64,000 nucleotides of DNA from Bacillus rhizoplanae (GTDB taxonomy: Bacteria; Bacillota; Bacilli; Bacillales; Bacillaceae_G), in NCBI RefSeq assembly GCF_917563915.1, contig NZ_CAKJTI010000006.1:1-64000 (forward strand). The letters are read 5' to 3'. Shown here piece by piece: positions 1 to 64,000 of this stretch. Numbering within the stretch: position 1 is the first letter of the stretch; the number at the start of each line of letters is the position of its first letter. Below the pieces are notes generated by a model that was not told where the DNA came from, did no database searches, and saw only the letters and a list, made by a program, of their open reading frames with translations. The position numbers and the translations under genes were made by a program.

Positions 1-236
1 TAAGTTGTGTCGAAGCGCCGTTATATCGGAAAAAGTGCCGATATATTGAAAAAAGCGTCGATAAGTTGTGTCGAAGCGCCGTTATATCGGAAAAAGTGCC
101 GATATATTGAAAAAAGCGTCGATAAGTTGTGTCGAAGCGCCGTTATATCGGAAAAAGTGCCGATATATTGAAAAAAGCGTCGATAAGTTGTGTCGAAGCG
201 CCGTTATATCGGAAAAAGTGCTGATATATGAAAAAG
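1..236. repeat. 61-bp tandem repeat, about four copies
   Basis: Copies begin at 1, 62, 123 and 184, so the period is exactly 61 bp. The first three are almost identical and the fourth decays where it meets the clpP terminator. The array probably continues left of the window. Each unit contains the words GTCGAAGCGCCG and GTGCCGATATATTG. The same word family occurs around 43,391-43,521 and 44,511-44,640. There are no unique spacers, so it is not a CRISPR array. An open frame through it on the plus strand is a by-product of the repeat. Confidence 0.9.
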
Positions 237-266
237 AGCTATCGCGAATGTGCGATAGCTCTTTTT
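231..266 (-). terminator. clpP intrinsic terminator
   Basis: A hairpin with stem AAAAAGAGCTATCGC and its complement around a 6-nt loop is followed on the minus strand by a T run. It sits 15-50 bp past the clpP stop codon. The A/T flanks would let it work on both strands. Confidence 0.85.
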
Positions 267-280
267 GTAGTCCGCTTTTC

Positions 281-862
281 TTAGCGATTTGTAAAGATTT
301 TATCGATTAAGCCGTATTCTAGTGCTTTGTCTGCTGTCATGAAGTTGTCACGCTCTGTGTCGCGCTCGATTACTTCTAATGGTTGACCTGTACGTTCAGA
401 AAGAATTTTATTTAGTTTATCACGTAAGAATAGGATGCGTTTTGCAGCGATTTCGATTTCTGTCGCTTGCCCTTGTGCACCGCCAAGTGGTTGGTGAATC
501 ATAACTTCACTGTTTGGAAGAGCGAAACGTTTTCCTTTTTCACCAGCTGCAAGTAGGAAAGCACCCATAGATGCAGCCATACCGATACAAATTGTAGATA
601 CTTTTGGTTTAATGAATTGCATTGTATCGTAAATTGCCATACCTGCTGTAATAGAGCCGCCAGGACTGTTGATATATATATGAATATCTTTTTCTGGGTC
701 TTGTGATTCTAAGAATAAAAGCTGAGAAACGATAGAGTTTGCTACGTTGTCATCAATTGCGCTGCCAAGCATAATGATGCGGTCTTTTAATAAACGAGAG
801 TAAATGTCGTAAGCACGTTCCCCGCGATTTGTTTGTTCAATAACTGTAGGAATTAAATTCAT
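281..862 (-). CDS. clpP: ATP-dependent Clp protease proteolytic subunit
   Basis: This is the serine peptidase core of the Clp protease. It forms a double-heptamer chamber that degrades unfolded or tagged proteins handed over by ClpX or ClpC in the cytosol, including tmRNA-tagged peptides (ssrA lies further along this window). The protein has 193 residues, the usual length. The catalytic triad is readable as Ser98 in GMAASMG, His123 in MIHQP and Asp172 in ERDNFM. The start follows a clear SD (AGGAGG on the minus strand). It stands alone between its own promoter with a CtsR-type operator and a strong terminator. Confidence 0.98.
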
Positions 863-897
863 GTGTAACTTCCTCCTTTAACACATTTGTTAGTTTT

Positions 898-927
898 ATA
901 ATACAATTATGGTCAATAAAGGTCAAA
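898..927 (-). promoter_or_regulatory. clpP promoter with CtsR operator
   Basis: On the plus strand the direct repeat GGTCAAT-AAA-GGTCAAA (911-927) matches the heptad operator of the heat-shock repressor CtsR. On the minus strand TTGACC (926-921), 17 nt, then TATTAT (903-898) form a sigma-A promoter, so the operator covers the -35 region. This implies CtsR repression of clpP with release on heat or protein stress, as known for Bacillus clp genes. Confidence 0.85.
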
Positions 928-1069
928 CGAAACCACTTCAGTTTAAAAAATATGTAGGTGTATCATGTTAATTCGCTATAAATAAGGAATTCCCTTTTTC
1001 TTTACCTTCCTCATCATAACCGAATTGTATGAATTTAAACATATCAAACATGGAGAAAGGTTGCCATAC

Positions 1070-1102
1070 AAAAAAGAACGCCGTTACATATATAAGCGTT
1101 CT
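1070..1102 (-). terminator. terminator after the DUF421 gene
   Basis: The inverted repeat AAGAACGC / GCGTTCTT with a 13-nt loop is followed by T residues on the minus strand. It closes the spoVA-type operon. Confidence 0.75.
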
Positions 1103-1110
1103 TTTCTCTT

Positions 1111-1986
1111 TTACTCTTTAAGTAGATAAGTCACTTTATTTAAAATTTCTTCTATCTTCTTTGCATTATTTGCATACATGCTGCTAGCAGCATTTGATTT
1201 CGTTTCTAAAGAAAATAGTTCGAGATCAGCATGACACTTCTTTAAGGAAGCGAGTAATAATGGCTTGTCTTGAGGAGAAGGCATTTGGATTTTATCGTTG
1301 TATATGTCGACAGTTAGTTGTCCGTAAGAATCGACTTGTCCGATGAAAACATTATCTAGTGCAACCCCAGTTTTTTCGAGTTCAGCGCGAAGCCAAGCGC
1401 GGTTATGGCCGCTAGCTGAAAGAGGTTCATCTATTATGTTTCCATCCATAATGACTGTGTGTGTTTCTTTCTCATTTGGTAATTTTAATCCGATGTCTTT
1501 AGCAGTTAGTGGTTGTTTGTCTTTCTTTAATAAAACGTTTAATTCCCCGCTTGGTTCTAGCACAGCAAATTCAACATCGGATATGTTGAATACATCTTTT
1601 TTTCGAAGAAGCTCTAGTAGTTCGTCGCTCGTATATTTTTCCTTTTTTAAATTATCTTCGAGTACTTTGCCATCTTTTATAAAAATAGTGGATTTACCTT
1701 CAACAAAATCTCGTACCGTCTTATTTTTTAAGGAAATCAGTCCTGCGAAAAAAGGTATGATAGCAAAAACCAGCATACTAGAAATACCGTGGACGAAGTT
1801 TTGTTCCAACCCTGTCGATACTTCTGCAGCGATATCACCAATCGTCATACCGGCTATGTATTCAAAAAAGGAAAGTTGAGAGATTTGTCTTTTGCCAAGC
1901 CATTTCGTAATGGCGAATAAAACAATTAAGACACATAAAGAACGTATAATGACAAGCGGCCATTCTGGTATGTGAATGTTAGGCAT
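1111..1986 (-). CDS. DUF421 (YetF/YrbG-type) membrane protein
   Basis: The protein has 291 residues. About three membrane helices lie in the first 85 residues, followed by a soluble region with the two beta-rich repeats typical of DUF421 (RTVRDFVEGKST near 90, RAWLRAELEKTG near 195). It is the last gene of the minus-strand spoVA-type operon. A DUF421 gene in this position is a regular part of the spoVA2 operon type. The start ATG at 1986 follows an SD on the minus strand. The molecular role is unknown. From context it is probably a forespore inner-membrane protein affecting spore DPA handling or heat resistance, which is inference. Confidence 0.85.
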   Translation of the reverse strand: MPNIHIPEWPLVIIRSLCVLIVLFAITKWLGKRQISQLSFFEYIAGMTIGDIAAEVSTGLEQNFVHGISSMLVFAIIPFFAGLISLKNKTVRDFVEGKSTIFIKDGKVLEDNLKKEKYTSDELLELLRKKDVFNISDVEFAVLEPSGELNVLLKKDKQPLTAKDIGLKLPNEKETHTVIMDGNIIDEPLSASGHNRAWLRAELEKTGVALDNVFIGQVDSYGQLTVDIYNDKIQMPSPQDKPLLLASLKKCHADLELFSLETKSNAASSMYANNAKKIEEILNKVTYLLKE

Positions 1987-2006
1987 ATAAAGTCCCTCCA
2001 GTCTTC

Positions 2007-2213
2007 TTAAAATCCTTTATATTGTGGTTCTTCTCGTTCTAATGCTGAAACTCGCCTTTGTAAATCAGCGATGACACTATCCATTTCTAGCATGCATTCG
2101 TGAAAAACGCGTTTCGCTTCTTCGTCAGCAGCGTTTTGTGAAAGTGTACTTAAACTTGCCTGTGCGCCTTTTAAACTGGCAAGGCATGTTTTTACACTAG
2201 CAACAACGGTCAT
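2007..2213 (-). CDS. DUF1657 small spore-operon protein (second copy)
   Basis: The 68-residue helical protein (TVVASVKTCLASLKGAQASL) ends in EEPQYKGF. It is clearly related to the 68-residue product at 4748-4954, which ends in EEPQYTQQ, so the operon carries two DUF1657 copies. The function is unknown. The genes cluster with spoVA genes in spore formers. It lies 11 bp after spoVAEb and 20 bp before the DUF421 gene. Confidence 0.85.
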   Translation of the reverse strand: MTVVASVKTCLASLKGAQASLSTLSQNAADEEAKRVFHECMLEMDSVIADLQRRVSALEREEPQYKGF

Positions 2214-2224
2214 GAGAACACCTC

Positions 2225-2575
2225 TTATCCTTTTGGTTTAAATAATAAAGCGCCGATAAAACCGAAGATAATCGCGGCAGATACACCAGCGCTTGTTACT
2301 GCAAACATTCCTGTTATAACTCCAATGATGCCATGCTCAGCCGCTTCTGCCATCGCACCGTGAACAAGGGCGTTACCGAAGCTTGTAATAGGAACTGTTG
2401 CACCGGCTCCGGCAAAATCAATTAATGGTTCATACAAATTGAATCCGTCTAATATGGCACCAATGACAACAAGCGTTGACATTGTATGAGCGGGGGTAAG
2501 TTTAAAGACATCAAACATAATTTGACCAATCACACAAATGGCGCCGCCAATTACGAAAGCCCAAAAATAGATCAT
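2225..2575 (-). CDS. spoVAEb: stage V sporulation protein AEb
   Basis: This 116-residue integral membrane protein with three to four helices belongs to the SpoVAC/SpoVAEb family. The segment [15 protein letters not shown] is the family signature also seen in SpoVAC here (VPVTGFGNSVIAACI). SpoVA proteins carry dipicolinic acid across the inner spore membrane in sporulation and release it in germination. It abuts spoVAD with no gap, which fits translational coupling. Confidence 0.93.
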
Positions 2576-3589
2576 TTATTGTACACCTCCAACTTCAATG
2601 GATACTGCATGGGCGATACAAGGAATTGTTTCTTGCTGCTGGAAAGTTAATGGGGAAAGTAAAGCACCGGTAGCGACTACGAGCATTTTGCTGAATTCCC
2701 CTTTTTTCATTCGATTTAATAAATGCCCGTACACGACAGTTGCTGAACAGCCTGGACCGCTTGCTCCTGCTAAAATCGGTTGATCTTCCCTATAAATGAG
2801 TAATCCGCAATCTTGAAACTGTTCGCTTGTTATAGATGTTCCTTGCTTACGCAGTAAATCAAAGGCAATTTCGCGTCCTATATGACCGAGATCACCTGTT
2901 ACAATTAAGTCATAGTAGGATGCATCAATTTGTCGTTCCCTTAAATGTGCTTCTATCGTATCGACAGCAGCGGGCGCCATGGCACCTCCCATATTAAATG
3001 GATCTGATAAACCCATATCAATAACTCTTCCAATTGTTGCTGATGTAACGCAAGGTCCGTCTCCTTGATCGCTTAATAAAGCAGCCCCTGCTCCAGTTAC
3101 TGTCCACTGAGCGGTAGGGGGCTTTTGTCCTCCGTATTCAGTTGGATATCGGAATTGCTTTTCAACAGCGGTATTATGGCTAGAAGCTCCTGTTAATAAG
3201 TATTTCGCCCCTTTTCCATTTACAATACTTGCCCCTAAAGCAAGGCCTTCCATTGAAGTAGAACAAGCTCCAAATAATCCAAGATAAGGAGCACCGAGTG
3301 TTCGGGAGGCAAAACTTGAGGGAGTGATTTGATTGATAAGATCTCCTGCTAAAATAAATTGAATATCCTCTTTACGCAGTTTTGCTTTTTCTGTTGCCCT
3401 GCTGCAAGCTTCTTCAAATAAAATTCGATGTGCTTTTTCATAGGAGTCTTGTCCTAACCATAAATTATCGTGCAATGTATCGAAATCTTCAGGGATGTTT
3501 CCATTTGCCTCAAATGGCCCACCAATGACACCAGTTGATATAATCACAGGCTTATTTTCAAATACCCATGTTCGGTGACCTTGTAACAT
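2576..3589 (-). CDS. spoVAD: stage V sporulation protein AD
   Basis: The 337-residue protein has a thiolase-like fold (GACSTSMEGLALGA near 109-122, GASGPGCSATVVYGH near 278-292), the length of B. subtilis SpoVAD. SpoVAD binds Ca-dipicolinate and is a peripheral part of the SpoVA channel complex. It is packed directly between spoVAC and spoVAEb. Confidence 0.95.
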   Translation of the reverse strand: MLQGHRTWVFENKPVIISTGVIGGPFEANGNIPEDFDTLHDNLWLGQDSYEKAHRILFEEACSRATEKAKLRKEDIQFILAGDLINQITPSSFASRTLGAPYLGLFGACSTSMEGLALGASIVNGKGAKYLLTGASSHNTAVEKQFRYPTEYGGQKPPTAQWTVTGAGAALLSDQGDGPCVTSATIGRVIDMGLSDPFNMGGAMAPAAVDTIEAHLRERQIDASYYDLIVTGDLGHIGREIAFDLLRKQGTSITSEQFQDCGLLIYREDQPILAGASGPGCSATVVYGHLLNRMKKGEFSKMLVVATGALLSPLTFQQQETIPCIAHAVSIEVGGVQ

Positions 3590-4066
3590 TTAAAAACCTC
3601 CCCATTGAACGAAAATGGTTTTAATAAGTGCGATGACAAAAGCGGAAAATACACCAAATAAAATAACAGATCCCGCTAACTTAAACATATTCCCGCCTAC
3701 CCCAAGAACAAAGCCTTCTGTACGGTGTTCAATACAAGCTGCAATGACTGAATTTCCAAAGCCGGTAACAGGAACAGCTGTACCCGCCCCGCCAAACTGA
3801 GCTAATCGATCGTACACACCAAAGCCTGTTAGGAGCATGGAAATAAAAATCATTGTAGCTACAGTCGGATTACCTGCTGACCTTTCAGTGAAATCGAAAT
3901 ACGTAATATAAAACGTAGAAATAAGTTGACCGATTAAGCAAATAAAACCGCCGACAAAAAAAGCTTTTATACAATTTTTTAGAACAGGACGCTTCGGTTC
4001 ACGCTGCTTTTCAAATTGTTTATACTCTTGCTGAACTGGTGTTAAATCTTTGTTTCTCTTTGACAT
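3590..4066 (-). CDS. spoVAC: stage V sporulation protein AC
   Basis: This membrane protein of 158 residues has a charged N-terminus (about 30 residues) followed by four hydrophobic segments and the family motif VPVTGFGNS. In B. subtilis SpoVAC acts as a mechanosensitive channel for DPA release. The stop codon abuts the spoVAD start. The gene lies 34 bp after the YhcN-like gene. Confidence 0.95.
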   Translation of the reverse strand: MSKRNKDLTPVQQEYKQFEKQREPKRPVLKNCIKAFFVGGFICLIGQLISTFYITYFDFTERSAGNPTVATMIFISMLLTGFGVYDRLAQFGGAGTAVPVTGFGNSVIAACIEHRTEGFVLGVGGNMFKLAGSVILFGVFSAFVIALIKTIFVQWGGF

Positions 4067-4100
4067 ATGAATCCTTCCTTTTCTGTTTTGAAAAGTATCA

Positions 4101-4583
4101 TTACGTATCGGAATGCATTTCTTTTTTTACTATTTTTAGTTGTTTTTTTACTTCTTCTTTATCTACTTCTTTATTTTTAATCTTGGTATCTAATTTATCG
4201 AGTAACATGAAAATTTTTTTATCCGTACTTACATAAATTTTTGAATTAGGATACATCTTTTTTAATGTTTGTTTTATTTCTTTTCGTAATTTCTTTAGTT
4301 GAAAGCGTTCGTGGTGCTCTGGTTTAACCGCTACATAAAGTTCGTTATTGAAATTGACAGCTTTTACGTCAAGTATTTCATCCATAGTAAGAATCTTATT
4401 TTTTGCTTCATTCGCTGCCGATTGATCAATGGATTCTATGTTTATCTTTGTTAGTTTCGCATCTGTTTTATTTGTTTTTTGTGCTGATTCTTGTTTTTCT
4501 TTTTTATCTAATGGACTGTGACATCCGCATAGGAAACTGAATAAGAGAAGGAATAACAAGGAGATTGTTCCGAATTTTCGCAT
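4101..4583 (-). CDS. YhcN/YlaJ family sporulation lipoprotein
   Basis: The 160-residue protein has an N-terminal signal peptide and lipobox LCGC with the lipidated cysteine at position 21. It continues as a YhcN/YlaJ-type domain (ILDVKAVNFNNELYVAVKP near 72-90). Such lipoproteins sit in the inner spore membrane of Bacillus and affect germination or outgrowth. A lipoprotein of this family is a standard member of spoVA2 operons, which supports the call. Confidence 0.85.
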   Translation of the reverse strand: MRKFGTISLLFLLLFSFLCGCHSPLDKKEKQESAQKTNKTDAKLTKINIESIDQSAANEAKNKILTMDEILDVKAVNFNNELYVAVKPEHHERFQLKKLRKEIKQTLKKMYPNSKIYVSTDKKIFMLLDKLDTKIKNKEVDKEEVKKQLKIVKKEMHSDT

Positions 4584-4623
4584 GGTATCATTCCATTTCT
4601 ATTGCTTTATGTAATTTGATTTG

Positions 4624-4656
4624 AAAAAAGGATGATATTACATCACCCTTTTTTCA
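4624..4656 (-). terminator. hairpin inside the spoVA-type operon
   Basis: AAAAAAGG.TGAT pairs with ATCA.CCTTTTTT around a short loop between the first DUF1657 gene and the lipoprotein gene. It looks like an intrinsic terminator with T runs on either strand. It may cause partial termination, making more DUF1657 than downstream mRNA. Confidence 0.6.
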
Positions 4657-4747
4657 GCTAATCAGAAAGTATACATATGATAATGAATTAGCCTATGTGT
4701 AAAGAGTATCTGTAGGCGTACATTAATTAAGTATCATTCTGTTGTTG

Positions 4748-4954
4748 TTATTGCTGTGTATATTGAGGTTCTTCTTGTTCAACCTCTTGAACACGCGGAG
4801 ATAAAGTCTCAATAATTGATTGCGTTTGCTGTGCTGCACTTTGAAATAATTGCTTCGCTTGTTGGTTATCAGTATCAAGAGCGAATCCTTCTAAGCTTGC
4901 TTGTGCACTTTTTAATCCTGAAACAGTTTGTTTAAGTTTTGTAATTACAGTCAT
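4748..4954 (-). CDS. DUF1657 small spore-operon protein (first gene)
   Basis: This 68-residue helical, Gln-rich protein is the first gene of the operon. The start ATG at 4954 is chosen because GAGGAGG precedes it at good spacing and because it aligns with the start of the second copy (TVITKLKQTVSGLKSAQASL). A longer frame to 4993 exists but lacks an SD. The role is unknown. Confidence 0.82.
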   Translation of the reverse strand: MTVITKLKQTVSGLKSAQASLEGFALDTDNQQAKQLFQSAAQQTQSIIETLSPRVQEVEQEEPQYTQQ

Positions 4955-5143
4955 AACGTAATTCCTCCTCTGGTTGAGTTTGATTTCAATCATTAGAATT
5001 TGTGAATGGGCGCTGAAATATAATTACCAATTTTAGGTTTCTTGAAAGTGTGTCATTTTTAATTTTAAAAATAAGAGAAAGTTAACATGAATAAGGGGTA
5101 GCGCTAACATTTCGCGTATATCATACGCTAAGTAGGAAATTAG

Positions 5144-5173
5144 GGTCTTACTGCCCGTTAATGCGGGATAAAG
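5144..5173 (-). repeat. bcr1-like repeat fragment, inverted
   Basis: On the minus strand the segment reads TTTATCCCGCATTAACGGGC and then CAGTAAGACCC, the 5' end of the ~155-bp repeat found complete at 49,237 and 52,318. Only about 30 bp remain. Confidence 0.7.
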
Positions 5174-5296
5174 GAGATCTGTGTAGCAATGGAACCAAAA
5201 AACATTAGCAGCCATTAAAAACTCTATAATATCAGGGGATTCATCGTACCATTCCCTTTACCTCATTAAAAGGTAACTTACTATCGATAAGGGAAT

Positions 5297-5334
5297 AAAA
5301 AAACGAGAGCATATAACTACGCATCTCGTTTTTT
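5297..5334 (-). terminator. terminator of the SRPBCC-ArsR operon
   Basis: AAAAAACGAGA and TCTCGTTTTTT flank a 15-nt loop just past the ArsR stop codon. Confidence 0.8.
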
Positions 5335-5338
5335 ACCG

Positions 5339-5665
5339 CTAATCGTTATCAGCCTCTATAAATTTTTTAAGAGCAGCTAATCTTTCATCCCAATATTGTT
5401 CAAAAAAGGAAAGCCATTGTTTTAATTCGATAAGAGGTTCTGGCTGAAGCTTGTACCGAGTTTCTCGTCCGATTTTCTGACTACTGACAAGACCCGCAAC
5501 AGAAAGAACATGCAAATGTTTGTTAACAGCAGTACGGGTTATTGGAAAGTATTCCGTAATTGCAGTAATTGACATTTCTTTTTCAGCAAGCAATGTTAGT
5601 AGCTTTCTGCGAGTAGGGTCAGCGATTGCTTGAAAAATATCATACTTGGATGGAGATGTAACCAA
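5339..5665 (-). CDS. ArsR-family transcriptional regulator
   Basis: This is a winged-helix repressor of about 108 residues (FQAIADPTRRKLLTLLAE, then recognition helix ITRTAVNKHLHVL). No clear metal-binding cysteines are seen, so it is probably a metal-independent member. The start TTG at 5665 is preferred because GAGG lies 6 nt upstream and the preceding gene stops just before it. A longer frame to 5779 would overlap the SRPBCC gene by over 100 bp. It is co-transcribed with the SRPBCC gene and probably represses both through the palindromes at 6117-6162. Confidence 0.88.
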   Translation of the reverse strand: MVTSPSKYDIFQAIADPTRRKLLTLLAEKEMSITAITEYFPITRTAVNKHLHVLSVAGLVSSQKIGRETRYKLQPEPLIELKQWLSFFEQYWDERLAALKKFIEADND

Positions 5666-5666
5666 T

Positions 5667-6092
5667 TTAAGCCTCGATTTTTGCAGGAAGAGTTTCTTTG
5701 ACAATTTTTTCCCATCCGCCGTCCATAAAGCCTTGAACGACTGAGTGAGGTTGCCCAAACTCTGTGACTTTTTCTGCATCCCAGCCAGAATGAATTAGTG
5801 TGAATTCTGTTTTTCCATCTTCTAATTCTTTTAAATCAAAAGTAAGATGCCAGTCTTTACCCCAGTCAAAACCAACACGATTTTGAGGGACGATTTCTGT
5901 TACTTTACAAGGAGAATCACCATATTGACCTGCATGAAGTATGAAATCATGTCCTACAATAGGTTCAAAAGTACTTGGCATCCACCATGAAGCAATACCT
6001 TCTGATGTTGCAACAGCTTTCCATACTTTTTCAATCGGAGCATTGATTACAACCGTTTTGCGGATTTCTGGTAAAATTTTATTTGTTTGCAT
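5667..6092 (-). CDS. SRPBCC/AHSA1-type START-like protein
   Basis: The 141-residue protein has the START-like ligand-cavity fold of the AHSA1 (Aha1 C-terminal) family: IEKVWKAVATSEGIASWW at the N-terminus and LIHSGWD near 105. ArsR plus AHSA1 pairs are common in Firmicutes. The ligand is unknown. The ATG at 6092 follows GGAGGAATAGTT. It is the first gene of a two-gene operon. Confidence 0.85.
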   Translation of the reverse strand: MQTNKILPEIRKTVVINAPIEKVWKAVATSEGIASWWMPSTFEPIVGHDFILHAGQYGDSPCKVTEIVPQNRVGFDWGKDWHLTFDLKELEDGKTEFTLIHSGWDAEKVTEFGQPHSVVQGFMDGGWEKIVKETLPAKIEA

Positions 6093-6116
6093 AACTATTC
6101 CTCCAAATTTCAATAT

Positions 6117-6162
6117 AACACCTTTTGGTGTCGAAATTAATTATAACACCTCTTGGTGTTAT
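6117..6162 (-). promoter_or_regulatory. twin palindromic operators for the ArsR regulator
   Basis: A perfect palindrome ATAACACC-N4-GGTGTTAT (6143-6162) and a second AACACC-N3-GGTGT copy (6117-6131) lie just before the SRPBCC start. Their position and symmetry fit autoregulation by the ArsR protein of the same operon. Confidence 0.7.
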
Positions 6163-6289
6163 GTCGAATGTTTTTTCTTATTTGATTATCTCCTTAAGTT
6201 TTGTTCGTGATTCTGTCATAGACTAGAAAGATCATCCTGTCAGAGAATTGTACTTCTAATCATTCTTTCTACAAACGTTCGTTTATGGT

Positions 6290-6432
6290 AACTTCTTAGC
6301 GTACGAAATTTGCGTTTTGTTGGCGAGACTCCATAATAATGGAGGAGATATTAACCAATATAGGGATGGAATAATTTGGTTTTTCTATCCGTCATTATGC
6401 AGCCCGTTAGCATGAAGCTAGCAGGTTTTTCG
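6290..6432 (+). promoter_or_regulatory. structured leader with intrinsic terminator before the KimA-like gene
   Basis: The leader shows three helices: CTCCAT/ATGGAG (6329-6344) inside a TTGG/CCAA pairing, GGGATGG/CTATCC (6364-6390), and a terminator CCCGTTAGC/GCTAGCAGG (6403-6425) followed by five T. The open reading frame begins 154 bp later. This is the layout of a riboswitch or attenuator. The words GGCGAGACTCC...GGAG and ATGCAGC loosely recall the Mg2+ M-box, but the fit is weak. It does not resemble the ydaO c-di-AMP riboswitch that precedes kimA in B. subtilis. Confidence 0.5.
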
Positions 6433-6583
6433 TATTATATATAATAAATTTCTAAATGTTGATTGCAGATTTTCTATTGTGAATATTTTTGAAGACTACA
6501 TAGTTTAGATTTTGTTGTTCAAAATATTATGTATCAATTAAAATAAGGAGAATAAAAAATAGCAATTAGAAGGAGAAAAAGTT

Positions 6584-8497
6584 ATGGATCATCATACCTT
6601 AGTTAGATGGTTGGAAGCAGTATTAATCATACTAGCATTAGTTGCAATTTGGTTTTCTGCAAGTAACTTCAGTAGTGTGAAGCGATTTTTAATTGGTCGT
6701 CCTATGCGAACATCAGAGCTTCATGCGCACCATAACAAATTATTTTGGTTGATTGCACTTCCCATTCTCTCAGCGGATTTGTATTCATCAGTTGCATATG
6801 GACCTGAATCAGGAATGACAGAGCTTGCAGGGCTTGGTCCTGATGCTAAATGGATAATTTTACCTATTACAATTTCTACTATCGTTCTTTTAGCAATTTT
6901 GATTGTATCGTATATTATGGGGATTTTGGCATATCCAAACGGCGGAGGAGCATATGCCATTGCAAAAGATAACTTCAAGCCGCGATGGGTTTCTCTTGTT
7001 GCTTCTAGTTCGTTGCTCGTTGATTACGTGTTGACTGTGGCTGTATCTGTATCTGCAGCTATAGAAGCTATTTCATCTGCTTATCCTGTAGTTGCTCCTT
7101 ATGAAACGATTTTGGCCATTTTGTGTGTTATTCTCTTAGTACTTGTGAACTTGCGAGGAGTAGCAGAATCAGCCCGCGTTTTTGCTTGGCCGACATTTGG
7201 TTTTATGATTTGTATGTTAATTTTAATTTTTACCGGCTTTTTTGATGAATTTCGTCACGGCTTTACACAATCAACTACACCGTCCTTTGGAACGGTTCCA
7301 GAAGGATTAACAACTTTATTGATTTTGAAAGCATTCAGCTCAGCTTGTTCGGCGCTTACAGGAATTGAGACAATTTCGAATGCAGTTCCTATTTTTAGAG
7401 AACCGCAGCAAAAAAATGCAATTAGAACTTATATTGCTTTAGGCACGATCACAGCTGTGACGCTGTTAGGGTTTTCGTATCATCTGTATGTGAAGGGAGT
7501 TACGCCAGATCCGCACAACACGATGTTGTCTCAGTTGACTGGCATGTATTTTGGACACGGAATTGTATATCAACTAATTATATGGTTTACGTTTATTGTT
7601 TTGATTTTAGCGGCAAATTCTACATTTACAGGATTTTCTCAGCTTGCTGCGATTGTAGCCGCAGATGGATTTTTGCCTCGAAGTTTGACAAATCGCGGAG
7701 ACCGTTTAGGGTATTCAAACGGAATTATTGTGTTAGCATCATTGGCATGTATTTTGATTATCTCGTTTCACGCGCATACGAATGCTTTAATTCCATTGTA
7801 TGCGATCGGTGTTTTCCTTTCATTTACAGTAGCGCAAATTGGTTTGATGCGCCGCTGGAAACGAGTTAAAGGACCACATTGGAAAATTAAGCTTACGATT
7901 AATACAGTTGGTGCTGTTATCACATCAATAGTTGCTGTTATTTTCGCTGTTACAAAGTTTACAGGCGGCGCTTGGGTTGTATTAGTTGTATTGCCTATTA
8001 TCATTTTTATTTCAATGGCTATTCACAAGCATTATGAAGATATTGCAAAAGAACTGCGCATTGATACGCAAAGCATACGTCCGGAAGCAAGCAAGATAGT
8101 CACTCTTGTTTTAGTGTCAGGCGTTCATCGTGTTGTGAACAATACGATTTCCTTTGCGAAAAGCTTAGATGTTGATCCGATTGCTGTATACGTTGGTTTC
8201 GATGAGCAATCTATAGATAAAATGGAGAAGAGGTGGAAAGAGTGGGGAACTCCTTGTAGGCTGGTAGTTCTTCGTAGTAAATATCGCTCTATTCTTGAAC
8301 CGCTGAATCGTCTTATTAAAACAATAGAGGCGAAACAAGAAAATGGGGGACATATCCATATTATTATCCCGCAGTTTATTCCACACAAATGGTGGCATCA
8401 TGTATTACATAACCAGAGTGCACTTCTTTTAAGAATGTGGTTTATTCGTCATAAAGATATCGTGATTACAACGGTTCCATATCATTTGCATAAATAA
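6584..8497 (+). CDS. KimA-like APC/KUP-type potassium transporter
   Basis: This 637-residue membrane protein of the amino acid-polyamine-organocation superfamily resembles B. subtilis KimA (about 607 residues). Shared segments are SVKRFLIGRPM, YPNGGGAYAIAKDN, LLVDYVLTVAVS, KAFSSACSALTGIE and RGDRLGYSNGI. It has an extra N-terminal helix (residues 10-26), about 12 core helices and a cytosolic C-terminal domain from about 505. KimA imports K+ with protons and is inhibited by c-di-AMP. Substrate and control of this copy are inferred. The start has a good SD (AGAAGGAG). It is monocistronic, with its own structured leader and terminator. Confidence 0.85.
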   Translation: MDHHTLVRWLEAVLIILALVAIWFSASNFSSVKRFLIGRPMRTSELHAHHNKLFWLIALPILSADLYSSVAYGPESGMTELAGLGPDAKWIILPITISTIVLLAILIVSYIMGILAYPNGGGAYAIAKDNFKPRWVSLVASSSLLVDYVLTVAVSVSAAIEAISSAYPVVAPYETILAILCVILLVLVNLRGVAESARVFAWPTFGFMICMLILIFTGFFDEFRHGFTQSTTPSFGTVPEGLTTLLILKAFSSACSALTGIETISNAVPIFREPQQKNAIRTYIALGTITAVTLLGFSYHLYVKGVTPDPHNTMLSQLTGMYFGHGIVYQLIIWFTFIVLILAANSTFTGFSQLAAIVAADGFLPRSLTNRGDRLGYSNGIIVLASLACILIISFHAHTNALIPLYAIGVFLSFTVAQIGLMRRWKRVKGPHWKIKLTINTVGAVITSIVAVIFAVTKFTGGAWVVLVVLPIIIFISMAIHKHYEDIAKELRIDTQSIRPEASKIVTLVLVSGVHRVVNNTISFAKSLDVDPIAVYVGFDEQSIDKMEKRWKEWGTPCRLVVLRSKYRSILEPLNRLIKTIEAKQENGGHIHIIIPQFIPHKWWHHVLHNQSALLLRMWFIRHKDIVITTVPYHLHK

Positions 8498-8550
8498 TTC
8501 ATTTTCATTTCGGGTATTTATGAATTTGCTACTGATAATCTGAGTTATAT

Positions 8551-8582
8551 CGCCTGCGTCGTCAATCGACGCGGGCGTTTCT
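8551..8582 (+). terminator. terminator of the KimA-like gene
   Basis: An 11-bp stem CGCCTGCGTCG / CGACGCGGGCG with a 5-nt loop is followed by TTTCTTTT. The rest of 8498-8712 shows no credible gene. Confidence 0.88.
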
Positions 8583-8712
8583 TTTATTGCATGAACGGAA
8601 GTATAGAAGAAGTGAAGTTACATTTATGTAATATAAAGATGGTTCCTTTATATTGGTATCGAGTTGTAGTGAAAGATAAGAGTTGTTCTGTAAACTGCGA
8701 CGTAATAAGTAA

Positions 8713-8741
8713 TTGCTTCCAAAACGAAGATATCGTATAAT
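8713..8741 (+). promoter_or_regulatory. tRNA-Arg promoter
   Basis: TTGCTT (8713-8718), 17 nt, TATAAT (8736-8741) form a sigma-A promoter ending 82 bp before the tRNA. Confidence 0.7.
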
Positions 8742-8822
8742 AAACATTACGCAAGGCGGTGTGAAAGTGTCTCTTGCGATTGTAAGCATGAGGGAAATCC
8801 TTGATGCTATTATATATTTCAT

Positions 8823-8898
8823 GCGCCCATAGCTCAGTTGGATAGAGCGGTGGTTTCCGGTACCACGTCTGTCGGGGGTTCGAATCCCTCTGGGCGCG
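8823..8898 (+). tRNA. tRNA-Arg (anticodon CCG)
   Basis: The 76-nt cloverleaf has acceptor GCGCCCA/TGGGCGC, D stem GCTC/GAGC, anticodon stem GTGGT/ACCAC with loop TTCCGGT (anticodon CCG, codon CGG), T arm with GGTTCGAAT and discriminator G. CCA is not encoded. Its 3' half is the insertion site of the integrative element: the last 44 bases are part of a direct repeat, so the tRNA stays intact after integration. Confidence 0.95.
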
Positions 8899-8899
8899 T
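8855..8899. repeat. left attachment site (attL core)
   Basis: The 45-bp segment, from TTCCGGTACC in the anticodon loop through the tRNA end plus one base, is repeated exactly at 24024-24068. Upstream the two copies diverge at once (TGGT versus AGTA). Confidence 0.93.
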
Positions 8900-9013
8900 T
8901 CTAGATGATATGACAGCGTTATATCAACGTCTTGATACGAAATTTACCGGAAGAACGTCTCTCCTCGATTGATGAATAGACACGGTGATAAGTAAACGGG
9001 AAGACATTTTCGT

Positions 9014-9034
9014 TAGGTTATCCGTCTATACAAA
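9014..9034 (+). promoter_or_regulatory. candidate left arm-type integrase site
   Basis: TAGGTTATC-CGTCTATACAAA recurs near the right end at 23943-23962 as TAGGTTCA-CGTCTATACAAA, in the same orientation. Short direct repeats just inside both ends suit arm-type sites of a tyrosine integrase. This is inference from position and identity. Confidence 0.45.
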
Positions 9035-9078
9035 TCGCGGAGTAACGAATCACTCGAATAATATATCGTTAAACGAAA

Positions 9079-9106
9079 CCTCTCGTGTAAAAACGGGAGG
9101 TTTTTT
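9079..9106 (+). terminator. terminator hairpin that also holds the integrase SD
   Basis: The 7-bp stem CCTCTCG / CGGGAGG with an 8-nt loop is followed by six T. The 3' arm GGGAGG (9095-9100) is also the only SD for the integrase TTG at 9110, spaced 9 nt. Folding would both stop transcripts coming from tRNA-Arg and hide the integrase ribosome site. Confidence 0.75.
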
Positions 9107-9109
9107 ATT

Positions 9110-10078
9110 TTGCGAAAAAGAGGAATTGTTAAACGCCGAGAAGTCGATTTGCGTAATAAGTTATCTGAAGGTATCACGGTGAATGAAGCGCTTGAAATTG
9201 TTATGCGGATTTATGAGTCGGAAGGGTACCGCGAAAGAACGGTAAGAGACTACCGTAAATTTTGGGCGCAATTTACCGACATTATTAAGCGGGAGTATAT
9301 CGAAAAAGTTACAACAGAGGATATTCGCAAATATGTACATCACTTGTTGCATACGCGAGATTTATCGGCTGTAACGGTTAACATTCGATTGTCAGCGGTA
9401 CGTGCAATATTTAACCGGCTGTACAGCGAGGAGATTATCGAAGTTAATCCAGTCGAAAAGGTTCGCAAGCTGCGGACGGATCAACAACGTATTTTTACGC
9501 TCACAGACGATCAGATTAGACGCTTATTCGCGATGATAGATAAAGATACATTTACGGGATATAGAGATTACTGCGCCTTCCTACTGGCGCTTAAATGCGG
9601 GTTACGCTCCAATGAGCTCCATTCCCTCGAAACTAAAGACGTGGATTTAGATAACGGAGTCATTTTATTACCTGGCGCAAAGAACAAGAACCGCAAGACG
9701 CGCATGGTTCCGATGTCTAAGAAAGTCGCCCAGGAACTTGCTCAACTTATTGCGGAAACTCGGGAATATTTCGGATCCCAGGTGACCCATGTATTTACGA
9801 ATCAATTCGGTGAGCCAATGAAGCACGAACTGCTACGTAAACGGGTCGATTCATACGCAAGGAAGGCGGGTTTAAAAGGCGAGTGTCGAGCTTCCTTACA
9901 TTCGCTTCGGCACACGTTCGCTACAAACTTCTTAAAGAATGGCGGCAACATACGTACACTCATGTCGATTCTAGGACACAGCGACTTATCAACGACGCAG
10001 ATTTACTTGAACTACACCGATGAGCAAGTCGTTGAGCAGTATCGAGAAGTTAGCGAAAAAGACACGTTAGACGTTTAG
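9110..10078 (+). CDS. int: tyrosine recombinase / integrase of the element
   Basis: The 322-residue protein has a SAM-like N-terminal DNA-binding domain (about 23-110) and a C-terminal catalytic domain. Catalytic residues are readable: Arg166 in CGLRSNEL, His264-Ser-Leu-Arg267, His290 in LGHSDLSTT and nucleophile Tyr299. It should catalyse site-specific insertion into and excision from the tRNA-Arg 3' end. It begins with TTG, its SD being embedded in the preceding terminator. The gene reads away from the tRNA, so a transcript from the tRNA promoter that passes the terminator would express it. Confidence 0.95.
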   Translation: MRKRGIVKRREVDLRNKLSEGITVNEALEIVMRIYESEGYRERTVRDYRKFWAQFTDIIKREYIEKVTTEDIRKYVHHLLHTRDLSAVTVNIRLSAVRAIFNRLYSEEIIEVNPVEKVRKLRTDQQRIFTLTDDQIRRLFAMIDKDTFTGYRDYCAFLLALKCGLRSNELHSLETKDVDLDNGVILLPGAKNKNRKTRMVPMSKKVAQELAQLIAETREYFGSQVTHVFTNQFGEPMKHELLRKRVDSYARKAGLKGECRASLHSLRHTFATNFLKNGGNIRTLMSILGHSDLSTTQIYLNYTDEQVVEQYREVSEKDTLDV

Positions 10079-10224
10079 AGGAGAAACAGACATAAAAAAA
10101 GAGCGCCTGCAAAAGCAAGCACCCTAACCCTAAATCAATTATATTCAAAAAAAGCGTGGGAAGCAACGCTTATTTGAGTATGGGCTTGTAAGCAAATGTG
10201 CGCTCCAAAAAGGGAGACGGAGCC

Positions 10225-11001
10225 ATGCAATATCTGCGTGAATATAAAACGTTTGAATCAGTCGAACAGTTAAACGCGGCTGTTCGTGGGCATCTTTACG
10301 CTCATAATTTTGAATTAAATGATACAGATAAGAACATTCTAAAGTTAATCGGTCGCTATACCGTTAAGTACCTCGGTGCAGCGCATTTGAAGGCGGCAAC
10401 TATCGCTGAGGCTATCGATCGGAGCGAGAAGACCGTGCGCCGTTCGCTGAATAAGCTGCAGTCGCTAGGCATCATTCGTAAAGTACGCACGACACGTCAC
10501 ATTATGGGCGGCTACGGTGCGAATATAATCGTGATAAATATGTTTGACCAGTCGCCAGTGTCCAGTCGTGAGGATGCTGATAAACCACGCCAGGCAAGTG
10601 CTGAGCCGGCGAAATCTTCTATCGAAACAATTACCCTTCAAAGCAAAAATAATAAATCACATAAAGAAACGGTAATGCCGGCCGATTGCTTGCGTCGTTC
10701 TATGCCGAGCGCTATTTTTAACGCTATGAGTCCGTACTTTAATGCCGATGGGCTATACAAAGCATACGGTATGCTCTTACGTGCCAAAGCGAGCGTCGAT
10801 CGTAACATTATGGTCGAGGACTACGAGAACGAGTTCGTTGATGCGTTCAAGGCGGTAGTCTACGCGTTGAAGCGAGGTCGAGTGCGGAAGCTGAACGGAT
10901 GCTTATTCGCTGCATTCCGCCAGGTGACGATAGAGATTAAACGTAAGCTGACGATGAAGGATAGCCCGCTGTTTTATGATTGGTTGCACGAGAACTATTA
11001 G
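10225..11001 (+). CDS. HTH-domain protein, possible replication or regulatory protein
   Basis: The roughly 258-residue protein has a winged-helix-like HTH (about residues 50-95: ATIAEAIDRSEKTVRRSLNKL, then GIIRKVRTTR), a polar linker with many Ser and Lys, and a helical C-terminus. This shape is common in plasmid or phage replication initiators and in element-specific regulators. The family is not firmly recognised. The start ATG at 10225 is preferred over GTG at 10198 because AGGGAG lies just upstream. Confidence 0.7.
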   Translation: MQYLREYKTFESVEQLNAAVRGHLYAHNFELNDTDKNILKLIGRYTVKYLGAAHLKAATIAEAIDRSEKTVRRSLNKLQSLGIIRKVRTTRHIMGGYGANIIVINMFDQSPVSSREDADKPRQASAEPAKSSIETITLQSKNNKSHKETVMPADCLRRSMPSAIFNAMSPYFNADGLYKAYGMLLRAKASVDRNIMVEDYENEFVDAFKAVVYALKRGRVRKLNGCLFAAFRQVTIEIKRKLTMKDSPLFYDWLHENY

Positions 11002-11026
11002 AAGGTTATATAAAGGTATTCGTCTA

Positions 11027-11458
11027 TTAGGGATGTTTTATTAATCGTAGCGGGAGTCCCTTTCTCCAATCTTTACCTTGCTCCACCATTCTTTGTGCTT
11101 TTGTACTATATTCGGGCATATATTTCGGCGGGTATTCAAATCCCATGGATATTAAGTTACGTACATTGTATCTAATATTAAAGATTGGTTTTAACGCCTC
11201 TATAAAATCTCTTTCAAGACGCTTTCTAGTATGCACCTGTTCGAGTATATAACGAAAGTAGTTGTAATGATGGCTTATACCTGCGTCATCTATTATAAAA
11301 TGACGTGTACAACAGGACTGAAGGTGACCTTCACCTACATAAACAATTTGATCTTTTGAGTTATAAATAAGATATAGGCCACGCATTCCGTTAAGTAGAA
11401 TTTTTTTGTAATTTCCGTTCTGTATATCTTTAAGCGTAATTTCATTGTATACACGCAC
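11027..11458 (-). CDS. GIY-YIG domain protein
   Basis: The 143-residue protein has a GIY-YIG nuclease-like core: GLYLIYNSKDQIVYVGEG carries the GLY and YVG elements, a His/Arg helix follows (HFIIDDAGISHHYNYFRY), and FIEALKPIFN resembles the Glu/Pro-Asn end of the domain. It may be a homing-type or element-maintenance endonuclease, which is inference. A GTG start at 11458 fits the SD GGAGG at 8 nt better than the TTG at 11473, which overlaps that SD. It points against its neighbours and seems to be a separate unit. Confidence 0.7.
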   Translation of the reverse strand: MRVYNEITLKDIQNGNYKKILLNGMRGLYLIYNSKDQIVYVGEGHLQSCCTRHFIIDDAGISHHYNYFRYILEQVHTRKRLERDFIEALKPIFNIRYNVRNLISMGFEYPPKYMPEYSTKAQRMVEQGKDWRKGLPLRLIKHP

Positions 11459-11562
11459 TTTAGTATCCTCCAACCGGTATGTATATATTTATCTCATATC
11501 TTTGACACTTCATGTGCGTTATAGACGTACTGGTATTTTAATGAATGTCCCTGTTTGTGGTA

Positions 11563-11769
11563 TTATCTTGTATAGATTTTTTGTATATGAAATGATTTGA
11601 TATGACGTGTAAATATGATGGTTCCGTCAATTTTTATGTAGTCAATATTTCTATCGGCGATGTCCCTCGTTAATTTATTCCGTAAAACAGGTAAGCTTTC
11701 TTCGCATATAATTTGTTCTAGTTGTCTTTGTGGTAAATGAAACGTCACTAAAAAGTGCTTTAGTTTCAA
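11563..11769 (-). CDS. small unrecognised protein, 68 aa
   Basis: TTG start with a strong SD (GGAGG, about 8 nt). The product is basic (KLKHFLVTFHLPQRQLEQII). No family is recognised and no signal peptide or membrane segment is seen. It stands alone between the GIY-YIG gene and the small genes beyond. Confidence 0.5.
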   Translation of the reverse strand: MKLKHFLVTFHLPQRQLEQIICEESLPVLRNKLTRDIADRNIDYIKIDGTIIFTRHIKSFHIQKIYTR

Positions 11770-11813
11770 GGGAATTTCCTCCTTTTGTTTGATAGATTTG
11801 CTTTCATGATAAC

Positions 11814-11996
11814 TCAGATAAACATCTTCTGTACAAAGGATGTAATTGAAGTTTGGATGCAGAAATTTCGAATTTTAGTGTGCGAAACTTCAAATTTGCA
11901 TAGTGTAAATTGAAATATTCGTATGAGTTCGATAAGCGCTGTTTCGACGGTCGATATGTTATTCGCTTTCTGATAGCGCTTAGTTAATCGGATCAC
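11814..11996 (-). CDS. doubtful small ORF, 60 aa
   Basis: The GTG start overlaps the stop of the 15-codon frame at 11993-12040 as GTGA, a pattern that allows translational coupling. The product is basic with no recognised family. It may be chance. Confidence 0.25.
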   Translation of the reverse strand: MIRLTKRYQKANNISTVETALIELIRIFQFTLCKFEVSHTKIRNFCIQTSITSFVQKMFI

Positions 11997-12040
11997 TCAT
12001 CGGACAACACTACGTCTACTCTTTCGTGTTCCATTTCCAT
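11993..12040 (-). CDS. very short ORF (15 aa) with strong SD
   Basis: The acidic peptide MEMEHERVDVVLSDE follows GGGAGGTGA at ideal spacing, and that SD overlaps the stop of the 59-aa frame upstream. It may be a leader peptide for the next frame or a real microprotein. Confidence 0.35.
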   Translation of the reverse strand: MEMEHERVDVVLSDE

Positions 12041-12045
12041 ATCGT

Positions 12046-12225
12046 TCACCTCCCGTTCATAGCATCGCTTGGGGTTATCGTATCTACACCGAATACTTCC
12101 GAAAATAGAACAAATCCACCGTTAAACTTGCGCTTTTTTCCGATTTTACCAGCCGCGTGGTCCTGACACGAGCGACCGCCGCAAAACTCAGGGTTAAACT
12201 TTTCGGATATGCAGTTCTTATGCAT
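12046..12225 (-). CDS. small Cys-containing protein, 59 aa
   Basis: The product has three cysteines (5, 15 and 20) in a short N-terminal region, EFCGGRSC being the core, followed by a basic patch GKIGKKRKF. It could bind zinc. No SD is obvious at the ATG. The overlapping SD of the next frame supports its stop. The role is unknown. Confidence 0.4.
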   Translation of the reverse strand: MHKNCISEKFNPEFCGGRSCQDHAAGKIGKKRKFNGGFVLFSEVFGVDTITPSDAMNGR

Positions 12226-12246
12226 CGCGGTGTATTAGCGCACAAC

Positions 12247-12275
12247 AAAAAAGACGCCCGGTCAACGAGCGCCTT
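12247..12275 (-). terminator. resolvase terminator
   Basis: On the minus strand GGCGCTCG-TTGA-CCGGGCGTC followed by TTTTTT overlaps the end of the resolvase gene. Confidence 0.75.
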
Positions 12276-12840
12276 CTTCCGCTTTCTGTTTTCGAATATA
12301 ATCGTATAGTGCTGTACGCCCTACGCCTGGCGAACGTTCTAGTATTTCCGCAACCGTGTACTTCTCCGTTTTGTATAAATCGTATGCTGCCTCGAGTTTC
12401 TTCTCGTCTGTTTTCGGACGGCCGCCATTCTTACCGCGAGCTCGTGCTGATTGCAAGCCGCTCTTTGTTCTCTCGCTAATCCATTCACGTTCAAGTTGCG
12501 CCATAACCGCTAGCATACCGAACATAGCACGACCGGTAGCGGTGTTCATATCGATGTTCTCTTTTAGTGATACGAGCACAACGCCCATTTCGTTTAAATC
12601 CTCCGCTATGTTTACGAGGTCTTTCATACTACGTCCTAAACGCGTGAGCTCCGTAATAACTAACGTATCCCCTTCACGCAACTGATCGAGTAGAGCCGCT
12701 AATCCTTCGCGTTCTGCCGTCTTACCCGTTTTCACGTCCGTAAATATCTTATCGACCCCATATCGTTCTAGCTCATCGAGCTGGCGTGTGAGCTCCTGTT
12801 TATCGGTAGACACCCTCGCGTAACCAAACGTTTTGTTCAT
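12262..12840 (-). CDS. serine resolvase/invertase
   Basis: The 192-residue protein has a resolvase N-terminal domain: FGYARVSTDKQELTRQL carries the nucleophile Ser10, and RLGRSMKDL and ERTKSGLQSARARG are typical. A C-terminal HTH follows (KYTVAEILERSPGVGRTALYDYI, with GRP before it). It is of the Tn3-resolvase or Hin/Gin size class. ATG 12840 has the SD AGGGGAGCGG. The upstream DNA carries a set of GTACGAAAA half-sites, so it probably acts there for dimer resolution or inversion and may repress its own promoter. A frame to 12912 extends upstream but lacks an SD. Confidence 0.93.
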   Translation of the reverse strand: MNKTFGYARVSTDKQELTRQLDELERYGVDKIFTDVKTGKTAEREGLAALLDQLREGDTLVITELTRLGRSMKDLVNIAEDLNEMGVVLVSLKENIDMNTATGRAMFGMLAVMAQLEREWISERTKSGLQSARARGKNGGRPKTDEKKLEAAYDLYKTEKYTVAEILERSPGVGRTALYDYIRKQKAEEGAR

Positions 12841-12886
12841 AAATTCCGCTCCCCTTTCACTGGATAAAATATCCTCTATTTGCATT

Positions 12887-12949
12887 GTACGAAAAAGGAT
12901 GATAATAGTCAATATTCGTACATAGATTTTCGTACGGTTTTTCGTACAT
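12887..12949. promoter_or_regulatory. candidate res site / resolvase operator
   Basis: Four copies of the half-site occur: GTACGAAAAA (12887), and TTCGTAC copies at 12915, 12929 and 12941 in inverted orientation. They lie just upstream of the resolvase start, where resolvases of this family bind. Confidence 0.55.
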
Positions 12950-13423
12950 TAATTACGCGTAGAATACGCCGGTTATTATACGTCGGTGTAATCGTACGTT
13001 TACCGAACGTTTTACGTACAGTGTTTATCGCTCATTACCACCTGGTTATCGATAGCATAGCGCAATACACATACGCCCCTTACGCTAGGCACAGCCCATA
13101 CTCTCTAGGTACTATCGATGTGGGCCAGCGATGAGTAACGAGCATGAATGAGTGAGAGACCGAAGGTCGAAGGGTTGTATCGAACATCACGCCGCTTGCA
13201 CTCGCGTGCATACGTATACCACCGCTAAGGTAAGCGAAATACCGCCGGGGGAGGGATCGTGTTCAGACGGTTCGTCAGGCGCCAGGACAATTCGAATACC
13301 ATTTTTAAAACCGAGGGGTCGAAAATTTTCCGTAGTATTTTTTGAAATCGCAGGGTTCATACGTAGGTATTAACCGAACCCCCTCCGAATATATAAAATG
13401 AAGGAAAAAATGGGGGGATTCGC
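12950..13423. other. 470-bp gap without a supported gene
   Basis: Frames here are short, lack SDs and give biased composition. The DNA is rich in TACG/CGTA words and has GC-rich patches (GCCGGGGGAGGG near 13,242). It might hold an origin or transfer site, but no iterons or nic-like site can be named. Confidence 0.4.
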
Positions 13424-13648
13424 ATGTATGAAAAGTTAACCGCTAGAACACGATTACAAGCAATTTTGGAGGAACGAGGCATGAGTGAGAAGGAACTGGC
13501 GATTAAATCCGGAGTGCCCCAGGAGGCTATCGCACGCTTTGACAAGAGTGCTCGTTTGGGAGTATCGCACATCGTACGGGTCGCACGCGCATTAGAGATA
13601 TCAATCGAGGAGTTATTGGATATTAAAACGGGGGAAGCGACTGTTTAA
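13424..13648 (+). CDS. XRE-family HTH regulator, 74 aa
   Basis: The protein is almost wholly a Cro/C1-type HTH: LQAILEERGMSEKELAIKSG, then VPQEAIARFDKSARLGVSHIVRVARALEISIEELLDI. The SD GGGGGG is followed by ATG at 6 nt. It is likely an element-specific repressor. A terminator follows at 13,689. Confidence 0.88.
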   Translation: MYEKLTARTRLQAILEERGMSEKELAIKSGVPQEAIARFDKSARLGVSHIVRVARALEISIEELLDIKTGEATV

Positions 13649-13688
13649 TAATCGTCACCGACAGGGTTACTCGAATTGTTATATACAG

Positions 13689-13713
13689 ACCGCCAGTAAT
13701 GGCGGTTTTTTTT
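13689..13713 (+). terminator. terminator after the XRE gene
   Basis: Stem ACCGCC / GGCGGT with 6-nt loop and eight T. Confidence 0.85.
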
Positions 13714-13801
13714 ATGGTATTTTATCTAAATCATTTGAATATCTATATTTTTTATAGTAGATAGTAATGGGCGTCCATGTCGTCATATACAAGGTAAAAG
13801 A

Positions 13802-13833
13802 GTCGTTGGATTAAATTCCAGCGGCTTTTTTTG
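13802..13833 (+). terminator. second terminator, no gene in front
   Basis: Stem GTCGTTGGA / TCCAGCGGC with a 6-nt loop and T run. No coding frame lies between it and the previous terminator, so it may end a small RNA. Confidence 0.75.
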
Positions 13834-13870
13834 TTTTTCAAGAAATTATCACCGAAGTGTAAAAAATCGA

Positions 13871-13921
13871 AAAGCTACCCTGTATCTAATAGTGTGGGTC
13901 GTAATGACCCGAGCTTTTTAT
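13871..13921 (+). terminator. third terminator-like structure in the XRE leader
   Basis: AAAGCT and AGCTTTTT enclose an inner stem GGGTC-GTAAT-GACCC. It lies in the leader of the next HTH gene, 42 bp before the start, so it may attenuate that gene. Confidence 0.55.
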
Positions 13922-13962
13922 TTGCCATAACATTCATCGAACGCTGAAAGGAGGTGAACTGT

Positions 13963-14202
13963 ATGTATTTAACGTCTAATCAAATTCGCATCGTACGAAA
14001 ACTACACGGGCTTTCACAACGGGAGCTGGCTCGCCTAATCAACGTAGATTCCGGTCTGATCTCGAAAGTAGAAGCCGATAAAGCGTCTGTTTCGACGAAT
14101 CTAAACAAGCGTTTGATTGATGCGCTCGAAATTACGGAGGAGAAACTAGCGCTAGCAATCGAAGTGAGCGAACGATTCAAGGTTCGTACTCCGATCGCTT
14201 AG
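13963..14202 (+). CDS. XRE-family HTH regulator, 79 aa
   Basis: This is a Cro/C1 HTH protein (IRIVRKLHGLSQRELARLIN, then SGLISKVEADKASVSTNLNKRLIDAL). The ATG at 13963 is chosen for its near-perfect SD AAGGAGGTGA. A GTG three codons earlier lies inside that SD. It probably regulates the downstream ATPase operon, which is inference. The following 290 bp (14,203-14,493) hold a small hairpin TTAGCAC/GTGCTAA and no gene. Confidence 0.88.
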   Translation: MYLTSNQIRIVRKLHGLSQRELARLINVDSGLISKVEADKASVSTNLNKRLIDALEITEEKLALAIEVSERFKVRTPIA

Positions 14203-14493
14203 CACAACAAAAGTGCTAAACACACGTCAGAAACCGCGTCATATCAGCGTTTTGAGGCGTTTTTCCTTAAAGAAAGATATTAAAAAGTGCGATAGCAAGA
14301 GCGTAGCGAATTGCCCGGAACGTTAGTGACGGAGGGTCTTTTATCTCAAAGCGACATAGGTTCACTACGTTCACCGTATATCGCAAATATCTATAAAGCT
14401 ACGATATGGTATTTCTTCGGTGGTCTTATCCTTCGATAGAGGCGAAAGATAGCCGATTGCAGTACAAACACAAAACAAAGGGGAGCGATATTA

Positions 14494-15693
14494 TTGGCAA
14501 AAATCACGGTTGTTGATTCGATTATGGGTTCTGGAAAAACGTCCTGGGCGCTACAGCATATTAACGAGAGTAGAACGGATAAGAAGTACATCTACATTAC
14601 GCCGTATCTGGACGAAGTGCAGCGCGTTATTAATTCTTCGGTATCCCGTAAGTTTATCGAGCCTAATAACAACAATAGCGAGGGGCGCAAGTTGCGTAGC
14701 TTAAAGGAACTAATCATCGCCGGTCACGATATCTGCGCAACGCACAGCCTGTTCCAGAGTGCTGACGATGAATTGCTCGAGCTGCTAACGGGTGCTGGCT
14801 ATACGTTAATTCTCGACGAGGTCATGAACGTGATCGATCGTGCACCCATCGATAAGGGAGACATCGAGCTACTAACGAACCAGGGCTACGTAGAGGTGCG
14901 AGATAATCGCGTTTACTGGACGAAGGAAGATTACAACGGGCGTTTCGAGGACATCAAGCTTTACGCTCGGTCCGGCAATCTGTTCCTGCATCGTAAGACG
15001 TTTATTCTGTGGGCGTTTCCACCGAAGATATTTAGTGCGTTTGATGACGTGTATGTACTTACGTACCTCTTCGACGCGCAAATCCAGCGATATTACTACG
15101 ATTTACACGAAATGGGTTATACGTATAAATCCATAACGAAATCTGATGGACGCTACGAGCTTGCCGAATACAGCCGTGAGAACGAGCGTCGTGAAGAAGT
15201 CATGAAGCTTATCGACCTGTATGCCGGGCAACTAAATGATTTCGCTGATCGCCGTAATGCGCTCAGTACGTCTTGGTTAGATAAAGCGCCCGAAGCCACG
15301 ATTAATTTAATCAAGCGAAACGTATATAACTATTTCCGTAATTACTGCAAATCAAAAACGAAAGACGTTCTATGGACGACCATTAAGAAGAAGGAAGCTA
15401 AATTACGAGGCAAGGGGTATACGAAAGGGTTTATTCCGGTTAATACCCGAGCTACAAACGATTATGCGGACAGATGGGCGCTAGCCTACGTTTATAACCG
15501 CTATATGAACCCGTTTGAGCGTGCGTTCTTCGAGGATAATGGTGTATCAGTAAATGAGGAGTTACTTGCTGTATCGGATTTATTGCAATGGGTGTGGCGT
15601 TCACGGATCCGTAATGGACAATCTATTAAGTTGTATCTGCCATCCAGTCGTATGCGTGGTTTGTTGAAGGCGTGGGAGAAATACGAGATTTAA
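14494..15693 (+). CDS. P-loop ATPase, helicase-like
   Basis: The 399-residue protein has Walker A IMGSGKTSW (residues 10-18) and Walker B LILDEVMN (about 108-115). An arginine-rich segment near the C-terminus, LLQWVWRSRIRNGQ, looks like SF1/SF2 motif VI. This order (motif I, DE box, late QxxxRxR) suggests an SF2-type helicase acting in replication of the element. The exact family is not recognised. TTG start with SD GGGGAG. It heads an operon with the sigma-like gene. Confidence 0.75.
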   Translation: MAKITVVDSIMGSGKTSWALQHINESRTDKKYIYITPYLDEVQRVINSSVSRKFIEPNNNNSEGRKLRSLKELIIAGHDICATHSLFQSADDELLELLTGAGYTLILDEVMNVIDRAPIDKGDIELLTNQGYVEVRDNRVYWTKEDYNGRFEDIKLYARSGNLFLHRKTFILWAFPPKIFSAFDDVYVLTYLFDAQIQRYYYDLHEMGYTYKSITKSDGRYELAEYSRENERREEVMKLIDLYAGQLNDFADRRNALSTSWLDKAPEATINLIKRNVYNYFRNYCKSKTKDVLWTTIKKKEAKLRGKGYTKGFIPVNTRATNDYADRWALAYVYNRYMNPFERAFFEDNGVSVNEELLAVSDLLQWVWRSRIRNGQSIKLYLPSSRMRGLLKAWEKYEI

Positions 15694-15745
15694 GAAGAGA
15701 AGGTGTCAAGAGAAAGGCAATTTAAACGATGGGGGAGACAGTGTT

Positions 15746-16486
15746 ATGAAGAAAACTGAAGGGTTATATGAGGTGTGGGAAGTTGAATCATTCCTTGCGG
15801 GAATGCACCGGGTAAGGGAACTCCGCTATTGTGACGACGGCTCCAAGGTGTATGCGAATACCTGGCTCGATATTATTAATGTGCTCCAAACGCCTGATGT
15901 TCTAACACCGCGGCAGATTCAAGCGATTGCACTCGTGTATGTATATGAGCTTAAGAGAGCGGAGGCTGCGCAGTTGCTCGGCGTGTCTAAACCGGCTATC
16001 ACGCGTGTACTCGGTTCCGCAGCCCAACGTATAGTTGACGTCTTAAATGGCGAAAAACTCGCACGTACGCGAACGCAGGCGGCTTACGAGATGGTGACGG
16101 ACGATCCAGCGCTTAAAGCGTGGCTCTGCGAAGCAATAGATGCGGGTATTGTACCGTTATGGCCGGTTAAACCTTTCGATGCTCCAACGGACAAGAAATC
16201 GTATAAAGAGCGCCAGAAGGCGGAAGAGGGGGAGGGATACGAATGGTTAAATCCAAGAAGGCTGCGACGCATTGAGGAAGAGCATGAATTCGTAAAGCCA
16301 GAGATTTTCCCCATACGCAGGCAAGTCGCACAAAAACGTGTGTTAACTGAATCAAATATAGATGATCAGGACTTCGCAAACATGCAGCAGGGCGATAAAT
16401 TGGAGGGTAAGCACGAGCCGAGCATGAAGTACAATTTGAAAACTCAAAGACTAGAATTCCGAAAGAAAAAATTGTATGCAAATTAG
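15746..16486 (+). CDS. sigma-70 region 4-like HTH protein
   Basis: In the 246-residue product, residues 53-98 read LTPRQIQAIALVYVYE...AAQLLGVSKPAITRVLGSAAQRI, a region-4-type HTH. No region 2 is present, so it is not a complete sigma factor. The C-terminal half is charged with Arg/Lys clusters (LNPRRLRRIEEEHEF). It may be a late-gene-type activator of the element. SD GGGGGAG precedes the ATG. A terminator follows at 16,570. Confidence 0.72.
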   Translation: MKKTEGLYEVWEVESFLAGMHRVRELRYCDDGSKVYANTWLDIINVLQTPDVLTPRQIQAIALVYVYELKRAEAAQLLGVSKPAITRVLGSAAQRIVDVLNGEKLARTRTQAAYEMVTDDPALKAWLCEAIDAGIVPLWPVKPFDAPTDKKSYKERQKAEEGEGYEWLNPRRLRRIEEEHEFVKPEIFPIRRQVAQKRVLTESNIDDQDFANMQQGDKLEGKHEPSMKYNLKTQRLEFRKKKLYAN

Positions 16487-16569
16487 GTATACAAACGTTA
16501 ACTAATCTATGGAAACGAGGGTATAAAGGGGAGGAATATACGAAGTTCCTCTACGTGATTCCCGGCTCG

Positions 16570-16594
16570 GCTGCTCTTAATGAGCGGCTTTTTT
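16570..16594 (+). terminator. terminator after the sigma-like gene
   Basis: Stem GCTGCTC / GAGCGGC, loop TTAAT, six T. Confidence 0.85.
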
Positions 16595-16639
16595 GTTTGG
16601 AGAAAAGGAATACAAATGTAAACCGACAGGAGGTAGAAA

Positions 16640-16891
16640 ATGAATTTGACAGTTAAGGATATTAAGGCCATTCGTCGCGCTTATTTCTTGAGTCAATGCG
16701 ATCTTGCTGAGCTTCTGGATTACACTCGCGCATACATTTCAAACGTAGAAAATGATATTAAGCCGATATCGCAAGAGCTTCAAGACCGGATTACAAAGCG
16801 ATTCGATTTATACCCGGAAAAACTGATACGGATACATGCCTACATGAGGGAATTTCACATGCCAGATGATGAGGAGAGAATAAAAACATGA
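16640..16891 (+). CDS. XRE-family HTH regulator, 83 aa
   Basis: Cro/C1 HTH at residues 5-55 (IKAIRRAYFLSQCDLAELLDYTRAYISNVEN, here read in two parts around LLDY). It has the SD AGGAGG and is the first gene of a tight run of small genes, with an ATGA overlap into the next. Confidence 0.85.
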   Translation: MNLTVKDIKAIRRAYFLSQCDLAELLDYTRAYISNVENDIKPISQELQDRITKRFDLYPEKLIRIHAYMREFHMPDDEERIKT

Positions 16892-17175
16892 CAAACAACG
16901 AGGTTTACTTGCTTCAAAGGATATACACCTACAGCAAGGCTCCGGTACTGGAAACCGTGGTAGTACATGCTGAGACAGGCGAGCTTTACCACGGCGAAAC
17001 CTTATATCGCGTAAGTCCTCATATCGACTTGGTAGTAGCTGGAGCAGTCGAGGAGGCGCTTGGATCGGTAGAAAGTGCAGGGATTAATCGCGAGGAAGTG
17101 TCGATTGAGTCTCCGTATTATCGAGCTTATTTACAACGTCAACGTATGTTACAAGTGTTAGGGGATGACGAATAA
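16888..17175 (+). CDS. unrecognised element protein, 95 aa
   Basis: Acidic soluble protein. Its start overlaps the stop of the HTH gene (ATGA) and its stop abuts the next start, so it is translationally coupled on both sides. The C-terminus is helical (YYRAYLQRQRMLQVLGDDE). No family is recognised. Confidence 0.65.
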   Translation: MTNNEVYLLQRIYTYSKAPVLETVVVHAETGELYHGETLYRVSPHIDLVVAGAVEEALGSVESAGINREEVSIESPYYRAYLQRQRMLQVLGDDE

Positions 17176-17411
17176 TGCCACGAAAATTCGAACGTAATCC
17201 ATGTAGTGGATTAAAGACAAAATATCGAGACCGGAATCCGCATTGGCTTAACGAGCTAATTAAAACCGTTAAGGAGGAGTCGCCTTCCGAATGGAGTCGT
17301 ATACAAATGCCTTGGCAAACGGAATGGCAGCCACCGAGAACGAAACGAAAGGGGAAACGAGATGAACAGACCGCTCGCCACAATGAACGTCCAGAGCGTC
17401 GAAGATACTGA
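17175..17411 (+). CDS. unrecognised basic protein, 78 aa
   Basis: Strongly basic, Arg/Pro/Trp-rich product (HWLNELIKTVKEE, WQPPRTKRKGKRDEQ). Start and stop overlap both neighbours; the last 50 bp overlap the next gene in another frame. It could bind nucleic acid. No family is recognised. Confidence 0.55.
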   Translation: MPRKFERNPCSGLKTKYRDRNPHWLNELIKTVKEESPSEWSRIQMPWQTEWQPPRTKRKGKRDEQTARHNERPERRRY

Positions 17412-17793
17412 GATTCTCGCAATCGTACTGTATGACGGGAACGGTCAGCGGATAGAGGAGCATATTTCGCTATTTGAGGACGCACAGAGTGCTGTAGAGG
17501 CTTTGAATCGCATGCTGGCATTTAACGGTATCTTCGAATCTATAGAAGTGTGGTGCGGCAGAAAAGATATTTATATGACGCTGCTGGCGACTGAAGGTGT
17601 ACAGGCTTCATTTCGTCATTCGAGTGACCTGACCGACGGGCTCTATTTGGTTCAGTCCAATCGCCAGATACTCATAGAACACTATGGATTGAAGCCCCTT
17701 TCGAAATGGAAAAGGGTTATTTTAGCATGCTTGAAAAAGCTAGAAATGAGATTAAAAGGAGAGATGAACAATGACAGAAGTTATGAAATGTGA
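17362..17793 (+). CDS. unrecognised element protein, 143 aa
   Basis: The product is mixed alpha/beta (TEILAIVLYDGNGQRIEEH) with a basic C-terminal helix (LSKWKRVILACLKKLEMRLK). It has an SD (AGGGGAAACGAG) and overlaps the preceding gene by 50 bp and the next by 23 bp. No family is recognised. Confidence 0.6.
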   Translation: MNRPLATMNVQSVEDTEILAIVLYDGNGQRIEEHISLFEDAQSAVEALNRMLAFNGIFESIEVWCGRKDIYMTLLATEGVQASFRHSSDLTDGLYLVQSNRQILIEHYGLKPLSKWKRVILACLKKLEMRLKGEMNNDRSYEM

Positions 17794-18361
17794 AGCTTAT
17801 GAAAGCTGGAAAACGGCGCAAGGGCGTAAGTTAGAGCGATCAGCGGAGTTAAAACGCGAGGTTGAATCGTTGCGCGAGAAGCTTACGGAAGCTAAATTTG
17901 CGTATACAAACGCGATGGAGCACGCGGTGAAAGCCGAACTCGCCGGCGAAAAGCCAAAGCATAGCGATGCGGATATCGATAAATTGAGTGAAATCGTCAA
18001 TAAAGCGCAGCTCGCTTACGACAAAATCGTTACGAAAATAAGCGTATTCAATGCTCAATCTACCGTTGGTAATCTCGATAAAGATGCGATGACATTCGAG
18101 TGGAATAAGTACGCTACCGAAGTGAAAGCAAAGCAATTGCAGCCGATTCTGGACGAGATGAAGGTCAAAAAAGAAGCTTTTCTAGAATCCGTAAAAGAAT
18201 ACAACCAATTTGTACGTGAATTCAGCTTATATTTTAACGATTTCCGCAATGATGTAAACCCTTTTCGCGTCTCGCAGCATCATATTGAATTACAGACGCG
18301 AGCGGACATCGGGAATTATATGGTAACCCAAGAAGACTATGACAAATTAGGAGGAAGATAA
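17771..18361 (+). CDS. unrecognised coiled-coil protein, 196 aa
   Basis: The first 100 residues are charged heptads (SAELKREVESLREKLTEAKF and following), predicted coiled coil, with a second helical part from 120. There is no signal peptide or membrane helix. ATG with SD AAGGAGAG. The length, composition and place in a small-gene run suggest an element-internal structural or regulatory protein. The function is unknown. Confidence 0.65.
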   Translation: MTEVMKCEAYESWKTAQGRKLERSAELKREVESLREKLTEAKFAYTNAMEHAVKAELAGEKPKHSDADIDKLSEIVNKAQLAYDKIVTKISVFNAQSTVGNLDKDAMTFEWNKYATEVKAKQLQPILDEMKVKKEAFLESVKEYNQFVREFSLYFNDFRNDVNPFRVSQHHIELQTRADIGNYMVTQEDYDKLGGR

Positions 18362-18362
18362 C

Positions 18363-18566
18363 ATGAGCAATTTACAGGTAAAACGACGCGGATTAGAAAC
18401 GTTGGTAAAAGAAGGCGGTAAGGTAACGGATGAGCACATCGAGCAGGCGAAGCTAGTCGCGAAAGGAATCGGTGGAACGAATGCAGTCGCACTCTTTGCA
18501 ACGCTAAAATCGATACAGATCCGTCAGCAAGCGAATCCTACGGATTATGATGGTGAAAAGGGATAG
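18363..18566 (+). CDS. unrecognised small protein, 67 aa
   Basis: Helical, Lys-rich protein (LETLVKEGGKVTDEHIEQAK). ATG lies 1 bp after the previous stop, with SD GGAGGAAG. It is the last gene before the base composition turns AT-rich. Confidence 0.6.
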   Translation: MSNLQVKRRGLETLVKEGGKVTDEHIEQAKLVAKGIGGTNAVALFATLKSIQIRQQANPTDYDGEKG

Positions 18567-18716
18567 GAAAGGAACAGAACAGGCAAAGAGGATTAGAAGT
18601 AAATTACTAAGTAGAATAAAATACAGCTTTGGTTTTTATGACGTGTTTGTCGAGAGAAGGAATAGTTTGTCGACTATCGAATATACAGATATATATGAGA
18701 TAGGAGTGATGTCCAA

Positions 18717-19751
18717 ATGGAAAGTATCGAACAGAATTTAATACATGGTTTAATGAGAGAATTTAGTGTGAATTTTGTTAGGAAAGTTAATGATTTAAAG
18801 AAGGTATTACAACCATTTAATGGGGATGTTGCTAAAGCTTTACCTCCCGCATTTCAATCAAGTGGGGCAATAATCGAAGTAGCATTTTCGCATGACAAGA
18901 GAGACGTTTTAATAATGTTTAAGAAGAGTGATGATATTCAAATAAATTCAAAGATTATAACAGGAAGTGTTTCTCAACTTATCGGTAACATTATTGGTGT
19001 TAGTGGTGAGGGAGAAGTATATATGCAAAATTGTATGGTTAACGATAGAAAAATTGAACAAGCTTTTTTGTTTTCCTATTCTGTATTCCGACATAAGCTT
19101 TTGAATGTTCAACAATTTGCTCGAGATTTTGTGAGGGTTCATTGGGATTATTATAAGACACAGGGAAAGAACCAGTTTAAACCTCACCTAGAAGCATTGA
19201 AGTTTCAGATGGAATGTTACTTTTTTGATGAGACAGTTCCGGAATTAACTATTGATAAGTTTCTAGAAGAGAATCCTATTATATTGGAGTGTGGATTAAA
19301 CTTATACAAGCCTCGTTCACAAGTTATTATGAAAGATATTTTAAAGAAATATAATCAAGATTTAAAGCCAGATCTTATAGCGTTCAATGAAAGAGAGAAA
19401 ATTTGGACCATAGTGGACTATAAACGTGCCAAAGAAAATATTATTAAAAATGTAGGCAAGGTACGCTCGTCATTTAAATCAGAGGTTCACGACCTGGAAG
19501 CGCAACTCAGGGATTACAGAGAATATTTTTATGAGAGAGAGCAACGGGAGTACATCTGTAAAAAGTATAAAATGGATATTCAACAGCCAAATACCATTGG
19601 TGTTATAGGTAATATAAAAGAAGATGAACAAGATGCATTCAATCGTTTAATCGCGGACAAACCAAGATGGTTTAATATTGTTCCTTATAATTATTTATAT
19701 GATAGCTTTTGCAGGTATTTAGATTTAACAATTAAACTCATTAAAGATTAA
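18717..19751 (+). CDS. Shedu-like (DUF4263-type) putative anti-phage nuclease
   Basis: The 344-residue protein's C-terminal part (about 180-335) follows the pattern of Shedu SduA/DUF4263 nucleases: FLEENPIIL (182-190), KPDLIAF with Asp219, IVDYK with Asp234 and Lys236 as a PD-(D/E)xK-type site, then LEAQLRDYREYF and a late GVIGN strand. Family members give single-protein phage defence in Bacillus. The N-terminal ~180 residues are not recognised and may be the sensor part. The gene is clearly more AT-rich than the rest of the element, a sign of separate acquisition as cargo. SD GGAGTGATG. The family call rests on motif pattern only. Confidence 0.68.
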   Translation: MESIEQNLIHGLMREFSVNFVRKVNDLKKVLQPFNGDVAKALPPAFQSSGAIIEVAFSHDKRDVLIMFKKSDDIQINSKIITGSVSQLIGNIIGVSGEGEVYMQNCMVNDRKIEQAFLFSYSVFRHKLLNVQQFARDFVRVHWDYYKTQGKNQFKPHLEALKFQMECYFFDETVPELTIDKFLEENPIILECGLNLYKPRSQVIMKDILKKYNQDLKPDLIAFNEREKIWTIVDYKRAKENIIKNVGKVRSSFKSEVHDLEAQLRDYREYFYEREQREYICKKYKMDIQQPNTIGVIGNIKEDEQDAFNRLIADKPRWFNIVPYNYLYDSFCRYLDLTIKLIKD

Positions 19752-19781
19752 GAATAGTCCTGCATATGGAGGAGAAGCGTA

Positions 19782-19955
19782 GTGGAAGAACTTACATTTT
19801 TAAATTCTTGTCAAAGAAAGAAATTACAGGAAGCTTATGAATTGATTGAAAGTGTATATAAGCAACTAACTTATGACCACGCAGAACACGCCATAACAGG
19901 AACAGCTTTAGATGCATTAAAAAGAGCAATTGATTATCAAAAAAATTTTGAATAA
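19782..19955 (+). CDS. small protein downstream of the Shedu-like gene, 57 aa
   Basis: GTG start with SD GGAGGAG. The product is helical (QRKKLQEAYELIESVYKQL) and as AT-rich as the cargo gene. It lies 30 bp after it and before the same terminator, so the two look like one unit. It could be a partner or inhibitor of the nuclease-like protein, which is inference from position. Confidence 0.6.
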   Translation: MEELTFLNSCQRKKLQEAYELIESVYKQLTYDHAEHAITGTALDALKRAIDYQKNFE

Positions 19956-19978
19956 AAACGTGATTTGGTTACGAAATG

Positions 19979-20006
19979 AGAGGGGCTTATACAGCTCCTC
20001 TTTTTT
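19979..20006 (+). terminator. terminator of the cargo unit
   Basis: 9-bp stem AGAGGGGCT / AGCTCCTCT, loop TATAC, T run. Confidence 0.87.
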
Positions 20007-20027
20007 ACCTGAAAAGGAGGGAGAACG

Positions 20028-20546
20028 ATGGGACATTATGCGATTGATTGGGAGCGTATTGATCGTGAGCTAGCTGAACTACCTACACCGGAGCCCAGGC
20101 GCATTAAAGATGCGGGGCTTTCTCTTCTTATATGCGAGCAAGTACAGCCACTAGTGGAGGTGTTTATAACCTTTGCGGAAGTTGTCTCGAAAACACAAAC
20201 TGTGCCGCCAATCGATATGAACGTGTTCAGGCGCTACGAGACGTATATTGAGGCAGGACGTGAGATAGACCCTATCTTTCATGCGTTGTATATGCTAGGA
20301 GTTGACCTTGTGTATAGGGAAATCGGAGGCTCACAGCAAACACTACAGGCCGAAGAAGTAACTGATACTTACGTACGAAAGTTAACGCGTGGATTGCTGA
20401 CATCGCTAAAGTTTTGCGCGGAGTTACCTGGTATAGCGCTAAATACAAACGATGCGATTGCGTATGAACAAGCGAAGGCAACATACGAACGATTGAAAGA
20501 TAACGAGAATTTACTACGAGAGGAGATTGAAAATGCATTACGATAA
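20028..20546 (+). CDS. unrecognised element protein, 172 aa
   Basis: Mostly helical acidic protein with the strong SD AAGGAGGGAG. No motif is recognised. It overlaps the start of the phBC6A51-type gene by 14 bp, so the two are probably translated together. Confidence 0.65.
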   Translation: MGHYAIDWERIDRELAELPTPEPRRIKDAGLSLLICEQVQPLVEVFITFAEVVSKTQTVPPIDMNVFRRYETYIEAGREIDPIFHALYMLGVDLVYREIGGSQQTLQAEEVTDTYVRKLTRGLLTSLKFCAELPGIALNTNDAIAYEQAKATYERLKDNENLLREEIENALR

Positions 20547-20991
20547 AAGCGTAACTCTTCAAGATTTAGCGTTGAATTTAACGGAGGACGAGCGATTGGC
20601 AGCCGATTTACTTCTCGCAAGAGAATACACGCCGAAAAAGGAGCGACCGACATACGATCAAATTGCTGAGCAATTAGGTATATCGGTGCGCCAGCTATAC
20701 ACAGTTCGCAATAAACCGGCCTTTATCACGTATTTTAGAGCTCTTACAGAAACGAAATTAGCCACGTATCATGCCAAAGCAGACAGTATGCTTATCCAAT
20801 TAATCGATGGAGGCAACAACGGAATCGGGTCTATAAAGGCTCTGGAACTCTATTATAAGCTGACAGGTCGCCTCAATTCAGATACAACTGTCACATTTGC
20901 GGACGAAAGAAGCGCTACAAAACGTATGACAGACCAAGATGTTAACGAGGAGATTGCTAAATTATCAGCGAGCTTAAAACGATTGCAATAA
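20533..20991 (+). CDS. phBC6A51-family HTH protein (small-terminase-like)
   Basis: The roughly 152-residue protein has an N-terminal HTH (PTYDQIAEQLGISVRQLYTVRN, residues about 40-62 across the Thr) and a helical part ending in a KALELYYKLTGRL segment. It matches my memory of phBC6A51-type phage HTH proteins, which resemble small terminase subunits. No large terminase is seen in the element. If the likeness is real, it may redirect a helper phage packaging machine as satellites do; otherwise it is a DNA-binding regulator. ATG 20533 fits GAGGAG at 7 nt. Confidence 0.65.
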   Translation: MHYDKSVTLQDLALNLTEDERLAADLLLAREYTPKKERPTYDQIAEQLGISVRQLYTVRNKPAFITYFRALTETKLATYHAKADSMLIQLIDGGNNGIGSIKALELYYKLTGRLNSDTTVTFADERSATKRMTDQDVNEEIAKLSASLKRLQ

Positions 20992-21004
20992 CGGATGATA
21001 CACG

Positions 21005-21025
21005 GGCGCCATCAGGCGCCTTTTT
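21005..21025. terminator. bidirectional terminator between convergent genes
   Basis: GGCGCC-ATCA-GGCGCC with T run on the plus strand, between the rightward HTH gene and the leftward membrane-protein gene. Confidence 0.8.
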
Positions 21026-21497
21026 ATATGCTCTTTGCTATCTCGACTAACAACTTCATAAGTAATGGTATCATCTGTACGATAATGTAGCCGATACCGG
21101 CTTGCTGGATGAGCGAGAATCCCTTTTCCTTGTTTCCGATGATGCAGAACAGACCACCACCCATTGCTACAATAGATGCGATAGGGTACGCGATAGCCTT
21201 TATGAGGTATGCGACAGGTTCAAAGGCATGAGTGACACGGCTATATAATTGACCATCAACGTAGTTTTGTAAGCCACTATCTGGCGTTACGTCATTGAAT
21301 ACAGGAGCATCCACTCCGCCTGAAGCAAACACAGGAATATCGACGATTTGACTGAATAAAATGCTACTACCGAGTATTATTGTTACGCGCACTGCCACCG
21401 GCGCGTATTTTTTTATGTTCTTTTTAACTTTCTTCAACCTCTTTTTGGCTCCGTAATCTCCGCTCATGAAATCCTTGATGCTTATTGTCTCTGCCAT
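21024..21497 (-). CDS. small membrane protein, VirB2/TrbC-like layout
   Basis: The 157-residue product has a basic N-terminus (KKRLKKVKKNIKKYA), one hydrophobic stretch ending in a possible signal-peptidase site (VFA before SGG), a polar loop, then two hydrophobic helices (IASIVAMGGGLFCIIG and GIGYIIVQMIPLLMKLLV). This order resembles pilin-like VirB2/TrbC subunits or other transfer-channel membrane proteins. The sequence family is not recognised. It is the last gene of the FtsK operon. ATG 21497 has SD AGGGAG. Confidence 0.6.
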   Translation of the reverse strand: MAETISIKDFMSGDYGAKKRLKKVKKNIKKYAPVAVRVTIILGSSILFSQIVDIPVFASGGVDAPVFNDVTPDSGLQNYVDGQLYSRVTHAFEPVAYLIKAIAYPIASIVAMGGGLFCIIGNKEKGFSLIQQAGIGYIIVQMIPLLMKLLVEIAKSI

Positions 21498-21516
21498 GCG
21501 GATCAGCTCCCTTTGG

Positions 21517-22113
21517 TTAGTGAAAGTCACCAACTGTAAAAATAACTGTGTCTAACTCTATGCAAAGTTGCGCAATCTCCCTTCTACGGTATTCGGTTGT
21601 CGTCATCCAAATGAATTTCGGTGGCTTATCAAACACACCGAGTTCTATCATCTTCCTATATTTTTTGATTTTCATCCGATTTGCAGCCATTTTCTGTAAA
21701 AAGTCTACTTCTACGATATGGTATTGTCCGTTTTTCTTGAAAATGGCGTCGCATACTACTGATATCTCACCTTTTACCCCTAATCGTATTTCTGTTTTCC
21801 AGTCTCCAGGACAACCGAATGCGATGTAAACATCGTTCCTCATAATAAAGTGCCGGCATTGATTCGTTTTCGCTCGTCTTTTCTTACAGTCGACACGGTC
21901 TCGCCCATGTTTATTCAAGTAATACACGTTTTCTCCATCTCGAAAACTGGATACGTACTCTTCTAATTCTTTCATGATACGTTGTGCATTTCTGACGCTG
22001 CCTAGCTCATGTAACACCTGTATTTGCGATCTAGTCAGATAACCGAGTTTCCGTAAGCTCAAGAGTATGTTTTCGTACCTTACTTCCTTTCGAGCTAACT
22101 TTTGCACGTTCAT
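21517..22113 (-). CDS. replication-relaxation family protein
   Basis: The 198-residue protein has an N-terminal winged helix (ILLSLRKLGYLTRSQIQVLHELGS) followed by an alpha/beta part with GEISVVCDAIFKKNGQYHIVEVDF. This layout is that of the replication-relaxation (Replic_Relax) family found on plasmids and integrative elements beside FtsK-type ATPases. It may handle origin melting or DNA processing. The acidic/His-rich core (CDAIF, IVEVD) could be a nuclease-like site, which is speculation. Overlaps the FtsK gene end by 83 bp in another frame. Confidence 0.75.
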   Translation of the reverse strand: MNVQKLARKEVRYENILLSLRKLGYLTRSQIQVLHELGSVRNAQRIMKELEEYVSSFRDGENVYYLNKHGRDRVDCKKRRAKTNQCRHFIMRNDVYIAFGCPGDWKTEIRLGVKGEISVVCDAIFKKNGQYHIVEVDFLQKMAANRMKIKKYRKMIELGVFDKPPKFIWMTTTEYRRREIAQLCIELDTVIFTVGDFH

Positions 22114-23362
22114 TCTCCCTTCGAGTACGAATGTTTATTAGCGGCCCAATAATATCGTCAATCTGCTTATTCTCGATTTTTGGCGTCTGTACAATCGTCC
22201 GCTTATTCGTTTGATATATGGCGCGGCCCTTAATGTTCGGCAGGATTTCCGCACCTCCTTCGTCAAGCACCGCACGACTTGCCGCTTCCGTTTGTAGTTT
22301 GAAGCATACGCGGGCTCCGATGTTTTGCCGTAATTGCGAGGACAGCGTTTCGTTTGTCGGGTACTGTGTCGCATAGATTAGCCGAAGCCCAGCCGCCCGA
22401 CCACGCCGTCCGATATCCGCGAGAATGTCCTGGCATACGGTGTCCTTTGCGATGTCAGCCGCTTCGTCGACTACGATGAATAGGCGATCAGGCATCCCCG
22501 CTTCCTTCACGTCCTCATAACCGTTACATAGTAAATATTCGTGCTTTTCATCGAGGGTATCCGAAACTGTTTTGAGGGCTGCGCGTGCTTCGGTTGGATT
22601 CTTAGCAATCGTTTCGACTTGCGGAAGGTCACGAAATCTATTAAACGATAAGCCACCTTTTAGGTCGATAAGCACCAGTTTCGTATACTCTGGATTGTTA
22701 TGAACGAGAGCTGTAATAATGAGCTTCAAACCGTTAGATTTACCGCTGTCAGTCGTTCCGGCATAGATAAGGTGAGCAATCTTGTCAAAGTCGTGCTTTA
22801 CGAGACCGTCGCGTGTGAATCCTATCGGTACTTGCCAGCCGTGGCATTGCTCGAGCATATCGACCTCAAACGGAACGAAATCCGGCATTCCTTTCTCGTA
22901 TACTCGCACCTGTAGTACGCCATCATATGTGAGCTCAACTTCTTTTCGGACAACCGTTTTCTTCATTATAATGTTGCGTATCTGGTATAGAATGTCGCGC
23001 TGGAATCGTAGTTCACGTAAATCCGATAACTTAAAGTCGTACAACCATCGTTTATGATTTAAGCCATCTTGCAATTGCGGAAGCTTCGCCTGGAAATCCG
23101 CAAAGCTAAGTCCGAGTGGAATACGATAAGCATACTCGGTTCCCCATTCGTGACGGGTTCTTCGTAGTAAATGAATCGTACGAATCTCGCCACTTTCCTT
23201 TACTTTGAGCCCGCAATTAGCGCAAATTCGCGAGATTTTCGCAGCGTCATCAGTCGCCCCGGATGCGCATAATTTCGTGTAGAGAACGACCCCGCCGACA
23301 ACTACCGAGGAAGCAATTTCCGCTATCAAAAGCCACACCACCTTTCTCCGTATATTCTGCAA
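22031..23362 (-). CDS. FtsK/SpoIIIE-type DNA translocase
   Basis: The protein has up to 443 residues. One N-terminal membrane helix (9-28) is followed by a CANC pair (47-50), then the FtsK/HerA motor: Walker A AGTTDSGKS (201-209) and Walker B RLFIVVDEAAD (293-303), plus RGRAAGLRLIYATQYP. It should pump DNA at the membrane, as do coupling proteins of conjugative elements or TraB of actinomycete elements. An alternative start TTG at 23329 has a better SD (AAAGGTGG) and would shorten it by 11 residues. It is the first gene of the leftward operon. Confidence 0.88.
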   Translation of the reverse strand: MQNIRRKVVWLLIAEIASSVVVGGVVLYTKLCASGATDDAAKISRICANCGLKVKESGEIRTIHLLRRTRHEWGTEYAYRIPLGLSFADFQAKLPQLQDGLNHKRWLYDFKLSDLRELRFQRDILYQIRNIIMKKTVVRKEVELTYDGVLQVRVYEKGMPDFVPFEVDMLEQCHGWQVPIGFTRDGLVKHDFDKIAHLIYAGTTDSGKSNGLKLIITALVHNNPEYTKLVLIDLKGGLSFNRFRDLPQVETIAKNPTEARAALKTVSDTLDEKHEYLLCNGYEDVKEAGMPDRLFIVVDEAADIAKDTVCQDILADIGRRGRAAGLRLIYATQYPTNETLSSQLRQNIGARVCFKLQTEAASRAVLDEGGAEILPNIKGRAIYQTNKRTIVQTPKIENKQIDDIIGPLINIRTRRENERAKVSSKGSKVRKHTLELTETRLSD

Positions 23363-23423
23363 GAATAGTCCCTAGCAAAACGAATGGTGCGAACAAGTGT
23401 AGACAACGCAGCGTTTCTAGCTT

Positions 23424-23550
23424 TTGTATGTCGTTCTGTCATTCGGTATGCGAAATGAGAAACGAAGCGTCAAAACGAATTGCAAAGCGAGCGATGGACA
23501 CACTTCATAACGAATAGTGAAGCGTATGGTAAAGCGTATTCGCCAGCGTT
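23424..23550. promoter_or_regulatory. repeated AAGCGTAT-like words between divergent genes
   Basis: The gap between the FtsK gene and the HTH gene carries GAAGCGTC (23466), CAAAGCGAGCG (23481), GAAGCGTATGG (23519), AAAGCGTATTC (23531) and CAGCGTTT (23543). They could be regulator or initiator sites for two divergent promoters. No function is proven. Confidence 0.4.
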
Positions 23551-23624
23551 TGTCCGCTATGTCACTTTTTTGCACATGTATAATAAAATGACACAATGGA
23601 CAGGATGGTACTGAGGTGATGATA

Positions 23625-23858
23625 ATGTTTAACTGGCTAAATCTCGGGAAGAGCAACAGGAGTAAATTCGGGAAATGGCTCGATCACCAAGAAATTACAC
23701 AACTAGAATTGGAAAAGGTAACGAAGCTAAGTAGAGGGACGATCTCGAAATTGTGCAATGACAATACATACCGTCCGAAATTTTCAACGATGCAGCAAGT
23801 TACGAGAGGTTTAAAAAAGTTAGGTAAGAGTGTAGAGGTTGAGGAATTTTGGATATGA
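23625..23858 (+). CDS. HTH regulator at the right end of the element, 77 aa
   Basis: XRE-type HTH (FGKWLDHQEITQLELEKVTK, then SRGTISKLCND) with a C-terminal extension. ATG 23625 follows GAGGTG at 6 nt. It is divergent from the FtsK operon and 165 bp from attR, so it may control transfer or excision. A 22-codon frame (23855-23923) overlaps its stop but lacks support. Confidence 0.8.
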   Translation: MFNWLNLGKSNRSKFGKWLDHQEITQLELEKVTKLSRGTISKLCNDNTYRPKFSTMQQVTRGLKKLGKSVEVEEFWI

Positions 23859-23942
23859 ATTCGTCGCAAACGGCACAATTTTCGCTTGTACATAACGTGC
23901 CGACCGTTTATAATTCGAAATAAGAACGGTAAGACACCGTAA

Positions 23943-23962
23943 TAGGTTCACGTCTATACAAA
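23943..23962 (+). promoter_or_regulatory. candidate right arm-type integrase site
   Basis: TAGGTTCA-CGTCTATACAAA repeats the word at 9014-9034, 62 bp inside attR. Confidence 0.45.
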
Positions 23963-24023
23963 CGTATTTCTAACGATAAACACGAGAGGGTCTCGTGATT
24001 TAACCATATATCATTCGATAGTA

Positions 24024-24068
24024 TTCCGGTACCACGTCTGTCGGGGGTTCGAATCCCTCTGGGCGCGT
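24024..24068. repeat. right attachment site (attR core)
   Basis: Exact 45-bp copy of 8855-8899, the 3' end of tRNA-Arg without its 5' half. Directly behind it lies the terminator that belonged to the uninterrupted tRNA gene. Confidence 0.93.
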
Positions 24069-24110
24069 AAAAAAACCCTAACTTATATTTTGAAGTTAGG
24101 GTTTTTTATT
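24069..24110 (+). terminator. original tRNA-Arg terminator, displaced by the element
   Basis: AAAAACCCTAACTT and AAGTTAGGGTTTTTT flank a short loop just past attR. Before insertion it would have followed the tRNA directly. Confidence 0.85.
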
Positions 24111-24147
24111 AGTTTGTGTATAAAGTTTTTACCAGAATATACAGGAG

Positions 24148-24201
24148 AAAAAGAGTAGTTTAAGTATAACGAAACTTCATTATACTTAAACTACTCTTTT
24201 T
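24148..24201. terminator. 22-bp perfect inverted repeat
   Basis: AAAAAGAGTAGTTTAAGTAT(AA) and its exact complement flank a 10-nt loop. It looks like a bidirectional terminator, yet no gene lies in front of it on the plus strand and the nearest minus-strand gene is absent. Confidence 0.7.
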
Positions 24202-24421
24202 AATTGTTATTTCTTAAAATAGGAGTTACTATTAGTATGTGGTATAAAATTTGTGAGTATTTTTAAAATTTTGGTATTTTCTTTTGGTATCACCTATTTT
24301 TTGGTTGTAATATATAAACTTAATTAATACATATGAAGTAATAATATATGGATGTTGGTGTTTTGTAAGGATTCTCCTTTTGAGAAACTTATTGTACAAT
24401 AGAAGTGAGGGGGAGATTAGA

Positions 24422-25717
24422 TTGAAAGCAAGTCTTTTACAAGAACAAAGTTTACGTTTGGCAATGACGCAAGAGTTAAGACAAGCGATTACAATGCTCC
24501 AATACAATGTACAGGAATTAACGGAGTTTTTGTATGAGCAATCGCTAGAGAATCCCCTTATCGAGTTGGGGGGATTTGACAGGGAAAAGAAAAAGAGTAA
24601 AACAACAAGTAAACAAACAGAGAATCAAATGGAGATTTATAGTGTCGATTCAACGACGATTCAACAACATTTAGTCAATCAATTGCAGTATTATAAAATA
24701 GATGAAGAACAAAGAAAAATTGCCTCATTCATTATTTTAAATGTGGATGAGAACGGGTATTTACAAGAAACAAATGAGGAATTAGCAGTACTATTATCGG
24801 TATGTGTAGAAGAAATTAATAGCTGTATGGAGCTCGTTCAATCATTAGAGCCAGCAGGGGTAGCTGCAAGAAATATTCAAGAGTGTTTATCAATTCAATT
24901 AAAGCGCTTACAAAAAAAGAGCACATTAGCAGAAATGATTGTGGACGAATATTTTGCATATTTTGTAAAGAAAGATTGGCGCAAGTTAGTAAATGTGCTG
25001 AAATGTAGTACGGAAGAATTGCAAGAAGCTGTTCATGTTATTACATCACTGCAGCCGAAACCAGGTTTGGCTTTTTCTTCGGAAAAACCGATGTACATCG
25101 TTCCTGATATGGCAGTGAAAAAAGAAGATAATCGTTTGATGATCCAAATGAATGAACGTAATATGCCGAAGATTGAAATTCATTCAGAATATAGTGAGCT
25201 CCTTCATAATAGTGAAAGAGACGTCGCTTCTTATGTGTCTGAAAAATATCAGCATGTACAATGGATTATGCGCAGTTTAAAACAAAGAAAACAAACGCTT
25301 CTGAAAGTAATGGAAGTGATTATTGAAAAACAGCGCGACTTTTTTATGAATGGCCCTCAATATTTGAAACCGCTTGCATTAAAAGAGGTGGCTGAGATAT
25401 TAGGTGTCCATGAGTCAACAATCAGCCGTGCAACGCGTAATAAATATGTGCAAACACCATATGGTTTATTTGAGATGAAATCATTCTTTAGTAATGCAGT
25501 AGCAACAACAGAAGATGTAGCAATTTCAACGAAGAGAGTGAAACAACTTATTCAAGAGTTTGTAGGGAAAGAAGATAAGAAAAAACCACTTTCAGATCAA
25601 AAGATTTCAAAAATGTTAGAGGAAGAACATGAAATTGTTGTTTCGCGCAGAACGGTAGCGAAATATCGAGAGCAGTTAAACATTCCGGCGTCTTCACTGC
25701 GAAAAACGATTGTATAG
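24422..25717 (+). CDS. rpoN: RNA polymerase sigma-54 factor
   Basis: This is the sigma-54 (SigL) factor that serves enhancer-dependent promoters, in Bacillus for amino-acid and fructose use. It has 431 residues. Region I is Gln-rich (SLRLAMTQELRQAITMLQYN), the central core-binding region lies about 90-250, and the HTH is LKEVAEILGVHESTISRATRNK. The RpoN box appears as SRRTVAKYREQL near the C-terminus. TTG start with SD GGGGGAG. An upstream in-frame TTG at 24380 lacks an SD. A TACAAT -10 element lies just upstream (about 24395). Confidence 0.96.
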   Translation: MKASLLQEQSLRLAMTQELRQAITMLQYNVQELTEFLYEQSLENPLIELGGFDREKKKSKTTSKQTENQMEIYSVDSTTIQQHLVNQLQYYKIDEEQRKIASFIILNVDENGYLQETNEELAVLLSVCVEEINSCMELVQSLEPAGVAARNIQECLSIQLKRLQKKSTLAEMIVDEYFAYFVKKDWRKLVNVLKCSTEELQEAVHVITSLQPKPGLAFSSEKPMYIVPDMAVKKEDNRLMIQMNERNMPKIEIHSEYSELLHNSERDVASYVSEKYQHVQWIMRSLKQRKQTLLKVMEVIIEKQRDFFMNGPQYLKPLALKEVAEILGVHESTISRATRNKYVQTPYGLFEMKSFFSNAVATTEDVAISTKRVKQLIQEFVGKEDKKKPLSDQKISKMLEEEHEIVVSRRTVAKYREQLNIPASSLRKTIV

Positions 25718-25726
25718 GTGATGAAC

Positions 25727-25975
25727 ATGGAGGTTATTCTATATACAAAAGAAGAATGTGGTCTTTGTCAGAAGGCGAAACAACTTCTGCAAGAGCTGAA
25801 AACTGAATATGTATTTGATCTAAAGGAAATAAATATTTATGAGGATGAGCAGCTGTTAGAGAAATATCATCTTATGATTCCTATCGTTGAAATTGAGGGA
25901 GAAGAGGTAGAATATGGAATCATTCACAAAGATGTCATAATAAACAGCATAATTCGCGCAATAAGAGTTGAATAA
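25727..25975 (+). CDS. glutaredoxin-like (DUF836) protein
   Basis: The 82-residue thioredoxin-fold protein has CGLC near residue 10 (YTKEECGLCQKAKQLL) and a cis-Pro region LMIPIVEI. It is probably a small thiol oxidoreductase. It lies 9 bp after rpoN and before a terminator, so it is co-transcribed with rpoN. The ATG at 25727 is chosen over GTG 25718 or ATG 25721 because AGGTGAT lies just upstream. Confidence 0.88.
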   Translation: MEVILYTKEECGLCQKAKQLLQELKTEYVFDLKEINIYEDEQLLEKYHLMIPIVEIEGEEVEYGIIHKDVIINSIIRAIRVE

Positions 25976-25982
25976 CTTTGGA

Positions 25983-26022
25983 TCTCCTGTTACAATAATA
26001 ACCGTAGCAGGGATTATTTTTT
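25983..26022 (+). terminator. terminator of the rpoN unit
   Basis: CCTGTTAC / GTAGCAGG with a 10-nt loop, followed by ATTATTTTTTT. Confidence 0.75.
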
Positions 26023-26031
26023 TACTCTATG

Positions 26032-26067
26032 TGGGACACAATTTGTCACTACGGGACATATAATGAC
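26032..26067 (+). promoter_or_regulatory. CggR operator
   Basis: TGGGAC-N6-TGTC then, after 4 nt, CGGGAC-N6-TGAC. This matches the double CggR operator known for B. subtilis cggR-gapA. It lies 39 bp before cggR. CggR bound here blocks transcription until fructose-1,6-bisphosphate accumulates. Confidence 0.85.
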
Positions 26068-26105
26068 CATATAGGGAACGAACCAATGTGGTGAGGAGAT
26101 ACAAT

Positions 26106-27131
26106 ATGATGCGCTCATGGATTCAATATACGAAAAAATTATTACCTGATCTGCTACCTGTTATGCAAACAAGAATGCAAATTCTTCAGTACATTCGGTT
26201 AACACAACCTATTGGCAGGAGAAACTTATCTGCAAGTCTTGGTATGACAGAACGAGTATTACGAAGTGAAGTACAAGTTTTGAAAGAAGAGAACTTGGTT
26301 CACGTCGCCTCTTCTGGAATGACATTAACAGAAGAAGGAACAGCTGTTGTTCTTGCTTTGGAAGACTTTATGAAAGAAATTTCCGGTTTAAAGGTTTTGG
26401 AAAAACAGCTTAAGGAAACATTGGATTTGGATGAAGTTTTCGTTGTCCCTGGTGATAGTGATGAATCACCTTGGGTCAAGCTCGAGATGGGCCGCGCTTG
26501 TGTTGCTTGTATAAAAGGTCGTCTGACAGCGAATAATATCGTTGCTGTGACTGGAGGAACGACTATAGCTGCCGTAGCTGATATGATGCAATTGGATTGC
26601 AGGGATCTACATACATTATTTGTCCCAGCACGCGGTGGAATAGGAGAGAGTGTTGAGCTAGAAGCGAACACAATCTGTGCGAAAATGGCACAAAATACGA
26701 TGAGCAACTATCGCTTATTGTATGTTCCCGATCATGTGAGTAGCGAAGCATATGCGTCCATTGTGACGGAACCTTCTGTGAAAGAAATTCTTGAGTTGAT
26801 TCGATCTTCCAATATTGTCATTCACGGAATTGGTGATGCCTTAACGATGGCGCGTAGACGAAGTACTTTAGAAGCAGATTGGATGAAAATTAAAGAAATG
26901 CAGGCAGTCGGTGAAGCGTTTGGGTATTACTTTAACGAACAAGGTGAAGTCGTTCATAAAGTACAAACGGTCGGCATGCAGCTCGAAGATTTACAACATG
27001 TATCTCATGTCGTTGCAGTTGCTGGAGGTTCATCAAAAGCGAAAGCGATTCAAGCGGTAATTAAGCAAGGGCACACTTCATTACTCATCACAGATGAAGG
27101 TGCAGCAAAAGAGTTAGTAAAGGGTAAATAA
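26106..27131 (+). CDS. cggR: central glycolytic genes regulator
   Basis: This SorC-family repressor of the gap operon has 341 residues, like B. subtilis CggR (340). The N-terminal winged HTH (IGRRNLSASLGMTERVLRSE, about 39-58) is followed by a sugar-phosphate-binding domain with VTGGTTIAAVADMM and GGIGESVELEANT. ATG 26106 has SD GAGGAG. It is first in the operon with its own operator in front. Confidence 0.96.
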   Translation: MMRSWIQYTKKLLPDLLPVMQTRMQILQYIRLTQPIGRRNLSASLGMTERVLRSEVQVLKEENLVHVASSGMTLTEEGTAVVLALEDFMKEISGLKVLEKQLKETLDLDEVFVVPGDSDESPWVKLEMGRACVACIKGRLTANNIVAVTGGTTIAAVADMMQLDCRDLHTLFVPARGGIGESVELEANTICAKMAQNTMSNYRLLYVPDHVSSEAYASIVTEPSVKEILELIRSSNIVIHGIGDALTMARRRSTLEADWMKIKEMQAVGEAFGYYFNEQGEVVHKVQTVGMQLEDLQHVSHVVAVAGGSSKAKAIQAVIKQGHTSLLITDEGAAKELVKGK

Positions 27132-27138
27132 CCCTTAA

Positions 27139-28170
<1,032 letters not shown>

Positions 28171-28199
28171 TTCATAAGTTTATCCGTAATTAATGACAA

Positions 28200-28242
28200 A
28201 ACGAGGGAGAGGGTTTGTTCCCTCTCCCTCCTTTCGTTTTAT
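28200..28242 (+). terminator. partial terminator after gap
   Basis: AAACGAGGGAGAGGG / CCCTCTCCCTCCTTTCG with a 7-nt loop and TTTT. It should reduce reading into pgk. Confidence 0.85.
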
Positions 28243-28304
28243 AAGCAAATGTGATAAGCTTTTGAATGGGTTTTGTCAATCCTAATTAGTCGGAGGGAAA
28301 TCCA

Positions 28305-29489
28305 ATGAACAAAAAATCAATTCGTGACGTAGATTTAAAGGGGAAACGAGTATTTTGCCGCGTTGATTTCAACGTACCTATGAAAGAAGGCAAAATTACA
28401 GACGAGACTCGTATTCGCGCAGCTCTTCCTACAATTCAATATTTAGTAGAGCAAGGTGCAAAAGTGATTTTAGCAAGCCATTTAGGTCGTCCAAAAGGAC
28501 AAGTAGTAGAAGAAATGCGTCTAACTCCAGTAGCAACACGTTTAGGTGAGCTTCTTGGTACAGACGTGAAAAAAGCGAACGAAGCATTCGGACCTGCTGT
28601 ACAAGAAATGGTTGCAGCAATGAACGAAGGCGACGTATTAGTTCTTGAAAACGTGCGTTTCTATGCGGGCGAAGAAAAGAACGATGCAGAACTTGCGAAA
28701 GAATTTGCAGCTCTTGCTGATATCTTCGTAAATGATGCATTCGGTGCAGCTCACCGTGCTCACGCTTCTACTGCAGGTATTGCAGATTACTTACCAGCAG
28801 TATCAGGTTTCTTAATGGAAAAAGAATTAGAAGTACTTGGTAAAGCACTTTCTAATCCAGATCGTCCATTTACAGCAATCATCGGTGGTGCGAAAGTAAA
28901 AGATAAAATCGGTGTAATACGTCATCTACTTGATAAAGTTGATAACTTAATCATTGGCGGCGGACTTGCTTATACATTTGTAAAAGCATCAGGTCATGAA
29001 ATTGGACAGTCTCTATGCGAAGATGACAAAATTGAACTAGCAAAAGAGTTTATACAGCTTGCAAAAGAAAAAGGTGTAAACTTCTACATGCCAGTTGATT
29101 GCGTCATTGCAGATGATTTCTCTGAAACTGCAAACCGACAAGTTGTAGATATCGATTCTATTCCTGCTACTTGGGAAGGATTGGATATCGGACCAAAAAC
29201 AAGTGCAATTTATGCAGATGTAATTAAAAACTCTAAGCTTGTTGTATGGAACGGACCAATGGGCGTATTCGAAATGGCTCCATTTGCAGAAGGTACAAAA
29301 GCAGTAGGACAAGCATTAGCAGATGCAGAAGGTACATACTCTGTTATCGGCGGTGGTGACTCTGCGGCAGCTGTTGAAAAATTCGGTATGGCTGATAAAA
29401 TGAGCCACATTTCTACTGGCGGCGGTGCGTCATTAGAATTTATGGAAGGCAAAGAACTTCCTGGTGTAGTTTGTCTTAACGACAAATAA
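28305..29489 (+). CDS. pgk: phosphoglycerate kinase
   Basis: Transfers phosphate from 1,3-bisphosphoglycerate to ADP. The protein has 394 residues: N-domain [10 protein letters not shown] and [11 protein letters not shown]-domain nucleotide site [10 protein letters not shown] and [17 protein letters not shown]. Followed by tpiA after 31 bp. Confidence 0.98.
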
Positions 29490-29493
29490 TTAG

Positions 29494-31802
<2,309 letters not shown>

Positions 31803-31814
31803 TTACACATATAA

Positions 31815-33122
<1,308 letters not shown>

Positions 33123-33134
33123 TTGTAGAATATA

Positions 33135-33168
33135 AAAACCGGCCGTGAGAAATCACGGTCGGTTTTAT
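33135..33168 (+). terminator. terminator of the glycolytic operon
   Basis: AAAACCGGCCGTGA / TCACGGTCGGTTTT with loop GAAA and following T run. Confidence 0.92.
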
Positions 33169-33171
33169 TTT

Positions 33172-33285
33172 TCTCCCGTAAAAGCCCGATTGGTTCAACT
33201 AACCATCAGTGGGGGATGAAGAAAACCCCCCACTGATGGAAGTTTCACTTTATCCTGCTATTTGCGGTAAAATTCTCACCTCTAG
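33172..33285 (+). repeat. partial bcr1-like repeat
   Basis: 33172-33253 is the 3' half of the repeat (CCCGTAAAAGCCCGATTGG... to ...GTTTCACTTTAT). What follows to about 33285 resembles a decayed 5' end of a second copy (ATCCTGC...GCGGTAA...CTCACCTC). Confidence 0.75.
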
Positions 33286-33496
33286 TATCCTCTCTAAAAG
33301 TCTGAAAATATAAACTTTATGCTGCGATAAGTTCATTTCATTCCTGATTACGTTTACAAATACAGTAAAAAAGCCATTGTAAGCGCATACCATAGTCGGT
33401 TTTTCTTGTCAATTCGGGAAATTGCGGGTTTTTACAATTTATACTATGATAAATATAGAAAATATAAAGAATCGTATAATGAAGGATGATAGACAG

Positions 33497-33865
33497 ATGA
33501 AATTCACAAAAATTATTGTCCAAGTAGCAGCACTTTACGTGTTTAATATGATTGGCACGTGGATCCAAGAAGCGCTGAACATCCCAATTCCAGGGAATTT
33601 AATAGGGATGTTCTTGTTGCTCATATTGCTCGGTTTAAAAGTCCTTCCAGTAAAATGGTTTGAATTAGGAGCAGAAACATTGATGGCTCTTATGCCATTT
33701 TTATTAATTCCTCCAACCATTGGTTTAATGAATTATGGTTCTTTTTTTATGAATAAAGGTATTTCACTGTGTATTACCGTTATCGCGAGTACGTTTTTAA
33801 TTATTGTTGTAGCAGGACATACAGGACAATATCTTGCGACTAGAAAGGAAAAGGAGACACAATGA
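33497..33865 (+). CDS. cidA: CidA/LrgA-family holin-like protein
   Basis: The 122-residue protein has four membrane helices and the CidA/LrgA signature IPGNLIGMFLLLILL. Such proteins with CidB/LrgB act in export of small carboxylates such as pyruvate and in autolysis control. ATG 33497 with SD AAGGATGAT. The frame starts further up (33422) without an SD. The stop overlaps the next start as ATGA. Confidence 0.9.
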   Translation: MKFTKIIVQVAALYVFNMIGTWIQEALNIPIPGNLIGMFLLLILLGLKVLPVKWFELGAETLMALMPFLLIPPTIGLMNYGSFFMNKGISLCITVIASTFLIIVVAGHTGQYLATRKEKETQ

Positions 33866-34551
33866 GTATAGTAATCGGAATTGGTTGGATTATTGTAACG
33901 GCTTTATTGTATCAACTGTCAAAGAAGATTTATCAATGGCTTCCATCACCGTTTACAGTTCCAATGCTTGTTGCAACAGCTTTAATGATCTTGTTGTTAG
34001 TCGTATTTGATATACCATATCAACAATACATGCAAAGCGGCGGGGGCTGGATTTCGCAATTGCTTGGTCCTGGTGTGGTAGCATTTGCAATCCCTCTATA
34101 TAAACAACGCGGCGTTTTGAAGAAGTATGTTGTACCAATTGCTGGTGGTGTATTGGTGGGAACGATAGTTGCAATTGCAAGTGATATGATAATTGCCACA
34201 ATTATGGGAACGGATAAAAGCTTAATTTTATCTTCCTTACCGAAGTCAGTAACAATGCCAGTAGCCATGAGTGTATCAGAAGAAGTTGGCGGTGTACCAT
34301 CTTTAACTGCAGCTTTCGTAGTAGTTGCAGGAATATCTGGAACCATTTCTGGTCCTATTTTATTAAAATGGAGCAGAGTGACAAATTCTGTTGGAAAAGG
34401 AATTGGATTTGGCTGTGCATCTCATATTATGGGCGTTATGCGTGCGATGAAAAATAATGAGCATGAAGGTGTAATTGGATCAGTAACAATGACATTAACA
34501 GCAATCTTAACATGTTTACTTGGTCCATTGTTTGCGGCGCTTTTTATTTAA
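33862..34551 (+). CDS. cidB: CidB/LrgB-family membrane protein
   Basis: The 229-residue protein has about six membrane helices and the family motifs SLPKSVTMPVAMSVSEEVGG and GCASHIMG. It is the membrane partner of the CidA-like protein, coupled through a 4-bp overlap. No LytR- or CidR-type regulator lies next to the pair. Confidence 0.92.
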   Translation: MSIVIGIGWIIVTALLYQLSKKIYQWLPSPFTVPMLVATALMILLLVVFDIPYQQYMQSGGGWISQLLGPGVVAFAIPLYKQRGVLKKYVVPIAGGVLVGTIVAIASDMIIATIMGTDKSLILSSLPKSVTMPVAMSVSEEVGGVPSLTAAFVVVAGISGTISGPILLKWSRVTNSVGKGIGFGCASHIMGVMRAMKNNEHEGVIGSVTMTLTAILTCLLGPLFAALFI

Positions 34552-34570
34552 TGTGGTGAAGTATTCGGTG

Positions 34571-34600
34571 AGTGAGAGTCCATGAGACGCTCTCGCTTTT
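34571..34600 (+). terminator. terminator of the cidA-cidB pair
   Basis: AGTGAGAGT / ACTCTCGCT-type stem (with G-T pairs) and TTTT. Confidence 0.7.
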
Positions 34601-34653
34601 CCAATTATTTTATGATACATTTAAAGTAATTGAAACTTTAGGAGGCATGTAAA

Positions 34654-34887
34654 GTGCATACGTTTTTATCAGTTTTACTTATTATTGTATCACTGTTATT
34701 GATTGTACTTGTATTAATGCAATCTAGTAAGAGTGCTGGTTTATCCGGTGCAATTTCCGGCGGAGCAGAGCAATTATTCGGTAAGCAAAAAGCACGCGGA
34801 ATGGAAGCTATATTAAACCGCATTACAGTTGTTGTTTCTATACTATTTTTTGTATTAACATTTGCTGTTACGTATTTACAAGCATAA
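34654..34887 (+). CDS. secG: preprotein translocase subunit SecG
   Basis: The 77-residue protein has two membrane helices and the SecG core [23 protein letters not shown]. It is an accessory part of the SecYEG channel. GTG start, SD TAGGAGG. Single gene with its own terminator, before est-rnr-smpB-ssrA as in many Bacilli. Confidence 0.96.
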
Positions 34888-34892
34888 AATAA

Positions 34893-34929
34893 AAAGATTC
34901 GACTTTTCAGGTTGAATCTTTTTTATTTT
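34893..34929 (+). terminator. secG terminator
   Basis: AAGATTCGAC / GTTGAATCTT, loop TTTTCAG, T run. Confidence 0.88.
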
Positions 34930-35032
34930 TTACCGAAAAAGTTTCTAATTAGATTATGGAAAAGAAACTATGATAAACTATAAATAGACCATATATGAAG
35001 ATTACATTATAGAAAGAGAAGGAGAACGTAAA

Positions 35033-35773
35033 ATGAAGCTAGCATCCCCAAAACCGTTTACATTTGAAGCGGGAGAACGTGCAGTTTTACTATTACATGG
35101 ATTTACAGGGAACTCTGCTGATGTTCGTATGCTCGGACGTTATTTAGAGACAAAAGGTTATACATGTCATGCGCCGATTTATAAAGGTCATGGTGTACCG
35201 CCGGAGCAACTTGTACACACAGGTCCAGAAGACTGGTGGAAAGATGTTATGGCAGCGTACCAACATTTAAAAGATAAAGGATATGAAAAGATTGCAGCTG
35301 TTGGTTTATCACTGGGCGGCGTTTTTTCACTAAAACTTGCTTATACAATGCCGATTATCGGAGTTGTACCAATGTGTGCACCGATGTACATTAAGAGTGA
35401 AGAAACAATGTATCAAGGTATATTAGCATACGCGCGCGAGTATAAAAAACGTGAGCGTAAATCACCAGAGCAAATAGAAGCAGAGATGTTTGAATTCAAG
35501 CAAACACCGATGAACACATTAAGAGCTCTGCAAGGTTTAATTCGTGATGTACGCAATAACATTGATATGATTTATGCACCGACGTTTGTCGTTCAAGCAC
35601 GTCATGATGAAATGATTAATACAGATAGCGCAAACATTATTTATAACGGTGTAGAGTCAAATTTAAAAGAAATTAAATGGTACGAGGATTCCACGCATGT
35701 AATTACGCTGGATAAACAGCGTGATGAGCTGCACGAAGATGTATATAACTTCTTGGAGCAACTAGATTGGTAA
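35033..35773 (+). CDS. est: carboxylesterase, Est30 type
   Basis: Alpha/beta hydrolase of 246 residues that hydrolyses short-chain esters. Oxyanion region [10 protein letters not shown], nucleophile elbow GLSLGG (Ser93), acid in VQARHDEM, His in DSTHVITLD. It matches the Geobacillus Est30 family that sits between secG and rnr. SD AGAAGGAG. Confidence 0.94.
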
Positions 35774-35792
35774 GATCTAGTTGCCTCTTTTT
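35758..35792 (+). terminator. est terminator overlapping the stop codon
   Basis: GCAACTAGAT / ATCTAGTTGC, the loop containing the stop codon TAA, then T run. Confidence 0.82.
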
Positions 35793-35874
35793 TACATAAG
35801 CAAACATCATTTATACATGGCTATATTTTCGGATAGACTATAAAATACGAGGATTGATAAGGAGGTTTTTGTAC

Positions 35875-38343
35875 TTGGAAGAAATCATTCAAGAAAACAT
35901 CGATAAATTGTTATCGTTTATGAAAGAAGAAGCATATAAGCCGCTTACTGTGCAAGAGTTAGAAGAAGCATTTGGTATTGAAGATGCAACGGATTTTAAA
36001 GAGTTTGTGAAAGCACTTGTTGTGATGGAAGAAAAAGGACTTGTTGTTCGTACAAGAAGCAACCGCTACGGCCTTCCAGAGAAAATGAATTTAGTGCGCG
36101 GCAAACTAATTGGACACGCACGTGGGTTTGCGTTTGTCGTACCCGAGGAAAAAGGGGTAGATGATATTTTTATTCCGCCAACAGAATTAAAGGGTGCACT
36201 ACACGGTGATATAGTATTAGCACGTATTAATTCGGAATCAAGTGGTTCGCGTAAGGAAGGGACAATTGTTCGGATCATAGAACGCGGAACAAAAGAATTG
36301 GTTGGTACATATACAGAATCGAAAAATTTTGGATTTGTTATCCCTGATAATAAACGATGGACGAGCGATATTTTCGTTCCAAAAAGTGCTTCCATGGGTG
36401 CGGTAGAAGGGCATAAAGTCGTTGTTAAAATTACGAGTTATCCGCAAGATCGTTTAAGTGCAGAGGGAGAAGTTATTCAAATTCTTGGTCATAAAAATGA
36501 TCCAGGTGTTGATATTTTATCAGTTATCCATAAGCATAACTTACCGCTTGCATTTCCGGCAGATGCAATGGAGCATGCGAACAGTGTACCAGAAACAATT
36601 GATGAGAACGATTTACAAGGTCGCCGTGATTTACGAGATCAAACAATTGTTACAATTGATGGTGCGGATGCGAAAGACTTAGATGATGCGGTTACAGTAA
36701 CGAAGCTTGAGAATGGTAATTACAAGCTCGGTGTACACATTGCGGATGTAAGTCATTATGTTACGGAAGGATCTGCAATTGACCGCGAAGCAGCTGAACG
36801 AGGAACGAGTATTTATCTTGTAGACCGTGTCATTCCGATGATTCCGCATCGTTTGTCTAATGGAATTTGTTCATTAAATCCAAAGGTAGATCGTTTAACA
36901 TTATCTTGTGAAATGGAAATTAATGATCAAGGGGAAGTAGTGAGTCATGAAATTTTCCAAAGCGTTATTAAAACGACGGAGCGCATGACATACTCAGATG
37001 TGAAGCAGATTCTAGACGATGAAGATGAAGAATTAATGGCTCGTTATGAACCGTTAGTACCAATGTTCCAAGAGATGGGGAAATTGGCTGCAATTTTACG
37101 TGAAAAGCGGATGCGCCGCGGGGCAATTGATTTTGACTTCAAAGAAGCGAAAGTGCTAGTGGATGAAGAAGGAAAACCGACTGATGTGATTTTACGTGAT
37201 CGTTCTGTAGCTGAGAAGTTAATCGAGGAATTTATGCTTGTAGCAAACGAAACAGTCGCTGAGCATTTCCACTGGATGAACGTACCGTTTATGTACCGCG
37301 TTCACGAAGATCCGAAAGAAGATAAACTAGAGCGTTTCTTTGAGTTTATTACAAACTTCGGTTATGCGGTAAAAGGTCGCGGGAACGAAGTACATCCGCG
37401 TGCGCTCCAACAAATTCTTGAAATGGTACAAGGCCAGCCTGAAGAAGTTGTCATTTCGACAGTTATGCTTCGTTCCATGAAGCAAGCTCGTTATGATGCA
37501 GAGAGTATAGGGCATTTTGGTTTATCTACAGAGTTTTATACACATTTCACATCACCAATTCGCCGTTATCCAGATTTAATTGTGCACCGATTGATTCGCA
37601 CGTATCTCATTAACGGAAAGGCTGATAATGAAACACAAGCAAAGTGGCGTGAAAACTTACCGGATATTGCTGAGCATTCTTCCAATATGGAGCGCCGTGC
37701 TGTTGAAGCAGAGCGTGAAACGGATGAGCTGAAAAAAGCAGAATATATGCTTGATAAAATTGGTGAAGAATACGATGGTATTATTAGCTCTGTAACAAAC
37801 TTCGGTTTATTCGTAGAGCTTCCAAATACAATTGAAGGTCTTGTTCATGTCAGCTATTTAACAGATGATTACTATCGTTATGACGAACATCATTTTGCGA
37901 TGATTGGCGAACGTACAGGAAACGTCTTCCGCATTGGTGATGAAATTACGATTCGCGTTGTAAATGTAAACAAAGATGAGCGTGCGATTGACTTTGAAAT
38001 TGTCGGCATGAAAGGCAATGTGAAGCGACAACGAAAAGATCGTCCTGTCGTGATTGAACAGCCAAAAGGAAATAGAAGAAAACGTAGTGACCGTAGTGAC
38101 CGCAGTGACCGTAGTGACCGTAGTAACCGCAGTGACCGCAGTGACCGTAGTGACCGTAGTGACCGTAGTGACCGCAGTGACCGTAGTAACCGCAGTGACC
38201 GTAGCGACCGTGAAAACAATCGCGGTGGACAAGGAAAAGAATCAAACCGAAATGGAAATGGAAAACAAAATGGCGCTAAAAAGAAAAAGGCATTCTTTGA
38301 AAATGCACCGAACTTTAAGAAGAAAAAGAAAAAACGTAAGTAA
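35875..38343 (+). CDS. rnr: ribonuclease R
   Basis: Processive 3'-5' exoribonuclease that degrades structured RNA and, with SmpB and tmRNA, the mRNA of rescued ribosomes. About 822 residues: N-terminal HTH, two cold-shock-like OB domains, RNB catalytic domain ([15 protein letters not shown] and [12 protein letters not shown]), S1 domain ([19 protein letters not shown]), then a basic tail. The tail carries 14 Arg-Ser-Asp/Asn triplets and ends in Lys-rich sequence. TTG start with SD AAGGAGGT; a frame start at 35854 would overlap that SD. Confidence 0.96.
38083..38208 (+). repeat. 9-bp coding repeat in rnr
   Basis: Fourteen tandem CGTAGTGAC-like units encode Arg-Ser-Asp (twelve) or Arg-Ser-Asn (two) triplets in the RNase R tail. 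The unit is 9 bp, so length changes keep the frame. The array also opens long frames on other strands that are not genes. Confidence 0.93.
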
Positions 38344-38371
38344 GAAAGAAGCCATATATGGCTTCTTTCTT
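38342..38371 (+). terminator. palindromic terminator after rnr
   Basis: A 30-bp perfect palindrome, AAGAAAGAAGCCAT and complement with TTTCTT tail, starts at the rnr stop codon. It probably gives partial termination before smpB. Confidence 0.75.
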
Positions 38372-38416
38372 CATATTTTGCTACAATGATAAGAATGAAG
38401 GGAGGCGTCAATCGAG

Positions 38417-38884
38417 ATGCCAAAAGGTCAAGGAAAAGTCATCGCACAAAATAAAAAAGCATATCATGATTATTTTATTGAAGAAACATACGAAGCAGGG
38501 CTTGTCCTTCAAGGAACAGAAATTAAGGCGATTCGTGCAGGTCGTGTAAACTTAAAAGATGCCTTTGCACGTGTGCAAAATGGTGAAGTATGGGTACATA
38601 ATATGCATATTAGTCCATATGAACAAGGTAATCGTTTTAACCATGATCCGCTTCGTACAAGAAAGTTACTTCTTCATAAAAAAGAAATTTTAAAGCTTAT
38701 TGGGTATACAAAAGAAACAGGCTATACGCTTGTGCCGCTTAAAATTTATTTGAAAAATGGATTTGCGAAAATGGAACTTGGTTTAGGTAAAGGTAAAAAG
38801 CAATATGATAAGCGCCACGATTTAAAAGAGAAAGAAGCAAAGCGCGAAATTGCCCGTGTATTCCGTGATCGTCAAAAAATGTAA
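38417..38884 (+). CDS. smpB: SsrA-binding protein
   Basis: tmRNA-binding protein required for trans-translation. 155 residues: OB-barrel with [36 protein letters not shown] and a basic C-terminal tail ([19 protein letters not shown]) that enters the ribosomal mRNA channel. SD GGGAGG. It lies 127 bp before the tmRNA gene and after rnr, its partner in quality control. Confidence 0.98.
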
Positions 38885-38907
38885 TACAGAAATTTACAAT
38901 TACAAAA

Positions 38908-38937
38908 TGACAAACGTATGCTATAATAACAAATGTA
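38908..38937 (+). promoter_or_regulatory. ssrA promoter
   Basis: TGACAA (38908-38913), 18 nt, TATAAT (38932-38937). The mature tmRNA starts about 75 nt downstream, so a 5' leader is removed. Confidence 0.65.
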
Positions 38938-39011
38938 AGGCCAGTTGAACATTGAAAAACAGCTCAATAGCAGCTATCACGAATATACTTCGTATGCTCC
39001 ATTTCCTATAT

Positions 39012-39370
39012 GGGGACGTTACGGATTCGACAGGGGTAGTTCGAGCTTAAGTTGCGAGTCGAGGGGATCGGCCTCGTTAAAACGTCACAGCCAATAACTG
39101 GCAAACAACAAAACAACTTCGCTTTAGCTGCTTAATACAGCTTAGCGGTTCGCCCCTCCATCGCCCATGTGGTAGGGTAGCGAACTCACTCTAAGTGGGC
39201 TACGCCGGAGTTCGCCGTCTGAGGACAAAGGAAGAGAACAACCAGACTAGCAGTTCGGAAGCCTGTCGATAGGCTGAAGAGTTTGCGAAATGCCAATATA
39301 TCGACTACACTCGTAGAAGCTTAAGTGCCGATACTTTTGGACGTGGGTTCGACTCCCACCGTCTCCACCA
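39012..39370 (+). ncRNA. ssrA: transfer-messenger RNA
   Basis: The 359-nt tmRNA begins GGGGACGTTACGGATTCGAC and ends with an encoded CCA after the T arm GGGTTCGACTCCCACC. The tag frame is at 39100-39135 and reads GKQQNNFALAA followed by TAA; the preceding Ala comes from the charged tmRNA. The C-terminal LAA is the ClpXP degradation signal, and clpP is in this window. It rescues ribosomes stalled on broken mRNA, together with SmpB. Confidence 0.98.
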
Positions 39371-39397
39371 ATACATATTTGGTGGTTTTTTTATTTT
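39365..39397 (+). terminator. tmRNA terminator
   Basis: CCACCA / TGGTGG with a 9-nt loop and T run. The 5' arm is the tmRNA 3' end itself. Confidence 0.82.
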
Positions 39398-39408
39398 ATG
39401 TGTAAGTT

Positions 39409-39446
39409 AAAGCATAAATTGTCCGATTTGGACAGTTTATGCTTTA
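39409..39446. terminator. second hairpin downstream of ssrA
   Basis: AAAGCATAAATTGTCC / GGACAGTTTATGCTTT with loop GATTT and T run. No gene lies in front of it. The gap 39,400-39,792 also holds GTCGC/GCCGCGACG repeat words of the same family as position 1 (39,480-39,545) and a further hairpin at 39,549-39,585. No supported gene is seen. Confidence 0.65.
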
Positions 39447-39548
39447 TTTTTTATATGGACAGTTTATGGTTAATTTATTGTCGCTTTTAAATAAAGTCAC
39501 GGTGTTTTGAATAAAGCCGCGACGTTTATAAAAAGTTGCGATGTTTTG

Positions 39549-39585
39549 CCCCTTTGGATCTGTTTATCTAAAGGGGTGTTTTTAT
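39549..39585 (+). terminator. third hairpin downstream of ssrA
   Basis: CCCCTTTGGAT / ATCTAAAGGGG with T run. Confidence 0.6.
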
Positions 39586-39792
39586 AGTGAAAAGTGAAAA
39601 GAAGATCTGAACTGAAAGGCAGATTAAGGAACTGTTGAGTAGCAATAAAGTTACTCCACTAAAGGGCCAGTTTAGTTAAATAAGAAAGATAAGTTTTTTA
39701 ATATGGAGAAAATATATTTAGCTTTATTTCTTAGAGGGAGTAAAGCTTTTAATTTATAATAAATCCAGTAAAGACATAAGAGGTATATACTA

Positions 39793-39900
39793 ATGAACAA
39801 CAAATTTCTAGATCTATTCGGCGAGTTCATTGAAACAGAAGACGGCCTTTTACTTAAAAAAGTTAATGAGCAAGTAGTGAATAAGATAATCGAAAAATAA
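39793..39900 (+). CDS. doubtful small ORF, 35 aa
   Basis: Acidic helical peptide (NNKFLDLFGEFIETEDGLLL). A weak AGAGG lies upstream. It sits in the relic zone behind ssrA and may be a remnant. Confidence 0.3.
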   Translation: MNNKFLDLFGEFIETEDGLLLKKVNEQVVNKIIEK

Positions 39901-39913
39901 TGGAGGAATAGAA

Positions 39914-40033
39914 TTGCCATATTTACATGTACAGCTGCTGGATGGGAATGATAAGCGGTGTAATCATTGTGAAAGAAGCATAGGAGGAAGTAAAAGCTCC
40001 ATAAAGAAAATCAGCTGTATCCAATGGGGATAG
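39914..40033 (+). pseudogene. decayed 4-oxalocrotonate tautomerase-like gene
   Basis: After GGAGG and TTG the frame reads PYLHVQLLDGNDKR, the typical N-terminus of these tautomerases. A frameshift then moves the likeness to another frame (VIIVKEA, stop, EEVKAP, stop, KKISCIQWG), which fits the expected next parts of the family. Frameshift plus two stops make it non-functional. Confidence 0.6.
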
Positions 40034-40062
40034 CTGGTTTTAAAAATAGTTAGAAAATCCAG

Positions 40063-40143
40063 TTGACACTCCCGTTACTCGGTGATACAATGTACTTGTA
40101 ATAAGTAATACTGAATAGCGTATTTTCTCAAAAGCTATTCAGT
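40063..40143 (+). promoter_or_regulatory. padR promoter and inverted-repeat operator
   Basis: TTGACA (40063), 17 nt, TACAAT (40086-40091) is a near-consensus promoter. The inverted repeat ACTGAATAGC (40110-40119) and GCTATTCAGT (40134-40143) follows. Related TAATACTGAATA or CAGTCAGAC words recur at 40,165-40,190 and before the ABC gene at 41,010-41,065, which suggests PadR control of several promoters of the cassette. Confidence 0.7.
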
Positions 40144-40217
40144 AAAAATTCCCCTCAGTACTCTGTAATACTGAATATAAGTCAGACAGAATAGAGGAGG
40201 TAGAGGAGGATCTGAAC

Positions 40218-40538
40218 ATGGAAAATTTAACTGAAATGCTGAAGGGTTCGCTGGAAGGTTGTGTGCTGGAAATCATCAGCCGCCATGAAACCTATGGCTA
40301 CGAGATTACCCGCCACCTGAACGAGCTTGGGTTTACCGAAGTCGTGGAAGGGACGGTCTATACCATCCTCGTGCGATTAGAAAAGAAAAAACTTGTGAAT
40401 ATAGAAAAGAAACCGTCAGATATGGGGCCGCCCCGCAAGTTTTACTCACTTAATGAGGCTGGCCGCCAGGAACTTGAATTGTTTTGGAAAAAATGGGATT
40501 TTGTATCATCAAAAATAAACGTCTTAAAGTCAATCTAG
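40218..40538 (+). CDS. PadR-family transcriptional regulator
   Basis: 106-residue winged-helix protein (LEIISRHETYGYEITRHLNELGF, then VEGTVYTILVRLEKKKLV). It is the likely repressor of the following DUF1048 and ABC exporter genes. SD AGGAGGATC. First gene of the cassette. Confidence 0.92.
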   Translation: MENLTEMLKGSLEGCVLEIISRHETYGYEITRHLNELGFTEVVEGTVYTILVRLEKKKLVNIEKKPSDMGPPRKFYSLNEAGRQELELFWKKWDFVSSKINVLKSI

Positions 40539-40609
40539 CTTCATAAGATATTCTGTCTGATATTTTTGGAGTGTCTTATTCAGCTTTATAAAAAAGGAGG
40601 AAAAATAAC

Positions 40610-40951
40610 ATGATGGAAATGTTCAAAAAAATGATTGGTGATAAAAAAGAGTACAAAATGATGATGGCACGGGTTGGAGCCCTGCCAGAGGACTACCAGT
40701 TTGTATTTAAGAAAATTCAAAACTACATGTGGAATTTCTCAGCGGGCAACGGGATGGATATGCTACACATACAGTATGAATTAATCGATTTGTTCGAAGC
40801 CGGTGCGGCGGAAGGTAGACAAGTGCTGGAAATCACTGGGGACGACGTGGCGTCCTTTGCTGACGAACTAGTGGCAAACGCTAAAACCTATGTCTCCAAG
40901 TATCGTGAAGATTTGAATCAGAGTATCATGAAGCGATTGAGAAAAAAATAA
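40610..40951 (+). CDS. DUF1048 protein
   Basis: 113-residue helical protein (KKMIGDKKEYKMMMARVGALPEDY) of the DUF1048 family, which accompanies PadR regulators and daunorubicin-type ABC exporters. SD AAGGAGG. The biochemical role is unknown; a regulatory role with PadR is inference. Confidence 0.88.
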   Translation: MMEMFKKMIGDKKEYKMMMARVGALPEDYQFVFKKIQNYMWNFSAGNGMDMLHIQYELIDLFEAGAAEGRQVLEITGDDVASFADELVANAKTYVSKYREDLNQSIMKRLRKK

Positions 40952-41122
40952 ATTTAATAAATAGTACCGACTGATTAGCTGGTTACAAATATGAATTGCT
41001 GCCATCGCTATTCAGTTATATTTTTAACCCGGTACTAAGTAATACAGATTATCAGTCAGACTAAATAGAAGAGTATAGGCAATCTAGCTCCGCAAAGCGC
41101 TTTTTATAAGGAGGAAAAAAGT

Positions 41123-41884
41123 ATGAGCAATGCAGCGATTTCTGTAAAAGGGTTAAAAAAATCCTTTAAAGACAAGGAAGTCTTAAAGGGGGTGGATTTT
41201 GAGGGGCGGCATGGCGAAATTTTCGCACTGCTGGGCTCAAATGGAGCGGGCAAGACGACGACGGTCAACATCCTCTCGACGCTGATGAAGCCCGATGGCG
41301 GCGAAGTAGGTATTTGCGGCTTTGACGTCCAGCGTCAACCGAATCATGTTCGCCAGAGCATCAGCCTGACAGGGCAGTTCGCAGCTTTAGACGGCATGCT
41401 CACCGGGCGGGAAAACCTGATGATGATCGCCAAGTTGCGTGGAGTTTCCAATCCCGCTCAAGTCGCCGACAATCTGCTTGAAAGATTCAGCCTGACCGAT
41501 GCGGCCGACCGCCGGGCAGACCAGTATTCCGGCGGGATGAAGCGCCGGCTTGACATCGCCATGAGCCTGATCGGGACGCCAGCAGTCATTTTTCTCGACG
41601 AACCGACGACAGGGCTTGACCCCGAAGCGCGGATTGAAGTCTGGGATACCGTCAAGGAGCTTGCCAGCGGCGGCACAACCATCTTGCTGACAACCCAGTA
41701 CCTGGAGGAAGCCGAACAACTGGCAGACCGTATCGCCATCCTGCATGGCGGAAAAATCATCACGACCGGTACCCTTACCGAACTCAAAGAGATGTTCCCG
41801 CCAGCGAAAGTGGAGTACATCGAGAAGCAACCGACATTAGAGGAAATTTTCCTCGCGATCATCGGCAAAAAGGAGGAGATGTAA
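41123..41884 (+). CDS. ABC transporter ATP-binding protein, DrrA type
   Basis: 253 residues. Walker A GSNGAGKTTT, signature YSGGMKRRLDIA, Walker B VIFLDEPTTGLDPEARIEVW, H-loop as TTQYLEEAEQL (Gln in place of His, as in DrrA-type exporters). It powers export of drugs or lipids with the permease that follows. GC content is far above the chromosome, a sign of transfer from a GC-richer Firmicute. SD AAGGAGG. Confidence 0.94.
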   Translation: MSNAAISVKGLKKSFKDKEVLKGVDFEGRHGEIFALLGSNGAGKTTTVNILSTLMKPDGGEVGICGFDVQRQPNHVRQSISLTGQFAALDGMLTGRENLMMIAKLRGVSNPAQVADNLLERFSLTDAADRRADQYSGGMKRRLDIAMSLIGTPAVIFLDEPTTGLDPEARIEVWDTVKELASGGTTILLTTQYLEEAEQLADRIAILHGGKIITTGTLTELKEMFPPAKVEYIEKQPTLEEIFLAIIGKKEEM

Positions 41885-42634
41885 ATGAAAAGCAAAACAG
41901 GGGTATTACTAGGGCGTTTAATGCGCAACATCATGCGCAGCCCGGATACGATTATCACAGTGGCGATTACGCCGATTATGATGATGCTGCTGTTTGTCTA
42001 CGTATTTGGCGGCGCCATAAAGACAGGCACGGACAACTACGTCAATTATTTATTGCCGGGAATCTTGCTGATGGCTATCGCATCCGGCGTCGCTTACACT
42101 TCCGTGCGGCTGTTTACGGATGTAAAGAGCGGGCTGATGGCGCGTTTCATTACCATGCCCATCAAGCGCTCGTCGGTATTGTGGGCTCACGTATTGACCG
42201 CGCTTATTTCCAATGCGCTTACTATCGTGGTGGTTATCCTCGTCGCGCTCTTGATGGGCTTCCGTTCCAGCGCTGATATCCTGGATTGGCTCGCGGTAGC
42301 TGGGATACTAGGGCTGTTTACGCTGGCGCTGACATGGCTGGCGGTTATTCCCGGATTGACAGCGGGATCTATGGAAGGGGCGACAGCCTACTCGTACCCG
42401 CTGATTTTCCTGCCGTTTATCAGTTCGGCCTTTGTCCCCACCGAAACCATGCCTAAAATTGTCCGTGCGTTCGCTGAGAACCAGCCCGTGACTTCAATCG
42501 TGAATGCGATTCGTGCCCTCTTGTATGAAGGGTCTGTTGGCAACGATATCTGGATCGCGCTTGCTTGGTGCGTCGGCATCATGGTCATCGCTTACTTCTT
42601 CGCCGGTAAAGCATTTAAACGCCAGTTAGGGTAA
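41885..42634 (+). CDS. ABC-2 type permease, DrrB type
   Basis: 249 residues with six membrane helices, ABC-2 family (YLLPGILLMAIASGVAYTSV, FLPFISSAFVPTETMP). Partner of the DrrA-like ATPase, starting right after its stop with the SD GGAGG inside the ATPase end. GC-rich like the ATPase gene. The substrate is unknown. Confidence 0.93.
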   Translation: MKSKTGVLLGRLMRNIMRSPDTIITVAITPIMMMLLFVYVFGGAIKTGTDNYVNYLLPGILLMAIASGVAYTSVRLFTDVKSGLMARFITMPIKRSSVLWAHVLTALISNALTIVVVILVALLMGFRSSADILDWLAVAGILGLFTLALTWLAVIPGLTAGSMEGATAYSYPLIFLPFISSAFVPTETMPKIVRAFAENQPVTSIVNAIRALLYEGSVGNDIWIALAWCVGIMVIAYFFAGKAFKRQLG

Positions 42635-42696
42635 GTACACCATCGGTTCGGTGTCTCGTGGTAACTAAATCTTCCGAAATAAAATATATGTTTGGA

Positions 42697-42726
42697 AAAG
42701 CACGGAAAAATTTTCCGTGCTTTAAT
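42697..42726 (+). terminator. terminator of the ABC cassette
   Basis: AAAGCACGGAAAA / TTTTCCGTGCTTT. Confidence 0.85.
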
Positions 42727-42740
42727 TATTTGTGTGATTA

Positions 42741-42781
42741 GAACCATAACTTTGCCGTTTGGGCAAAGTTAGGTTCTTTTT
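42741..42781 (+). terminator. second terminator
   Basis: GAACC-AT-AACTTTGCC / GGGCAAAGTT-A-GGTTC with TTTTT. It has no gene of its own in front. Confidence 0.8.
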
Positions 42782-42952
42782 GTTTGCGGCTAAGTTATAC
42801 TTCTTAAAATTGCACCGTTTAAAAAACAATTGTACAATTCATATTTTATTAATTGTGTATAGTAATTAATAAATTGTCACCCTTTGTATAGTGAGGCGGT
42901 TTTGCTATAATGTATTAGCATGATTTACATATAGAGAGGAGTGTTAGATGAA

Positions 42953-43357
42953 ATGCAAAAATCTAAAATCGATCATTACATCGCTAATATTTTACAGTGG
43001 ATATTAAATATAGCTCTTATTATATTATCCCTTGTTCTATCCATCTTTTTAATCAATGAAACATTTACATTTATACAATACGTATTTTCATCAAAAAAAT
43101 ACACACCGTATAAACTAGTTGAAAGTATTATTGTTTACTTTTTATATTTTGAGTTTATTGCATTGATTATTAAATATTTTAAATCGAATTATCACTTTCC
43201 GTTGCGTTATTTTATTTACATAGGAATTACAGCCCTAATTCGATTAATTATTGTTTCTCATGAAGAACCATTTGAAACATTATTATATGCAGGATCTATT
43301 CTCATTTTAGTTATTGCTTTATATCTCTCTAATGTAAGGGATTTGAAGAAAGATTAA
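42953..43357 (+). CDS. psiE: PsiE-like phosphate-starvation-inducible membrane protein
   Basis: 134 residues with four membrane helices and the PsiE segment [19 protein letters not shown] preceded by a conserved Arg (LIRLIIV). The function is unknown; in enterobacteria psiE is induced by phosphate shortage. ATG 42953 is chosen, with GAGGAG 11 nt upstream; a GTG at 42941 lies in that SD. Confidence 0.82.
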
Positions 43358-43390
43358 TTATGATGTATTTTCGGCCGATTTTTCTCATGT

Positions 43391-43521
43391 GGATAGCGGT
43401 TTTTGTCGAAGGGTCTTTATTCTTTGTCGAAGCGTCGATATATTCGAAATTTCGCCGATATATGAGGAAAAGCGGTTGATATATTTAAAAAAGCGCCGAT
43501 ATTTTATAAAGGGGTGGCTGA
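43391..43521 (+). repeat. left copy of ~130-bp repeat flanking the NERD gene
   Basis: Contains TCTTTATTCTTTGTCGAAGC, CGATATATTCGAAATT and GCGCCGATATTTTATAAAGG. A near copy lies at 44511-44640, just behind the NERD gene. The right edge includes the SD of the NERD gene. The repeat words are those of the tandem array at position 1. Confidence 0.85.
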
Positions 43522-43522
43522 G

Positions 43523-44494
43523 ATGATTGTGAAAGAGCGGAAAATACCGATTTATCTTCGACAGTTAGAAGCTTTATTAAGAAGAGTGCCTGTTGATCAT
43601 CCGAAAAGGAATGCTATTTTCGAAACATTCGCTAAACATAAGGCGGGTTATAAAGGTGAACAAGCTATTGATTATCCACTAAGCTTTTTGCCAGATAAAG
43701 AATACAGCATTTTACATGATATAAGATTGTTTGATCAGGACCATTATTTTCAAATTGATACTCTCATACTTTCCTCGCGTTTTATTCTTTTGTTAGAAAT
43801 TAAAAATATAACAGGTACATTACTTTTTGACTCCGAATTTAATCAACTCATTCGAATCTCAGAACAAAAATCAGAAGGCTTCCCAGATCCTATCTTGCAA
43901 ATTAAGAGGCACGAGAAACAACTTCAGAAATGGTTAAACTTACATGGATTTTCAACTCTCCCAATTGAATCCCTCGTTGTCATTAGTACACCGCGTACAA
44001 TTATTAATACTTCCTCCCATGACCAAGATTTTTCCCAAAAAGTTATTCATAGTGCAAATCTTCCAAATAAAATTGAGGATTTGGAACGTATGCATGAAAT
44101 AAATATATTATCAGCTAAAGAGATACAAGAACTTACGATTCAAATTATGATAGATCATTCTCCTTTACACCGGAACATTCTTGAGCAATATAAAGTTACG
44201 AAACATGAATTATTAAAGGGAGTACAATGCCCAAAGTGTTCCTATCTTCCAATGGTTAAGATAATGAAAGGATGGCATTGTTCTAATTGCAATGGTATTT
44301 CTAAATTTGCGCACAAGAATGCTTTGCAGGATTATGCGCTCCTTCTGGGAATGACTACTACGAATAAGGAATTGAAAGACTTCCTTCACATCACATCAAG
44401 CCCAGTAATAAAAAGGTTAATTCGTGCAATGAATTTACCGTATAAAGGCGAGAACAAAGGGAGGGAGTATGATTTAACAAGTATAATTCGGTAA
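43523..44494 (+). CDS. NERD (nuclease-related) domain protein
   Basis: 323 residues. An N-terminal NERD domain (about 45-165: KAGYKGEQAIDYPLSFLP, DTLILSSRFILLLEIKNI) carries the Asp...Glu-Ile-Lys of a PD-(D/E)xK-like fold. A zinc ribbon follows at about 238-260 (CPKC...CSNC). NERD proteins are thought to act on nucleic acids; their role in Bacillus is unknown. ATG 43523 has SD AAAGGGGTGG. Flanked on both sides by copies of one repeat. Confidence 0.88.
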   Translation: MIVKERKIPIYLRQLEALLRRVPVDHPKRNAIFETFAKHKAGYKGEQAIDYPLSFLPDKEYSILHDIRLFDQDHYFQIDTLILSSRFILLLEIKNITGTLLFDSEFNQLIRISEQKSEGFPDPILQIKRHEKQLQKWLNLHGFSTLPIESLVVISTPRTIINTSSHDQDFSQKVIHSANLPNKIEDLERMHEINILSAKEIQELTIQIMIDHSPLHRNILEQYKVTKHELLKGVQCPKCSYLPMVKIMKGWHCSNCNGISKFAHKNALQDYALLLGMTTTNKELKDFLHITSSPVIKRLIRAMNLPYKGENKGREYDLTSIIR

Positions 44495-44510
44495 TCGTTG
44501 TTTGGATCTT

Positions 44511-44640
44511 GGCGTTTTTTGTCGAGAGGTCTTTATTCTTTGTCGAAGCGCCGATATATTCGAAATTCCGCCGATATATGATGAGAAACGGTCGATATAT
44601 TCCAAAAAGCGCCGATATTTTATAAAGGAGTGGCAGGATG
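44511..44640 (+). repeat. right copy of ~130-bp repeat flanking the NERD gene
   Basis: Near copy of 43391-43521, including the SD-like AAAGGAGTGGCAGGATG at its end, but the frame behind it is short (stops at once). It looks like the leader of a lost gene copy. Confidence 0.85.
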
Positions 44641-44742
44641 TATTGTGAGGAATCCTAAGAATACAGGTGGGGAATAGTAATACAAGGATATATTTACAAA
44701 TGATATAAAAATAGTAAATGAAGCATCTAGGAGGAAGAGCAT

Positions 44743-44901
44743 ATGCAAGAAATTTTCATGTCAACTTTAGCAGGATTAATCGTAGGGGTAATATTTACTC
44801 TATTAAAATTGCCGATTCCTGCGCCTCCAGTTTTCTCAGCAATCATGGGAATCATTGGTGTATGGGGTGGAATGAAGTTAGTTCAGTTTTTTTTAGGTTA
44901 A
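44743..44901 (+). CDS. XapX-domain small membrane protein, 52 aa
   Basis: Two hydrophobic helices around the XapX motif LKLPIPAPP, then GIIGVWGGMKLV. ATG 44743 with SD AGGAGGAAG. Function unknown. A longer frame on the same strand (44718-44906) in another phase is a shadow. Confidence 0.85.
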   Translation: MQEIFMSTLAGLIVGVIFTLLKLPIPAPPVFSAIMGIIGVWGGMKLVQFFLG

Positions 44902-44914
44902 GTTAGGAGGTAAA

Positions 44915-45037
44915 ATGAACTTTGGCGGGTTTGAGGTTCTTATTGTGAGTGCGAAATACGTAAATCCCTTAGTTAATGCCTTAAATAGAAATGTTTCCAA
45001 AGTAACAATGGCAGTCTTGGTTAATATATATAATTAG
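44915..45037 (+). CDS. small unrecognised ORF, 40 aa
   Basis: SD AGGAGG then ATG, 13 bp after the XapX gene and just before a terminator. The product (NFGGFEVLIVSAKYVNPLVN) has no recognised family; it may be a truncated remnant. Confidence 0.4.
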   Translation: MNFGGFEVLIVSAKYVNPLVNALNRNVSKVTMAVLVNIYN

Positions 45038-45040
45038 CTA

Positions 45041-45076
45041 ACACCTTTGACAAATTGCTGTCAGAGGTGTTTTTTA
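45041..45076 (+). terminator. terminator of the XapX unit
   Basis: ACACCTTTGACA / TGTCAGAGGTGT with a 6-nt loop and T run. Confidence 0.9.
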
Positions 45077-45150
45077 TATGTACAGAGATTTTTGTGATTT
45101 ATTATTTGTCATCTAAAATGAGTCTATCGAACCGAGTACGGAAAAATAAC

Positions 45151-45176
45151 AAAAGAGACTCTAAAGAGTCTCTTTT
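45151..45176 (-). terminator. terminator of the first paralogue
   Basis: AAAAGAGACTC / GAGTCTCTTTT with loop TAAA, downstream of the minus-strand gene at 45230. Confidence 0.8.
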
Positions 45177-45229
45177 ATCTACATAATCGGTGATATCTGT
45201 AGACAAATGAATATTTTTTTTCGCTTACA

Positions 45230-45661
45230 TTATATCTCGAAGAATGTTCTTTCGAATGTTCCCGGGATAGATTGCAGCCCTGCATCAGGTTCGAAGATCT
45301 CAATATTTGTGTAGAAAACTGATACAAGAACCATAATCTGTCCTCCAGGGCATTCTAATGTTGTTGCAGGTGGACTTAGCGTAAGCATTCTAGTAATTTG
45401 TCCATTATTCCCTGAGGTAAATTCTCCTGATGCTTCAATGGTTCCACTAACTTCAGCTCTCTTCGGATTAATAGGAAAGTTTCCATCTCTGTTCATGCAA
45501 GCGTATACTGCAGTTGCATCTGCCATTGCAATAACCGTTGTCGTCACATTATCGTCAAGACCTGCTATTTTAAATGAAACTAACAGGTTTCCGCTTGAAG
45601 AAGGTCCAGCGGCACTGGTATTAATAAATTGTGTATTCGTCTTAAAGTGTTGATTCGTCAT
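45230..45661 (-). CDS. unrecognised protein, paralogue A, 143 aa
   Basis: The beta-rich soluble protein contains AGPSSSGNLLVSFKIAGLDD, AVYACMNRDGNFPINPK and LECPGG, with two cysteines (Cys52-54 region and LECPGG) that could form a disulfide. It lacks a signal peptide. It shares its whole length with the C-terminal part of the gene at 45859. The family is not recognised; an extracellular or spore-surface role is possible but unsupported. SD AAGGGGATGAG before the ATG. Confidence 0.7.
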   Translation of the reverse strand: MTNQHFKTNTQFINTSAAGPSSSGNLLVSFKIAGLDDNVTTTVIAMADATAVYACMNRDGNFPINPKRAEVSGTIEASGEFTSGNNGQITRMLTLSPPATTLECPGGQIMVLVSVFYTNIEIFEPDAGLQSIPGTFERTFFEI

Positions 45662-45800
45662 GAAATCTCATCCCCTTATTCATGGTAATTCAATATATGC
45701 CTGTACGCGGAAGAGTGATAGAGATAAGAGTGGAAAATCTTAAGTACATGAGAAAAAATAATGAGTGAAACAGAGATGGATGTCGTACTTTCGCAATTAT

Positions 45801-45830
45801 AAAAACCGCTGTACATACAGAGGTTTTTAT
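45801..45830 (-). terminator. terminator of the second paralogue
   Basis: AAAAACCGCTGTA / TACAGAGGTTTTT, works on the minus strand behind the gene at 45859. Confidence 0.8.
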
Positions 45831-45858
45831 AATTGGATTATCTCCCTTTTTATTTTCG

Positions 45859-46509
45859 TTATATCTCGAAATTTATTCTTTCGAATATTCCCTCAATAGA
45901 TACTGTGCCGGCATGGGGTTCTGAGACTTGAACATTCGTGTAGGAAGCCGATACAAGAACCATTTCTTGTCCTAGAGGGCATTCTAATGTGATTGCAGGT
46001 AAATATATTGTAAGGATTCGAGTAACTTGCTCCTTTTTTCCTGAGGTAAATCTCACAGATGCTTCAACGGGTCCGCTAACTTCAGTTTTTTTCAGATTGT
46101 TAGGGAAGTTTCCGCTCCTGTTTATGCAAGCGTATACTGCAGTTACATCAGCACTTGCAGTAGCTGTTGTCGTCATATTCTCGCTAAGACCTGCTATTTT
46201 AAATGAAACTATCAAGTGCGCACTTGAAGAAGGTCCAGCGACATTTGCATCAACAAGAATTGCACCGCCACTGATTTCAATTTTCCTAATCGGATGGGAA
46301 ATCCATAAACGGTTAAGTGTTTTATTATTTTCATTTGCGATTGATTTTGACAACACTACTGCATTTGGTAATTTTGCATCATTATCTTGGTTATCACATA
46401 ATTTCGGAAAGTTTGCTCTAAAGTATTGACTATTATGATGAATATCATCACTTTGATACGTATAGCCAAATTTGTTAGTAGTGTATAGCTTTTTTTTATT
46501 AGAAGTCAT
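45859..46509 (-). CDS. unrecognised protein, paralogue B, 216 aa
   Basis: The C-terminal ~140 residues repeat paralogue A (AGPSSSAHLIVSFKIAGLSE, AVYACINRSGNFPNNLKK, LECPLGQEMVLVSASYTN). The N-terminal ~75 residues are extra, polar and Asn/Lys-rich (YQSDDIHHNSQYFRANF). Both cysteines are kept. The two genes stand in tandem, each with its own terminator, as after a local duplication. Function unknown. Confidence 0.7.
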   Translation of the reverse strand: MTSNKKKLYTTNKFGYTYQSDDIHHNSQYFRANFPKLCDNQDNDAKLPNAVVLSKSIANENNKTLNRLWISHPIRKIEISGGAILVDANVAGPSSSAHLIVSFKIAGLSENMTTTATASADVTAVYACINRSGNFPNNLKKTEVSGPVEASVRFTSGKKEQVTRILTIYLPAITLECPLGQEMVLVSASYTNVQVSEPHAGTVSIEGIFERINFEI

Positions 46510-46612
46510 TTTTTCACCTCTAAATGAAACGTTTTATAATGTCTGTATACATAATATATATAAGATGCAATGAATTTGTTTGGATAATATAGTAGCATAT
46601 GCATTTAAACGT

Positions 46613-46670
46613 TTTATCCCGCTACTTTTGGGCAGTAAGAGCCCGATTGGTTCAACTAACCATCAGTGGG
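46613..46670 (+). repeat. internally deleted bcr1-like repeat
   Basis: The 5' end (TTTATCCCGC...GGGCAGTAAGA) is fused to the 3' half start (GCCCGATTGGTTCAAC...CATCAGTGGG). The middle and the 3' end are missing. Confidence 0.75.
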
Positions 46671-46806
46671 AGGAAGGGTTGTCAATATGAAAAGACTATG
46701 GCAGTATATAAAAGTATATAAGGAAGACCTATATTTTTTATAAAAAGGAAATTAAATCCAATTCTTATATATTAGAATAACAATAACGGATGGAGGAAAT
46801 GAAATT

Positions 46807-47142
46807 ATGTCGAATTTACCAAATTGCCCAAAATGTAATTCAGAATACACATACGAAGATGGAGTCCTTTTTGTTTGCCCAGAATGTGCGCATGAGTGGA
46901 GTTTAGAAACTGAGGGTAGTGAAGATGAAAAGGTTATTAAAGATGCGAACGGAAATGTTTTAAACGATGGTGATTCTGTAACAGTAATCAAAGACCTTAA
47001 AGTAAAAGGAACTTCACTAGTTGTAAAAATCGGTACAAAAGTAAAAAATATTCGTTTAGTTGATGGCGACCATGATATTGATTGCAAAATTGATGGTTTC
47101 GGACCTATGAAATTAAAATCTGAATTCGTTAAAAAGGCATAA
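46807..47142 (+). CDS. yjdM: zinc-ribbon protein of the YjdM/PhnA family
   Basis: 111 residues. N-terminal zinc ribbon CPKC...CPECAHEW (residues 5-30) and C-terminal domain [16 protein letters not shown] with [15 protein letters not shown]. The family was once tied to phosphonate use, but its function is not established. ATG 46807 has SD GGAGG. Confidence 0.92.
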
Positions 47143-47164
47143 AGTAAAGCATTTATTGAAATTA

Positions 47165-47206
47165 AAAAGGATTACCTTGTATGTTTATAAGAGGTAATCC
47201 TTTTTA
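47165..47206 (+). terminator. yjdM terminator
   Basis: AAAAAGGATTACCT / AGGTAATCCTTTTT with a 14-nt loop. Confidence 0.88.
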
Positions 47207-47306
47207 ATTTGTTTTCTTTTTTATCATTTTGTTGAAATGACTGACTATCGAAGAATAAAAGTTTGTAAACATCGCAGTGTCTGACTCCTTTAAGTGATTT
47301 CTATAA

Positions 47307-47426
47307 TTACATAAAAAATTGATGAACGACTTTTATAAAGGCAGTAATACAAGATAATAATACAAAGCCGCCTAAGCAAGAACCAGTAACAATTTGGGTG
47401 AATAATAAATCTTTATTTTCGTTCAT
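47307..47426 (-). CDS. small membrane protein, 39 aa
   Basis: One hydrophobic helix (TGSCLGGFVLLSCITAFI) with two cysteines, after MNENKDLLFTQIV. SD AAGGAG about 9 nt before the ATG. No family is recognised. Confidence 0.5.
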   Translation of the reverse strand: MNENKDLLFTQIVTGSCLGGFVLLSCITAFIKVVHQFFM

Positions 47427-47533
47427 AAGAATCCGCTCCTTTATCATATCTTCTAGGTTTATTGTTAGCTTACATGAAATAAAGAAGCGGAAACATCGAA
47501 TTGCCTAACAAGTTTCTTACATTATTGTAAGAA

Positions 47534-48364
47534 TTATAATTCCTTCAAAAAACCAGTAAACTTCTCCAAACTTTGTGACCTTTGTTTCCCTCGTTTAATA
47601 ATAAAATCTATCTTCATTTTGTCTGGTAATTCCTCATAATGAATGGTCTTCATTTCATTTCGGCTATGTGCAACATCTGCTGGTATGATACTAATCCCAA
47701 GCCCTGCACGAACAGCTTGGATAATGGATTCAAGTGAATCAAATTCTATAATAGTGGATTGATTAAAATGATGTTTCTCTGCAAAATCCAACAACTTATT
47801 TCTATATATACAACTTGGATCGCTATTTATAAGTAAAGTTTGATGATGGTGCTGTTCAATTGGAGAAATGAGTAGGATGTTTTCAAAATAACTGTAAACA
47901 CTTTCGAACTGTGAATCATTATATGTACCGCTTATAAAAATTCCATCAACCTCTCCGTAAGCAAGCATTTCTTGTAATTTTAGCTTATTATTTGTTCTTA
48001 TTTTTAGATCAATATTTGTATTTGATTGCAAAAAAGAAGAGAACAGTTGAGGCACTTTCACAGCGGAAATGGTTTGAGGTGCCCCGATGATTAAAGATTC
48101 TTTCCACTTTTTCGGGTTTATTTTTGATTTTGCTTCGTCCATTAACATCATAATTTGATTTGTGTAATCTAACAAAACTTCTCCTTGGTCAGTTAATGTT
48201 ACTCCTCTGTTATTACGTATTAATAATGGGACGCCTAGTTCTTCTTCTAAGCTTTTTATGCGCTGGCTTATATTTGGCTGCACATATCCGAGTTTTTCAG
48301 CAGCTCTAGATATAGACTGCAATTCAGCAACATGTTTAAAAATCCATAAATCGTGACTTTCCAA
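47534..48364 (-). CDS. LysR-family transcriptional regulator
   Basis: 276 residues: N-terminal HTH (FKHVAELQSISRAAEKLGYVQ, then PNISQRIKSLEEELGVPLLIR) and a periplasmic-binding-like effector domain. It is divergent from the SDR gene, with a palindrome in the shared gap, so it probably regulates that gene and itself. The effector is unknown. Confidence 0.93.
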   Translation of the reverse strand: MESHDLWIFKHVAELQSISRAAEKLGYVQPNISQRIKSLEEELGVPLLIRNNRGVTLTDQGEVLLDYTNQIMMLMDEAKSKINPKKWKESLIIGAPQTISAVKVPQLFSSFLQSNTNIDLKIRTNNKLKLQEMLAYGEVDGIFISGTYNDSQFESVYSYFENILLISPIEQHHHQTLLINSDPSCIYRNKLLDFAEKHHFNQSTIIEFDSLESIIQAVRAGLGISIIPADVAHSRNEMKTIHYEELPDKMKIDFIIKRGKQRSQSLEKFTGFLKEL

Positions 48365-48380
48365 AAATACATCCCTCCAC

Positions 48381-48403
48381 TGATATCATTTTAAATGATA
48401 TCA
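48381..48403. promoter_or_regulatory. LysR-type operator palindrome
   Basis: TGATATCATTT and AAATGATATCA form an 11-bp perfect inverted repeat around one base, 17 bp before the LysR gene start. It contains the T-N11-A core of LysR-type sites. Confidence 0.7.
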
Positions 48404-48487
48404 CCTTCATTATTCAGTATTATACCTTTCGTATGAGCGAAGATACAATGAGTCATAACAAATATGGAAAGAAGAGGAGAAGGGAAA

Positions 48488-49228
48488 ATGGATATAAACG
48501 ATAAAGTGGTTATTATAACAGGCGGTGGTACTGGTATCGGAAAGGCTGCGGCTATAAAATTAGCAGATGCAGGAGCGAAGGTTGTGATTAATTATAGCCA
48601 TTCGGAAAAAGAAGCGTTAGAAACAAGGGACGAAATTGTACAACGCGGAGGTATAGCGCTTGTTTTGAAAGCTAATGTAGCGATGGAAAAAGAAGTTGAG
48701 GACATGGTACTGCAAACTGTGAAATCTTTTGGAACAGTAGATTTTTTAGTGAATAATGCAAGTATAACAGCGCAAATACCTATGGATGATTTGCAGTCTG
48801 TAACGGATGAAGTGTGGGATTCTCTTTTTAACGTAAATGTGAAAGGAATGTTTCATTGTGTAAAGGCTGTTGTTCCTTATATGAAGAAGCAAGGATCGGG
48901 TGCTATCGTGAATGTAGGTAGCGTTGCCGGAATAACTGGGCTAGGTTCGTCTGTACCGTATGCAGCAACAAAAGGAGCCATTCATACGATGACAAAATCG
49001 TTAGCAATTGCACTTGCACCAGAGATTAGGGTGAATAGTATCGCTCCTGGTGCAGTTCATACAAGATGGTGGGCTGACAATGAAGAGAAGATGCATCAAC
49101 TTGCGGGCAACATACCGCTGAAAAGAATTTCAACACCTGATGAGATTGCAGAGGCGATCCTGTTTCAATTGACTCAGGAATCGGTTACGGGGCAGATATT
49201 TACAATTGATAACGGGCAGACGCTTTGA
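48488..49228 (+). CDS. short-chain dehydrogenase/reductase
   Basis: 246 residues: NAD(P) motif TGGGTGIG (about 11-18), NNAS, catalytic Ser in VNVGSVAG, YAATKGA (Tyr and Lys). FabG-like SDR of unknown substrate. ATG 48488 with SD GAGGAGAAGGG. Divergent from a LysR regulator that probably controls it. The C-terminal end abuts a bcr1 repeat. Confidence 0.92.
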   Translation: MDINDKVVIITGGGTGIGKAAAIKLADAGAKVVINYSHSEKEALETRDEIVQRGGIALVLKANVAMEKEVEDMVLQTVKSFGTVDFLVNNASITAQIPMDDLQSVTDEVWDSLFNVNVKGMFHCVKAVVPYMKKQGSGAIVNVGSVAGITGLGSSVPYAATKGAIHTMTKSLAIALAPEIRVNSIAPGAVHTRWWADNEEKMHQLAGNIPLKRISTPDEIAEAILFQLTQESVTGQIFTIDNGQTL

Positions 49229-49236
49229 AGTTTCAC

Positions 49237-49393
49237 TTTATCCCGCATTAACGGACAGTAAGACCCCCACCTCAAGATTCAGAGAAAAGCGAAGAAGATA
49301 GGTGGGGGATAACTGTCCGTAAAAGCCCGATTGGTTCAACTAACCATCAGTGGGAGATGAAAAAACTCTCCACTGATGGAAGTTTCACTTTAT
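49237..49393 (+). repeat. complete bcr1-like repeat
   Basis: 157 bp with TTTAT at both ends (49237-49241 and 49389-49393). It has inner inverted repeats CCCCCACCT/AGGTGGGGG and CATCAGTGGGAG/CTCCACTGATG. It starts 9 bp after the SDR stop codon. The size and TTTAT duplication match bcr1 of the B. cereus group as I recall it. Confidence 0.88.
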
Positions 49394-49509
49394 AAAAGAA
49401 ACATCTTCTTATTTCATATATAAGAAGATGTTTTTAGTTATAGATGTTCCTAAGATTCACGGTTACACAGCAGAACGGATATGCATGTTTGAAAATCATA
49501 TGTGTATTT

Positions 49510-49890
49510 TCAATTTTGCTGCTTCAGTTTATCGTTTAAAATATTCTCCTCCAAGACAGCGAATTTATCACCATATACTTTCGTAATATGTTTTTCTCCC
49601 CAAGTACATAGAGATTCTAAAATTTCTTGTAAGCTCCATCCATATTCACTTAGTTCATATTCCACTTTTGGAGGTACTTGATTGTAAACGATGCGATTGA
49701 TGACGCCATCTTCTTCTAACTCTCGTAATTGTTGCGTTAACATTTTCTGTGTAATGTTTGGCATAAGACGTTTCAATTCACTTGTACGTTTTTTACCATG
49801 AGTAAGATGACAAAGAATCACACATTTCCATTTTCCTCCTATTACTTCGAGTGTTGCTTCTACGGAAATATTGTACTTTTTTTTCTCCAT
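49510..49890 (-). CDS. HxlR-family transcriptional regulator
   Basis: 126 residues, winged helix (LEVIGGKWKCVILCHLTHGK, then LKRLMPNITQKMLTQQLRELEEDGVI). It is divergent from the MFS-aldo/keto reductase pair, with palindromic sites in between. One Cys lies in the HTH (KCVILC), so redox or electrophile sensing as in YodB/HypR is possible. Confidence 0.93.
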   Translation of the reverse strand: MEKKKYNISVEATLEVIGGKWKCVILCHLTHGKKRTSELKRLMPNITQKMLTQQLRELEEDGVINRIVYNQVPPKVEYELSEYGWSLQEILESLCTWGEKHITKVYGDKFAVLEENILNDKLKQQN

Positions 49891-49906
49891 GCTCTTCCTC
49901 CTAATT

Positions 49907-49971
49907 CATAGGTACTTTTTAGTGTCTATGGAACTTTTTAGTACCTATATTACTTAAAAGTACGTACTTTT
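49907..49971. promoter_or_regulatory. HxlR operators
   Basis: The perfect palindrome AAAAGTACGTACTTTT (49956-49971) and the related TAGGTACTTTTTAG (49907) and AACTTTTTAGTACCTA (49933) lie between the HxlR gene and the MFS gene. Confidence 0.7.
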
Positions 49972-50089
49972 CTTTATTTCTCATATATCACATAATAACA
50001 TTTGCCGGCGGATTCTTACCATATGGTTTTCTATATAGTTTGTTTAGAAGAGATGGAACGATACAACAAGAAGATGAGGAGGAGGAAGA

Positions 50090-51283
50090 ATGACTTTAGA
50101 TAAAAAACGAAGTACATTGGCACTCTTGGCATTAGCTGTAAGTGCTTTTGCAATCGGAACAACAGAATTTATTAGTGTAGGATTATTACCACTTATTGCT
50201 CAAGATTTAAACGTTACTGTTACAACAGCTGGATTAACGGTTTCTTTATATGCTTTAGGGGTGACATTTGGAGCGCCTGTCTTAACCTCTTTAACATCCA
50301 GTATGTCGCGTAAATCCTTATTACTTTGGATTATGATTGTGTTTATAGTTGGAAATAGTATTGCTGCGAGTGCAACAAGTATCAGTTTGTTGCTAGTTGG
50401 TCGTGTTGTCTCTGCGTTTTCACATGGTGTATTTATGTCAATAGGTTCTACGATTGCTGCTGAGTTAGTTCCGGAAAATCGCCGAGCAAGTGCCATTGCG
50501 ATTATGTTCACAGGGCTCACAGTAGCAACTGTTACAGGTGTTCCAATTGGTACATTTATTGGACAACAATTTGGCTGGAGGGCTTCTTTTGTAGTGATCG
50601 TTGTAGTAGGTATCATTGCTTTCATTGCAAACAGCATTCTTGTTCCATCTAACTTGCGAAAAGGTAATCGAACAACATTTCGTGATCAAATTACCTTGAT
50701 CACAAACGGTCGTTTACTTCTTTTATTCATTATTACAGCCTTAGGCTATGGAGGTACATTCGTTGTCTTTACGTATTTATCTCCATTATTACAAGAGATA
50801 ACCGGATTTACGGCAGGGGCTGTTACGATTATTTTACTCGTTTATGGAGTAGCAATTGCAATCGGTAACGTCATTGGTGGTAAAGTAGCGAACCGTAATC
50901 CGATTCGTGCATTATTCTATATGTTTATTGTACAAGCGATTGTGCTCTTTATGTTAACGTTCACAGCTCCATTTAAGATAGCTGGTCTTATTACAATCAT
51001 CTTAATGGGATTATTAGCGTTTATGAATGTACCAGGATTACAGGTATATGTCGTGATGTTAGCTGAACGTTTTGTACCGAGTGCAGTAGATGTGGCATCT
51101 GCAATGAATATTGCTGCATTTAATGCTGGAATTGCTATTGGTTCTTATTTAGGTGGTGTAATTACAGAGTCGATTGGACTCATTCATACGCCTTGGATTG
51201 GCGCATTAATGGTTCTAGGAGCTGTAATTTTAACAGGTTGGAGCAAGAATCTGGAACAAAAAGATCAAAAACGTGCAGCATAG
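50090..51283 (+). CDS. MFS transporter, DHA1/AraJ-like
   Basis: 397 residues, 12 membrane helices. N-terminal TTEFISVGLLPLIAQDL and motif A-like GAPVLTSLTSSMSRKSLLL are typical of YdhP/AraJ-type drug or sugar efflux proteins. SD GGAGGAGGAAG. In one operon with the aldo/keto reductase and divergent from the HxlR gene, so it is probably induced by a toxic compound that the pair exports or reduces. Confidence 0.92.
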   Translation: MTLDKKRSTLALLALAVSAFAIGTTEFISVGLLPLIAQDLNVTVTTAGLTVSLYALGVTFGAPVLTSLTSSMSRKSLLLWIMIVFIVGNSIAASATSISLLLVGRVVSAFSHGVFMSIGSTIAAELVPENRRASAIAIMFTGLTVATVTGVPIGTFIGQQFGWRASFVVIVVVGIIAFIANSILVPSNLRKGNRTTFRDQITLITNGRLLLLFIITALGYGGTFVVFTYLSPLLQEITGFTAGAVTIILLVYGVAIAIGNVIGGKVANRNPIRALFYMFIVQAIVLFMLTFTAPFKIAGLITIILMGLLAFMNVPGLQVYVVMLAERFVPSAVDVASAMNIAAFNAGIAIGSYLGGVITESIGLIHTPWIGALMVLGAVILTGWSKNLEQKDQKRAA

Positions 51284-51318
51284 AAAATTTTCTTTAAAAA
51301 TTAGGAGGTTTATTTATA

Positions 51319-52158
51319 ATGAAACATTTACAAGATAAAACAACTTTGCATAACGGTGTACAAATGCCTTGGTTTGGTATTGGGGTATTTAAAGTAGAAG
51401 AAGGCCCTGAGTTAGTGAATGCTGTAAAAACAGCGATTACATATGGCTATCGTAGTATTGATACAGCAGCGATTTATGGAAATGAAGAAGGAGTTGGACA
51501 AGGGATTCGTGAAGGAATACAACAAGCGGGTATTTCTAGAGAAGATGTATTCGTCACATCAAAAGTTTGGAATGCAGATTTAGGATATGAGTCCACAATT
51601 GCCGCTTATGAGACAAGTTTAAATAAACTTGGACTAGAGTATTTAGATTTATACTTGGTTCATTGGCCTGTAGAAGGGAAATATAAAGAGGCATGGAGAG
51701 CATTAGAGACCCTTTATAAGGAAGGACGAGTAAAAGCGATTGGAGTAAGTAATTTTCAAATCCATCATCTTGAAGACTTAATGAAAGATGCAGAGATTAA
51801 ACCAATGGTGAACCAAGTAGAATACCATCCACGCTTAACGCAAAAAGAGCTGCAAGCATTTTGTCAGGAACACGACATTCAGTTAGAAGCTTGGTCTCCG
51901 TTAATGCAAGGACAATTACTCAATCATGAAGTACTTCAAGAAATTGCTAACAACTATAACAAATCTGCTGCACAAGTCATTTTACGCTGGGATTTACAAA
52001 ATGGTGTTATCACCATCCCGAAATCTACAAAAGAACATCGAATCATTGAAAATGCAGACATATTTGATTTTGAGTTAAAGGAAGAAGATATGAAACGCAT
52101 TGATGATTTGAATGAGAATCATCGTGTTGGTCCAGATCCTGATAATTTTGATTTTTAA
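51319..52158 (+). CDS. aldo/keto reductase
   Basis: 279 residues, AKR fold. Catalytic tetrad: Asp in [10 protein letters not shown], Tyr in the same segment, Lys in TSKVWN, His in LVHWP. NADPH site [10 protein letters not shown] near the end. Related to B. subtilis YtbE/YvgN, which reduce methylglyoxal and other aldehydes. 35 bp after the MFS gene, SD AGGAGG. Confidence 0.94.
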
Positions 52159-52317
52159 TGTAATGAATTATTAGGAGCTATACTGTCAGGCAGCTGTGTC
52201 AATTTTGCTCATGTTAAGCATCTGAGGGGATACATGAAGAACCCGCACTTCAAGATTGCAAAGAGATAAGTGCGGGAGTTTTCATAATATGATAATTGAC
52301 ATCAATCCAAGTAATTG

Positions 52318-52472
52318 AGTTATCCCGCATTAACGGGCAGTAAGACCCCCACCTCAAGATTCAGAGAGGATCAAAGAAGATAGGTGGGGGATAACTGCCC
52401 GTAAAAGCCCGATTGGTTCAACTAACCATCAGTGGGGGATGAAGCCCCCCACTGATGGAAGTTTCACTTTAT
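52318..52472 (+). repeat. complete bcr1-like repeat
   Basis: 155 bp, ending in TTTCACTTTAT. The left flank reads GTTAT instead of TTTAT. Same order of inner hairpins as the copy at 49237. Confidence 0.88.
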
Positions 52473-52528
52473 TGTCTAGTCCTCATTTAAATCATCAGAT
52501 ATAATATGCTTTAGAAAGGATGATTTCT

Positions 52529-53044
52529 ATGGAACAGCGCTCGCTTGTCCTGCTTGGTTTGCTTATGAGCCAAAGTCAGCATGGATATCAAATTAATGAA
52601 TTTATTGAAAGAAATTTAAGTACAGTTACAGATATGAAAAAACCTACTGCTTATGCAACTTTAGATAAACTCAATAAAAAGGGATATATTGATGTTCAAT
52701 TGGAGCAAGAAGGAAACAGACCATCCCGCAAGGTGTATTCTATTAATGAAAATGGTAAGCAATATTTTTACAAATTGTTATTGGACAATTTATCTTCAGC
52801 CGAGAGTGTCAATTATCAAGGCGATATAGGATTAATGTTTATTGATTTTCTACCATTAGAAAAATCTTTGCCTGCTCTACAAGAACGATTAAATAAAAAT
52901 AAGAAATTAATTCATATTTTTAGACAAACCCCAGCTCATGAGATGAGGATTGGGGTCAACTTGGCAATAGAACATAAAATAACAATGTTAGAAGCAGAAA
53001 TTGCGTTTCTTGAAAAAACAGTTAAAACGCTTAGTTCTAACTAA
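52529..53044 (+). CDS. PadR-family transcriptional regulator
   Basis: 171 residues: winged helix (LLGLLMSQSQHGYQINEFIE, KPTAYATLDKLNKKGYI) and a helical C-terminal domain (Vir_act_alpha_C type). No transporter gene remains next to it except the decayed ABC gene at 53,290. ATG 52529 with SD AGAAAGGA. Confidence 0.9.
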   Translation: MEQRSLVLLGLLMSQSQHGYQINEFIERNLSTVTDMKKPTAYATLDKLNKKGYIDVQLEQEGNRPSRKVYSINENGKQYFYKLLLDNLSSAESVNYQGDIGLMFIDFLPLEKSLPALQERLNKNKKLIHIFRQTPAHEMRIGVNLAIEHKITMLEAEIAFLEKTVKTLSSN

Positions 53045-53066
53045 CCTTACTAATGCGAAAGACAAT

Positions 53067-53097
53067 GGAACCTCTTTATAGTAGGTTCTTTTTTGCT
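53067..53097 (+). terminator. padR terminator
   Basis: GAACCT / AGGTTC with TTTTTT. Confidence 0.7.
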
Positions 53098-53175
53098 ATA
53101 TATGTGAGTGTTTCTATTGCATATCTGGTTGATATAATTGCTCTAAATATAACAATATAATTTATAGTCATGTTT

Positions 53176-53246
53176 TTATTAGTCACAGTTGACTAATAAA
53201 ATTGTAGTGTATATAATAATCTTAATTAGTCACACGTGACTAATTA
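53176..53246. promoter_or_regulatory. two copies of a TTAGTCAC palindrome
   Basis: TTAGTCACAGTTGACTAA (53179-53196) and TTAGTCACACGTGACTAA (53226-53243) are near-identical 18-bp palindromes 47 bp apart, of TetR-operator style. They precede the decayed ABC gene. Confidence 0.7.
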
Positions 53247-53289
53247 TTTTAAAACTAAAGGGGTGACTTACATTATTTCTCGCACTGTC

Positions 53290-53479
53290 ATGGACAGTCC
53301 TTCTACTATTTTAGTAGATGAATCGAAAGTAAGCCTTGATATTCAGAGAGTCTATAAAGTCGTCCAACTATAGCAAAAGAAGTAACATTTAGAAATTAAT
53401 CATTATGGTAACACATGATGAACGAGTGCTTGAATACTGTGACAAATTCTATCGAATGAAAGACGGTAAACTAGAGTAA
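53290..53479 (+). pseudogene. decayed ABC transporter ATP-binding gene
   Basis: Frame 1 gives SPSTILVDESKVSLDIQRVY, a damaged Walker B / D-loop region of an ABC ATPase (usual: ILADEPTASLD), and then stops. A second frame from about 53404 gives MVTHDERVLEYC and then FYRMKDGKLE, the H-loop and the end of a MacB/LolD-like ATPase. The gene lacks its Walker A half and carries stops and a frameshift. Confidence 0.8.
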
Positions 53480-53608
53480 GCTAAGTGTTATTTAGCAAGA
53501 AAATAGAAACAGAGATCATTCTAGCATTAGGATGAATGAAAAAAGTATATATGTAATGCAGATATTCAATTCGAAGAAGTTTCCAAAATATTAAGGAGGT
53601 TTTTGAAG

Positions 53609-53947
53609 ATGATCGTTGTTACAAACAGAATTAAAACAAAATTAGGATTTGCACAAAAAATGGCTCCAGCATTCACTCGTCCAGGTGCACTGCAAAAAAT
53701 GGAAGGTTTTGTGAAGGTTGAAGTTTTACTTACACAAAACTTAACTGAGCATGATGAAATAAGTGTAAACACGTACTGGGAAGATATGGACAGCTTTACT
53801 CAATGGAGAAATAGTGATGCTTTTAAAGAATCGCATAAAAGACCAGAGCCAGGATCTAAAGAAGCACAGCAAGAATCACCGATTTTAGGTAATCAAATTA
53901 TTGTTGCAGAAGTTGCGGGTGTAATGGAGGCACTTTCTGCGAAGTAA
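53609..53947 (+). CDS. isdG: IsdG-type haem-degrading monooxygenase
   Basis: 112 residues, ABM ferredoxin-like fold. The catalytic triad of IsdG is kept: Asn6, Trp66 and His76 (S. aureus Asn7, Trp67, His77). It opens the haem ring to free iron. ATG 53609 with SD AAGGAGGT. It stands alone here, not in an isd operon, so HmoB-like names are also possible. No Fur box is clear. Confidence 0.85.
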   Translation: MIVVTNRIKTKLGFAQKMAPAFTRPGALQKMEGFVKVEVLLTQNLTEHDEISVNTYWEDMDSFTQWRNSDAFKESHKRPEPGSKEAQQESPILGNQIIVAEVAGVMEALSAK

Positions 53948-54032
53948 TATAATATAAATATGTTTTTTGAATAGGAACGGATACATCCGTTCCTATTCTA
54001 TTGTTTCATTTAAATAGGTAAAGTGAATGTGT

Positions 54033-54078
54033 GTCCCAAAACGAAAAAGTAGTATCTTTTCCGTTTTGGGACATTTTT
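54033..54078 (+). terminator. terminator after the haem monooxygenase
   Basis: GTCCCAAAACG / CGTTTTGGGAC with an 18-nt loop and ATTTTTATT. Confidence 0.8.
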
Positions 54079-54081
54079 ATT

Positions 54082-54125
54082 TTCTTAAGAAAAACTTAAG
54101 AAACCTCCTCGCTATTTTTTAAGAA
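54082..54125 (+). promoter_or_regulatory. CTTAAGAAA direct repeats
   Basis: CTTAAGAAA at 54084 and 54095 and TTTAAGAAA at 54118 precede the methyltransferase-DedA-RR-HK operon. Repeats spaced about one helical turn suit an OmpR-type regulator, so the operon's own response regulator may bind here. Confidence 0.5.
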
Positions 54126-54182
54126 ACGATATTTATACTTAGAGCTATCTTACACAATAGTGATTAAGCGAGGAGATATTTT

Positions 54183-54743
54183 ATGCAATTGATTACATTC
54201 GTAACTGAGTTTATAAAGCACCCGAAAAACACTGGGGCAATTGCTCCGAGCTCGAAAATATTAGCGAAAAAAATGGTAGATGCTATCAATTTTGAAGAAG
54301 CGAAATATATTGTGGAATTAGGACCTGGAACAGGATCTTTTACAAGAGAAATAATGAAGAGAAAAAAGAAACATACTACATTGATTCTTATTGAAATTAA
54401 TGAAGTGTTTTTCAAAGACCTACAGAAACAGTTTGAGGATGATCCAAGCGTTTTTGTTGTACATGGATCAGCTGAAAATATTCAAAATTACATCGAAGAG
54501 TTAAATATAGAAAAAATCGACTATGTATTATCTGGATTACCGTTTACTTCTTTACCAGCGGAAGTATCGTCGCGTATTTTAAATAGTGTTATGGAAGCAT
54601 TACAGGGAAATGGTGAATTCATCACATTTCAATATTCGCTCGTAAAGAAATCATTTATCCAAAATTTCTTTCCAGCGATATCACTCAAAAAGGTATGGTT
54701 CAATTTCCCGCCAGCTTATGTGTTTTGTTGTGGAAAAGAATAA
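54183..54743 (+). CDS. class I SAM methyltransferase, phospholipid N-methyltransferase-like
   Basis: 186 residues: SAM motif I VELGPGTGSFTREI, acidic LIEIN, and LSGLPFTSLP as motif IV. It resembles PmtA-type phosphatidylethanolamine methylases and rRNA adenine dimethylases. The N-terminal FIKHPKNTGAIAPSS is typical of the PmtA-like group. First gene of a four-gene operon whose other members are a membrane protein and a two-component system, which fits a lipid substrate. Confidence 0.83.
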   Translation: MQLITFVTEFIKHPKNTGAIAPSSKILAKKMVDAINFEEAKYIVELGPGTGSFTREIMKRKKKHTTLILIEINEVFFKDLQKQFEDDPSVFVVHGSAENIQNYIEELNIEKIDYVLSGLPFTSLPAEVSSRILNSVMEALQGNGEFITFQYSLVKKSFIQNFFPAISLKKVWFNFPPAYVFCCGKE

Positions 54744-54759
54744 GGGAGGACTGTAATGA

Positions 54760-55398
54760 ATGGAATTACATGAATTGTTATTATATATTCAACATTACGG
54801 TTACGGTGCTTTGTTTTTTTGTTTATGGCTAGGGATTATTGGGATGCCAATTCCTGATGAAATGGTTGTGATGAGCGGTGGATTTGTTTCGTCGATGGAT
54901 ATATTAAAACCAATTCCAGCTTTTATATTAACGTATTTAGGTGTTGTGTCAGGGCTCTCTTTAGGATATATACTTGGAAAAATATTTGGTTCGAAAATTC
55001 TTGATACACTCATGAAAAAGAAGAAGATGAAGTATCTTTTAAAATCACAAGAACTATTGAATAAATACGGACGTTATGCACTGGTAACAAGCTATTTCAT
55101 ACCAGTAGTGAGACATATTGTTCCTTATTTAGTTGGGATTAATAATATGCCATTTAAAACGTATGCCATGTACTCATACGTTACAGGATTTGTTTGGACA
55201 TTCTTATACTTTATAGTTGGATTTATTTTTGGAGGAAACATAGAGCGTATTGCAGAACTCACAACTAAGTATGGTGTGTTTTTTGGAGTAGCTATCGCTG
55301 CTGCATTCGGTATTTCTTATTTATATAGACATCGAAAAGAACAGATAGTTAGAAGGAAAGAATCAAAGGAACCATGCAATGAAGATTTGATAGGTTGA
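54760..55398 (+). CDS. DedA-family membrane protein
   Basis: 212 residues, SNARE-associated/DedA fold: GIIGMPIPDEMVVMSGG, GYILGKIFGSK and YFIPVVRHIVPYLVG. DedA proteins flip phospholipid or undecaprenyl-phosphate carriers and affect resistance to cationic peptides. Position between a lipid methylase and a two-component system fits membrane stress. SD GGGAGG. Confidence 0.92.
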   Translation: MELHELLLYIQHYGYGALFFCLWLGIIGMPIPDEMVVMSGGFVSSMDILKPIPAFILTYLGVVSGLSLGYILGKIFGSKILDTLMKKKKMKYLLKSQELLNKYGRYALVTSYFIPVVRHIVPYLVGINNMPFKTYAMYSYVTGFVWTFLYFIVGFIFGGNIERIAELTTKYGVFFGVAIAAAFGISYLYRHRKEQIVRRKESKEPCNEDLIG

Positions 55399-55417
55399 AA
55401 ATGTTGGAGGGGCTATT

Positions 55418-56119
55418 GTGAGCAAAGAAACAATACTTGTCGTAGATGATGAAAAAGAAATTAGGGATCTCATTACGATTTATTTGAAAAATGAAGGATA
55501 TGAAGTATTACAGGCTGGGGATGGTGCAGAGGGATTAGAGCTCGTAAAGAAACATCAAGTGCACTTAGTCGTATTAGATATTATGATGCCGAAAGTAGAC
55601 GGTATTCATATGTGTATGAAAGTAAGAGAAGTAGCTGAGATGCCGATTATTATGTTGTCTGCCAAAACACAAGACATGGACAAGATTTTAGGATTAACAA
55701 CCGGGGCAGATGATTATGTAACAAAGCCTTTTAATCCATTAGAATTAATTGCGCGAATTAAATCGCAGCTTCGCAGATATATGAAAATGAGCGGAGGCTT
55801 TATACAAAACGAAAATGAAATTGAAATTGGGGATATGAAAATGAATGTGGCAACACATGAGGTGATTGTTGCAGAGGAAGAAGCGAAATTGACACCGAGG
55901 GAATTTTCGATTTTAGAGTTACTTGCTAGGAATCCCGGGATGGTATTTAGTGCGGATCAAATTTATGAACGAATATGGAATGAACAGTCCTTTCAATCTG
56001 ATAATACTGTGATGGTACATATTCGAAAAATACGTGAAAAAATAGAAGAAAATCCAAGAAAACCTCGTTATATAAAAACAGTGTGGGGAGTGGGGTATAA
56101 GATTGAAAAAGATATTTAA
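55418..56119 (+). CDS. OmpR-family response regulator
   Basis: 233 residues: receiver domain with phosphoacceptor Asp in VVLDIMMPK, Lys in DDYVTKPFNP, then a winged helix (LTPREFSILELLARNPG). VanR-like. GTG start with SD GGAGGGG. Overlaps the kinase gene by 17 bp. Confidence 0.95.
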   Translation: MSKETILVVDDEKEIRDLITIYLKNEGYEVLQAGDGAEGLELVKKHQVHLVVLDIMMPKVDGIHMCMKVREVAEMPIIMLSAKTQDMDKILGLTTGADDYVTKPFNPLELIARIKSQLRRYMKMSGGFIQNENEIEIGDMKMNVATHEVIVAEEEAKLTPREFSILELLARNPGMVFSADQIYERIWNEQSFQSDNTVMVHIRKIREKIEENPRKPRYIKTVWGVGYKIEKDI

Positions 56120-57620
56120 ACCATTTTATTATGTGAATAAAAAAATAAAAGAGTTAATAAACAAAGTTTTAAATTACGTTCGTCGAAGTATTAGGATTCA
56201 ATTAATTACTACGTTTATTTTTTGTGCCTTGTTAGGTTTTTTTGTAACAAGATTGTCCGCTCCATTTTTTGAAAAAGCAAATCAACATGCGGTAATTGAT
56301 TATAGCAATGGTATGGAGGAAATTAATGAGGAAGCAAAGCGCACAGCAGAGACAATAGCGAGAGGAAATACAGTAGATGCGTTGCAAAACATGATTGATA
56401 TGGAAAATCAAAATGCAGAACATGGACAGCATGCTTTAAAAGTGCTAGTTACGGATGAAACAGGTAAGGTTTTGTATAAAACAAAACAAGCGGAAGAAGA
56501 ACAAATTAATCTGCACGACACAATTCGTAATGTGATGTCTTTTGCGATTAACCATCCAGTTGATAACGATCGTTCAGGAGAAATTGAGGACTTGCATAAA
56601 GAATTTATCACTTTTTATCCAGTTACAATTGAAGGTAAAAATTTATATATGTTCGTGGGCGGCATTCCAAGGGGGGATGTTATATATAACACGACAGAAG
56701 GGCCTTTTCCATTTCTTATTGGCGTTATCGTATTCATTTTTTCTTTCTTCTATATAACGAAGCGAAAGATGAAACAGATTGAAGCGATGGCGCAAGGGGT
56801 GAAAGAAATCGCGAAGGGAAACTTAGCGTATCGAATTGAGGAAAAGGGACAAGATGAACTGGCTTTATTAACAGAAAATATTAATCATATGGCAGAAGAG
56901 ATTAGGGTGAATATTGAAAACGAACGGAAAATTGAAAAGCAAAAAAGTGAATTGATTACAAATGTATCACACGACTTGCGAACACCACTTACTTCTATTA
57001 TGGGATATTTACGTTTACTTCGTGATGCCAAATATGAAAATAAAGAACAATATGATGAGTATGTAAGAATCGCATTTTCAAAGTCAGAGCAGTTAAAGAA
57101 CTTAATAGAAGATTTATTTGAGTATACAAAACTAACAAACGAAAATATTACATTAGAAAAACAAGAAGTATGTATGAATGAACTTCTTGATCAGTTAATT
57201 GAAGAGCTGGTACCCCAAGCAGAAGAACATAATCTTTCGTTTGTGAAAGAATTTCCTGAAGAGCGTCTGTACGCTGCCTTGGATTCGGAAAAAATTGTCC
57301 GTGTGTTTGATAATTTATTAATGAATGCGATTAAATATAGTAAAGATGAGGGAGAAATTACAGTTTCACTTCAAAAGCAGCGTCGTAGCATTTTCATTTC
57401 TGTTGCAAATCATAGCGAAGAATTTACAAAAGAAGAGCTTGAGAACGTATTTGAACGTTTTTATAAAAAAGATCAATCGAGAAGCAGGGTCTCAGAAGGT
57501 TCGGGACTTGGTCTTGCGATTGCTAAAAATATTGTGGAGCTGCAGGGCGGAGAAATTCGAGCAGAATATGAGAATGGGGTAGTTCGGTTTATTATTGTAT
57601 TGCCGGTTGTAGCGGCGTGA
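56103..57620 (+). CDS. sensor histidine kinase
   Basis: 505 residues: two membrane helices (about 35-52 and 200-217) bound an extracytoplasmic sensor of ~150 residues. HAMP (about 220-272), HisKA with NVSHDLRTPLTSIMGY, N box DNLLMNAIKYS, G box GSGLGLAIAKNIV. VanS-like. TTG start, overlapping the regulator gene. The signal is unknown; operon partners suggest envelope stress. Confidence 0.95.
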   Translation: MKKIFKPFYYVNKKIKELINKVLNYVRRSIRIQLITTFIFCALLGFFVTRLSAPFFEKANQHAVIDYSNGMEEINEEAKRTAETIARGNTVDALQNMIDMENQNAEHGQHALKVLVTDETGKVLYKTKQAEEEQINLHDTIRNVMSFAINHPVDNDRSGEIEDLHKEFITFYPVTIEGKNLYMFVGGIPRGDVIYNTTEGPFPFLIGVIVFIFSFFYITKRKMKQIEAMAQGVKEIAKGNLAYRIEEKGQDELALLTENINHMAEEIRVNIENERKIEKQKSELITNVSHDLRTPLTSIMGYLRLLRDAKYENKEQYDEYVRIAFSKSEQLKNLIEDLFEYTKLTNENITLEKQEVCMNELLDQLIEELVPQAEEHNLSFVKEFPEERLYAALDSEKIVRVFDNLLMNAIKYSKDEGEITVSLQKQRRSIFISVANHSEEFTKEELENVFERFYKKDQSRSRVSEGSGLGLAIAKNIVELQGGEIRAEYENGVVRFIIVLPVVAA

Positions 57621-57649
57621 TACAGAGTTTGAAAATAGAATGATTATAT

Positions 57650-57690
57650 AAAAAAAGGGAAATTCTTAATAATAGGATTTCTCTTTTTTT
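57650..57690 (+). terminator. terminator of the two-component operon
   Basis: AAAAAAAGGGAAAT / ATTTCTCTTTTTTT. Confidence 0.8.
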
Positions 57691-57753
57691 GCTACTCATG
57701 ATGACATGTTATGAATATGATATACACATCAACTCTTGGATATAATTCACATT

Positions 57754-57784
57754 AAAAAAGAGCCTTAAATAACTAAGACTCTTA
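57754..57784 (-). terminator. terminator of the small membrane protein gene
   Basis: On the minus strand AAGAGTCTTA / TAAGGCTCTT followed by TTTT. Confidence 0.75.
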
Positions 57785-57830
57785 AAGAAATATAAGTAGA
57801 GATAGAAAATTGTTCGTGTTGATTAATAAG

Positions 57831-58043
57831 CTATTTAATTATAAGGGATATAATTCCTATAACTATACATACAATCCCGCTTAAAAATTGTCCTAGGCCA
57901 GAAGTTTCTCCTAAAATAAAGAGATTAAAAATGTTTTTTCTTGTTTGAGTTTTTCCTACAAATGCTTCATCTGTTTTCATTCTATATATGCCCCATAATA
58001 CTAAGCCTATTCCGAAAAGTATAAATAATAGTTTTAAAATCAT
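57831..58043 (-). CDS. small membrane protein, 70 aa
   Basis: Two hydrophobic helices (LKLLFILFGIGLVLWGIY and FLSGIVCIVIGIISLII) join through a polar loop. SD GAGGTAAC. No family is recognised. Its promoter region is nearly identical to that of the YbjQ gene upstream, so the two are probably co-regulated. Confidence 0.75.
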   Translation of the reverse strand: MILKLLFILFGIGLVLWGIYRMKTDEAFVGKTQTRKNIFNLFILGETSGLGQFLSGIVCIVIGIISLIIK

Positions 58044-58074
58044 TGTATAGTTACCTCTCTTTTTTATGTATTCG

Positions 58075-58180
58075 CTTTTTCTTATATTTGTATTATTGCA
58101 TTGAAATAAGAAAGGAACTATCTAATAACCTTACATAAACATGACGGTTTTGTAATATTTCATAAGTAAAATAATATGTA
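58075..58180 (-). promoter_or_regulatory. promoter region, copy 1 of a duplicated block
   Basis: The stretch AACTATCTAATAACCTTACA-TAAA...GACGGTTTTGTAA is repeated at 58612-58712 before the YbjQ gene. Inside lies TTACATAAA-N2-TGAC-N-GTTT-N-GTAA, with outer TTACA/TGTAA-type symmetry. Confidence 0.6.
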
Positions 58181-58220
58181 AAAGTTTACTTTCGTTGTTC
58201 TTGATTTTCCCCCTAATAAA

Positions 58221-58256
58221 AAAGAAAAATCACCTCAACCAACGAGGTGATTTTCC
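58221..58256 (-). terminator. terminator of the YbjQ gene
   Basis: On the minus strand AAAATCACCTC / GAGGTGATTTT, 7-nt loop, TTTTTT. Confidence 0.85.
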
Positions 58257-58266
58257 TTATATATTT

Positions 58267-58578
58267 TTATACACGTACAGCTGTCCCGCTTACAGCAACC
58301 ATTAACATTCCATCACGAACGACTTCGTAGTCTACATCAATACCAACAATTGCGTTTGCGCCTTTTTGCTTTGCAAGAGTTTTCATTTCTTCCATTGCAA
58401 TATCACGTGCTTCTTTTAACTTACTCTCATATGCACCAGAACGGCCGCCGACAACGTCACGAACAGAAGCGAATAAATCACGTACGATATTTGCCCCCAT
58501 AATTGCTTCACCGTTTACAATGTCAATATACTCAATAATTTCTTTTCCTTGAATAACAGAAGTTGTTGTTACGATCAT
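58267..58578 (-). CDS. YbjQ/UPF0145 (DUF74) family protein
   Basis: 103 residues: [21 protein letters not shown], then a heavy-metal-binding-like core [13 protein letters not shown]. Forms homo-oligomers; function unknown. ATG 58578 is chosen over GTG 58587 because the SD AGGAG is too close to the GTG. Confidence 0.9.
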
Positions 58579-58611
58579 TACCGACACTCTCCTAAAATTT
58601 ATGGTTGTTTC

Positions 58612-58712
58612 TTATGCTTTTATTATTACATTGAAACAGTAAAGTAACTATCTAATAACCTTACATAAAGGTGACAGTTTCGTAAGGTTTTATAAGTAAA
58701 AAATGAAAGTGA
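58612..58712 (-). promoter_or_regulatory. promoter region, copy 2 of a duplicated block
   Basis: Near copy of 58075-58180, at the same distance from the next start codon. Confidence 0.6.
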
Positions 58713-58876
58713 AATTTTATTTAAAAGTTAGTGGGTGGTTCACGACATGCCTATGAACTATCCATTTTGTTGGAAAAATGGATAACAAAACAAAGAAGGG
58801 GGATAGACTTAGAAGAGTTTGTCCTATACTAAGAATACTCAAGTATAAAATTAGCTCAGATAATGGAGTAATTGAT

Positions 58877-59602
58877 ATGCAAAAATTTTTTCAATTTCAT
58901 TCAAAATTGGATCCGTTTCGTCTTTTTTCCAGGGAGCACTTATTGACGCTCGGAATCATTTTAGCCCTCTGTATTCTTCTGGTTATTTTTAGAAAACAGA
59001 TTCAAGAGCAGGGAAGAGAACGGCTTTTTCGTTTCTCTCTAGCGTTTCTCTTATTGGCTTTTGAAGTTTTTAATCATCTCTGGCTCGTGTATGAGAATGC
59101 TTGGTCGCCTAAAACAGCTTTGCCGCTTCAACTTAGTGATTTAGCTGTCATTTTGGCCATTGTGATGTTACTGACGCGTAGCTTCAGACTTTTTCAATTT
59201 ATGTATTTTGCGGGATTAAGCAGTTCTATTCAAGCTATCATTACACCTGATCTTGGAAAATTTTCGTTTCCCCATTTTCGATACATCGAGTTTTTTGTTT
59301 CGCATGGAGGAGTGGTGATAGCATGTTTGTTTATGGTGGTGGTCTGCAAATATCGGCCGACCATTCCTTCTATGTGGGTGACCATTCTCATTGTTAACCT
59401 TTATGCAGCTTGCGTATTTTTTCTTGATAAGTGGTTAGGAGCGAACTACCTGTATATCATGAAAAAGCCCAAAAGCGCTTCTCTTTTAGATTATCTCGGA
59501 CCGTGGCCATGGTATCTTCTCTCGATGGAGTTAATGATGATTGTAAGCTTTTATCTTCTGTACAGTCCATTTTGGTTAACGAGGAAAATAGGAAGAAAGT
59601 AA
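58877..59602 (+). CDS. TIGR02206/YwaF-type integral membrane protein
   Basis: 241 residues with six to seven helices. LPLQLSDLAVILAIVMLLT and FSFPHFRYIEFFVSHGGVV match the YwaF family, and a late ANYLYIMKKP segment is conserved. Function unknown. ATG 58877 has the weak SD GGAG; a longer frame begins at 58778 without an SD and adds no hydrophobic part. Confidence 0.85.
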   Translation: MQKFFQFHSKLDPFRLFSREHLLTLGIILALCILLVIFRKQIQEQGRERLFRFSLAFLLLAFEVFNHLWLVYENAWSPKTALPLQLSDLAVILAIVMLLTRSFRLFQFMYFAGLSSSIQAIITPDLGKFSFPHFRYIEFFVSHGGVVIACLFMVVVCKYRPTIPSMWVTILIVNLYAACVFFLDKWLGANYLYIMKKPKSASLLDYLGPWPWYLLSMELMMIVSFYLLYSPFWLTRKIGRK

Positions 59603-59709
59603 TTGAGTCGTCTTAAGGAGATGAAGGAGATTTTAAAAAAATAGATGATGAATATGGGTGTGGAGCAGAAGTTTGCCAAAATAGCAGGCTAATGCCTTTT
59701 TGTGAAAGC

Positions 59710-59747
59710 TTGACTTTCAATTTAGTTGTAACTATAATGATTACAAC
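59710..59747 (+). promoter_or_regulatory. Rrf2 gene promoter with operator
   Basis: TTGACT (59710), 17 nt, TATAAT (59733-59738). The inverted repeat GTTGTAA-N9-TTACAAC (59725-59747) covers the -10 element. The same repeat occurs before the next gene at 60237. Confidence 0.82.
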
Positions 59748-59759
59748 GAGGTGATAAAT

Positions 59760-60197
59760 ATGAAAATTAGTAGCCGATTTACAATTGCTGTGCATATTTT
59801 ATCTCTCCTAAAAAATAACCCACCTTCTATTTGTACTTCAGAATACATGGGGAAAAGTGTAAATACAAACCCAGTAATTATTCGTAAAGTGTTGTCATAT
59901 CTAAAAAAAGCAGGTTTTGTTCAAGTACGTCGCGGTACAGGAGGAGCTTATCTCATAAAAGAATTACATGAGATTACGTTATTAGATGTATACCGTGCAG
60001 TAGATGTTGTGGAAGAGGAGAAGTTATTTCATTTTCATGAACAGCCGAATCCTGATTGTCCAATAGGAGCAAATATACAAACTGTTCTAGAGGTTATTTT
60101 AGTTCAAGCACAAGAAGCAATGGAACAAGTATTAGAAAGCATTACAATGGAACAACTCGTTACATCATTAGGAAATAAAATAAATTCTTCGCAGTAA
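59760..60197 (+). CDS. Rrf2-family transcriptional regulator
   Basis: 145 residues, YwnA-like: winged HTH (FTIAVHILSLLKNN, KSVNTNPVIIRKVLSYLKKAG, RRGTGGAYLIK). One Cys lies in PNPDCPIGANI, so an Fe-S cluster with three Cys is not supported; thiol sensing is possible. ATG 59760 with SD GAGGTGAT. It probably represses itself and the DsbA-like gene. Confidence 0.92.
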   Translation: MKISSRFTIAVHILSLLKNNPPSICTSEYMGKSVNTNPVIIRKVLSYLKKAGFVQVRRGTGGAYLIKELHEITLLDVYRAVDVVEEEKLFHFHEQPNPDCPIGANIQTVLEVILVQAQEAMEQVLESITMEQLVTSLGNKINSSQ

Positions 60198-60236
60198 GTA
60201 TGCAGGTGCAATTCAAGCATATATTTTTTTGACTAA

Positions 60237-60259
60237 GTTGTAACCAAAATAGTTACAAC
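60237..60259 (+). promoter_or_regulatory. second Rrf2 operator
   Basis: GTTGTAA-N9-TTACAAC, the same half-sites and spacing as at 59725, 37 bp before the DsbA-like gene. A TTGACT lies just upstream at 60229. Confidence 0.8.
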
Positions 60260-60295
60260 TTAAGGTGATAAAAAGAAAAGTGAGGGAAAGTATAT

Positions 60296-60946
60296 ATGAC
60301 TGTAATAATTAAAGCTTATTCTGATTTTATATGTCCATTTTGTTTTTTAGGAAAAGGTCCTTTGGATGAGATTGTAAAGGAAAAAGATGTAGAAGTAGAA
60401 TGGATGCCATTTGAATTGCGTCCTAGTCCATATCCGAAAATTGATCCATGGGCAGAACCTGACAAATTGGGATCTTGGGATTCATTTATTCTTCCTACTG
60501 CTAAAAAATTAGGAGTAGAAATGCGGTTACCGCGTGTGTCACCGCATCCGTATACAAACTTTGCATTTGAAGGTTACCACTTTGCAAAGGAGCATGGAAA
60601 AGGAAATGAGTTTCACCATAGAGTGTTTACTGCATTTTTCCAAGAGGAACAAAATATTGAAGACATCGAAGTGTTAACAAAATTGGCGGGTGAAGTGGGA
60701 CTTTCTCAGGATGCATTTAAAGAAGCATTAGTATCAAGAAAGTATGAAGCTGTACAACAAGAAGCTTTGAGACATGTGTATGAAGAAGCACAAATTATGG
60801 CTGTTCCAACGTTTATTATTGGTGATGAAGTCATTCAAGGACTAGCTAGCAAAGAAAGATTAGCGAAAGCGATTGATCAGGAATTAGAAAAAAATAAAAT
60901 AAACGAATTAGACGGCATGCAATGTAATATAGATGGATATTGTTAG
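60296..60946 (+). CDS. DsbA-family oxidoreductase, FrnE-like
   Basis: 216 residues, thioredoxin fold with helical insert. Active site CPFC in SDFICPFCFLGKG (about 12-15), cis-Pro in AVPTFIIGD. Cytosolic (no signal). Related to FrnE/YwbO, linked to disulfide handling under oxidative stress. Controlled by the Rrf2 operator in front. Confidence 0.92.
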   Translation: MTVIIKAYSDFICPFCFLGKGPLDEIVKEKDVEVEWMPFELRPSPYPKIDPWAEPDKLGSWDSFILPTAKKLGVEMRLPRVSPHPYTNFAFEGYHFAKEHGKGNEFHHRVFTAFFQEEQNIEDIEVLTKLAGEVGLSQDAFKEALVSRKYEAVQQEALRHVYEEAQIMAVPTFIIGDEVIQGLASKERLAKAIDQELEKNKINELDGMQCNIDGYC

Positions 60947-61026
60947 TACTCGATTGAAATGTATGTTATCAAGAAATCTATGTATATAAATTATTTTTAA
61001 ATCAAACATGTATTGGAGGAATAAAA

Positions 61027-61629
61027 ATGTCAGTAACTACAACAAATTTAAAAGATGCCATTATGAACCGTCGCTCTATTCGTAAAGTGAAAAAGAACGA
61101 AAATATTACGAGAGAAAGAATTAGTGAAGTTTTAAAAACAGCTCTATACGCACCATCATCTTTTAACATGCAAGGCGGACGCGTGGTTGTATTAATGGAT
61201 GCAGAACATGAAAAGTTTTGGGATATCGTAAAAGAAACACTTCGCGCTCGTGTTCCAGCAGAAAACTTTGACGCAACTGTAGAAAGATTAAAAGGATTCC
61301 GCGAAGGCGTAGGTACAGTTTTATTCTTTGAAAATCAAGAAACAGTGAAGACAATGCAAGAAAATGCGCCATCATACAAAGATCAATTCCCATACTGGTC
61401 TCATCAAGGAAACGCCATGTTACAGTATGCAACATGGATGGCTTTATCTGCAGAAGGAATCGGAGCATCACTACAACACTACAATCCAATTGTTGATGAA
61501 GAAGTGAAACAAACTTGGGACATTCCAGCAGAGTGGAGTTTAGTAGCACAAATGCCATTTGGTGAGCCAAATGAACAACCAGGTGAAAGAACATTTTTAC
61601 CTTATGAAGACGTTGTGAAATTTTATTAA
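61027..61629 (+). CDS. nitroreductase-family protein
   Basis: 200 residues, FMN-binding fold: MNRRSIRKVKKNE (FMN phosphate site), APSSFNMQGGRVVVL, and EGIGASLQHYNPIVDEEV. Probably a NAD(P)H-dependent reductase of nitro compounds or quinones, like YodC/YdgI. SD TGGAGG. 80 bp after the DsbA-like gene, so it may belong to the same stress response. Confidence 0.93.
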   Translation: MSVTTTNLKDAIMNRRSIRKVKKNENITRERISEVLKTALYAPSSFNMQGGRVVVLMDAEHEKFWDIVKETLRARVPAENFDATVERLKGFREGVGTVLFFENQETVKTMQENAPSYKDQFPYWSHQGNAMLQYATWMALSAEGIGASLQHYNPIVDEEVKQTWDIPAEWSLVAQMPFGEPNEQPGERTFLPYEDVVKFY

Positions 61630-61653
61630 TATATACGAGTTGAGGAAACCGTA

Positions 61654-62058
61654 ATGAGTCAACGAACGAATTTAGAAATTATTCGCAGCACATATGAAGG
61701 GTCAGCTTCTGAAAATGCTCAGCACTTATTGGCAGCTCTATCAGAAAATGTAGAGTGGACGGAGGCAGCGGGCTTTCCTTACGGCGGAACGTACATCGGT
61801 GCAGAAGCTATCATGGAGAACGTATTTAGCCGCTTGGCATCCGAGTGGAATGATTATAAAGCAAGTGTTCATACGTATCATGAAGTGAAAGGCAAAGGTG
61901 TTATTATCGCTGAAGGTGTTTACTCAGGAATGTACAAAGAAACTGGAAAAGCATTTCAAGCAGATTTTGTTCACGTATGGGAACTACAAGATGGAAAAAT
62001 CGTAAAGTTTAAACAATATGTCGATAGTCATGTCGTTCAAAATGCTATGACATTGTAA
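61654..62058 (+). CDS. SnoaL/NTF2-like protein
   Basis: 134 residues, NTF2-like cone fold (STYEGSASENAQHLLAALSE, VEWTEAAGFPYGGTYIGAE, VHVWELQDGKIVKFKQYVDS). Such proteins are isomerases, hydrolases or binding proteins. 24 bp after the nitroreductase, likely one operon. SD GAGGAAACCG. Confidence 0.9.
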   Translation: MSQRTNLEIIRSTYEGSASENAQHLLAALSENVEWTEAAGFPYGGTYIGAEAIMENVFSRLASEWNDYKASVHTYHEVKGKGVIIAEGVYSGMYKETGKAFQADFVHVWELQDGKIVKFKQYVDSHVVQNAMTL

Positions 62059-62093
62059 GAAAAAACATGAATTGAATAAAGTAATTTGATGAA

Positions 62094-62128
62094 AAAACGT
62101 CTCAAGTTTTCTTGAGGCGTTTTCTTGT
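62094..62128 (+). terminator. terminator of the nitroreductase operon
   Basis: AAAACGTCTCAAG / CTTGAGGCGTTTT with loop TTTT. Confidence 0.9.
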
Positions 62129-62213
62129 ATAGTAATGTTGAAGTATTAAAAAATATAAATTTTTGAAACCAAAACATTCCATATTCTATCTAATAAGTGG
62201 AAGGAGGGATAAG

Positions 62214-62774
62214 ATGGATGAAATAAAATTAGTGAAAAAAGCGAAAAAAGGTGATGATGCAGCGTTTGAACAACTCATTAGCCTCCATCAGGACCAATTA
62301 TATCGAACTGCTTATATGTATGTACAAAATAAAGAAGATGCATTAGACGTAGTACAAGAAACTGTTTATAAAGCGTACTTATCCTTAGATCAATTAAAGA
62401 AACCAAACTTTTTTATGACGTGGTTGACGCGTATTTTAATACATAATGCTTATCAGCTGTTGAATGAGAAGAAGAAGGTTCAAAAATTAGAAGATAGCAG
62501 GGAATCTGCTGTTTACGGGGATGTACGGAACAAGGTAAACCAAATTGAGCAAAACATTGATTTACAAGTAGCGATTGGACAATTAAATGAAAATTATCAA
62601 ACAGTCATCATTTTACATTATTATTATGATCTTCCGATAAATCAAATTGCTTGGCATATGCATGTACCTGAAGGAACTGTCAAAACGTATTTGCATAGAG
62701 CGAGAAAATCGTTAAAGAAATTACTAGGAGGGAGTGATGAGAATTGGATAAACAGTGGTTTAATGATGAAATAA
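62214..62774 (+). CDS. ECF-type RNA polymerase sigma factor
   Basis: 186 residues: region 2 (FEQLISLHQDQLYRTAYMYVQ, DALDVVQETVYKAYLSL) and region 4 (YQTVIILHYYYDLPINQIAWH, then VPEGTVKTYLHRARKSLKKLL). SigV/SigW-like extracytoplasmic-function type. ATG 62214 with SD AAGGAGGG. Overlaps the anti-sigma gene by 31 bp. Confidence 0.94.
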   Translation: MDEIKLVKKAKKGDDAAFEQLISLHQDQLYRTAYMYVQNKEDALDVVQETVYKAYLSLDQLKKPNFFMTWLTRILIHNAYQLLNEKKKVQKLEDSRESAVYGDVRNKVNQIEQNIDLQVAIGQLNENYQTVIILHYYYDLPINQIAWHMHVPEGTVKTYLHRARKSLKKLLGGSDENWINSGLMMK

Positions 62775-64000
62775 ACAAAATCGAAGTTCCTCGGGAAGAA
62801 TTACATATAGCGATAAAAAAAGGTATGAATAGAGCACAACAAGAAAAACCAGCCAAAAAAATATACAAACGAAGAAAGATTGCATGGCTAACAGCAGCAT
62901 CAGTATGTATGTGTGTGCTAGGGTCAGGATTTGTTTTTCCACAAATGAATCGTGTATTAGCAGAAGTTCCGATTATAGGGAAAGTATATGATTATTTTCA
63001 TGATACGATAGGGCAAAATCTCACAGAGAGTAAACTTGTGACAGAATTAAATCAACAAGCAGTGAGCAATGGAATTAGTATAACGATGAAAAGTGTTTAT
63101 TATGATGGTGGCCGGATTGGTATAACGTTTAAAGTTGATAATCCAGATAAAGTAGCAAAAAACGGCTCGAAAAATGATTTTTATTATACTGCTAAGATTG
63201 CTGATGGTGATCAGAAATGGATGAATAGTGCTTCGATGGATGGGAAAGTAACAAAGGACGGTTGGTTTGGCAATATTGAGATTGACTATCCAGAAAAAGA
63301 ATTACCTCCAAATGCAACATTACCAATTACCATCACATCTATTGATGAAATGAGAGGATTTTGGAAATTTGATATTCCAGTGAAGCAATTAGAGAATAAA
63401 AAAATTAATACTCAGCAGTCCATTAGTAGCGAAGATCAAGAGCATACGTTTAACTTTGAAACAATTACAGTCGGCAAAGAATCATCAGCAATTGATTATA
63501 AAGCAATTTATCCGCTTGCAGGGGAGCACGATTTAGCACGAATTGAAAAAATAACAGATGATCAAGGAAAAGAAGTTAATATGTTCACTTCAGGCATTGA
63601 ATTTGGCAGAGAAAAAGTGGGTGATCGTGTAGAATCTGAAGAACGTTCTATTTTCGGAAAAATTCCTGAGGATGCGGAGTTTATTACAATGTATCCTGTT
63701 GTACGATTATCTGAAAAACCAGTGATTGTTAAACTAAATGAAAAAACACCATTTGAAATAAAGAGTACGCGCAGTGATCTGAAAATAATTATTAATAAAA
63801 TTCAGCATAAGAATCAGCGCTTAATTGTGCAGTACACACTTCAAAATGTGGATACAAAACGTAAATCTATGGATGAACTAATCAATTGCGGTGAGGTAAT
63901 GAACCTAAATGATTCTGCGTATATAGATAAGGAGTTTGCGCCGATTGGTCATGTTATAAAGGGAAGTAACGTGAAAGTATTAGATAAGGAAAAATTGCAG
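62744..64000 (+). CDS. DUF4179 anti-sigma factor, cut by window end
   Basis: At least 419 codons are open to the last base. A short cytosolic N-terminus (KQWFNDEINKIEVPREELH) is followed by a basic stretch and one membrane helix (AWLTAASVCMCVLGSGFVFP, about 46-65). The extracellular DUF4179 domain (VSNGISITMKSVYYDGGRIG) follows. It should hold the sigma factor at the membrane until a signal arrives. TTG start with SD AGGAGGGAG inside the sigma gene. Confidence 0.9.
   Translation, partial: MDKQWFNDEINKIEVPREELHIAIKKGMNRAQQEKPAKKIYKRRKIAWLTAASVCMCVLGSGFVFPQMNRVLAEVPIIGKVYDYFHDTIGQNLTESKLVTELNQQAVSNGISITMKSVYYDGGRIGITFKVDNPDKVAKNGSKNDFYYTAKIADGDQKWMNSASMDGKVTKDGWFGNIEIDYPEKELPPNATLPITITSIDEMRGFWKFDIPVKQLENKKINTQQSISSEDQEHTFNFETITVGKESSAIDYKAIYPLAGEHDLARIEKITDDQGKEVNMFTSGIEFGREKVGDRVESEERSIFGKIPEDAEFITMYPVVRLSEKPVIVKLNEKTPFEIKSTRSDLKIIINKIQHKNQRLIVQYTLQNVDTKRKSMDELINCGEVMNLNDSAYIDKEFAPIGHVIKGSNVKVLDKEKLQ

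What the first reader, a model, noticed from the sequence alone, without database searches (positions are those of the whole stretch)
8855..24068. Integrative element with FtsK motor but no visible relaxase
The 45-bp att repeat, integrase and tRNA-Arg target are directly visible. The only transfer-like genes are an FtsK/SpoIIIE ATPase, a replication-relaxation protein and a small VirB2-like membrane protein. Known conjugative elements of Firmicutes need a relaxase, while actinomycete elements move double-stranded DNA with one FtsK-like protein and no relaxase. This element may use a comparable minimal route, or depend on a helper.
Basis: partly seen in the sequence, partly recalled or inferred. 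Interest (0 to 1): 0.75.

Follow-up and report, generated by a model that had tools for sequence, protein, structure and literature searches.

The report
Phage satellite carrying a DNA-pump cassette
The island is most likely a phage satellite, a small integrated element that travels in a helper phage's particles by means of its own DNA-packaging tag protein, and the conjugation-looking motor genes are an optional cassette shared with many Bacillus phages whose job is still unknown.

Summary
In detail: a 15.2-kb island lies between exact 45-bp repeats in tRNA-Arg(CCG), with an integrase, an FtsK-like motor, a Replic_Relax protein and a (weakly) VirB2-like membrane protein. The interpretation changes. 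Next to the "transfer" genes is a phage small terminase (TerS), related to the B. cereus phage phBC6A51 protein 2AO9 (E=1.8e-33). Twelve related loci, in Bacillales-type genomes and viral contigs, have this TerS and no large terminase or portal that my limited references could find. Nine of ten checked have exact att-like repeats; eight of the nine span 15.1-17.3 kb, one 23.1 kb. I read this as a family of phage satellites. The XRE/FtsK/Replic_Relax/VirB2-like cassette is a phage accessory module, found in 5 of the 13 satellite loci and in many tailed phages. "No visible relaxase" is doubtful: Replic_Relax (PF13814) is the domain of relaxases that CONJscan assigns to MobC, and D122, E135, D137, N145, K148, Y152 are invariant in the 37 sequences aligned. 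Helper-phage transfer is the likely route; auxiliary conjugative mobilisation is not excluded. Ten of the 12 relatives also encode a tape-measure protein; the window does not.

The parts
8822..8899 (+). tRNA-Arg(CCG), integration target
   Evidence: ARAGORN
8855..8899 (+). attL, 45-bp repeat
   Evidence: exact repeat
9110..10078 (+). tyrosine integrase
   Evidence: PF00589 2.2e-39; related (1.1e-46) to the integrase of satellite L007, which lies beside tRNA-Arg(CCT)
10198..11001 (+). replication-initiator-like HTH protein
   Evidence: phrog_1835 'HTH DNA binding protein' 3.6e-46, weaker matches to replication initiation families; 38% identical over 240 aa to L002
11027..11473 (-). probable GIY-YIG-like endonuclease (weak)
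   Evidence: phrog_16880 endonuclease 5.7e-4; GIY-YIG pattern read by eye
12262..12912 (-). serine resolvase/invertase
   Evidence: PF00239 1.5e-44
13424..13648 (+). XRE regulator
   Evidence: HTH_26 5.5e-8
13954..14202 (+). XRE regulator
   Evidence: HTH_3 1.1e-8
14494..15693 (+). P-loop protein, SPbeta YonV-like
   Evidence: phrog_2467 1.4e-75; SPBc2 yonV 42%
15746..16486 (+). phage sigma-like regulator
   Evidence: phrog_3512 sigma factor 6.9e-10
16640..16891 (+). XRE regulator
   Evidence: HTH_3 2.3e-6
17362..17793 (+). satellite core gene g3, function unknown
   Evidence: homologues in satellites L006, L008, L038
17771..18361 (+). satellite core gene g4, function unknown
   Evidence: homologues in L006, L008, L038
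18363..18566 (+). satellite core gene g5; tentative scaffold-C-terminus-like protein
   Evidence: homologues in L008 and L006; likeness to scaffold C-termini by eye only
18717..19751 (+). Shedu (SduA/DUF4263)-like defence gene, upstream of terS where relatives such as L006, L034, L038, L039 have a tape-measure gene
   Evidence: PADLOC SduA 1.2e-12
20028..20546 (+). g7, gene directly upstream of terS
   Evidence: same place and homologous in L006, L007, L008, L033, L038, L042; weak 30% match in L002
20527..20991 (+). small terminase TerS
   Evidence: PF13022 1.4e-15; phrog_7344 1.5e-9; PDB 2AO9 1.8e-33 by profile A5
21024..21533 (-). cassette: VirB2/TrbC-like small membrane protein
   Evidence: phrog_5422 7.5e-42; Pfam TrbC only 0.027; hydrophobic stretches near 46-70, 107-133, 145-166
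21517..22113 (-). cassette: Replic_Relax, MOBC-relaxase-like
   Evidence: PF13814 1.1e-11; D122, E135, D137, N145, K148, Y152 in 37 of 37 aligned sequences
22031..23362 (-). cassette: FtsK/TcpA-like motor
   Evidence: PF01580 2e-19; Walker A GTTDSGKS at 202, FIVVDE at 295; profile A2 finds FtsK and 'DNA translocase coupling protein' structures 6o1w-6o1z
23616..23858 (+). cassette: divergent XRE regulator
   Evidence: HTH_3 2.9e-5; 5.7e-19 to the XRE of phage PK5.2
24024..24068 (+). attR, 45-bp repeat
   Evidence: exact repeat

Best explanation
The island is a phage satellite of the PICI type. It sits in tRNA-Arg, can presumably be cut out and replicated with its own integrase and initiator, and uses its own TerS to steer a helper phage's large terminase onto its DNA, so that it leaves the cell in helper particles. 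The XRE/FtsK/Replic_Relax/VirB2-like genes are an optional cassette shared with tailed phages and are not the transfer engine. My favoured, unproven guess is that the cassette makes a membrane-anchored complex that nicks and pumps DNA, and protects the carrier against competing phage DNA. Shown: borders, gene homologies, a family of relatives with no TerL or portal detected by the references used, the cassette's wide occurrence in phages. Inferred: excision, helper use, packaging, cassette function.
For: TerS: PF13022 1.4e-15, TerS PHROG 1.5e-9; profile A5 finds the phBC6A51 protein 2AO9 at 1.8e-33, a structure discussed among small terminases in PMC11331095 (passages). The same TerS family lies beside TerL, portal and SU10-type capsid genes in prophage loci L036, L040 and L041, with a scaffold gene in L040 and its relative in L041. 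Twelve relatives with this TerS: 0 of 12 and not the window match the two TerL and three portal references used, with 16 kb more upstream added for 9 of 12. Exact att-like repeats of 30-156 bp in 9 of 10 genome-located relatives: 15.1, 16.3, 16.3, 16.3, 16.5, 16.8, 17.1, 17.3 and 23.1 kb; window 15.2 kb. Shared gene order g3-g4...g7-terS with L006, L008, L038. Cassette: of 59 IMG/VR loci with Replic_Relax, 58 have FtsK directly upstream (fused to it in one) and 50 a VirB2-like gene downstream. It is inside 5 of 13 satellite loci: window, L002, G079, G323, G103. The five satellite FtsK genes fall in four places among the others, 4 changes needed. Two B. subtilis phages 96% identical differ mainly by a 2,525-bp four-gene insert with FtsK, replication-relaxation, HTH and hypothetical genes (PMC9476937, passages).
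Against: No helper was found: the TerL profile from the three prophage loci gave 0 of 10 in the satellite genomes (no positive control in that search, and other TerL families would be missed). The TerS gave no match in 50,697 phage records at E<=0.01. No pac/cos site, excision or packaging data. TerL/portal absence rests on phmmer with five references plus clustering. Window, L008 and L033 lack the tape-measure gene that the other ten have, so partial decay of the window element cannot be ruled out. One bounded relative is 23.1 kb and one (G272) has no repeat found. One plasmid with FtsK and Replic_Relax (pBEH3) shows no phage genes in the 13.6 kb seen, so the cassette is not strictly a phage thing. 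The defence role of the cassette is a guess with no test.
Confidence: 0.82

Rival explanations
1. Integrative and mobilizable or minimal conjugative element as the main mode of movement: Replic_Relax acts as a MOBC-type relaxase, the FtsK/TcpA-like protein as coupling protein, and the VirB2-like protein as pore or as adaptor to a resident type IV system; TerS is incidental.
For: PF13814 is the domain of the MobC-type relaxases of streptococcal IMEs, and FtsK-like TcpA coupling proteins lie upstream of non-canonical relaxases there (PMC5357655, passages). MOBC relaxases are related to PD-(D/E)XK nucleases (PMC12857230, passages), and D122, E135, D137, K148, Y152 are invariant in the 37 sequences aligned. 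Coupling-protein structures are among the best hits of the motor. Eleven of 72,556 plasmid records carry the Replic_Relax homologue.
Against: No VirB4, VirB6 or lytic transglycosylase above cut-off in the 20 proteins scanned with Pfam and PHROGs (10 each also in PADLOC and NCBIfam; a few small frames were not scanned). The two MobC IMEs in that paper use VirD4, not TcpA. The cassette occurs in Andromeda-type phages, which I recall as virulent and which have no evident use for conjugation. It is missing from 7 or 8 of 12 relatives, so it is not what makes the family mobile. The best-matching plasmid, pGspE55-2, has a phage-like gene set in the 22 of 43 kb seen.
Confidence: 0.08
2. Defective prophage remnant: an integrated phage that lost its head, tail and lysis genes.
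For: Many genes have phage homologues; the prophage in G327 has this TerS family and, 24 kb on, the Replic_Relax gene.
Against: Nine relatives in different genomes have paired repeats at their borders and eight of the nine a narrow size of 15.1-17.3 kb, with partly shared gene order, which random decay would not give; the window genes described here are open frames.
Confidence: 0.08
3. About the cassette only: plasmid-like maintenance, helping to segregate or replicate extrachromosomal phage or satellite circles.
For: Proposed for the same genes in phages Novomoskovsk and Bolokhovo (PMC9658697, passages); relatives of the window's initiator-like gene lie within 5 kb of the cassette in 11 of 59 IMG/VR loci.
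Against: The cassette also lies in elements with integrases; two nearly identical temperate phages do with and without it.
Confidence: 0.15

Closest known systems
PICI / SaPI phage satellites
   Same: about 15 kb, integrase, XRE regulators, initiator-like gene, own TerS without TerL, defence-like cargo (PICI features recalled)
   Different: other gene families; most relatives carry a tape-measure gene; five loci carry the FtsK cassette; helper unknown
cf-PICI capsid-forming satellites
   Same: two relatives (L005, L009) carry an SU10-type capsid gene (on the same gene in L001, 88) after a gene that looks scaffold-like by eye; some cf-PICIs carry putative tmp genes (PMC12987554, legend passage)
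   Different: no TerL or portal found; the window has no capsid gene found
Vibrio PLE satellites with chimeric tails
   Same: satellite-borne tape-measure protein, as in 10 of 12 relatives here (PMC12987554, passages)
   Different: other hosts and genes; the window itself has no tape-measure gene found
XRE/FtsK/Replic_Relax/TrbC-like module of Bacillus and Geobacillus siphophages (PK5.2, Andromeda, 268TH007)
   Same: same gene families and order; divergent XRE in PK5.2; overlapping FtsK and Replic_Relax frames in most loci
   Different: here in a satellite, at its attR end
MOBC relaxases (TraX of pAD1, MobC of CloDF13) and TcpA coupling proteins
   Same: PF13814 domain, D...ExD...K...Y pattern; FtsK-type motor gene next to it
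   Different: compact 198-aa protein, no known oriT, no type IV secretion genes found, no tested activity
AICEs of Streptomyces (TraB)
   Same: single FtsK-like motor; NCBIfam plasmid_TraB 2e-11, far under its cut-off
   Different: better matched by FtsK, coupling-protein and type VII secretion ATPase structures; a MOBC-like partner is present

Membership tests
PICI-like phage satellite | integrase and att repeats at a fixed site | tested here: met
   no island beside tRNA-Arg(CCG) in 3 of 3 relatives fetched
PICI-like phage satellite | own TerS without TerL, portal or lysis genes | tested here: met
   no match with the references and libraries used
PICI-like phage satellite | small, conserved size | tested here: met
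   15.2 kb; 8 of 9 bounded relatives 15.1-17.3 kb, one 23.1 kb; one of 10 without repeat
PICI-like phage satellite | stl/alpA-type control and pri-rep replication module | tested here: inconclusive
   four XRE genes and an initiator-like gene; no named stl, alpA or pri match seen
PICI-like phage satellite | induction and packaging by a helper phage | not testable with these tools
   no helper TerL found in 10 satellite genomes, no positive control
cf-PICI | own capsid, portal and TerL genes | tested here: not met
   none found in the window; capsid gene only in L005 and L009
IME with MOBC relaxase | relaxase of a known family | tested here: met
   PF13814 45.6 bits against cut-off 25.3; invariant catalytic-like residues; activity untested
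IME with MOBC relaxase | oriT | tested here: inconclusive
   no convincing long inverted repeat beside the cassette; a 25-bp conserved site lies upstream of ftsK in the window and a subset of relatives
ICE | VirB4 and mating-pore genes | tested here: not met
   none above cut-off among the proteins scanned; only a weak VirB2/TrbC match
AICE | TraB-type dsDNA transfer without relaxase | tested here: not met
   TraB model 43 bits against cut-off 800; Replic_Relax partner present; transfer itself not testable

The most novel reading that the evidence does not exclude
A dual-mobility satellite: the element carries TerS to hijack phage particles and also a phage-borne mobilisation module (MOBC-type relaxase, TcpA/FtsK-type motor, VirB2-like pilin), so that it or its circles could also be handed over through a conjugation pore. 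That would make this widespread phage cassette a hidden conjugation kit circulating among phages, satellites and plasmids.
Probability: 0.18. Interest if true: 0.85.

Novelty: new variant of a known kind. Interest (0 to 1): 0.55.

Why it matters
It moves a supposed relaxase-free conjugative element into phage-satellite biology and points to a satellite family in Bacillales-type bacteria, for which the capped listings of my paper searches showed no description (open-licence papers only, no preprints). It also frames a real open question: why do so many Bacillus phages, and several of their satellites, carry a motor, a relaxase-like protein and a pilin-like protein as one unit? A natural phage pair with and without the unit (268TH007/268TH002) makes that testable. 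The tape-measure genes in 10 of 12 relatives suggest that satellite-made tails may not be limited to Vibrio PLEs.

Tried and rejected
Near-DNA searches of the island in phages and plasmids: no match. TerS in phage records: none at 0.01, four noise-level matches up to E=10. IMG/VR scan with the YonV-like protein: none. TerS in plasmids: one weak Paenibacillus match, 7e-6. The gene in the g7 place of L001 is not alike to the window g7. PDB sequence searches with Replic_Relax and VirB2-like profiles gave nothing credible. Scaffold-like function of g4/g5: PHROG and Pfam scans of relatives gave nothing credible, so it stays a by-eye lead. An oriT beside the cassette: not found. Helper TerL in the satellite genomes: 0 of 10. 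Considered and rejected: AICE, ICE and cf-PICI membership (see tests).

Rows left out of counts: of 18 genomes with a TerS match 8 were classed as satellites, 3 as prophages (G327, G143, G270), 1 has a TerS match with three stops (G077) and 6 weaker ones (G102, G393, G367, G065, G346, G298) were fetched and clustered but not classed. L001 shows the same genes as L005 in the part compared and was counted once. L010-L032 repeat places fetched at greater length elsewhere. Alignment A6 took the window, L002 and 35 of the 59 loci; A7 likewise a part. In the FtsK tree (64 rows) L098 (same contig as L002) and L077 (FtsK-Replic_Relax fusion) were left out; tips L062, L076, L087, L089 are on short contigs and could themselves be satellites, which would lower the number of separate gains; 59 of 500 label shuffles needed as few changes. 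L009 was seen for 12.4 of 16.5 kb, so its cassette status is open. The three rpoN-region relatives were the best three of 176 matching genomes.


Full report
WHAT IS THERE. The island runs from 8855 to 24068, between exact 45-bp copies of the 3' end of tRNA-Arg(CCG). Most of it is richer in G+C (mostly 43-48% per kb) than its surroundings (mostly 31-43% per kb), with A+T-rich stretches at 11-12 kb and 18-20 kb. In the three best-matching relatives whose right-flank region I fetched, tRNA-Arg(CCG) stands 0.3-0.6 kb from the rpoN-like match (named by eye) with no island (3 of 3).

WHAT WAS MISSED. Two genes change the picture. 20527-20991 is a small terminase; a profile of it and six relatives finds the nine-chain entry 2AO9 at 1.8e-33, the phBC6A51 protein that PMC11331095 discusses among small terminases (passages). 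18717-19751 is Shedu/SduA-like. Other genes are phage- and satellite-like: an initiator-like HTH protein (phrog_1835), a YonV-like P-loop protein, a sigma-like regulator, four XRE genes counting the one at 23616, and a resolvase. Of the 20 proteins scanned, 17362, 18363, 16888 and 20028 gave no family of note.

THE FAMILY. TerS searches gave 12 related loci that I class as satellites: L002, L005, L006, L007, L008, L009, L033, L034, L037, L038, L039, L042. L002 and L009 are IMG/VR contigs; L005-L008 are Lysinibacillus, Calidifontibacillus, Bacillus sp. and Paenibacillus; the rest are unnamed. In the order-wide sample, 18 of 397 genomes have a TerS match at 1e-8 or better: 8 are these satellites, 3 are prophage loci with TerL, portal and SU10-type capsid (L036, L040, L041), 1 has a TerS match with stops, 6 were not classed. 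None of the 12 and not the window matched the two TerL and three portal references (16 kb more upstream included for nine). Only L005 and L009 match the capsid references. Ten of 12 carry a tape-measure gene (nine, L007), in L002 with several genes between it and terS; L008, L033 and the window do not. Repeats bound 9 of the 10 genome-located relatives: G323 16.8, G103 16.3, G079 16.5, G003 23.1, G189 17.3, G360 16.3, G002 15.1, G004 17.1, G001 16.3 kb; none was found for G272. Several lie in or beside tRNA or tmRNA genes. The window shares g3 and g4 with L006, L008, L038, g5 with L006 and L008, and g7 with six relatives.

THE CASSETTE. In Geobacillus phage PK5.2 the order endolysin, hypothetical gene, XRE(-), FtsK, Replic_Relax, small protein, then further on a recombinase, matches the window order read on the minus strand; Andromeda phage has FtsK and two following genes of the same families. 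Of 59 IMG/VR loci with Replic_Relax, 58 have FtsK directly upstream, fused in L077 (the other, L112, begins at the gene), and 50 have a VirB2-like gene downstream. FtsK matches 175 of 50,697 phage records, 51 over at least 80% of its length; Replic_Relax matches 57 and 11 of 72,556 plasmid records. One of these, pGspE55-2, has a phage-like gene set in the 22 kb seen; another, pBEH3, shows none in the 13.6 kb seen. In the order-wide sample 50 of 397 genomes have Replic_Relax at 1e-20 or better. It is inside 5 of 13 satellite loci: window, L002, G079, G323 and G103. None was found in G001-G004 (by the Pfam model, which does find the G079 one) or in G272 and G189; G360 has two copies, both outside its satellite; L009 was only partly seen. 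A tree of 64 FtsK proteins needs 4 changes to explain the 5 satellite ones, window and G323 pairing; 59 of 500 label shuffles need as few, so the label is hardly clustered and the cassette was probably gained more than once. G103 is on a long branch, and some unlabelled tips may be satellites too. Two B. subtilis phages of 96% identity differ mainly by a 2,525-bp four-gene insert with FtsK, replication-relaxation, HTH and hypothetical genes (PMC9476937, passages). The cassette is thus a dispensable module.

IS THERE A RELAXASE? PF13814 is above its cut-off. In PMC5357655 the family stands in the relaxase table as Rel_PF13814/MobC (passages). MOBC relaxases are related to PD-(D/E)XK nucleases (PMC12857230, passages). 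In the 37 sequences aligned (window, L002 and 35 of the 59 IMG/VR loci) D122, E135, D137, N145, K148 and Y152 never vary and E14 is E in 34. From recall, TraX of pAD1 depends on a like set of residues; I did not see that paper. So 'no visible relaxase' holds for the classic families only, and activity is unproven. The motor has intact Walker motifs and one N-terminal hydrophobic stretch, and its profile finds FtsK structures, entries named 'DNA translocase coupling protein' (6o1w-6o1z; I take these to be TcpA of pCW3, recalled) and type VII secretion ATPases.

HOW IT MOST LIKELY WORKS. A helper phage enters or is induced; the island is excised, replicates, and its TerS directs the helper's TerL to it. 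Every step after the gene homologies is inferred. The Shedu-like gene fits defence cargo. For the cassette I rank defence or exclusion of competing DNA first (about 0.45), mobilisation second (about 0.2), plasmid-like maintenance third (about 0.15); none is tested. The presence in Andromeda-type phages (virulent, from recall) speaks against a purely conjugative role.

AGAINST MY READING. No helper TerL in 10 satellite genomes (no positive control). No match of TerS in named phages at 0.01. The absence of TerL and portal rests on a limited reference set. Host of the window unknown.

WHAT IS KNOWN. Phage satellites with TerS are well known (recalled; PMC6092414 seen in a listing). PLE satellites build chimeric tails with their own tape-measure protein, and some cf-PICIs carry putative tmp genes (PMC12987554, passages). 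The cassette genes have been noted in phages and guessed to serve plasmid replication or segregation (PMC9658697, passages) or prophage induction (PMC9476937, passages). I saw no paper on this satellite family or on the cassette in satellites in the listings (capped listings, open-licence papers only). Verdict: a new variant of a known kind, phage satellites, with an unusual cassette.

Noticed in passing
L002, L005, L006, L007, L009, L034, L037, L038, L039, L042: Ten of 12 related satellites carry a tail tape-measure gene of 536-911 aa upstream of terS, a possible second case of satellite-made tails.
   Followed up: partly
L005:4788-6337 and L009:4784-6348: Two satellites carry an SU10-type major capsid gene after a gene that looks scaffold-like by eye, without any portal or TerL found.
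   Followed up: partly
window 18363-18566; L006:6546-6998; L008:5480-6082; L038:6487-6783: Small protein g5 and its relatives (L038 by eye only) have a helix motif that by eye resembles the C-terminus of the phage scaffold proteins in L040/L041; could be a capsid-size redirector.
   Followed up: no
G327: L036 and L049: One prophage carries both the satellite-type TerS with TerL and, 24 kb on, the FtsK/Replic_Relax genes.
   Followed up: partly
L077:3735-5576: Natural fusion of FtsK and Replic_Relax in one 613-aa open frame.
   Followed up: no
window 23547-23571 and upstream of ftsK in L003, L034, L054, L058, L060-L064: A conserved 25-bp site about 160-265 bp upstream of ftsK in the window and a subset of relatives; promoter, operator or nicking site unknown; no chance control was made.
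   Followed up: partly
L124 (G079): A second, longer PF13814 protein (487 aa) close to a frame that looks VirD4-like by eye, probably a conventional MOBC pair in the same genome.
   Followed up: no
window 41123-42634: ABC transporter genes with higher G+C (about 0.46-0.51 per kb) downstream of the tmRNA gene, possibly acquired; no tmRNA repeat of 16 bp or more reported to 52 kb.
   Followed up: no
window 43396-44648 and 45218-46146: Two diverged duplications (87% over 137 bp and 75% over 300 bp).
   Followed up: no
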